IMG/VR virus record: IMGVR_UViG_3300048587_000077
Coordinates: 1 to 29,699 of that record
From: a virus
Length of the DNA stretch: 29,699 bases
Strand: one strand, 5' to 3'
Positions 1 to 29,699 of this stretch are shown here, piece after piece. The number at the start of each line of letters is the position of its first letter. Within the stretch, counting starts at the first letter, position 1. A program made the translations under genes and the position numbers. The notes beneath the pieces were generated by a model that saw only the letters and a list, made by a program, of their open reading frames with translations, made no database searches and was not told the origin of the DNA.

Positions 1-475
1 AGGCCTCCCAGGCTAACTCAGGTGTGGCGAAATAGCCGACGAGATGGCGTTTGCCGTTCATTGTTATCCTGGACGCCCACCTTCCAGTGGATTTGTGGAA
101 CGTGATGCCTTTCCGGCCTGACGTATAGTTTTTCTGTGCGCCCCTGTTGCACTGGTTCTCTGCAGTTGTTGCGTGTCTCAAATTTTCCCGCCGGTTGTTC
201 AGGCCGTCTCCATCAACGTGATCTGTTTCAAGGCCTGCCGGAGTGGCAGAAATCAGCCGGTGCATGAGCAGAAGCGTCTTTGACCCGCCTGGCTTCCTGA
301 GCCAACCGACGGCATAAAACTTGTTGCGCCTTTTGAGGGCATACCAATTCATGCCATCAACCAACGGAACGTCACAGGAATCTATGCATGCCTCGCAGCC
401 TCTTGTCAGAGGCACGTAGGCAACATCTCCTTCGATTCTGATCGGACGCTTTGGGGTAGTATTCCTGCCGCTCAT
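1..475 (-). CDS. HNH endonuclease with AP2-like C-terminus (3' end cut by window edge)
   Basis: Reading the minus strand from the ATG at 475 gives 158 codons without a stop, running off the left edge. A good ribosome binding site (AAGGAG) sits about 6 nt before this ATG. The middle of the protein reads MHRLISATPAGLETDHVDG followed by DGLNNRRENLRHAT. This is the HNH core of phage free-standing endonucleases: His of MHR, the DHVDG turn, then NNRRENLR. The visible C-terminus (GRKGITFHKSTGRWASRI, then a GYFATPELAWEA end) resembles the AP2-type DNA-binding segment often attached to such HNH proteins. Two CxxC-like cysteine pairs occur near residues 27-34. The family makes nicks or breaks in DNA and often acts as a homing nuclease; some HNH proteins beside terminase genes assist packaging. 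Here it points away from terS, which favours a mobile nuclease. The family call is strong; the role is inferred. Confidence 0.88.
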   Translation of the reverse strand, partial: MSGRNTTPKRPIRIEGDVAYVPLTRGCEACIDSCDVPLVDGMNWYALKRRNKFYAVGWLRKPGGSKTLLLMHRLISATPAGLETDHVDGDGLNNRRENLRHATTAENQCNRGAQKNYTSGRKGITFHKSTGRWASRITMNGKRHLVGYFATPELAWEA

Positions 476-511
476 GCTGTTGCTCCTTATAAGCAATGGT
501 TTGGGAAGTGA

Positions 512-537
512 CGCCTCATGCCTGACCGCATGGGGCG
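512..537. other. Hairpin in the HNH leader (10-bp stem, CTGACC loop)
   Basis: The arms CGCCTCATGC (512-521) and GCATGGGGCG (528-537) pair over 10 bp with one G-U, around the loop CTGACC. On the minus strand it lies 37 nt upstream of the HNH start codon and no U-run follows. On the plus strand it is followed only by TTGCGCTATT, a weak terminator tail. It has the same stem length and nearly the same loop as the hairpin at 676-701. Confidence 0.6.
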
Positions 538-602
538 TTGCGCTATTGTGCCCGAGCACTTCAAAAAACGGTTCATAAGTAGCCGATCCACACCCAGACC
601 CC

Positions 603-637
603 GACACGTTGACTCCGTACACAGTTCAGGCGTAATG
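603..637 (+). promoter_or_regulatory. Promoter-like repeat, copy 1 (before terS)
   Basis: GACACGTTGACTCCG lies at 603-617. TTGACT (609-614) matches the sigma70 -35 box at 5 of 6 positions. Sixteen bp further is CGTAAT (631-636), a 4/6 match to -10, followed by GC. The start codon of terS is 113 nt from the -35, and a hairpin lies in between. The same 15-mer recurs at 9542 and 23358. Confidence 0.6.
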
Positions 638-675
638 CGCCTCGCCGGTTGATCCGGTTGCAACGATGACCTTCA

Positions 676-707
676 CGCCCCGGGCCTCACCGCCTGGGGC
701 GCCTTTT
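676..707 (+). terminator. Terminator-like hairpin between promoter copy 1 and terS
   Basis: The arms CGCCCCGGGC (676-685) and GCCTGGGGCG (692-701) form a 10-bp GC-rich stem with one G-U pair and a CTCACC loop. CCTTTT follows. The shape is that of an intrinsic terminator with a short U-run. It sits downstream of the promoter-like repeat and only about 7 nt before the terS ribosome binding site, so it may work as an attenuator or RNA-processing element rather than an operon end. Confidence 0.5.
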
Positions 708-721
708 CGGAGTCTCCCAAC

Positions 722-1327
722 ATGCCAGCGCGCAAGAGCGCGCCTCCCGCACAGGAGAGCGCAAAGACATCCCCGGCCAAGCCGACACGAGAACTCAACG
801 ACAGGCAAACCCTGTTCGTGGAGCACTACGTACAGACGCTCAACGCCAAGCAGTCCGCCATCAAGGCCGGCTATTCCGAGAAAACCGCCGAGCAGCAAGG
901 CTATCAACTGCTGCAGAAACCTTCAGTTCAAGCCGCAATCTCGGAAATCAGCGAGAAACGGTCCAAAGCCATCGGCCTGACCACCGAGCGGCTGCTGCAG
1001 GAAGCCATGCGCCTGGCGTTCTTCGACATCCGCAAGCTGGTGGACAAGGACGGCAACCCGCTGCCACTCAACCAACTGGACGACGACACAGCGGCGGCCA
1101 TCCAGGGCTTGGATGTGGCCGCGGTCGGCAACGCTGACGTTGGAGTCGGCCAGGTGCTCAAGTACAAGATCGCCGACAAGAACTCAGCCATCGAGCGCCT
1201 GTTCAAGCACAAGGGCCTGTTCAAAGCCGACAACGAGCAGAACAACCCGGGTGACGCCATGGCCCGCTTCATGGCCGAACTGTCCGCCCGCGGCAGTCGC
1301 CTGCCCGTCAAGAAGTCCGAGCAATGA
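722..1327 (+). CDS. terS: Terminase small subunit
   Basis: This 201-residue protein is the DNA-recognition part of the packaging motor. After a basic, Ala/Pro-rich start, residues about 23-75 carry the small-terminase helix-turn-helix pattern: LNDRQTLFVEHYVQ, then NAKQSAIKAGYS, then a QLLQKPSVQAAI helix. The rest is helical and probably forms the oligomer and the contact with TerL. The ATG at 722 has CGGAG about 9 nt upstream. Its stop overlaps the TerL start (ATGA), as expected for genes translated together at a fixed ratio. Such proteins usually bind a pac or cos site near or inside their own gene; no such site could be picked out by eye. Confidence 0.9.
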   Translation: MPARKSAPPAQESAKTSPAKPTRELNDRQTLFVEHYVQTLNAKQSAIKAGYSEKTAEQQGYQLLQKPSVQAAISEISEKRSKAIGLTTERLLQEAMRLAFFDIRKLVDKDGNPLPLNQLDDDTAAAIQGLDVAAVGNADVGVGQVLKYKIADKNSAIERLFKHKGLFKADNEQNNPGDAMARFMAELSARGSRLPVKKSEQ

Positions 1328-2841
1328 TGCGCGAGGACGATCTTCTGCACGCTCTCGCCGACCCGTGGTGGCGGATCGAGAACCTGTACTGGATCGTGGA
1401 CAAGGACGGCCGACCCGTTCCGTTCAAACCGAACCCCGAGCAGCGCGCGTTCTACGACAACCTGCACACGCGAAACGTCATCCTCAAGGCGCGGCAGTTG
1501 GGGTTTTCAACCCTCATGCAGATCCTGGCGCTTGACCAGTGCCTGTTCAATGACAACTTCGCGGCCGGCGTGATCGCCGACACCCTGCCGAACGCCGTCA
1601 AGCTGTTCCGCAAGGCCAGCTTCGCCTATGACCGCCTGCCCGAGGCCATCCGAGCACTCAAGCCTGTCAAGAAGCGCACCGACACCGAACTTATCTGGGC
1701 GAACGACTCCGCTTTCTCGGTGGGAACCAGCGCCCGCGGCGGCACCCTGCAGATGCTGCACGTATCGGAAATGGGCAAGATCGCCCGCAAGTACCCCGAG
1801 AAGGCGCGCGAGATCGTCACCGGCGCCTTTGAGGCCGTTCCCCTTGGTGGCGGCATCATCGTGGTGGAGTCCACCGCAGAGGGAGCAGCAGGCTCCTTCT
1901 ACGAGCTGACCGACGCTGCGCTCAAGAAGCATGAGGCCAAGGAGCGCCTGAGCGATCTGGACTTCCGCCTTCACTTCTTCCCGTGGTTCAGGTCGGCCGA
2001 CTACCGCCTCAACCCTGACGGCATCCGCATATCTGACGCCGAAGGCAAGTATTTCCACAAGATCGAAGCCGAGACAGCCGCCAAGCTGAGCGACCAGCAG
2101 CGCGCCTGGTACGTCAAGAAGGCCGAGACGCTGGGCCGCGACATGAAGCGCGAGTACCCATCCACTCCAAAGGAAGCCTTCGAGCAGGCCGTGGACGGAG
2201 CGATCTACGGCGATGAAATGACGTTCATGCGCGAGCATGGCCGCATTGCAGACCTGCCCATCGACCCGCTTGAGCCGGTCAACACCTTCTGGGATCTGGG
2301 CTCCAACGACCACACCGCCATCTGGCTGCACCAAGAGATCGGCCAGTGGCACCACTTCATCGGCTACATGCACGACACCCGTGTGGGCCTGCGCAAATGG
2401 TGGCAGCGGCTGGAGGACTTCAAGGCCGAGCACGGATTCGAGCGCTGGGGAAAACACTGGCTTCCTCACGACGGCAAGGCCGAGCGCCAGGGCGAAGAGA
2501 TCGAGTCCGCATTCTCCATCCTGACCAAGAAGCTCAACGTCAAGAACGTGGAGATCGTGCCGCGCGTGTCCGACCTTTCGGTGGGCATCGACCTGACGCG
2601 GGACGCCATGAAGAAGGGCGCCCGCATCTGCGTCGTCAAGTGCGCCGAAGGCATCAAGTGCCTGGACGGCTACCAATACGTGTGGGACGAGAAGCGCGGT
2701 ATGTGGAGCGCCGAGCCGTACCACAACTGGGCCTCCAACGGCGCCGACGCTTTCCGCCAGTGGGCGCAGCGCCCGAATCAGCCAAACATGGACGCCGACA
2801 GCCTGCGCGCCTTCAAGTCGCGGCGGAGGTCTGGCCTGTGA
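1324..2841 (+). CDS. terL: Terminase large subunit (ATPase and nuclease)
   Basis: This 505-residue motor protein pumps DNA into the procapsid and cuts it. In order: an adenine-binding Q-motif region near FKPNPEQRAFYDN; a Walker A variant KARQLGFST (residues 55-63); Walker B with catalytic Glu in LHVSE (145-149); coupling motif VVESTAEG (180-187). In the RNase H-like nuclease the first Asp is in FWDLGSND (D324) and the last acidic residue is in WASNGADAF (D475). All key motifs of both domains are present, so the protein looks complete. The first two codons are both ATG (1324 and 1327). The lack of any lambda-type packaging genes and the P22-like portal suggest headful packaging, which is an inference. 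Confidence 0.95.
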   Translation: MMREDDLLHALADPWWRIENLYWIVDKDGRPVPFKPNPEQRAFYDNLHTRNVILKARQLGFSTLMQILALDQCLFNDNFAAGVIADTLPNAVKLFRKASFAYDRLPEAIRALKPVKKRTDTELIWANDSAFSVGTSARGGTLQMLHVSEMGKIARKYPEKAREIVTGAFEAVPLGGGIIVVESTAEGAAGSFYELTDAALKKHEAKERLSDLDFRLHFFPWFRSADYRLNPDGIRISDAEGKYFHKIEAETAAKLSDQQRAWYVKKAETLGRDMKREYPSTPKEAFEQAVDGAIYGDEMTFMREHGRIADLPIDPLEPVNTFWDLGSNDHTAIWLHQEIGQWHHFIGYMHDTRVGLRKWWQRLEDFKAEHGFERWGKHWLPHDGKAERQGEEIESAFSILTKKLNVKNVEIVPRVSDLSVGIDLTRDAMKKGARICVVKCAEGIKCLDGYQYVWDEKRGMWSAEPYHNWASNGADAFRQWAQRPNQPNMDADSLRAFKSRRRSGL

Positions 2842-2938
2842 ATCCGACCAACGGTGCATTGTGACGAAATAGGCACTAACGCATCAAATTTGTAACAATT
2901 TCTGGCTTAAAACCGCGCTTTCAAAAAGGGAGAAAGTA
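2842..2938 (+). other. AT-rich leader between terL and the next gene
   Basis: This 97-bp gap is clearly richer in A and T than the surrounding DNA. It holds an imperfect palindrome (AAATTTGTAACAATTT, about 2885-2900) and ends in a strong ribosome binding site, AAAGGGAGAA. The 15-mer promoter repeat is absent, and no pair of -35 and -10 boxes with good spacing was found. It is a candidate regulatory leader only. Confidence 0.4.
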
Positions 2939-3442
2939 ATGCAAATGTCACCAGTCCTCTCGCCGGAAGGCCATCCCGTGTTCACCGCCGGTGGCCGCCA
3001 AGCGTGGAAAGTCGCAGAGCACCGCGGCTATGTGTGCTCACTCGAATGGGTGGGCGAAGGCCGCAAGGCAAAACCCGCCATGGTCATCTGGTCGGCCGGC
3101 AACATCCTGCAGGCCGGCACCGAGAGCCTGGGCATGTGGGCCATCCTGCGTACCGCCATCACGGAGTTCGTGGGATTCGACCAGCACGGCAACTGCACCG
3201 GATCGGTCAGCGAGCACTGCCAGCGCGAGGCCAGAGCCGCCATGCCGCTGCTGGGCAAAGACCCCAACGACAAGCAGGCCCACATCGCCCTGTGTGACGT
3301 GGTGCTCAAGTTCGCCGAGCAGTTGGTCCACATGCCGGTGGCCCCGCGCGAGGTGCGCAAGCAGCTTGACACCAGTCCCATGTGGGAGGTCAAGGCCAGC
3401 ATCAAGGAATCCGGCAAGGTGATCCACGAAGGCGAGGTGTGA
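2939..3442 (+). CDS. Phage protein of unknown function between terL and portal
   Basis: The 167-residue product is not recognised. It is soluble, with no signal peptide or membrane segment. The first half looks beta-rich (GYVCSLEWVGEGRKAKPAMVIW) and the second half helical, including CDVVLKFAEQLVHMPVAPRE. GGGAGAA 5-7 nt before the ATG gives a strong start. It sits between packaging and portal genes and stops just before the portal start, so it is probably expressed with the head genes. Its AT-rich leader sets it apart from its neighbours, most of which overlap. A packaging or head-assembly role is a guess from position only. Confidence 0.75.
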   Translation: MQMSPVLSPEGHPVFTAGGRQAWKVAEHRGYVCSLEWVGEGRKAKPAMVIWSAGNILQAGTESLGMWAILRTAITEFVGFDQHGNCTGSVSEHCQREARAAMPLLGKDPNDKQAHIALCDVVLKFAEQLVHMPVAPREVRKQLDTSPMWEVKASIKESGKVIHEGEV

Positions 3443-3443
3443 C

Positions 3444-5609
3444 ATGGCCACGAAGAAACCCACGGCGGTGACGCCAGAAGAGAAGGCCAGCCAGGTGACG
3501 CCATCCGGCGGCCTCAAGATGGACCCGGAATCGGTACGGATGCGCCACGAGCAGCGCAAGAACTGGTTTCTGGGTGAAGCCGCGCGCCAGGCGGCCAACA
3601 GGGCACTCATGGCTAGGTCAGAGTCCTTTTACGACGGCGAGCAGTGGAAGCACGAGGACGCCCAGGAACTGCGCGCCCGTGGGCAGAGGCCGGTGGTTTA
3701 CAACGAGGTCAAGCCGACCATCGACTGGCTGATCGGCACCGAGCGGCAGACGCGGGTTGATTTCATCGTGGTGGCCGAGGAACCAGGCGATGAAGCCAGC
3801 GAGGACGCCACGGCCAAGACCAAGCTGATGAAGTGGCTGGACGCCACCAATCGCGCAGGCTTTGAGCGCAGCCAGGCGGCCGACGACGCTTTCAAGGCCG
3901 GTCTGGGCTGGATCGAGGTCGGGTTGCGAGGCGACAAGAACGGCCCGCCCATCTACATCGGCGCCGAGAGCTGGCGCAACATCATCTACGACAGCCGCGC
4001 CACCAAGGCGGACATGAGCGATGCCCGGTTCATCTTCCGCATCAAGGTGGTGGATCTGGACGTGGCGCTGGCCTGCTTCCCCGACAAGGAGCAGGAGATT
4101 CGATCCTGCATGCAGGAAGGCGAGGATGCCCGCCTGTTTCATGACTGGTTGATCGGTTCCGGCCTGATTTCCAGCCTGGACGACTTCGCCACTGGCTCCA
4201 ACAACGAACTGGACTACCTCATGGATTCGCCGGTGGACCTGTTCAATGGTCGCCCGCGCGTGCTGCTGATGGAGTGCTGGAGCCGCATTCCGGTGCCGAA
4301 CAAGGAGCCCAACCGCTACGGCATCGCCGACCCCATCACTTGGAAGGTGATGTGCTCGATCATGACGGAGAAGGACACGCTGGTGGAGGCCATGAGCCCG
4401 TTCCGCCACGACCGTTTCCCGTTCATCCCGGTCTGGGCCTACCGCAACAAGCGCACCGGCCTGCCGTATGGCCCCATCTGGCAGATGATCGGACCGCAGG
4501 AGTCCCTGAACCACCGCATGGCCCGCGCGCTTTTCGAGGCCAGCAGCAACCAGATCAAGCTGGAGGTCGGCACATGGGACAAGGAGGTCATGGACCTGCA
4601 CGAGCTGCGCGAAGAACTCAACGACCCGAACGGCATGGCCGTGTTCGCCGCTGGCGCACTGTCCGGCGGCAAGGTTCAGGAGCGCGAGCACCAGAGCGCA
4701 GCCATCCAGCAGACCAACCTGGCCTCACTGGACATCCAGTCGCTGCGCCAGATGTCCGGCGTGACCGGTGAGAACCGCGGGCTTGACACGAACGCCACGT
4801 CAGGGCGTGCGGTGCTGGCAAAGCAGGACCAGGGCACGCGGCTGACCACGGAACTGTTCGACAACCTGCTGCTGGCCCGCCAGATGGAAGGCGAGATGGT
4901 GCTTTCGCTGGCCGAGCAATTCATCACCATGCCGGTGACGGTCATCACCGAGGACGACAAGAACACCCAGCAGTACACCACCCTGAACCAGTGGGACGAG
5001 GCCAGCGGCCAGTACGTCAACGACATCACCACCCGTCAGGCGCGTTTCAAGGTTGGCGAGCAGGCGTGGAAACAGACGCTGGCCGAAGCGGCGTTCGACT
5101 CCATGATGCAGGTGTTCACCCAGCTTGCAGCCGCCGCACCGCAGGTGGTGCTGAACATCTTGGACGTACTTTTTGAGATGCACCCGAACCTGCCGAAGAA
5201 GGCAGTGATCCTTGAGCGCATCCGCGCGATCAACGGACAGGCACCGCTGGACGGCAAGCTCTCGCCCGAGCAGCAGGCAGACCGCCGGCGGAAACAGGCG
5301 CAGGCACAAGCGCAGTTCGAGCTGCAGATGGCACAGATGAAAGCCGCCGTGAAGGAAGCGCAGGCCAATGGCGAGAAGCTGGAGGCCGAAACCTGGGCCG
5401 CGCGCCTCGATGCGCTGTACCAGTCCGCACAAGCCGCCGCAACCCTCATGGCCATGCCGCAGGCAATGCCGGTGGCCGACGAACTGCTGCGCTCCGCAGG
5501 GTTCCGCGACATGGCCGCGCCGCAGGTGATCGACGCGCAGCAGCCAGCGCAGCCGATGCCGCCGGCCGAGACAGTTCCACCAACCGACCCAGCAGGAGTA
5601 CCAGCATGA
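3444..5609 (+). CDS. Portal protein, P22-like
   Basis: The 721-residue product fits the size of P22-type portals, which form the dodecameric ring at the head vertex where TerL docks and DNA passes. The start has the family pattern of a long helix (ENWF-like KNWFLGEAARQ), then SFYDGEQW and RPVVYNEVKPTIDWLIG. Near residues 440-460, VTGENRGLDTNATSGRAVLAK and QDQGT match the conserved region before the stem. The last 130 or so residues are a charged Gln/Ala helix followed by a Pro-rich tail, equivalent to the P22 portal barrel. GAGG lies about 8 nt before the ATG. The next gene overlaps its stop (ATGA). Confidence 0.92.
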   Translation: MATKKPTAVTPEEKASQVTPSGGLKMDPESVRMRHEQRKNWFLGEAARQAANRALMARSESFYDGEQWKHEDAQELRARGQRPVVYNEVKPTIDWLIGTERQTRVDFIVVAEEPGDEASEDATAKTKLMKWLDATNRAGFERSQAADDAFKAGLGWIEVGLRGDKNGPPIYIGAESWRNIIYDSRATKADMSDARFIFRIKVVDLDVALACFPDKEQEIRSCMQEGEDARLFHDWLIGSGLISSLDDFATGSNNELDYLMDSPVDLFNGRPRVLLMECWSRIPVPNKEPNRYGIADPITWKVMCSIMTEKDTLVEAMSPFRHDRFPFIPVWAYRNKRTGLPYGPIWQMIGPQESLNHRMARALFEASSNQIKLEVGTWDKEVMDLHELREELNDPNGMAVFAAGALSGGKVQEREHQSAAIQQTNLASLDIQSLRQMSGVTGENRGLDTNATSGRAVLAKQDQGTRLTTELFDNLLLARQMEGEMVLSLAEQFITMPVTVITEDDKNTQQYTTLNQWDEASGQYVNDITTRQARFKVGEQAWKQTLAEAAFDSMMQVFTQLAAAAPQVVLNILDVLFEMHPNLPKKAVILERIRAINGQAPLDGKLSPEQQADRRRKQAQAQAQFELQMAQMKAAVKEAQANGEKLEAETWAARLDALYQSAQAAATLMAMPQAMPVADELLRSAGFRDMAAPQVIDAQQPAQPMPPAETVPPTDPAGVPA

Positions 5610-5809
5610 ACGGCATTGGAGCCGTCGCATCTCAGCAGAAAGCGAGCGACTACGACAAATGGCAGGCCCACGACGATCTCATGACCATCGTGCGCGCCAA
5701 GGAGATCCAGGCCGATCCCAAGCGCATGAAGAACGTCCAGCGTGCCGCCAAGGAAAAACTCGAAGAGCAGAAAGCTCTCAAGACAATTGCCGATGGCGGC
5801 AAGGTCTGA
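5606..5809 (+). CDS. Small charged helical protein after the portal
   Basis: The 67-residue product starts in an ATGA overlap with the portal stop and has AGGAG about 8 nt upstream, so translation is well supported. It is predicted helical and rich in Lys, Asp and Glu (for example KRMKNVQRAAKEKLEEQK). It has no membrane segment and no recognised domain. Its position between portal and scaffold suggests a minor assembly factor, but nothing in the sequence shows a function. Confidence 0.7.
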   Translation: MNGIGAVASQQKASDYDKWQAHDDLMTIVRAKEIQADPKRMKNVQRAAKEKLEEQKALKTIADGGKV

Positions 5810-5872
5810 TTGAACGTCATCGAAGCAACCGGTCACGGACTCCCTCAACAACCGCTCGCAGGAGCATGAGCC

Positions 5873-6820
5873 ATGACCAAATCCCATCTTTCCCCCGCCG
5901 AAGCCGAAGCCCTGAAAGCCATTGAAGCCGCCGAGGCCGCCGGCAAAGACCCGTTCGGTGATCTGGACGACGACACCGCCGCTCTGGAGCCCGACGCCCA
6001 GGCTTCCAGCGACCCCGCAGCATTGGACCCGAACACCACCGACGATGAGGCGTTCAATGACGTAGCCGAAAGGACAGCCGCCGAAGCTGCCGCCCAACAG
6101 GCTGCTGATGGCGTTGACGAATCTGTGCTGAACGAACTGGCCGACCCGCTTGGCATCAAGCAGCCGGCGCCGACCGCATACGCCGCCGAGATCCCGGCCG
6201 AATTGGACGGCAAGCGCACCGACCTGATGACCGAGAAGGCCGAGGCGCTGGAAAAACTCATGTCCGGCGAGATTGAGGCCAAGGACTATGCCGCCGTCGA
6301 GATCAAGGTGGCCAACGAGCTGGCCAAGATCGACCGCCAGATCTCCCGCGCCGAAACCCTGGCCGAGATCAACCAGCAGACCAGCGCGCGTTACGAGGGC
6401 ATGGTGATCGCCCAGATCGTGGACACCACCAAGCCGGTGCTGGACTACACCAAGGACGCAGCCGCACAGCGCCAGTTCGACGTGGTGATGGCTGGTCTGC
6501 GCGCCGACCCGGCCAATGCCGCCAAGAGTTTTGCCGACCTGGCCTCCGATGCGAACAAAACGGTTCTGGCCATCCGTGGCCTGAGCCTGGACGGTCAGCA
6601 GAAACAGCAGGAAACCGCACAGCAGACGCAGGCCAAACCCACTGGCACCCGCATGCCGACCGAGAAACCGCCGGCCACCCTGCGCGGCGTTCCGGTGGCA
6701 GCCACCCCGAACACCGGCGGCGGCGTGGTCGAGCAGATGGCCAATCTGTCCGGCGCAGCGTTCGAGGCCGGCTTCCAGAAACTCAGCCCGGCTCAACAGG
6801 CTGCACTGCTGGGAGAGTGA
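5873..6820 (+). CDS. Capsid scaffolding protein (probable)
   Basis: The 315-residue product has the make-up of phage scaffolds: a very acidic, Ala-rich N-terminus (DPFGDLDDDTAALEPD), a long central helix region likely to be coiled coil (about residues 115-175), a Gln/Pro/Thr-rich flexible stretch near 240-275, and a short C-terminal helix. It lies between portal and major capsid protein, which is the usual place. GGAG precedes the ATG by 8 nt; another ATG at 5866 is out of frame and not used. Scaffolds guide procapsid assembly and are then removed. No protease motif was seen in it. The call rests on position and composition, not on a clear family motif. Confidence 0.7.
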   Translation: MTKSHLSPAEAEALKAIEAAEAAGKDPFGDLDDDTAALEPDAQASSDPAALDPNTTDDEAFNDVAERTAAEAAAQQAADGVDESVLNELADPLGIKQPAPTAYAAEIPAELDGKRTDLMTEKAEALEKLMSGEIEAKDYAAVEIKVANELAKIDRQISRAETLAEINQQTSARYEGMVIAQIVDTTKPVLDYTKDAAAQRQFDVVMAGLRADPANAAKSFADLASDANKTVLAIRGLSLDGQQKQQETAQQTQAKPTGTRMPTEKPPATLRGVPVAATPNTGGGVVEQMANLSGAAFEAGFQKLSPAQQAALLGE

Positions 6821-6822
6821 CC

Positions 6823-7017
6823 ATGAGCAAGGAGCAGCGCGCCGGTCTGGTGCTGGAGATGCGCGCCGGAGAGTGCGTAGTTTTGCGCAACGTCGGTGGC
6901 GTTGACTCCGAACCGGTAACTGTGATACTCGAAAAGAAGGACGGGCAGACCGCTCGCATCAGGTTTCAGGCTTCACCGACCGTCAGGATCGGAAAACCCG
7001 AGAAACTCGCGGCGTAA
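6823..7017 (+). CDS. CsrA/RsmA-like small RNA-binding protein (candidate)
   Basis: The 64-residue product aligns by eye with CsrA. LVLEMRAGE (residues 9-17) matches the CsrA start LILTRRVGE. VTVIL (32-36) matches strand 2. GQTARIRFQAS (41-51) matches the CsrA segment G-N-Q-V-R-I-G-V-N-A-P. R14 and R45 fall where CsrA has R7 and R44, the latter an RNA contact. A longer loop (about 23-31) separates the first two strands. CsrA binds GGA motifs in mRNA leaders and controls translation. Directly downstream is the capsid leader, which has such a motif in a hairpin loop. The ATG at 6823 is preferred over a GTG at 6817; the preceding gene ends at 6820. A plain small beta-barrel protein is the alternative. 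Confidence 0.6.
   Translation: MSKEQRAGLVLEMRAGECVVLRNVGGVDSEPVTVILEKKDGQTARIRFQASPTVRIGKPEKLAA
6901..6929 (+). promoter_or_regulatory. Promoter-like repeat, partial copy (before capsid gene)
   Basis: GTTGACTCCGA at 6901-6911 shares its 11 bases with the copies at 9542 and 23358 but lacks the preceding GACAC. TTGACT (6902-6907) is followed after 16 bp by GATACT (6924-6929), the same spacing as in the other copies. It lies inside the CsrA-like gene and would drive the major capsid gene about 200 nt downstream. Being inside a coding region, it could be chance. Confidence 0.35.
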
Positions 7018-7031
7018 GCCAGTCCTCAAGG

Positions 7032-7059
7032 CCCCGGCCAGACCGGGGAGTTTCCCCGG
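7032..7059 (+). promoter_or_regulatory. Mutually exclusive hairpins in capsid leader
   Basis: Three segments compete. CCCCGG (7032-7037) pairs with CCGGGG (7043-7048). The same middle segment, as CCGGGGA (7043-7049), pairs over 7 bp with TCCCCGG (7053-7059). Only one hairpin can form at a time. Such a layout is typical of attenuators or RNA switches. No long U-run follows, so control of ribosome access or RNA stability is as likely as termination. Confidence 0.5.
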
Positions 7060-7060
7060 C

Positions 7061-7074
7061 GCGCAGGAGTGCGT
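7061..7074 (+). promoter_or_regulatory. GGA-loop hairpin, candidate CsrA-type site
   Basis: GCGC (7061-7064) pairs with GCGT (7071-7074, one G-U), showing AGGAGT in a six-base loop. CsrA proteins prefer GGA in a hairpin loop. This loop is also a Shine-Dalgarno for an out-of-frame ATG at 7076. The capsid ATG at 7101 has its own GAGG about 7 nt upstream. The stem is short, so the site is tentative. Confidence 0.35.
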
Positions 7075-7100
7075 CATGACAAAACCTCAAGAGGTAAATC

Positions 7101-8213
7101 ATGGCACAGACCACTTCCATCCTGCCGACCGATCCGGTCAAACGCAAAGCCTGGGCGGCGAAAGTCGCCAACGACGCTGCCCAGAAGCAGTATTTCGCCC
7201 GCATGATCGGTGAAGAGGGCTCGCGCTCCGCAGTCGTGCGCAAGACCGAACTCGAAAAGGGTGCCGGCGACGAAGTGACGACCACCCTGGTCGCCAAGCT
7301 CCAAGGCCGCGCCCGCCGCGAAGGCGAAAAGCTCGCCGGCCACGAGTTCAAGATGTCGCATGCCTCGCACACCATGCGGATCAACGAGCACCGCCATGGC
7401 GTGAACATCGGCGCCCGCATCGACCAGGACCGCGTGGGCTTCAACCTGCGCAAGCAGGGCCGCGAGAAGCTGACCGACTACATCAAGGAGCTGTACGAGC
7501 ACACCATCGTGGCCGCCGCTGCCGGCGCCCGCGGTGTGGGCGAAGAACTCCACACCCTGGAAGAAGGCTACGCCGGCTACCCGAACGCCCTGCGCGCTCC
7601 CGATGCCAAGCACCTGTTCGTCGGCCCCGATGGCTCCAAGGCCAAGAACACGCTGGTCGCTGGCGACAAGCTGAGCCTGGCCACCATCAACAAGCTGCGC
7701 ACCAAGGCCGTCCGCATGCTCGGCGGCAAGGGCAAGCCGGTGAAGATGGAAAAGGTCATGAAGGGCGGCAAGGAGTGCTTCGTGTTCGCCGTCTGCCCCG
7801 AGGTGATGCAGGACATCCGCGACGACGTGGGCGCCCAGGGCTGGTTTGAAGCCCAGAAGGCCCTGACCGCCGCCGTGGGCAAGGAAGCCGAACTGTTCAA
7901 GGGCGGTGCCGGCATGTTCAACGGCGTGCTGACCGACGAGATGGAGTTCGGCGTGTACTTCTCGGACTACGGTTCGGGCTCGAACATCGCCGCCACCCGC
8001 AGCCTGTTCATGGGCGCCAACGCTGTCGTGGTGGCCAACGGCACCAAGGGCATGAAGGATGGCATGACCGTGAGCATTGACGAGGACAGCGATGACCGCG
8101 GCCACGACGCCATCCTGTACTTCGAGACGATCTTCGGTGCGGACAAGTCCCAATACGAGGGCCTGGACTACTCCATGATCTCCGTGGACTCGGCCTACAC
8201 CGCCGCCGTCTGA
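7101..8213 (+). CDS. Major capsid protein, N4gp56 type
   Basis: The 370-residue product has the features of the N4gp56 family of HK97-fold capsid proteins. These are a short N-terminal arm (TDPVKRKAWAAKV), the LVAKLQGRARREGEKLAGHE region with HASHTMRINEHRHGV, and then KQGREKLTDYIKELYEH. Further on come the HLFVGPDGSK and TINKLRTKAVRMLGGKGKPV segments. It ends in the region with DRGHDAILYFETIFG. It builds the icosahedral shell. GAGGTAAATC before the ATG gives the ribosome binding site. Codon choice is strongly biased to C/G endings, fitting high expression. The leader carries competing hairpins and a candidate CsrA-type site, so expression may be controlled at RNA level. Confidence 0.9.
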   Translation: MAQTTSILPTDPVKRKAWAAKVANDAAQKQYFARMIGEEGSRSAVVRKTELEKGAGDEVTTTLVAKLQGRARREGEKLAGHEFKMSHASHTMRINEHRHGVNIGARIDQDRVGFNLRKQGREKLTDYIKELYEHTIVAAAAGARGVGEELHTLEEGYAGYPNALRAPDAKHLFVGPDGSKAKNTLVAGDKLSLATINKLRTKAVRMLGGKGKPVKMEKVMKGGKECFVFAVCPEVMQDIRDDVGAQGWFEAQKALTAAVGKEAELFKGGAGMFNGVLTDEMEFGVYFSDYGSGSNIAATRSLFMGANAVVVANGTKGMKDGMTVSIDEDSDDRGHDAILYFETIFGADKSQYEGLDYSMISVDSAYTAAV

Positions 8214-8250
8214 TAACCCCGCCACCTGAACCTTCCAAGGAGAAACTGCA

Positions 8251-8697
8251 ATGGCAAACTTCAAATCGAAACAGGTGGCGGCCGGCGAGCCGGCCGCTCA
8301 CACCACCGAGGCTTCCTGCCTGATCGTTGTGCAAGGCGACTTCACCGTTCCCACCGGTGCCGCCATTGGCGACATCGTGGAAATGGGCGCCATCCCGCGC
8401 AACTGCGAAGTGATCGACGTGATCGTGGACAACGGCGCGCTGGGCGCTTCGGCCACCCTGGACGTGGGTGTGCTGTCCGGCTACTACGGCGACCTCGGCA
8501 CCCGCACCATGGGCAACGAGTTCATTGCCACCGGTGCTGCCGCAACCGCTGGCGTCCTGCGCCGCAACAAGGTGGCCAACGCCGTGGCGCCCGACACCCA
8601 GGACCGGAGCTGGGGCATCAAGTTCGCTGGCGCCAATCCGGCCGCCGGCCAGGTTGTCACGGCGTACATGACGCTGGCACCCAAGTCGGGCTTCTGA
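8251..8697 (+). CDS. Probable capsid decoration or head structural protein
   Basis: The 148-residue product follows the capsid gene and has one of the strongest ribosome binding sites in the window (AAGGAGAAACTGCA). It is Gly/Ala/Val-rich and looks like a beta-sandwich: FTVPTGAAIGDIVEMGAIP, then VIDVIVDNGALG, and GQVVTAYMTLAP near the end. A small beta protein made in quantity right after the major capsid protein is most often a decoration, cement or head-fibre protein. No exact family was recognised. Its stop overlaps the next start (TGATGG). Confidence 0.6.
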   Translation: MANFKSKQVAAGEPAAHTTEASCLIVVQGDFTVPTGAAIGDIVEMGAIPRNCEVIDVIVDNGALGASATLDVGVLSGYYGDLGTRTMGNEFIATGAAATAGVLRRNKVANAVAPDTQDRSWGIKFAGANPAAGQVVTAYMTLAPKSGF

Positions 8698-8942
8698 TGG
8701 GCAAGCGAGGCCCACAACCCGGCTTCAAGAAAGCGCGTGCCGAGGCCGAGGCTTCGGCCGCGCTTTCTTCGTTGTCCGCCGCAGACCGCGAGAACCCGGA
8801 CAAGCTCTCCGGCGAGCCGTTGCGCGCGCTGGCCCACCGCCGCGGCCTGGCCCGCAGCACGCTGGCCGACATGCCGGACGAGAAGATCCGCGAGCAACTG
8901 CGCTACATCACCCACCGACAGTACGACGATGCTGTGGCGTGA
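8697..8942 (+). CDS. Small basic protein with SAP/Rho-N-like helix-loop-helix
   Basis: The 81-residue product starts in a TGATG overlap with the gene before it. The N-terminus is basic (GKRGPQPGFKKARAE). The second half reads GEPLRALAHRRGLARS, then a helix ending in EKIREQLRYI. This is the helix, extended loop, helix pattern of SAP or Rho-N-terminal-like domains, which often bind nucleic acid. The resemblance is by eye and short. In this position the protein could sit in the head or at the connector. Its last 14 nt overlap the next gene. Confidence 0.65.
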   Translation: MGKRGPQPGFKKARAEAEASAALSSLSAADRENPDKLSGEPLRALAHRRGLARSTLADMPDEKIREQLRYITHRQYDDAVA

Positions 8943-9543
8943 CTTTGAACCCTACGTGATGCCCTACGTCATCGGCTGCCCGCTGCCGGTGATGGAGCAC
9001 CACGCACGCCTGACCGCCATCGACTGGTGCCGAAAGACGCTGTGCCTGCAGCGCACACTGGACCCAGAGTTGGCGAACGGAACTACGCACGAGATCGACA
9101 TTGCACCGCCGACCGGCATGCAGATCGTGCGGCCGATGGATGTGGCCGTCGATGGCCGAGAGCGCCATCTGGCCACCGGCCTCGAAGGCATCCGCCTGGC
9201 GCGCTCCAGCACGCAGCACGAGTTCGCCTACACGACCGACAACCAGACGCTGCTGGTGTATCCGTTGGAAGCTGCTGGAGCCCAGGTCGTCATCACCGCC
9301 GCCCTGATGCCGGCGCTTGGCACATCGACCGGGCTGGATGACGACATCGCCCTGGAGCACGCCGACGACATCGCCAAGGGCATCGCAGCCGCGGTCATGG
9401 GAATCCCGAAGCAAGCCTTCACGGACCATGGGCTTGCCGCACTCAAAAAGACTGAATACGAGCAGCGCCGCGCCATCGTTGCGGCCAAATATTCGCGCGG
9501 CATTGCTGCCGCAAAACTGCGCACGCCGACCCCGTTTTTCTGA
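8929..9543 (+). CDS. Probable head-tail connector or adaptor protein
   Basis: The 204-residue product is placed by the ATG at 8929, inside the end of the preceding gene; the open frame extends further upstream, but only over that gene. Segments include LTAIDWCRKTLCLQRTLDP, QIVRPMDVAVDGRE and FAYTTDNQTLLVYP. It then has helices around EHADDIAKGIAAAVMGIP and a basic end. This mix of long helices around a beta core, followed by another adaptor-like gene, fits the ring proteins that join portal to tail in podoviruses. Its stop TGA is the first part of the promoter-like repeat at 9542. The exact family is uncertain. Confidence 0.6.
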   Translation: MLWRDFEPYVMPYVIGCPLPVMEHHARLTAIDWCRKTLCLQRTLDPELANGTTHEIDIAPPTGMQIVRPMDVAVDGRERHLATGLEGIRLARSSTQHEFAYTTDNQTLLVYPLEAAGAQVVITAALMPALGTSTGLDDDIALEHADDIAKGIAAAVMGIPKQAFTDHGLAALKKTEYEQRRAIVAAKYSRGIAAAKLRTPTPFF

Positions 9544-9576
9544 CACGTTGACTCCGAGGCCAGTCCACGCATCATG
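9542..9576 (+). promoter_or_regulatory. Promoter-like repeat, copy 2 (before adaptor gene)
   Basis: GACACGTTGACTCCG lies at 9542-9556 and overlaps the TGA stop of the upstream gene. TTGACT (9548-9553) is followed after 16 bp by CATCAT (9570-9575) and GC. The next start codon is 67 nt from the -35, the same as in copy 3. The leader between them is also partly conserved (shared GAG, ATGCCGC, CCCAC, AGGC). Confidence 0.6.
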
Positions 9577-9614
9577 CCGCGCAATCCACCCGCCGGCACT
9601 TGCGAGGCTTATCA

Positions 9615-10268
9615 ATGGCACTCACCGCGAAATCCATACTCGAACAGGTCGCCCGCGATCTGAACGACACCACCAGCATCCGCTGGACAACGCAAGACCT
9701 CGCGCGGTACTTCAACGACGGACAGCGCTACATCATCACCAAGCGCCCCGATGCGAGCCACCTGACAGTGGAGCACGCGCTGGTGGCTGGCGCTGCCCAG
9801 ACTCTGCCGGCCGGCGGCGAGAAGCTGATCGACGTGTCGCACAACACGACCGGCAACAAGCGGGCGATCTCGCGCGTGGCGTCTGCGCTGCTGGACGCCC
9901 AGCTCGCCGGCTGGCGCGGCCTGACCGGCAAGGTCGAGATCCTGCACTTCATGTACGACGAGCGCGAGCCGCGCAGCTTCGATGTGTACCCGCCTGCATT
10001 GGTCGGCGCCAACGTGTCGCTCAAGTACGCCGCTCAGACCGTGGACATCACGGTCCCTGCGCTGGGCACCACCACCGACGACATCACCGGCAACCTGAGT
10101 CTGTCCGACCTGTTCGCCAACGCGCTGCGCAACTACGTGATGTTCCGCTGCTACAGCAAGCAGACCGAGCTGGCCAACCCAACGCTGGCCACCGGCTTCA
10201 AGCAACTCTGTGACGCCGATCTCGGCGACGAGGTTGCTGGCACGGCCGCTGTTTCCCCCAAGGACTGA
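9615..10268 (+). CDS. Phage adaptor (head-tail completion) protein
   Basis: The 217-residue product begins MALTAKSILEQVARDLND and continues with IRWTTQDLARYFNDGQRYI. That is the usual opening of the gp10/adaptor-like proteins found after N4gp56-type capsid genes. The middle is beta-rich and the C-terminal helix region reads SLSDLFANALRNYVMFRCYSK, another family hallmark. These proteins form a ring under the portal that closes the head and receives the tail. The ATG at 9615 with GAGG 7 nt upstream is chosen over a TTG at 9600 that lies before the ribosome binding site. It is the first gene after promoter-like copy 2. Confidence 0.75.
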   Translation: MALTAKSILEQVARDLNDTTSIRWTTQDLARYFNDGQRYIITKRPDASHLTVEHALVAGAAQTLPAGGEKLIDVSHNTTGNKRAISRVASALLDAQLAGWRGLTGKVEILHFMYDEREPRSFDVYPPALVGANVSLKYAAQTVDITVPALGTTTDDITGNLSLSDLFANALRNYVMFRCYSKQTELANPTLATGFKQLCDADLGDEVAGTAAVSPKD

Positions 10269-10289
10269 CCCCCATAGGAGCGCACAACC

Positions 10290-10793
10290 ATGTCCATCAT
10301 CTCCAACGACTTCGCGTTCCGCCTGTCGGGCGGCTCCGCAAACAGCAACGCCAACGCATCGCTGGGCGGAGCGAAAAGCTCCACCGCCGTGTCCACCGGT
10401 GTGGATGCGCTGTTTGACGCTGTGAGCGCCGCCGAAGCCCTGGCCGGTCGAGTCGAGTACCGGTGCATCTACCTGCACAACGCGAACGGCTCCGACACGA
10501 TGACGGCGGCCCGTGTGTGGGTATCTGCAAACACCCCGCTCGCAGGGACCACTCTGGAAATCGGTGTTGGCACGGCCGCCGTCAACGGCACGGAGCAGAC
10601 CGTGGCCAGCGAAACGACGGCCCCCAGCGGCGTGAGTTTCAGCGCCCCGGCGTCTGCCGCCGCGGGCCTTGCCCTCGGCGACATCCCCGCAGGTCAGCAC
10701 AAATCCGTATGGCTGCGCCGAACGGTGTCGGCCGGTGCAGGGAACTCGGCCAACGACACCTGGTCGCTTGGCTTCGACTGCGAAACCGTCTGA
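10290..10793 (+). CDS. Beta-rich virion structural protein
   Basis: The 167-residue product is Gly/Ser/Ala/Thr-rich with no charged helices. It has a first loop-like part (SNANASLGGAKSSTAVST), then YRCIYLHNANGSDTMTAARVW and a late segment LGDIPAGQHKSVWLRRTV. This looks like a beta-sandwich of the kind seen in phage structural proteins and resembles a family common in phages of high-GC Proteobacteria. TAGGAG about 9 nt before the ATG supports the start. Location between the adaptor and spike-like genes suggests a tail or outer-surface role. Function is not shown by the sequence. Confidence 0.6.
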   Translation: MSIISNDFAFRLSGGSANSNANASLGGAKSSTAVSTGVDALFDAVSAAEALAGRVEYRCIYLHNANGSDTMTAARVWVSANTPLAGTTLEIGVGTAAVNGTEQTVASETTAPSGVSFSAPASAAAGLALGDIPAGQHKSVWLRRTVSAGAGNSANDTWSLGFDCETV

Positions 10794-10801
10794 GGTGCAC
10801 C

Positions 10802-11281
10802 ATGATCGTCAGCAGCAGCTACACCGAAGGGCCGCCGCAGGCAGATGGCCGACGCTGGGTGCGAGAGGTTCACGTCACGGACGAGGGCGACGAGCTGAAG
10901 TATGAGTGGCTGGGCGAGCAGGACGCACAGATGGTGCTGGATGAACGGGTTGCCATGCTGAACCAGCAGTACACAGCCCGAGCAGCCGCCCGTGCACTGG
11001 TTGTCGGGTCGCTGATTCCGCTGTCCATTCTGGACTTCCGCAACCTGTTCGGCACTGCTAAAAAGGCAGTGGACGCATTCAATGCAAAGTACGAAAGCAG
11101 TCCGCTGCTGACGGCAGAGCAGAAAGATGAAATCCGGTCTGGCATGGAAGACTTCAAGGTCGCCAAGTACATCGAGCGCCCGTACCGGCCGGAGGTGCTA
11201 CAGCAGATCGCTCTCTACGAAGCCATCGGCATCCTGACTGCCGAGCAGGCAGACGCTGTGAGGGCTGCTGGAAATGGCTGA
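10802..11281 (+). CDS. Phage protein of unknown function (helical C-terminus)
   Basis: The 159-residue product starts at the ATG at 10802, just after the previous stop; the frame is open further upstream but only over the previous gene. The first 40 residues look like a beta-hairpin domain (SSSYTEGPPQADGRRWVREV). The rest is helical and ends with a repeated-looking motif: SSPLLTAEQKDEIRSGM and AIGILTAEQADAVRAAG. It overlaps the next start by 8 nt. Similar short proteins are common between connector and spike genes in related phages, without known function. Confidence 0.65.
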   Translation: MIVSSSYTEGPPQADGRRWVREVHVTDEGDELKYEWLGEQDAQMVLDERVAMLNQQYTARAAARALVVGSLIPLSILDFRNLFGTAKKAVDAFNAKYESSPLLTAEQKDEIRSGMEDFKVAKYIERPYRPEVLQQIALYEAIGILTAEQADAVRAAGNG

Positions 11282-12608
11282 CCGATACGTCAAGAACACC
11301 GGCAGCAACACATCGCCCTATGACACATGGGCGAAGGCTGCAACGACGCTTGCCACGGCTGTGACTGGATCGGCAGCGGGGGACAACATCTACGTAAGTT
11401 CAGCGCACAGTGCAAGCGGGCTTGCATCGCAAACGCTGACATTCCCCGGCACGGCCAGCAATCCGCTCAAAGTTATTTCTGTCAACGATTCGGCAGCTCC
11501 ACCAACGACCACGGCGTCCGGTGGGGCTGAGGCATTGACCGCATCTGCAAACTGGCTGATAGGCCCGTTTGGCTATGTTGATGGGATGGCCTTTTCAGCA
11601 GGAACTGGGACCAACTCAACCGGATCAATCACGCTGGCTTCCGGCTCTGGTGCTCAGGCTTCGGAGTTCCGTGGCTGTACGTTCACGCTGAACAACACCG
11701 GCAGCGCGAGCCGCGTATTTTTCCAGTCAGCAAACTTTTCTGCGGCCTCTCGTGTGTCGGCGACGGATTGCACTTTTGTTTTAGGCAATCAAGCCACGCA
11801 TGGAATTGGCATCGGTGGCCGCGTCACGATCTCTGGCGGTTCTGTTTCAGGACCTACAAGCTACACAACTGGTGTTTTCCAGACATCAGCCAGCGGGCGA
11901 AACACCTATGCCGAGATCGACGGCATGGACTTGTCCGGCGTTGGCGCGGAGTCAAACCTTGTGTCATCCAGCACGGCGTCCATGATTACCAGACTGAGCA
12001 ACTGCAAGTTGCCTAGCGGGTGGACCGGCTCTCTATTCAGCGGCACGCGATTCAGCGGCCAGCGGGTGAGCATTTACAACTGCGACAACGCGGACACGAA
12101 TTACCGGCTGTGGATTGAAGACTACGCCGGGTCCATCCGAGATGAGACGACCATTGTGCGCAGTGGAGGGGCCAGCGATGGCACCACTCCGATTGCGTGG
12201 CGCATGGCGTCAAACGCTGACGCGAACAGCCTGAACGTGCCGCTGCGGGCCGACCCGATTGTGGTGTGGAATGAAACCATCGGATCACCTGTGACCGTGA
12301 CGGTGGAGGTGCTGACCGATGGCGTGACACTGACCGACAACGATTGCTGGCTGAACGTCGATTACCTGGGCACCAACGGCTTCCCGCTCGGGCTGACGGC
12401 CAGCAACAAGGTGGCCACGATCCTGGCCGCACCGACGAACCACGCCAGCAGCTCGGCAACGTGGACGACGACCGGCATTTCCTCTCCGGTCAAGCAAAAG
12501 CTGTCGGTCACGTTCACGCCTCAAGAGGTCGGATTCTTGAGCATTGCCGTCCGCCTTGGCAAGCCATCGACCACCGTTTACGTCTGCCCGAAGGCTGAGG
12601 TGAGCTGA
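11274..12608 (+). CDS. Beta-helix tail or spike-like protein
   Basis: The 444-residue product has no signal peptide. From residue 1 to about 270 it shows runs of short strands with Ser, Thr, Gly and Asn turns (for example GCTFTLNNTGSASRVFFQS, then DCTFVLGN, then GGRVTISGGSVSG). This pattern is typical of right-handed parallel beta-helices in phage spikes and carbohydrate-binding proteins. The opening RYVKNTGSNTSPYDTWAKA also occurs in such proteins. The last 120 residues look like a beta-sandwich domain. No catalytic residues were assigned. Base composition is less GC-rich than in neighbouring genes, with codons such as TTT, TTA and GCA, which suggests a recently exchanged host-range module. 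It overlaps both neighbours. Confidence 0.65.
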   Translation: MADRYVKNTGSNTSPYDTWAKAATTLATAVTGSAAGDNIYVSSAHSASGLASQTLTFPGTASNPLKVISVNDSAAPPTTTASGGAEALTASANWLIGPFGYVDGMAFSAGTGTNSTGSITLASGSGAQASEFRGCTFTLNNTGSASRVFFQSANFSAASRVSATDCTFVLGNQATHGIGIGGRVTISGGSVSGPTSYTTGVFQTSASGRNTYAEIDGMDLSGVGAESNLVSSSTASMITRLSNCKLPSGWTGSLFSGTRFSGQRVSIYNCDNADTNYRLWIEDYAGSIRDETTIVRSGGASDGTTPIAWRMASNADANSLNVPLRADPIVVWNETIGSPVTVTVEVLTDGVTLTDNDCWLNVDYLGTNGFPLGLTASNKVATILAAPTNHASSSATWTTTGISSPVKQKLSVTFTPQEVGFLSIAVRLGKPSTTVYVCPKAEVS

Positions 12609-13483
12609 TGGCGCAATACCAGTTACCCGGCGCGTACTTTGTCGGCACGGGCCAGCGTCAGGCGCTGGTGCCGGGTGTTGGCTATGTGCTGGACACGACC
12701 AGCACGGGCGGCGGGCCGGCAATCGTCTCATCCAGCCTATCGGGCGCGTGGTCATCCCGCAACCTGGCCGGTGCATCCCTGGCCGGAGCGTCGTCCGTCC
12801 GCACGTCTGCATCCTCTGCATTGGCTGGCGCATGGTCGGTGCGTGGCTTGGCGCTGTCGTCGGTGGCCGGTGCGTGGAGCGTGCGCAATCAGTCTGCCGC
12901 GGAACTGGCGGGCGCCTGGGCTGTTCGCAACACCGCAGCATCGGCGCTGCCGGGTTCTTGGAGCGTGCTGGCCGCAGGTTCCGCATCTTCCACCCTGGCA
13001 GGGGCCTGGAGCGTTCGCAATGCCGCCGCGCGCTCGCTGGCCGGATCGTGGTCTGTCCGGTCGCTGGCCGGGGCCACGTTCAGCGGCGCATGGTCCGTCC
13101 AGTCTGCCGGGTCGGCGTCTGCGCTGCTGGCCGGCGGGTGGTCGGTGCGCAACCTGTCGGCCGCATCGGTCGGTGGTGCGTGGTCTGTCCGCGCATCGGC
13201 TGCTGCCGCGCTGCCCGGTGGCTGGCAGGTGCGCAACAGCGTGGCCGGCCCTTCGCTCATTGGCTCGTGGTCCGTCACGGCTCTGGCCAAGGCCACGCTG
13301 TCGGGGGCGTGGTCGGTTGATGGCGTCTACCAAGAGCCCGTCACGCCGCTGCTGTCGATTGCCGACCCGTCCACATACCTATCTGTGGTGCAAGGCGTGC
13401 GCTATCTGTCGGTGGCCGATGCCACCACCTACCTGTCTGTTGCGCCCAGCGATGCGCGCCAATCCCAATGGAGCCTGATGTGA
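12608..13483 (+). CDS. Repeat protein built from fourteen 14-residue W-S-V repeats
   Basis: The 291-residue product begins with a short domain (YQLPGAYFVGTGQRQALVPG). Residues 43-239 are then fourteen tandem units, mostly 14 residues long, close to S-L-A-G-A-W-S-V-R-N-x-A-A-A. The Trp, Ser and Val are nearly invariant and a Gly sits two before the Trp; two units have 16 residues and one has 15. A C-terminal part holds a second short repeat (SIADPSTYLSV and SVADATTYLSV). No family was recognised. A repeated small strand unit would suit a solenoid or beta-roll, perhaps part of a surface fibre or spike. It starts in a TGATG overlap with the beta-helix gene and is followed by a fibre-adaptor-like gene. 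Confidence 0.7.
   Translation: MAQYQLPGAYFVGTGQRQALVPGVGYVLDTTSTGGGPAIVSSSLSGAWSSRNLAGASLAGASSVRTSASSALAGAWSVRGLALSSVAGAWSVRNQSAAELAGAWAVRNTAASALPGSWSVLAAGSASSTLAGAWSVRNAAARSLAGSWSVRSLAGATFSGAWSVQSAGSASALLAGGWSVRNLSAASVGGAWSVRASAAAALPGGWQVRNSVAGPSLIGSWSVTALAKATLSGAWSVDGVYQEPVTPLLSIADPSTYLSVVQGVRYLSVADATTYLSVAPSDARQSQWSLM
12734..13324 (+). repeat. Degenerate 42-bp tandem repeats, about 14 units
   Basis: Each unit encodes about 14 residues around G-A-W-S-V-R-N. DNA copies have diverged at many third positions while the Gly, Trp, Ser and Val codons stay, so selection acts on the protein pattern. Three units are longer by 3 or 6 nt, always keeping frame. Confidence 0.85.
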
Positions 13484-13791
13484 GCGATCCCGTCATAACC
13501 AACCAATTCCCCAAGCAACCCCGCGAAACGATCTGGGTGCCCGTCTCTTTCTCTGACCTGCTGTCCGAGCTGGGTGACACGGCCCGCGCGTTTGACCCCA
13601 TCGAACTCGACACCGTGCCAACCGGCATTACGGTCGATTCCCAGGTGTTCGACCCGGCCACTTCTGTCTTCCGTGTGCTGGTTTCGGGCGGCACGGACGG
13701 CCAGAGCTACCTGCTGACCATGTGGATCAACACCACCAGCGGCGAGCGGCGCGAGCACGAGATCACGATCAAGGTCAAGGAGAAGTCCTGA
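13480..13791 (+). CDS. Small fibre/tail adaptor-like protein
   Basis: The 103-residue product is called from the GTG at 13480, which overlaps the previous stop (GTGA) and has GGAG 7 nt upstream. An ATG at 13468 would add four residues but lacks a ribosome binding site. The sequence is one beta-sandwich-like domain: FDPIELDTVPTGITVDSQV, SVFRVLVSGGTDGQSYLLT and then EHEITIKVKEKS. This pattern (V-x-x-S-G-G-T-x-G-x-x-Y) is typical of small phage proteins annotated as fibre-tail adaptors, found in the same place between tail and lysis genes. A role in joining a fibre to the tail is inferred. Confidence 0.6.
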   Translation: MSDPVITNQFPKQPRETIWVPVSFSDLLSELGDTARAFDPIELDTVPTGITVDSQVFDPATSVFRVLVSGGTDGQSYLLTMWINTTSGERREHEITIKVKEKS

Positions 13792-14021
13792 TGCCGGCCG
13801 ACAAGAAGCTCCACTTCTGGGCCGGTCTGGTGCTGGCACTGCTGGTCGGCATCCTGACGAACCCGGCCGCCGGCCTTGTCGCCGCTGTCGTCGCTGGCGC
13901 GGCCAAGGAGATCTACGACGCCACCGGTGCCGGCACGGCGGACGAACTCGACTTTGCGGCCACCGCCGCGGGCGGCCTGACCGGCTCGCTCGCCCTGCTC
14001 ATCTTCATGGGAGTGCTCTGA
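13791..14021 (+). CDS. Small membrane protein, holin-like candidate
   Basis: The 76-residue product starts at 13791 in a TGATG overlap with the previous gene, with AAGGAGAAG before it; the open frame upstream of that ATG is only overlap. It has a membrane segment at about residues 9-35 (FWAGLVLALLVGILTNPAAG and following) and another at about 56-74. Between them is KEIYDATGAGTADELDF. Proteins with the KKLHF...GAAKEIYD pattern are common in phages near lysis genes. It could be a holin, an antiholin or an unrelated inner-membrane protein. Confidence 0.65.
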   Translation: MPADKKLHFWAGLVLALLVGILTNPAAGLVAAVVAGAAKEIYDATGAGTADELDFAATAAGGLTGSLALLIFMGVL

Positions 14022-14022
14022 C

Positions 14023-14499
14023 ATGCTGCTGGCCGTCATTTCCAACCCGGAGAAGTTCAGCGGCAAGCTGACCTATTTCTTCACCGGATGCCACGCCTAT
14101 CACGTCGCCTGGGTGGACGAGGGCGCCGGCCTGATCTACGACATGAACCTGCTGCGCCGCCGCCGCGAGTGGCCGCACTACGCCGATGCGACCGTGGAGC
14201 TGTGGGACTTCCCAGAGGTCACGCGCGAGTACCAGGAACATCGACTGACCACCGACAACAGCCACTACGGGTTCGTGGACTACCTGCTGTTCTCCCTGCG
14301 CGCGCTTTACCACCTGATCGGAAAGAGCACCAGGAACGCGGCCGGGAAGATCTGCAGCGAGATGGTCAACGAAGACATGCTGGCCTGCGGTGTCGATACG
14401 CCGTGGATGCTGAGCGATGCCCCACCGTCCCCCTGCGACATCCGCCGCTGGCTGATGGCCACGCGAGAGATCCACAACTGCATCAGCACGAAAGCCTGA
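14023..14499 (+). CDS. Permuted NlpC/P60 (papain-like) family protein
   Basis: The 158-residue product shows the order His first, Cys later, which marks the permuted NlpC/P60 (YiiX-like) fold. His27 lies in AYHVAWVD, followed by LIYDMNLLRRRREWPHY. GFVDYLLFSLRALYHLIG is the conserved central helix. Cys111 lies in GKICSEMVNED, the usual position of the catalytic cysteine. Members cleave amide or thioester bonds, some acting on cell-wall peptides or lipids. There is no signal peptide. It stands between small membrane proteins in the lysis region, so it may help lysis, or be carried in the virion. The fold call is by eye and the substrate is unknown. Confidence 0.65.
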   Translation: MLLAVISNPEKFSGKLTYFFTGCHAYHVAWVDEGAGLIYDMNLLRRRREWPHYADATVELWDFPEVTREYQEHRLTTDNSHYGFVDYLLFSLRALYHLIGKSTRNAAGKICSEMVNEDMLACGVDTPWMLSDAPPSPCDIRRWLMATREIHNCISTKA

Positions 14500-14502
14500 C
14501 CG

Positions 14503-14760
14503 ATGAAAGACCATGCAGCAGCAGAAGCAACCGCAATTGCCATCACCGGGCAAGCAACGAAGGTCGGAGGGCTGACATCCGTCGTTGCCTGGTTGGCGGA
14601 TAACGGCTATGTGGCCCTGTTCGGCTTGATGCTGGCAGCAGCCAGTCTTCTGGTGAACGTGTGGTTCCAGTGGCAGCGCGACCGCCGCGAGAAGCGCGAG
14701 CACGAGCGCCGCATGTGGCTGATGAAGACCAAACCTGACCACCCGGAGGTGTCCCAATGA
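14503..14760 (+). CDS. Holin (class II/III type)
   Basis: The 85-residue product has a polar N-terminus, a first hydrophobic stretch at about residues 20-33 (VGGLTSVVAWLADNGYVA) and a clear membrane segment at about 37-55 (LFGLMLAAASLLVNVWFQW). A strongly basic tail follows (RDRREKREHERR). This arrangement, with A-S-L-L-V-N and a charged end, is the pattern of small phage holins that open the inner membrane at the set time. The endolysin encoded downstream has no export signal, so a holin is needed. Its stop overlaps the next start (ATGA). Confidence 0.78.
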   Translation: MKDHAAAEATAIAITGQATKVGGLTSVVAWLADNGYVALFGLMLAAASLLVNVWFQWQRDRREKREHERRMWLMKTKPDHPEVSQ

Positions 14761-14993
14761 AGTTGATCGACAACTACAAGCAGGCGTACCGCTTCGCCGT
14801 CATGTGGGTGCAGGGGCTGGGGGCATCGGCCATGGCCGCCTGGATGGTGCTGACCGATGAGCAGCGATCCGCACTGCTGACCCTGTTCGGTGTGCAGCCG
14901 GACCAGCTGGTTGCCATCACGGCGCTGCTGGTGTTCCTGGCCGGAATGGGCGCGCGGGTGGTCAAGCAGGATCTCCCTGCTTCCGGGGCCTGA
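14757..14993 (+). CDS. Second small membrane protein (holin or antiholin candidate)
   Basis: The 78-residue product has GGAGGTG about 8 nt before its ATG, the best ribosome binding site in the lysis region. Segments at about residues 11-32 and 51-68 (AITALLVFLAGMGARVV) are hydrophobic, and the middle reads LTDEQRSALLTLFGVQPDQL. Proteins of this shape are common immediately before phage endolysin genes. With a holin-like gene directly upstream, it may be its partner or antagonist. It starts in ATGA overlap with that gene. Confidence 0.65.
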   Translation: MKLIDNYKQAYRFAVMWVQGLGASAMAAWMVLTDEQRSALLTLFGVQPDQLVAITALLVFLAGMGARVVKQDLPASGA

Positions 14994-14995
14994 CC

Positions 14996-15640
14996 ATGAT
15001 CCCGCTGACCGTCGCCCAGATCGTCAAGGCTTCCGGCGCCCGCGCGGCCGAGGCCGAGAAGTTCCTTCCGTTCCTGCAGGGGACGTGCAAGGCGTTCGAC
15101 ATCACGACGCCGCGCCGCATCGCCGGCTTCATGTCGCAGATCGGGCACGAGTCCGCCGGCTTCACGCGCCTGACCGAGAGCCTGAACTACAGCGTGGAGG
15201 CCCTGTTGAGCGAGTTCAAGCGCTACCGCATCAGCGAGGCCGACGCGCGCAAGGTCGGCCGAACTCCGTACCAGAAGGCAAACCAGGAGGCCATCGCCAA
15301 CCTGATCTACGGCGGAAAGTGGGGCCTGGAGAACCTGGGCAACACCCTGCCTGGCGATGGCTGGCTCTACCGAGGCCGCGGCCTCAAGCAGTTGACCGGC
15401 CGGGACAACTACCGCCGGTGCGGTGTCGCCCTGGGTGAGGACTTCATCACCAACCCCGACCGCCTGCTGCTGCCCGTCAACGCCGCGCTGTCCGCCGGCT
15501 GGTTCTGGGAGTCGCACGGCCTGAACGCTGCGGCTGACCGTGGCGATGTGGAGTCCATGACCAAGCTCGTCAATGGGGGCCTGAACGGGCTGGACAAGCG
15601 CGTGGCCCTGTACCACCAAGGAATGGCGGTGTTCGCATGA
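14996..15640 (+). CDS. Endolysin, glycoside hydrolase family 19
   Basis: The 214-residue product is a chitinase-like lysozyme that cuts peptidoglycan glycan strands. It contains FMSQIGHESAGF with catalytic Glu52 and TESLNYS with Glu61, the E-x8-E pair of GH19. After that come KWGLENLGNTLPGDGWLY and the hallmark YRGRGLKQLTGRDNYR. The C-terminal helices (NPDRLLLPVNAALSAGWFW, KLVNGGLNGLDKR) complete the domain. There is no separate wall-binding domain and no signal-anchor sequence, so export depends on a holin. The stop overlaps the i-spanin start by ATGA. Confidence 0.93.
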   Translation: MIPLTVAQIVKASGARAAEAEKFLPFLQGTCKAFDITTPRRIAGFMSQIGHESAGFTRLTESLNYSVEALLSEFKRYRISEADARKVGRTPYQKANQEAIANLIYGGKWGLENLGNTLPGDGWLYRGRGLKQLTGRDNYRRCGVALGEDFITNPDRLLLPVNAALSAGWFWESHGLNAAADRGDVESMTKLVNGGLNGLDKRVALYHQGMAVFA

Positions 15641-16104
15641 CCAAGCTGCTGACCTACACCCTGTGCATCGCCCTGCTGGGATCGGTGCTGACCAACTGCA
15701 CCACGCACAACCGGCTGCAGGCCGTCCGCGTCGAACTGGCCGAAACCCGCGAGCAGTACGCCGAGGCCGTCCGACTGGCCGAAGCCAGCCGCCGCGCCGC
15801 CGAGCGCACGCACACCACCGAGATCCAGACCATCACCCAGAGGGCCGACCATGAAAAGCAAACTCTTGCCGCTACTGTTGACCGCCTTTCTCGCAGCCTG
15901 CGGGACCGTCCAGCCCGCCCAGCCGGTGGTGCAGTGCCCGCGCCTGCCGCCGGTCCAGTGGCCTGCACCGGAGCCCAGCTTTACCGACCGGATGGAGAGT
16001 TTCTTGTCGGGGAATCTGCCAGAGCCGACCGGCTCCGCGTACAGCTTGCCGAGTGCCAAGCTCGGTACGACGCCGCGGTGAAGCTGACCAACACGGAGAA
16101 CTGA
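15637..16104 (+). CDS. Rz-like inner-membrane spanin (i-spanin)
   Basis: The 155-residue product has a short cytoplasmic start, one membrane segment at about residues 4-20 (LLTYTLCIALLGSVL) and a long periplasmic helix rich in Ala, Glu and Arg (about 30-95). Then LRDRPARPAGG leads to a C-terminal part with two cysteines (VACTGAQLYRPDGEFL, LAECQARYDAAV). This matches the DUF2514/Rz type. Together with an outer-membrane partner it fuses the two membranes in the last step of lysis. It follows the endolysin with ATGA overlap and carries the o-spanin gene wholly inside it. Confidence 0.85.
   Translation: MTKLLTYTLCIALLGSVLTNCTTHNRLQAVRVELAETREQYAEAVRLAEASRRAAERTHTTEIQTITQRADHEKQTLAATVDRLSRSLRDRPARPAGGAVPAPAAGPVACTGAQLYRPDGEFLVGESARADRLRVQLAECQARYDAAVKLTNTEN
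15851..16081 (+). CDS. Rz1-like outer-membrane lipoprotein spanin, embedded
   Basis: The 76-residue product lies in the +1 frame entirely within the i-spanin gene. MKSKLLPLLLTAFLAAC is a lipoprotein signal peptide with an L-A-A-C lipobox, so Cys17 would be lipidated. The mature part is Pro-rich (CPRLPPVQWPAPEPSF), as in known o-spanins. It would span the periplasm from the outer membrane to the i-spanin. The embedded arrangement is the lambda-like class, and the predicted signal is too clear to be chance. Confidence 0.88.
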   Translation: MKSKLLPLLLTAFLAACGTVQPAQPVVQCPRLPPVQWPAPEPSFTDRMESFLSGNLPEPTGSAYSLPSAKLGTTPR

Positions 16105-16107
16105 CAC

Positions 16108-17724
16108 ATGGCCGTGATCCGCTGGTCCGGGTTCTCGGGTGAGAACCGCGCGCTGCACCCGATGCTGCTGGGCGATGCCGTGGGAACGCTCTCGCGCAAC
16201 CAGAAGCCGGGGCGTGGCGATCTGCGCCCGTGGCGCACCCCGCTGACGGTGGCAACGGTTCCCGCCGGCCGACAGACGATCTACCGCATGGGCCGGGACG
16301 TGGCCAGCGATGCCAACTACTGGCTGTCCTGGCCGGGTGTGGTGCACGCCATCCGCGGCTTCTCCAGTGACGACACGACCGAACAGACCTTCTACACCGG
16401 CGACGGCACACCCAAGGTGACGAACAACGTCATGGGCCTGGCCTCTGCGCCGTACCCGACCACCGGCCGCCCGATGGGCCTGCCGGCACCGGCCACGGCC
16501 TTGACCGCGGTGAAGGATTCGGGCGCCTGGACCGGTGACACTGTGACCTACTTCTACACCTACACGTTCGTGAACGATTGGGGGTGGGAGAGCGGGCCTG
16601 CACCGGTGAGCGCGCAGCTGGACCGTGAGAGCGATGCAACCACCACGCTCTCGGCTTTCGCCGCTGCACCGGCCGGCAACTACGGCATTGACCGCATCCG
16701 CATCTACCGGACCCAGACCGGCACGAGCGGAGCGACCGAGTTCTTTTTCCTGCGCGAGATCGCCTACGGGGCACTGACGACGCAGGACGACAACCGGACC
16801 TTGGGTGAGGTTCTGCCCACCACCACCTGGATACCGGCACCGGACGACCTGAGCCACCTGACCGCGCTGTGGAACGGAATGGCCGCCGGCATCAGCGGCG
16901 GCGGTGTTCGGTTCAGTGAGCCCTACGTGCCATACGCCTGGCCGCTGCAGTACGAGGCTATCCCGCCGGATTCTCAGCCGGTGGCGCTGGGTGTTGCCGG
17001 GCAGTACCTGCTGGTGTTGACCAACGGTCGCCCCATGCTCATGTCGGGCACCAGCCCGGACAGCATGGACCAGCAGCCACTGGAGTTCAGCCAAGCCTGT
17101 GTCGCGCCGCAGTCGGTGGCCAGCATGGGTGCCGGCGTGGCCTGGGCCAGCAACGACGGCCTGTGCTGGTGGGGACCGTCCACCGGCCCGCGCGTCCTGA
17201 CCGCTGGCGTGATGACCCGCGAGGACTGGCGGGCACTCAAGCCGGAGACGATCACCGGCCGCATGTACGAGGGTCTGTACTTCGGAAGCTACGACGACGG
17301 CAGCGGTCGCAAGGGCTTCATGATCGACCCGTCCAACCCGACCGGGCTGTACTTTCTGGACACCGGCTACGAGTCCATGCACTTTGACGAGCTGCAGGAC
17401 CAGCTCTACGTGCTCTCGGGCACCAGCGTGCAGCGCTGGGACGCTGGGACCACGTTCATGGGCGCACGCGCCAAGTCCAAGACCTTCCGGGCACCGGCGC
17501 CCACGAACTTCGCCTGCGCCGAGGTGGTGGCAGACGCCTACCCGGTGACGGCCAAGTTCTACGCCGATGGCGTGCTCAAGCACACCCAGACCGTAACCAG
17601 CCGCTCGCCGTTCTTTCTGCCGGCCGGCTTCACGGCCCTGGACTGGAGTTTTGAAGTCGAAACCACCGGCGCCGTGCAAGGCATTGCCGTCGCCAACACC
17701 ATGGCCGAACTGGCTCAAGTCTGA
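16108..17724 (+). CDS. Tail structural protein (nozzle/hub-like)
   Basis: The 538-residue product has GGAGAA 9 nt before its ATG. The start IRWSGFSGENRALHPMLLG is followed by many short beta-segments with Trp, Tyr and Gly, for example TYFYTYTFVNDWGWESGPAP, a fibronectin-like stretch with a YGIDRIRIYRT core. Later segments (QYLLVLTNGRPMLMSGTSP, GVAWASNDGLCWWGPS) look like blades of a beta-propeller. The C-terminus ends with AVANTMAELAQV-like residues. Proteins of this kind in N4gp56-type podoviruses form the short tail tube or nozzle to which fibres attach. The call rests on architecture and position. Confidence 0.6.
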   Translation: MAVIRWSGFSGENRALHPMLLGDAVGTLSRNQKPGRGDLRPWRTPLTVATVPAGRQTIYRMGRDVASDANYWLSWPGVVHAIRGFSSDDTTEQTFYTGDGTPKVTNNVMGLASAPYPTTGRPMGLPAPATALTAVKDSGAWTGDTVTYFYTYTFVNDWGWESGPAPVSAQLDRESDATTTLSAFAAAPAGNYGIDRIRIYRTQTGTSGATEFFFLREIAYGALTTQDDNRTLGEVLPTTTWIPAPDDLSHLTALWNGMAAGISGGGVRFSEPYVPYAWPLQYEAIPPDSQPVALGVAGQYLLVLTNGRPMLMSGTSPDSMDQQPLEFSQACVAPQSVASMGAGVAWASNDGLCWWGPSTGPRVLTAGVMTREDWRALKPETITGRMYEGLYFGSYDDGSGRKGFMIDPSNPTGLYFLDTGYESMHFDELQDQLYVLSGTSVQRWDAGTTFMGARAKSKTFRAPAPTNFACAEVVADAYPVTAKFYADGVLKHTQTVTSRSPFFLPAGFTALDWSFEVETTGAVQGIAVANTMAELAQV

Positions 17725-20700
17725 TGGCACGCAAAGACCTACCCAACCCGAACAGCCCGAACTACCTCTCGCGCCTGCGCGAAGAGATGCATGTGCTCAT
17801 GGGCAAGCTCGGGAACGGCCGCGAGCGAGCCCTGACCCTGGCAGATGCCATCGAGTCCGGCGTGATCGTGCCTGGGCCTGGCGGCGGTCTGATCCCCGGC
17901 CCAGGCATTGGCGGTGGAAGTGCCGCACCATACGAGCCCGACCTGACGCCGCCGCCGCAGCCCGGCGCGTTCATGGCCACGCCCGCGATCTCGCACATCC
18001 TGATCGAGCAGGCCCAGCCGTTCTACACCCAGGGTCACGGGCATCTGCGCACGCACGTCTATGGCGCTATCCATGGCGACCCAGGTGATCCGCTGCCTGT
18101 ATTTGCCGATGCCATCGAGGTTGGCCAGTTTGACGGAACGATCTGGGGCATGCCGAGCAACCCGGCCACCACCTGGCACCTGTGGATCAAGTGGGAGAGC
18201 GTGGACGGCGTGCTCAGTGCAACGCCCGCCGGTGGAACGAACGGAGTGGCGGCCACAACCGGGCAGGACGTGTCGAGCCTGCTGGAGGCGCTGACCGGCC
18301 AGATCACAAGCAGCGAGCTGTCAACCAGCCTGAGCACGCCGATCAGCCAGATCCCGGGCATCGCCAGCGCGCTGGCACAAGAAATCCTCGACCGGGCGCA
18401 GGCTGACGCTGACGAGGCACAGGACCGGGCAGACGCCATCCAGGCTGCAGCCGATGCTGCCGCGGCCGATCTCGCCGCCGAGGTGGGCAACCGCGTTGCC
18501 GCGATCAGTGCCGTGGACACGGCGATTCGAGACGACCTTGCCACCGCAGATGCCGCTGTCGTCACCGCGCTGACCAGCGCGTTCCAGTCGGCCGACGCCG
18601 CCGTCCTGGCCAGCGCCAACAGCTACACCTTCTCCAAGACCGAGATCAACAGCGCGATTGCGGCCCTTGGCACGCAGCTGACGACCAACTTCCAGGCGGC
18701 AGACGCCGCGACGCTGGCCAGCGCGCAGAGCTTCACCTACAGCCGGTCGGCCATCGACGCCGCCGACACGGCCACTCTGAACACGCTGCGCGCCGAGTTC
18801 GCCGCCGCTGACAGCACGACTCTGGCCGCCGCTCAGAACTACACCTACGCCAAGGCGACCATCGACAGCGCCATCGCCACCAGCGCCAGCACGCTGCGCT
18901 CACAACTCACAGGCGGAAGCACAGCCACCGATCTGAACATGCTGTCATCTGGCCTGCTGTACCAGATGCGCGAGACGAGCGCCGCCGCAGACAACGCGCT
19001 GGCGCAGCAGATCACGCTGCTTTCAGCCGGCGCGGGCGAGCAGTTCGACTACTCCAACATCTGGTACTACGACGCCGGCACCGAGAGCTGGACCACCAAC
19101 AGCACGGGCTCCACGCTGTCTGCCGTGGCCGGCTGGTTGCGGCTGGTGTCCAACTCCGGCACGTTGACCGACCGCTATTTCATCAGCCCGGACAACCTGG
19201 GCATCAATGGATCGAAATACCCACAGGTTCGCATGCGCGTGCGCAAGGTCGGATCGCCAACCTGGGAGGGGGCGATCTACTTCATCACGACCACCGACGC
19301 GACCTACAACGTCGCCAAGTCACTGGCCGTGGCCGAGCCAACCTACGACGCCAACGGCATCGGCCTGGTGACGTTCAACATGCCGGCCGGATGGACCAGC
19401 GCCACGATCCGCCAGATCCGTTTCGATGCGTCCGGCTCGATCACGCCGACCGACTATTTCGAGCTGGATTGGGTGGCCATCGGGCGGCCGAGCCCGGGCG
19501 CGTCGAGTGCGCAGCTGCAGGCGCTGCAGACAGCCATGATCGCAGGGGATGACGCCAACGCGCAGGACATCGTTTCTCTGAACGCCGCAATTGCAGGCAA
19601 GGCTGATTCGTCCGCCTTGAGCGCACTGGAAACACGAGTCACATCGGCAGAGGGTGTGAACACGTCGCAGGGCTCCTCGATCACCTCGCTGCAAAACAGC
19701 GTGACGACGATCAACAGCACGCTGTCCACCAAGGCTGATGCATCCGCGCTCACGGCGCTGACAACGCGCGTGACCAGCGCCGAGGGCGTCAACACGACCC
19801 AGGGTAGCAGCATCACCGACCTGCAGAACTCGCTGGCCACGACGAACAGCACGGTGGCAACAAAGGCGGACGCCAGCGCACTGAGCGCGCTGGATACGCG
19901 CGTGACCGCAACCGAGAACACGAACACCAGCCAGGCGACATCGATCACGAACCTGAACAGCTCGCTGGCCACGACGAACACCAACGTCACAGCGGCTCAG
20001 ACCGCTGCCAACAACGCAGCGACGGCAGCGGCAGCGGCCCAGACCACCGCGAACAGCGCCACCACCAGTGCTGCCACGGCCAACACGTTGCTGGCCGACA
20101 TCGCCAGTGACGCGAAGCTGACACCGGTCGAGAAGCAATCGGTTCGCAGCGAGTGGAACGTGGTGGCCGCCGAGAAGGCAGGCATCAACACGCAGGCCAG
20201 CACCTTCTCAGTCACGACCGAGAACACGGCCTACAACAATGCATTCCAGACCCTGGCGAACTACCTGAACGCCGGGGCGACCTGGACCAGCGGCGTTCCA
20301 TCCTGGATCAGCGATGCGAACCTGAGCGCGACGACAACCATCGTCGGCGCCACCTTCCGTAGCAACTGGCAGAACCTCTACACCGCACGCACGGCGCTGC
20401 TGAACGCGATTGCAGCCAAGGCCAAGGCGCTGGCGGACGCGGCACAGGCCACCGCCAACGCAGCGAACACGCTGGCCGGAACCAAGGCCGATGCCAGCGC
20501 GCTGAACACGACGAACACGAACGTCAGCAACCTGAGCGGAACCGTCACGGCGCTCTCGAACAACTACACGGCGTTCAAGGCCGCTGTCGAAGATCCGGCA
20601 ACCGGGCTGGCGAGCAAGGCCAGTGTCGCCTACGTGGACCAGGCCGAGGCGGATGCTGTGTCCGCGGCAGCATCGGCCGCATCGACCCTTGTTTCATCCG

Positions 20701-22724
20701 TCAACTCTTCGTTATCCGCTGCCATCAGTGCAGAGGCCACCACCCGCGCCACCCAGACCGGCGAGCTGTACGCGCAGTACACGCTCAAGGCCGATGTCGG
20801 CAACCTGATCTCGGGCTACGGCCTGGCCAGCACCGCGAACAACTCCGCTCCGACCAGCGCCTTCGGCATCCAGGCTGGCCAGTTCTTCGTGGCGCCGCCC
20901 ACGGTAAACCAGGCCACGGCACCGTCCACCGGCCTCTACAAGGGCTTCGTGTGGCGCAACAGCACGACCGGGCTGGTGCAGTATTGGACCGGCAGCGCGT
21001 GGAGCACGACTCCACAGACCCTACCATTTGTGGTGCAGGCCGTGCCGACGACGGTCAACGGCGTGGCGGTCCCGGCCGGCATGTACGCCGAATCGGCGTT
21101 CATCATGAACGGCACGATCACGAACGCGAAGATCGCCAACCTGGCAGTTGATGACGCCAAGATCGCCAGCCTGTCGGTGTCGAAGCTGACGGCCGGGTCG
21201 GTGGCGGTCGGGCAATACGCCCAGAGCACCGGCTACGTCGCCGGCTCCAGCGGCTGGCGCATCAACGGCGACGGAACGGCTGAATTTTCCGGCGTGGTGG
21301 TGCGCGGCACGATCTTCGCCAGCCAGGGCGCCATCGGAGGCTGGACCATCGGCAGCAACTACCTGCAGTCCAACAGCTACGTGCTGGGCGAGTCCGGCAC
21401 GCGCCTGAACAGCGACGGAACCGGGCAGATCGGAGGCGTGCGCGTAACCGCCGATTCCGTCGAGTCGCACACCTTCGATACGCCTTCCGAGCCATACGGG
21501 TTCCGACTCAGGTACGATGGGTCAAGCGAGTTCAAGGGCGCCGTCGTCAAGAGTGGCACCGGGCGCGTGCTGCTGACTGCAGTCGGTGACGCGGTTCCGC
21601 CGTGGGTCACGACCCTGCAGCAAGCTGACGAAACCGGCGTGTCGCTCGTCGCCGATCCCGACCCAGCGACAAACACCGCGACGATCAAGAGCCTGGTGCC
21701 GGGCTACCTGATCGACATGGACAGCGATGACGTGAGCGTGACGATTGCGTTTTCACCGCCATCCATCGCTGTTCGGTCTGACCAGAGCCAGGCATCCACA
21801 ACCTGGGCCGATGTGCAGGGCGTGGTGTGGACGCTGGATGCGGACAGCTACTACGAGTTCGATGCTATCGCTCGTGTCGATGGCCCGAACGGCGATTTCA
21901 AGGACTGGAGCATCGGACTGCTGCCGCCGTCCGGGTCGGTCGGAAACGGAATCTCCACCCAGCTCTCAGGGAACCTCGGTTCTACCCCCGCCGCAGTTGT
22001 CAAAGAGGTGTACCAGCTCGATGCAAATGGCCGCATGGAGTTCGTGTGCCGGCAGGCTGCTACTGGGATTGGTGGAACGCCATTCGGCATGAACCAGCAC
22101 ATCAAGGCGTTCATCTACACCGCATCGGCAGGTCAGATGAAAGTGCAGTTTCGGCGTGCAAGCGGGACCGCATCAAACATCCTCCGGCGAGGAAGTGTGT
22201 TCAAGCTCCAGAAGGTCCAACTGGCACCAGAGCTTGGGCAGCTTGAGGCCGTTCAAACCGTACCGTCGTCGGCTGCGTCATCCGTCACCGGCTCCACCTT
22301 CGCTGTACCTGGCGTCAAGCTGGAGTTCAAGACCAACGGCACATGGAGCCTGACGCGCAACGGGACAACAACCCTTACCGGAAGCTGGCTGCAAGGGTCC
22401 CCGGTCAGCTCGGGGCAGGCCGGTAACTACGACATCCTGTTTGAGGTGTCTCCGCGCACGATGGGCGGTAGCGGTCCATCGGCCACCGTCAAGATGGACG
22501 TGACGGCAGGTACATGGAAGTGGATGAACTGGACGCGCAAGGCCGACATCTGGATGGACGTTTCCTCAGTCTCCGATCCGGCCGGAACGCGCACATGCAC
22601 GTTCAGCATCACGACAAAACTGCGCCAGCGGTCAACCGGGGTCATCACGACGGTGGCGACGACCAGTGTCACGCTTTCCGGAACCACTACGCACTCATCT
22701 GCCGATCAGGGGACGACGCCATGA
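17724..22724 (+). CDS. Long tail fibre, 1666 residues
   Basis: This is the largest complete gene. The N-terminal 120 residues are a probable tail-attachment part with a Gly/Pro linker (VPGPGGGLIPGPGIGGG). Residues about 200-400 are Ala-rich coiled coil with near-repeats around ASAQSFTYS and AAQNYTYAKATI. About 430-600 is a beta domain. Three exact-length 44-residue repeats begin at residue 626. A domain with LTPVEKQSVRSEWN follows at about 790-900. Around 1054-1300 are FFVAPP, TNAKIANLAVDDAKIASL and IGGWTIGSNYL segments, typical of siphovirus-type tip/fibre (J-like, DUF1983) proteins. The end (about 1300-1666) is beta-rich and is the likely receptor-binding part. It probably trimerises. It overlaps both neighbours by 1-4 nt. 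Confidence 0.85.
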   Translation: MARKDLPNPNSPNYLSRLREEMHVLMGKLGNGRERALTLADAIESGVIVPGPGGGLIPGPGIGGGSAAPYEPDLTPPPQPGAFMATPAISHILIEQAQPFYTQGHGHLRTHVYGAIHGDPGDPLPVFADAIEVGQFDGTIWGMPSNPATTWHLWIKWESVDGVLSATPAGGTNGVAATTGQDVSSLLEALTGQITSSELSTSLSTPISQIPGIASALAQEILDRAQADADEAQDRADAIQAAADAAAADLAAEVGNRVAAISAVDTAIRDDLATADAAVVTALTSAFQSADAAVLASANSYTFSKTEINSAIAALGTQLTTNFQAADAATLASAQSFTYSRSAIDAADTATLNTLRAEFAAADSTTLAAAQNYTYAKATIDSAIATSASTLRSQLTGGSTATDLNMLSSGLLYQMRETSAAADNALAQQITLLSAGAGEQFDYSNIWYYDAGTESWTTNSTGSTLSAVAGWLRLVSNSGTLTDRYFISPDNLGINGSKYPQVRMRVRKVGSPTWEGAIYFITTTDATYNVAKSLAVAEPTYDANGIGLVTFNMPAGWTSATIRQIRFDASGSITPTDYFELDWVAIGRPSPGASSAQLQALQTAMIAGDDANAQDIVSLNAAIAGKADSSALSALETRVTSAEGVNTSQGSSITSLQNSVTTINSTLSTKADASALTALTTRVTSAEGVNTTQGSSITDLQNSLATTNSTVATKADASALSALDTRVTATENTNTSQATSITNLNSSLATTNTNVTAAQTAANNAATAAAAAQTTANSATTSAATANTLLADIASDAKLTPVEKQSVRSEWNVVAAEKAGINTQASTFSVTTENTAYNNAFQTLANYLNAGATWTSGVPSWISDANLSATTTIVGATFRSNWQNLYTARTALLNAIAAKAKALADAAQATANAANTLAGTKADASALNTTNTNVSNLSGTVTALSNNYTAFKAAVEDPATGLASKASVAYVDQAEADAVSAAASAASTLVSSVNSSLSAAISAEATTRATQTGELYAQYTLKADVGNLISGYGLASTANNSAPTSAFGIQAGQFFVAPPTVNQATAPSTGLYKGFVWRNSTTGLVQYWTGSAWSTTPQTLPFVVQAVPTTVNGVAVPAGMYAESAFIMNGTITNAKIANLAVDDAKIASLSVSKLTAGSVAVGQYAQSTGYVAGSSGWRINGDGTAEFSGVVVRGTIFASQGAIGGWTIGSNYLQSNSYVLGESGTRLNSDGTGQIGGVRVTADSVESHTFDTPSEPYGFRLRYDGSSEFKGAVVKSGTGRVLLTAVGDAVPPWVTTLQQADETGVSLVADPDPATNTATIKSLVPGYLIDMDSDDVSVTIAFSPPSIAVRSDQSQASTTWADVQGVVWTLDADSYYEFDAIARVDGPNGDFKDWSIGLLPPSGSVGNGISTQLSGNLGSTPAAVVKEVYQLDANGRMEFVCRQAATGIGGTPFGMNQHIKAFIYTASAGQMKVQFRRASGTASNILRRGSVFKLQKVQLAPELGQLEAVQTVPSSAASSVTGSTFAVPGVKLEFKTNGTWSLTRNGTTTLTGSWLQGSPVSSGQAGNYDILFEVSPRTMGGSGPSATVKMDVTAGTWKWMNWTRKADIWMDVSSVSDPAGTRTCTFSITTKLRQRSTGVITTVATTSVTLSGTTTHSSADQGTTP
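19599..19994 (+). repeat. Three tandem 132-bp repeats in the fibre gene
   Basis: Units begin at 19599, 19731 and 19863, exactly 132 nt (44 residues) apart. Each starts K-A-D-(S/A)-S-A-L and contains T-R-V-T, a T-Q-G-S-S or similar turn and an N-S-L helix. The pattern is that of a trimeric coiled-coil stalk. DNA identity is partial, so the duplication is not recent. Confidence 0.85.
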
Positions 22725-23359
22725 TCCTGAAATACATCGCGTTGCCTGCCGTGGCCAACGGCATGAATGTCGAGTACCACGCACCTGGCGGGGCGCTGCT
22801 GTCCGAAGACTCTGTGACCGTCACCGTCTTCTCATGGGTTCGTCTGGAGGACTTCACAGCCCAGCGAGAGCCCGACGCACGCACGGTTGTGGTGTTCGGA
22901 TCGGATTTTGATGTCGGAAACCCCGAGCAGTCGCTGGCAACGCATCCGGAAAGCCCGCTGATCGGTGGTGACGTTCGCAGTGTTCCTGACCCCGCTTCAT
23001 CGCTGTCCGATCTGAAAGCGGCCAAGAACGCAGCGATCAATGCCGCGCGACTGCGCGCCAACCAGTCCCATTTCGTCTTTGCAGGCAAGCAGATCGCGGT
23101 GGACCCATTGAGCCGAAGCGACATTGACGCGGCGCACGGTGCGATCCTGATGCTGGGCGCCATGCCCGGCGGCTGGCCTGGCGGATGGAAGGCGATGGAC
23201 AACACGATCCTGCCGATCCCAGATCTGGCGACCTGGGGCCAGTTCTACGGCGCCATGGTGGCGCAGGGCACGTCCAACTTCAACCACGCCCAGGCGCTCA
23301 AGGCCCAGCTTGCCGCAGCGACCACACCAGAAGAGGTGGAGGCTGTGCCGGTCTGGTGA
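22721..23359 (+). CDS. DUF4376-like fibre assembly or fibre-tip protein
   Basis: The 212-residue product starts at the ATG at 22721 in ATGA overlap with the fibre; the open frame upstream only overlaps the fibre. Its C-terminal half (about residues 90-212) has the DUF4376 pattern: LSDLKAAKNAAINAARLRAN, FVFAGKQIAVDPLSRSDID, and the ending ALKAQLAAATTPEEVEAV. Such domains are typical of small proteins encoded directly after fibres and are thought to help fibre assembly or stay at the tip. Its TGA stop forms part of promoter-like copy 3. The family call is moderately firm; the role is inferred. Confidence 0.7.
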   Translation: MILKYIALPAVANGMNVEYHAPGGALLSEDSVTVTVFSWVRLEDFTAQREPDARTVVVFGSDFDVGNPEQSLATHPESPLIGGDVRSVPDPASSLSDLKAAKNAAINAARLRANQSHFVFAGKQIAVDPLSRSDIDAAHGAILMLGAMPGGWPGGWKAMDNTILPIPDLATWGQFYGAMVAQGTSNFNHAQALKAQLAAATTPEEVEAVPVW

Positions 23360-23393
23360 CACGTTGACTCCGAGCGCGGTCTGGGCACTATGC
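23358..23393 (+). promoter_or_regulatory. Promoter-like repeat, copy 3 (before GNAT gene)
   Basis: GACACGTTGACTCCG lies at 23358-23372 and overlaps the TGA stop of the upstream gene. TTGACT (23364-23369) is followed after 16 bp by CACTAT (23386-23391) and GC. The GTG start at 23431 is 67 nt from the -35, exactly as in copy 2. A small hairpin GGCCC/GGGCC lies in the leader. Confidence 0.6.
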
Positions 23394-23430
23394 CGCCCAG
23401 GCCCACGGCGGGCCGCTTCAAGGCCCTACC

Positions 23431-24033
23431 GTGACAACCCCCAGCATCCGCAAAGTCCTGAGCGCGAACATCGGCAAGATGCTGACGCCGGAACTCGCTT
23501 GCGAGGTTGAGCTTGCGGCCGTTGACGGTGGCGAGGCCATCAACCCGGCCTCGTTTGGCGAGGTGGAGCACCAGGGCTACCAGATCCGTGCCGAGCGGTT
23601 CGCGGACATCGTGCAGGAACTGCACCCGCTGCACGAGGCTCACTGGCTGGAAACCGAAAAGTTCCGCCATGGCTTGAAACTCAACCCGGACTACCAGCGC
23701 TACGCCGCCATCGAGGCGGCCGGCGGCATGGTGCAGTTCACCGTGCGCAAGGCCGGCGCACTGGTCGGGAACATGCGGATGTTCGTCAGCAACAGCCTGC
23801 ACACCCAGACGCCGGTGGCTACCGAAGACACCATTTTCCTGCTGCCCGAGCACCGCGGCGGCTTTCTGGTCATGGCCCTGCTGCGCTTTGCCGAGCAGGC
23901 GCTGACCTCCATCGGGATCACCGAGATCCGCTCCAACAGCAAGCTCGTGAACCGGGCTGACGTGCTGCTGCGCCGGATGGGATACGAGCCGTTCGGGATT
24001 CAGATGGTCAAGTTCTACAAGGAGTCGGCATGA
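23431..24033 (+). CDS. GNAT-family acetyltransferase-like protein
   Basis: The 200-residue product uses a GTG start with AAGG 7 nt upstream. It has the GNAT layout: a beta-strand pair (MVQFTVRKAGALVGNMRMFV), the strand TIFLLPEHRGG followed by the helix FLVMALLRFAEQAL (the acetyl-CoA loop and helix), and the ending EIRSNSKLVNRADVLLRRMG with GYEPFGIQMVKFYK. The acetyl-CoA loop H-R-G-G-F-L-V departs from the usual R-G-x-G-x-G/A, so activity is uncertain. GNAT-like proteins occur among virion genes of several podoviruses; some may modify host proteins after ejection. It heads the block of internal-protein genes after promoter-like copy 3. Confidence 0.72.
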   Translation: MTTPSIRKVLSANIGKMLTPELACEVELAAVDGGEAINPASFGEVEHQGYQIRAERFADIVQELHPLHEAHWLETEKFRHGLKLNPDYQRYAAIEAAGGMVQFTVRKAGALVGNMRMFVSNSLHTQTPVATEDTIFLLPEHRGGFLVMALLRFAEQALTSIGITEIRSNSKLVNRADVLLRRMGYEPFGIQMVKFYKESA

Positions 24034-25154
24034 ACCCGATTGAAGAAAAGCGCCGCGCCATCGGATGGCACGCTTCATGCGCTGATGCACCGGACACCAG
24101 TGGCATGAACGCAGCAGCCCAAGCAAACGCAGCACTGTCCAAGGAATCATTGGCCTTCTACAAGCAGGTCTATGCCGAGCAGGCTCCACAGCGCGAAGCA
24201 GCCGCCGCCATCGCCATGGACGTTGCAAACCAGCAACTGGCATCGTCAAAGCTGAACGACGAGATCAGCCAGGACTACTGGAACTACCAGAAGGACACGT
24301 ACCGGCCGCTGGAGCAGGACATCGTGGCCGATGCGCAAGCCTACGACACGCCGGCCAAGCGCGAAGCTGCGGCATCCGAGGCTGTTGCCGATGTCGGTAT
24401 GCAGGTTGGGCTGGCAAAGCAAGCGCAGACCCGCCAGCAGCAGCGCATGGGCGTGAACCCGAGTAGCGGAAAGTCGGTTGCGCTGGACAGCCAGATGTCG
24501 ATGGCAGAAGCACTTGGCAAGGCCGGCGCAGCCAACAAGGCCCGCGACACCGTTGAGATGCAGGGCTACGCCCGCAAGATGGATGCTGCCAACCTGGGGC
24601 GCAATCTGGCATCGAACCAGGCAACCAGCGCCGGTGTGGCGCTCAACGCCGGCAATTCGGCTGTGAGCAATGCCGGTGTTCCGCTGGCGCAGTCGAATGC
24701 AGCCGTGCAGACCGCAGGGCAGGGCTTCAACACGGCCATTTCCGGCAACAACAGCGCCGGCCAGTTGTACGGGCAGGCGGCACAGATTGAGAGCCAGGCC
24801 AACAGCGGCCTGATGGGCGACCTTGCAACCATCGGCATGTCGGCCGCCAAGCTGTGGGGAACGTCCGACAAGAACAAGAAGAAGGACATCAAGCCGGTGT
24901 CCGACGAGGCCGCGCTGGAAGCCGTGAAGGACACGCCGGTGTCGAGCTGGAAATACAAGGACGGCGCCGGTGATGGTGGTTCGCACGTTGGCCCCATGGC
25001 GCAGCATGTGCAGAAGAAAATGGGCGAGCAGGCCGCGCCGGGCGGGAAGATGGTGGACCTCATCAGCCTCAACGGCGTGAACATGGCCGCCACCGCCGCA
25101 CTCGCGCGCAAGGTGGACAAGCTGACAAAGAAGGTTGAAGGAGCAAAAGCATGA
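24030..25154 (+). CDS. Ala-rich helical virion protein with C-terminal S74-type chaperone domain
   Basis: The 374-residue product overlaps the GNAT gene by ATGA. Residues 1-270 are helical, rich in Ala, Gln, Asn and Ser, and low in hydrophobic core, as in ejected internal proteins (NAAAQANAALSKESLAFYKQ and onwards). The C-terminus changes at TSDKNKKKDIKPVSDEAAL (Ser279-Asp280), then SWKYK, HVGPMAQHVQ, and VDLISLNGVNMAATAALARK. That series is the intramolecular chaperone (peptidase S74) of fibres and endosialidases, which trimerises the protein and cuts itself off at the Ser of S-D. An S74 end on an internal-type protein is unusual. It may instead be a fibre-like part. Confidence 0.72.
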   Translation: MNPIEEKRRAIGWHASCADAPDTSGMNAAAQANAALSKESLAFYKQVYAEQAPQREAAAAIAMDVANQQLASSKLNDEISQDYWNYQKDTYRPLEQDIVADAQAYDTPAKREAAASEAVADVGMQVGLAKQAQTRQQQRMGVNPSSGKSVALDSQMSMAEALGKAGAANKARDTVEMQGYARKMDAANLGRNLASNQATSAGVALNAGNSAVSNAGVPLAQSNAAVQTAGQGFNTAISGNNSAGQLYGQAAQIESQANSGLMGDLATIGMSAAKLWGTSDKNKKKDIKPVSDEAALEAVKDTPVSSWKYKDGAGDGGSHVGPMAQHVQKKMGEQAAPGGKMVDLISLNGVNMAATAALARKVDKLTKKVEGAKA

Positions 25155-26674
25155 GCGCACTTCGCGGCATGGCCGCTATCTTGGCCGGTGTCGGTACTGG
25201 CATGGTTTCAGCTAGGGAAGAGAACGAACGCAAGGCACGCCAGGCCAAGCAGGACGCATGGCTGGAAGAGCAGCGCAACCGCCATCGCCAGGACTGGCAA
25301 GAGGCGGACAATCTCAAGGCGGACCTGAAAGACGCAGCAGCCGTGCGCGACACGGTGGCCGGGACCGAGACGAAAGCCGGTGATACGCGGGTGTTCAGCC
25401 AGTCGGCCGAGAACGCAGCCGCCATGCAGAAGCTGCTGGAGAACGAGGCCGAACTGACCGGCGCCGCACCGGTGCAGCAAGCATCGACCGCCGTGACCGG
25501 CCAGATGGCGCGCGGCCACCAGATCGGCGCCACAGCCGAAGGCATGAACACGCCCGACGCCCGCAACCAGCGGGTGGCTGATGCGCTGATGAAGAACGGC
25601 CAGATCGAGCGTGCCAGCACCATGGAAACCAACCTGCTGGACCAGAAGGCCAAGCGGCTGGGCCTGCAGGCGGCCGAACTCAAGTTCGCCGACGAGCAGT
25701 TCAACCGCGCGCTGGGCGAGAAGTTTGCCAATGCACCGGACTGGACGGCCGCCGCTGCGCAGGTGCTGACAGAAACCCAGGTCGGCGGGCTTTCTGGCGT
25801 GAACGTCACCGCGGTCCCCGGCAAGGACGGCAAGACGGTGGATTTCGTCGGCCAGGGTGCCGATGGTCAAGCCCGCGTGCTGGCCACCTTCGAGAACTCC
25901 GACGCCGGCAAGGCGCAGTTCATGCAACGCGTGATGCGCGCACCGGTTGAAACCAAGATCGGCTGGATCGTGGAGGACGCCCAGCGCAAGCAGACCCAGG
26001 CCAACGCCGACCGCGACTTTGACCTGCGCAAGCGCGAGACTGAAAGCCAGTTGCAGTACCGCGACCGGATGCTGGCGATTCAGCAGGCGCAGGAGGGGCG
26101 TCTGCAGGCGCAGCACAAGATCACGATGGAGGATGCCAAGATCCCGCCAGCCGTCAAGCTCAACGCCCAGGCGCTGGCCGACCAGATCAAGTCGGTGGAC
26201 AACGCGCTGAACAAGGCCATGGCCGAAGGCATGTTCGACCCGAACAACCCCGGCGCGCAGAAACTCATCGAGCAACGCGCCGCCCTGAGCATCCAGTACC
26301 GCAACCTGCTGAATCCGTACATCCCTGGCGGCAAAGGGCAGGCGGCCGACCCGCTGGGCTTGGCTGGTGGCTCTTCACCGTCTGCCGGGGCAGGAAAGCA
26401 GGCCGCAGGCGGTTCGCCGGCAGAAGCGCCAACCGCTGCACCAGCACCGAAGGCCACGCCAAAGGCGCCGGCCTACCAGCCGCCGACCATGCAGCAGATC
26501 CAAGAACAGACCCGCAAGAACCGCGAGGCACTGGCGAACTTCCAAAAAGACCATGACGTGCAGCGCCTGCGCCAAGCCCACGCCGCCGCGCTCCGCTCAG
26601 GTGACGCCGTGCGCGCCAATGAAATTCAGGCCGGCATCAACCAGATCCGCACCACCCGTTACGGCATCAACTGA
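25151..26674 (+). CDS. Helical internal virion protein (probable)
   Basis: The 507-residue product starts in ATGA overlap with the gene before it. It opens with a short hydrophobic stretch (RGMAAILAGVGTGMVS) and is then almost all helical, with many Gln, Lys, Glu and Ala (for example KQDAWLEEQRNRHRQDWQEA). Near residues 215-245 is a small beta part (GLSGVNVTAVPGKDGKTVDF). Residues about 400-450 are a Pro/Ala/Gly linker before a last helix pair. There are no enzyme motifs. Size, composition and position between the S74-type protein and a giant protein fit the ejection proteins of podoviruses, which leave the head with the DNA. Confidence 0.65.
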   Translation: MSALRGMAAILAGVGTGMVSAREENERKARQAKQDAWLEEQRNRHRQDWQEADNLKADLKDAAAVRDTVAGTETKAGDTRVFSQSAENAAAMQKLLENEAELTGAAPVQQASTAVTGQMARGHQIGATAEGMNTPDARNQRVADALMKNGQIERASTMETNLLDQKAKRLGLQAAELKFADEQFNRALGEKFANAPDWTAAAAQVLTETQVGGLSGVNVTAVPGKDGKTVDFVGQGADGQARVLATFENSDAGKAQFMQRVMRAPVETKIGWIVEDAQRKQTQANADRDFDLRKRETESQLQYRDRMLAIQQAQEGRLQAQHKITMEDAKIPPAVKLNAQALADQIKSVDNALNKAMAEGMFDPNNPGAQKLIEQRAALSIQYRNLLNPYIPGGKGQAADPLGLAGGSSPSAGAGKQAAGGSPAEAPTAAPAPKATPKAPAYQPPTMQQIQEQTRKNREALANFQKDHDVQRLRQAHAAALRSGDAVRANEIQAGINQIRTTRYGIN

Positions 26675-26682
26675 ACACCGAC

Positions 26683-29600
26683 ATGGACCTCAACGAAGCC
26701 CGCAAGCGCCTGCCCGAACTGGCTGGCCTCAGTGACGAATCCGCCCTGAACGTCATCCATCAGGTTTACTACCCCGACATGGACAAGGCGGTGCTGGCCG
26801 ACCGGCTGGGCTACAAGGCCCCGCCGCCACCGGCGCCCGAGCGCTCCATGATCCGCGCGGCCGGCGACCTTGGCCTACAAACCGCTGGCGGCGTGGTGTC
26901 CGGCGTGCGGATGATGACCGACCTGTTCGGTGCCAACAACGCGGCATCGACGGGCCTTCGGTCGGCAGAGGATGCGCTGCGCGAGCTGCAGAGCGCCGCC
27001 GCCAAGGCGGACCAGCAGCGCATCAGCGAGATCATGAAGGAGGCCGAGAACAAAGGTTTCGGCGAGCAGGTGGTGGCCGGCATCCGCGCCTTCGGGCAGG
27101 CGCCGGCCGCGATGATCGCCCAGGCCATCGGCACGTCGGTCCCGACGCTGGCCACCGCACTGATTCCCGGTGTCGGTCAGGGTGCCATGGCTGCGCGCAT
27201 GGCTGCCGCCGCTGGTGTTGGTGCCGCACAGGGCGCCGGCAACATCAAGGGCGTGATCTACGACGAGGTGCTGGCCAAGCCGCTGCCCGGTGAAACGCCC
27301 GAGCAGACCAAGGCCCGCGCCGAGGCCGCTCAGGCGTACAACGGCCAGAACGCCGGGCAGATCGCGCTCGGTGGTGTGCTGGGTGCTGCCGCTGGTTCGA
27401 CTGGCATGGAGCATGCGCTTTCCGGGCTGCGCAACGGCGTGACCACCGCGGCCCCGGGCATGCTGGCCCGTGTCGGTCTGGGTGCTGCAACCGAAGCCAT
27501 CCCCGAGATCGCCCAGGGCGGACAGGAGAAGCTGGCCGGGAACCTGGCGCTGCGCAACGAAGGTTTCGACGTGGACCCCATGGCCGGGGTGGTGGCCGGG
27601 GCGACCATGGAGGGACTGGCCGGCGGTGTGACTGGTGGCCTCATGGGCATCCCGAACCCCGAGGTTCGCACCGCGCCCGTGCGCGACCCGGCCAAGGAAG
27701 CCGGCGACATGGTGCGCGCCACGAAACTGCCCGAGTCCGGCCCGATGACCCGGGCGGTGAACGCGCAGACGGAGCAGGCCGCCCGTGAAGCCGAAACCCG
27801 CGCCCGCGCACTGGCCGAGCAGGAGATGGGCGAGCCGATGGTGCCGCAGACCACGCCGCCCGATGGTCGCGCCATTCTGGACGCACAGGAAGCCCAGGTG
27901 CGCTCCGCCCGCGAGGCGGAAATGGCCGCCAGCCGAGCCGTGCAGACGCCGGACGACGAGATCCTGCAATCCACAGGCGCCATGCAGGACTTCATGGCGC
28001 GCGAGCCTGCCCCGCCGGTGGAGCCGACGCCGGAGCCAGCCGCACCGGTAGCCGCCGAGCCGGCCGCAGAACCCGCGCCGCTCCGCACGCTGGCCGACAT
28101 GAGCGACGACGAGTTGCGCACCTTCCAGCGCAACGCCCAGGACGCCGGCATCCGCAAGCAAGTCAGCGCCGAGATCGCCCGCCGCAAGCGCGAGGCCATG
28201 CCTGACCCGCTGGCAGCGCCGGCCGACCCATTTGCCAAGCCCGATCAGGCCGCGCAGCCGCCCGCCGCACAGAAGCCAGCCGAGCAGCCCGAGCAACTGG
28301 CGCAGCACGGCGACATCTACGGCCCAACCGGCGACCCGTTCAAGACCTTCAAGGCCGCCGAGATCGCCAGCAAGAAGAGCCCCGGCAGCGTGGTCAAGGT
28401 GCCCGGTGGTTTCGTCATCCGACCGCAGGAGAGCACCCTTGCGAACACCCAAGCCCAAGACGCCGCCGCCGAAGCCGGTCAAGCCGTTGACACCGCAGCA
28501 TCAGAAGGAACTGGCGACGGCACGCCTGCTGTACTTGGAAGCAATGAACAGGAGCGCTTGGGCGCACTGAGCGAGAAAACGGATGTCAAAGACGCACCGC
28601 AACAACCCGCCCGAGCCGAAACCGAAGCCGCGCCAGCTCAAGCGCCAGAAGCAGCGCGAGGCGATGGCGCCGCAGCCGCTGGAGTTCCCGCAACGCGAGA
28701 CGCCGGCCAGGTGGTCCCCGATGGGCTGATCGTCTCCTTCGGCGGCAAGAGCTACCCGGTCAAGTCCATCAGCGAGGCACAGGAGAAGTGGATTCGGTTC
28801 AGAGAAACCGCTGGGGCCGGTGTGTCCGAGGTCGGAAACGGGGTCCAGATCACTGATGCCGCCGGCCAGTTTGTCGCCCGCGTGAGCTACAACGGGCGCG
28901 CATGGTCTTCCAAAGACCAGCCAGGCCAGCCGGATGTTCTGATCGCCGAGGCGCCGGATGTTGACCTGACCCAACCGATGGGCGAAGCGGAGGAAGTCGC
29001 GCGGCCTGCGCTTGAGAAACCCGCCGAACCTGCACAGGAAACGGGGAAAAGTGAACAGGTGGCAGCAGATGCAGACCCGGTGAAGGTCAAGCTGGCGGAT
29101 GGATCGACCGTCCACGTCAGGCAATCAGACCTTGACGGCCAGCGTACGCAACTGCCGATCTACACCGCTGATGGCAAGCGCAAGGGCGGCACGGTGCACC
29201 GTGAAAATCTGGACCCGACCGGCGAGAAACTGGCGAAGTCCAACAAAGAGAACGCCAGCAATCCGCTGTTCGACATCATTACCCGCAAGGGCGGCGAGTT
29301 GTTCGCCACCAAGATTGCGGCACAGCGCGAACTGAACAAGCGCGGGCTGTCCGAATCGCACGAGGCTGTGCAGGCGCCGAGAGGCACGGGCTTCATTGGA
29401 AAGCGAAAGGCCAAGGCAGATGCCCAGCCTGAACCACAAGACAAGGAAGATCCGGCATCACCGCAGCAGCCTGAACCGCAGCAGGAGCAGGCCAGCGAAG
29501 CCTACGCAAAGCAACCGCAAGCACAAGAGCAGGCGGCAGAGTTCAACGCACAAGCCGCATGGGATGGCATGACGCCAGCCGCACGCTCCGCCATGCTGGA

Positions 29601-29699
29601 CAAGTGGGCCGGCGCCGGACAAACCGACATGGGCGAGCGGTACAAGGCACGTGCATGGGGTTCGTTCAACGCTGGCGAGAAAGGAACGCTGACGGCTGT
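26683..29699 (+). CDS. Giant polyvalent virion protein (C-terminus beyond window)
   Basis: From the ATG at 26683 the frame is open for 1005 codons to the window end. The first part has Gly/Ala-rich, partly hydrophobic helices (about residues 127-330, e.g. PTLATALIPGVGQGAMAARM), which may interact with membranes. Residues about 350-690 are mostly Pro/Ala/Gln/Glu linker. In the linkers sit small domains: GDPFKTFKAAEIASKK with GSVVKVPGGFVIRP (about 548-580), a GLIVSFGGKSYPVKS domain (about 680-745), and TRKGGELFATKIAAQRELNK with a GTGFIGKR end (about 867-908). The first and third look like copies of one module. Such bead-on-string proteins are called large polyvalent proteins. They are ejected into the host and often carry enzymes further on, which are outside this window. 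Confidence 0.8.
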   Translation, partial: MDLNEARKRLPELAGLSDESALNVIHQVYYPDMDKAVLADRLGYKAPPPPAPERSMIRAAGDLGLQTAGGVVSGVRMMTDLFGANNAASTGLRSAEDALRELQSAAAKADQQRISEIMKEAENKGFGEQVVAGIRAFGQAPAAMIAQAIGTSVPTLATALIPGVGQGAMAARMAAAAGVGAAQGAGNIKGVIYDEVLAKPLPGETPEQTKARAEAAQAYNGQNAGQIALGGVLGAAAGSTGMEHALSGLRNGVTTAAPGMLARVGLGAATEAIPEIAQGGQEKLAGNLALRNEGFDVDPMAGVVAGATMEGLAGGVTGGLMGIPNPEVRTAPVRDPAKEAGDMVRATKLPESGPMTRAVNAQTEQAAREAETRARALAEQEMGEPMVPQTTPPDGRAILDAQEAQVRSAREAEMAASRAVQTPDDEILQSTGAMQDFMAREPAPPVEPTPEPAAPVAAEPAAEPAPLRTLADMSDDELRTFQRNAQDAGIRKQVSAEIARRKREAMPDPLAAPADPFAKPDQAAQPPAAQKPAEQPEQLAQHGDIYGPTGDPFKTFKAAEIASKKSPGSVVKVPGGFVIRPQESTLANTQAQDAAAEAGQAVDTAASEGTGDGTPAVLGSNEQERLGALSEKTDVKDAPQQPARAETEAAPAQAPEAARGDGAAAAGVPATRDAGQVVPDGLIVSFGGKSYPVKSISEAQEKWIRFRETAGAGVSEVGNGVQITDAAGQFVARVSYNGRAWSSKDQPGQPDVLIAEAPDVDLTQPMGEAEEVARPALEKPAEPAQETGKSEQVAADADPVKVKLADGSTVHVRQSDLDGQRTQLPIYTADGKRKGGTVHRENLDPTGEKLAKSNKENASNPLFDIITRKGGELFATKIAAQRELNKRGLSESHEAVQAPRGTGFIGKRKAKADAQPEPQDKEDPASPQQPEPQQEQASEAYAKQPQAQEQAAEFNAQAAWDGMTPAARSAMLDKWAGAGQTDMGERYKARAWGSFNAGEKGTLTA

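Follow-up and report, generated by a model that had tools for sequence, protein, structure and literature searches.

Results

Repeat copies and the late gene blocks

Scanning the 29,699-nt stretch of viral DNA analysed here (the window) located GACACGTTGACTCCG as an exact plus-strand match at 603-617, 9542-9556 and 23358-23372, and a shorter copy, GTTGACTCCGA, on the same strand at 6901-6911, confirming the four copies listed in a preliminary description of this DNA; GTTGACTCCG is exact at 608, 6901, 9547 and 23363. When up to three mismatches to the 15-mer were allowed, six matches were obtained, where shuffled sequences averaged 1.22 and 0 of 100 reached six. A -10-like hexamer lies exactly 16 bp after TTGACT in every copy, as previously described: CGTAAT (631-636), GATACT (6924-6929), CATCAT (9570-9575) and CACTAT (23386-23391).

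The four sites were annotated as predicted late promoters A to D, all on the plus strand. Promoter A (603..636, extended -35 at 603-617, predicted start near 643) has an exact 15-mer and counterparts upstream of TerS in relatives, and it precedes the terminase block, whose first gene encodes the terminase small subunit (722..1327, +; PHROG 51, E 1.1e-34). Promoter B (6901..6929, predicted start near 6936) belongs to the capsid block, and its repeat lies about 200 nt upstream of the start of the main gene, that of the major capsid protein (7101..8213, +; PHROG 334, E 1.6e-69). Promoter C (9542..9575, extended -35 at 9542-9556, predicted start near 9582), also with an exact 15-mer and counterparts in relatives, precedes the structural/connector block that opens with a connector-like structural protein (9615..10268, +; PHROG 399, E 1.6e-46). 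Promoter D (23358..23391, extended -35 at 23358-23372, predicted start near 23398) heads the acetyltransferase or end-of-morphogenesis block, of which the acetyltransferase gene (23431..24033, +; PHROG 1249, E 1e-14) is the first; its 15-mer is exact, with counterparts before the acetyltransferase gene in the relatives G005 and G006 and in similar places in G008 and G009.

Two details of placement had to be amended. Copies A, C and D are intergenic, but the copy at 6901, formerly placed between genes, lies within the CsrA-like open reading frame (ORF) at 6823-7017. Copies C and D do start inside the upstream stop codon (TGA), and the 67 nt reported from repeat to next start codon were measured at both from TTGACT, but this distance is no rule, since relatives vary (about 61-66 nt in G005 and G006, by homolog match positions).

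The window is present in reverse orientation (about 37626 down to 7928) in G001, a near-identical IMG/VR record of 57,759 nt with an identical large terminase. G001 holds exactly five copies of GTTGACTCCG, namely the four of the window and one at G001:49486, and two one-mismatch matches that map inside ORFs of the window. The fifth copy is on the opposite strand in the immunity region, just after the gene that follows the CI-like repressor, so the motif set is not purely late. The CI-like repressor and a Cro-like protein were identified by Pfam, and the gap between their genes has no copy at one mismatch or fewer, which ruled out a reading of the repeat as CI operator. Random scatter of the motif in coding regions, named beforehand as an observation that would tell against promoters, was not found. 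An Rfam search gave no match.

Promoter anatomy

To describe the sites, 45 non-redundant motif copies were aligned with the first T of TTGACT as position 1. Every copy (45/45) has T at the base 28 nt from this T, 30/45 have A at position 24, and positions 26 and 27 are mostly A; a larger set from which most capsid-type copies were removed, again of 45 distinct sites, gave the same base pattern. The invariant T and the A-rich positions before it therefore indicate a -10 of sigma70 type, set at a constant spacing of 16 bp. As TTGACTCCG was demanded by the scan, its own invariance is no evidence, but the A after it (42/45) and the G before it (37/45) were not demanded. Judged against a TTGACa-like -35, a TATAAT-like -10, a 15-19 bp spacer and a conserved last -10 T, the sites show TTGACT, 16 bp, T in 45/45 and A-rich positions 24, 26 and 27, together with an extra element common to several late promoters of one genome; the -10 hexamers usually match the sigma70 consensus at 3-4 of 6 positions. 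A hairpin at the 5' end of every transcript was rejected as not general, and no constant terminator was seen downstream of the sites; the leader folds after the -10 vary, with a mean z of -0.72. These features strongly support the sites as promoters, as judged from sequence.

The bases just upstream of the core differ between genomes. Pair likeness over the six bases before TTGACT was 0.53 within genomes and 0.37 between them, a difference reached in 0 of 2000 label permutations, whereas bases -12 to -7 showed no excess (0.27 versus 0.26). For example, three window sites have the flank GACACG and three G002 sites have TCGCCA, while the G005 flanks read TTCGG, ATCGG and CTCGG. Other flanks occur on the same TTGAC core, with CACGGGTTGAC in L121 and L141, CTTCCGTTGAC in L112 and TCGGTTGA in L140, these sister-lineage motifs resting on 2-4 sites each. 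Tentatively, such differences may reflect lineage-specific recognition by a trans-acting factor.

Promoter B within the CsrA-like gene

The ORF that houses promoter B (6823..7017, +) encodes a small protein of 64-66 aa, identified as a divergent CsrA/RsmE by profile matches and an all-beta fold. Pfam CsrA was matched by 6/13 aligned homologs (best 7e-6), and an RsmE profile hit was obtained at 1.6e-4; hhalign to E. coli CsrA gave 91%, and the structural model is all beta with a pLDDT of 80. Among motif carriers, the Val-Asp-Ser stretch is written GTT GAC TCC in 13/13 distinct ORFs, codons that these phages use at 12-14%, 76-81% and 22-26%, respectively. The -10 is formed by an Ile codon that is ATA in 11/11, at a usage of 1-2%, while neighbouring codons vary. 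Synonymous codons frozen at both the -35 and the -10 indicate that the DNA, not the protein, is selected, and therefore that, as far as selection goes, promoter B is real. In the same gene, most motif-negative relatives retain GTT GAC and the 16-bp spacing without TCCGA, so CCGA is dispensable for a promoter there.

In most relatives the capsid start is preceded, at a distance of 31-42 nt, by a hairpin that has an RGA-type tetraloop and a compensating stem, with 99% of cells paired in the covariation analysis. A second RGA-type hairpin is found at the terS start, and the late strand of the window and the G001 pieces scanned has no others. Hypothetically, the phage CsrA-like protein might act on its own late mRNAs at terS and the capsid leader.

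Distribution among relatives

Relatives were collected by capsid or terminase, not by motif. About half of them carry TTGACTCCG, as a rule 2-5 times per locus and always on the late strand, and in about half of this Bcep22-related family GTTGACTCCGA stands at the matching late block borders (terminase, csrA/capsid, connector and acetyltransferase). Counterpart sites precede TerS and the PHROG-399 gene; others lie upstream of or inside the small ORF that comes ahead of the capsid gene, and others stand before the acetyltransferase gene or in its neighbourhood. Together with the invariant -10 T and the 16-bp spacer, this recurrence supports the original proposal that the repeats are promoters starting late gene blocks.

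Exact TTGACTCCGA occurs four times per whole contig in G002, G005, G006 and G008, five times in G009 and three times in G007, all on one strand within each of these six motif-positive contigs, and is absent from the motif-negative virus records G010, G011, G012, G013 and G015. Two bacterial assemblies, G014 and G016, each with a motif-negative relative, contain 2 and 1 copies, the level of the reversed-pattern control; a host promoter class was thereby ruled out for these two host-type assemblies. A viral-contig scan for ACGTTGACTCCG plus ATGC returned 53 stretches, mostly taken as chance, and only G001 had three in one contig.

On the capsid tree, the carriers fall into two groups with a long branch between them, and 2 changes are required to explain the motif; a single clade of carriers was not rejected (AU p 0.465), so their monophyly is neither shown nor rejected. 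The carriers are mosaic in their TerS, TerL and capsid genes.

Capsid and gene order place the phage near the Bcep22-like podoviruses, in a little-known family of Burkholderiales phages. The Bcep22-like phages (Lessievirus JC1 and BcepIL02; Parlo; Itty13) share the late order TerS-TerL-portal-CsrA-capsid-...-acetyltransferase and have promoter-like sites in the corresponding gaps, but in those sites a dyad such as GGTTCTATAATCGAACC encloses a strong -10 (by eye only). The CsrA of these phages is without the loop that encodes the -35 here, and their capsid promoter would follow csrA. With the capsid at 31-33% to Lessieviruses among the matches listed, and the terminase under 45% to any named phage, the phage represents a group related to Lessievirus, not the genus. 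The JC1 CsrA gene was described as a moron of unknown role (PMC9144972), and the word promoter is absent from both the JC1 paper (PMC9144972) and the CSP3 paper (PMC10269572). The literature searched yielded no report of a late-transcription factor or promoter for this group of temperate podoviruses, and a search for the 9-mer found nothing related among the matches listed.

A candidate winged-helix regulator

When early genes were compared, one ORF stood out, at G001:37962-38213, which maps outside the window at about -586 to -335. It encodes a putative winged-helix protein of 83 aa, or 77 aa when read from the preferred start. The protein measures 66-77 aa across carriers, and its gene is usually the last before the first site. 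An HMM built from it matched 14 motif-positive genomes, all that can be checked, and gave no match in motif-negative loci (n=10); Fisher's p for 14/0 versus 0/10 is 5e-7, which is not a true probability since the genomes share descent. In a viral-contig search by the winged-helix alignment alone, 22/22 loci had TTGACTCCG downstream, eight of them on contigs new to the comparison. The site begins 13-27 nt after the winged-helix match in 11/22 loci and 147-4354 nt after it in the others, and the same motif is still found alongside winged-helix sequences whose identity has fallen to 35-37%. The window genes compared included no other carrier-specific gene. The four-Cys protein zf97, encoded by the gene before the winged-helix gene, was rejected as the specific factor; it is also found in motif-negative genomes.

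The AlphaFold model of the candidate is a winged helix (pLDDT 87), and its fold matches include the DNA-binding domains of MecI, MarR and Fur at Z of about 9-10.5. Pfam gave at best weak HTH matches, no PHROG was matched at E 0.01, and 50,697 phage records held no match. The earlier suggestion that an activator or a modified polymerase reads the extended -35 gains support from this co-occurrence, which is without exception where testable, and the winged-helix protein is the likely control factor of the sites. The co-occurrence may, on the evidence of the capsid tree, also reflect common descent.

Discussion

The anatomy of the sites, their conservation and positions, and DNA-level selection in the CsrA-like gene are strongly supported by the comparisons above. 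We consider it probable that the sites are late promoters used by host sigma70 RNA polymerase jointly with the phage winged-helix protein, the latter most likely as an activator. The repeats would be the -35 regions of a promoter family of the form GTTGACTCCGA-N12-NANAAT with a 16-bp spacer, and would restart transcription at four late gene blocks. The winged-helix protein would be expressed from the last part of the early/middle operon, contact the -35 and its flanks at about -41 to -26, and make up for the weak -10. Transcription from the sites, binding by the winged-helix protein and activation rather than repression are inferred.

The regulator is read as probably an activator because the -10s are weak and its gene usually closes the lytic early operon, a position typical of a late activator, beside the first late promoter. 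Counting against an activator, TTGACT by itself makes a good -35 for sigma70, which is not usual at promoters that depend on an activator. The same promoters could thus work unaided, and the conserved flank could be an operator at which the winged-helix or another phage protein represses, keeping late genes off early or in lysogeny. Repression keeps some weight for three reasons: the good -35, the place of copy 5 next to the CI repressor gene near the immunity genes, and a footprint that overlaps the -35, where repressors commonly bind. Against this stand the weak -10s, the operon position of the winged-helix gene and the empty CI-Cro gap, by which the site is not a CI operator, and we regard this alternative as unlikely though worth keeping in view.

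Lower still in probability is that these are ordinary host sigma70 promoters alike by shared ancestry, with the winged-helix gene a linked passenger. TTGACT, the 16-bp spacer and the -10-like hexamer all fit, and co-occurrence could follow descent. Positions 7-10 (CCGA), however, are nearly fixed although sigma70 does not need them (CCG was demanded by the scan, A was not), upstream flanks are homogenised within genomes, TTGACTCCGA is at control level in the two host-type assemblies, and divergent winged-helix proteins keep the same motif.

Asymmetric, dispersed and oriented repressor sites are known as the stoperators of cluster A mycobacteriophages (PMC9283540). That the present sites are such scattered repressor sites and not promoters is very improbable: they are asymmetric, in one orientation relative to transcription and intergenic, but they have a -10 at a fixed distance with an invariant T and a frozen rare ATA codon, number just 4-5 per genome, and avoid the CI-Cro gap, where the immunity-repressor operator at early lytic promoters would be expected among stoperators. 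The recombination points for module exchange once proposed are equally improbable, since, for all their position at module borders among carriers mosaic in TerS, TerL and capsid, within-genome likeness ends at the footprint and the DNA-level constraint takes in the -10.

Read as activated late promoters, the sites resemble those served by phage Mu C and Mor, P2 Ogr and T4 MotA, which likewise have several promoters per genome with a longer-than-sigma element, host RNA polymerase and a small phage DNA-binding protein made earlier (here the candidate). MotA replaces the -35, and the sites of C and Ogr are further upstream; here a near-consensus -35 is retained and the element overlaps it, and the winged-helix family is without a PHROG and without a match in named phages. 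The N-terminal domain of T4 MotA (1bja) is one of many equal fold matches, which shows no kinship. In lambda, conserved DNA recognised in connection with Q lies beside the sigma70 promoter upstream of the late genes, with the regulator gene just upstream, an arrangement that the candidate shares. Lambda, however, relies on one late promoter with antitermination at a leader terminator, whereas four or five sites are found per near-complete genome here.

Possibly, though with less assurance than the activator reading itself, tiny winged-helix proteins of a family not described before fit host sigma70 polymerase to the extended -35 at several late promoters, and sister lineages keep the positions and the 16-bp spacing while swapping the flank, each presumably with its own factor, giving interchangeable promoter-specificity classes. 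For these temperate podoviruses, the analysis gives a specific promoter class, an unannotated candidate regulator and predicted start sites. It further illustrates how coding sequence can accommodate a promoter, and suggests that phages may hold promoter positions while the recognition code changes.

The CsrA-like gene and two RNA hairpins of the late genes

The -35 of promoter B, the predicted late promoter at 6901 ahead of the capsid gene, is at the same time the coding DNA for the loop GGVDSEP of a CsrA/RsmE-like protein (window 6823-7017), a loop that is lacking from both E. coli CsrA and the CsrA of the Bcep22-like phage JC1. Two RNA hairpins were located, one in the capsid leader (7058-7075, GGCGCGC-AGGA-GTGCGTC) and one at the start of terS (728-743, GCGCGC-AAGA-GCGCGC), and comparison across relatives revealed that the stems of both covary. 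With the CsrA-like gene adjoining, these hairpins look like candidate targets of a phage CsrA. The Bcep22-like phages Parlo and Itty13 have a similar hairpin in the capsid leader. The tRNA-Arg called by ARAGORN (window 27633-27728, minus strand) is antisense to a very long virion ORF and is probably a false positive.

Promoter-like sequences and the region upstream of promoter A

Sister lineages without the motif TTGACTCCG carry putative repeated extended -35 sequences of their own, at 2369, 3076 and 17673 in locus L121, 2356 and 3067 in L141, 3220, 3640 and 9827 in L112, and 2457 and 13779 in L140. At the late block borders of JC1, BcepIL02, Parlo and Itty13 (L181-L184 gaps), GGTT-N9-AACC or GTTT-type dyads, identified by eye, surround the -10.

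A small four-cysteine protein (L093:711-1004, minus strand), which forms an unannotated family with its homologs (alignment A2), is encoded ahead of the winged-helix gene, the candidate regulator of the motif; it is also present in motif-negative genomes, there without the winged-helix gene. In the window's lineage, an HNH/AP2 homing-endonuclease-like gene (window 2-475, minus strand; Pfam HNH_3, 3e-7) is an insertion separating the winged-helix gene from promoter A.

A fifth copy of the promoter motif adjoins the CI repressor on the opposite strand (L094:1487, corresponding to 49486 of G001, the near-identical longer record), with a spacer and -10 similar to those of promoter A. This predicted promoter may drive the recombination-gene operon.
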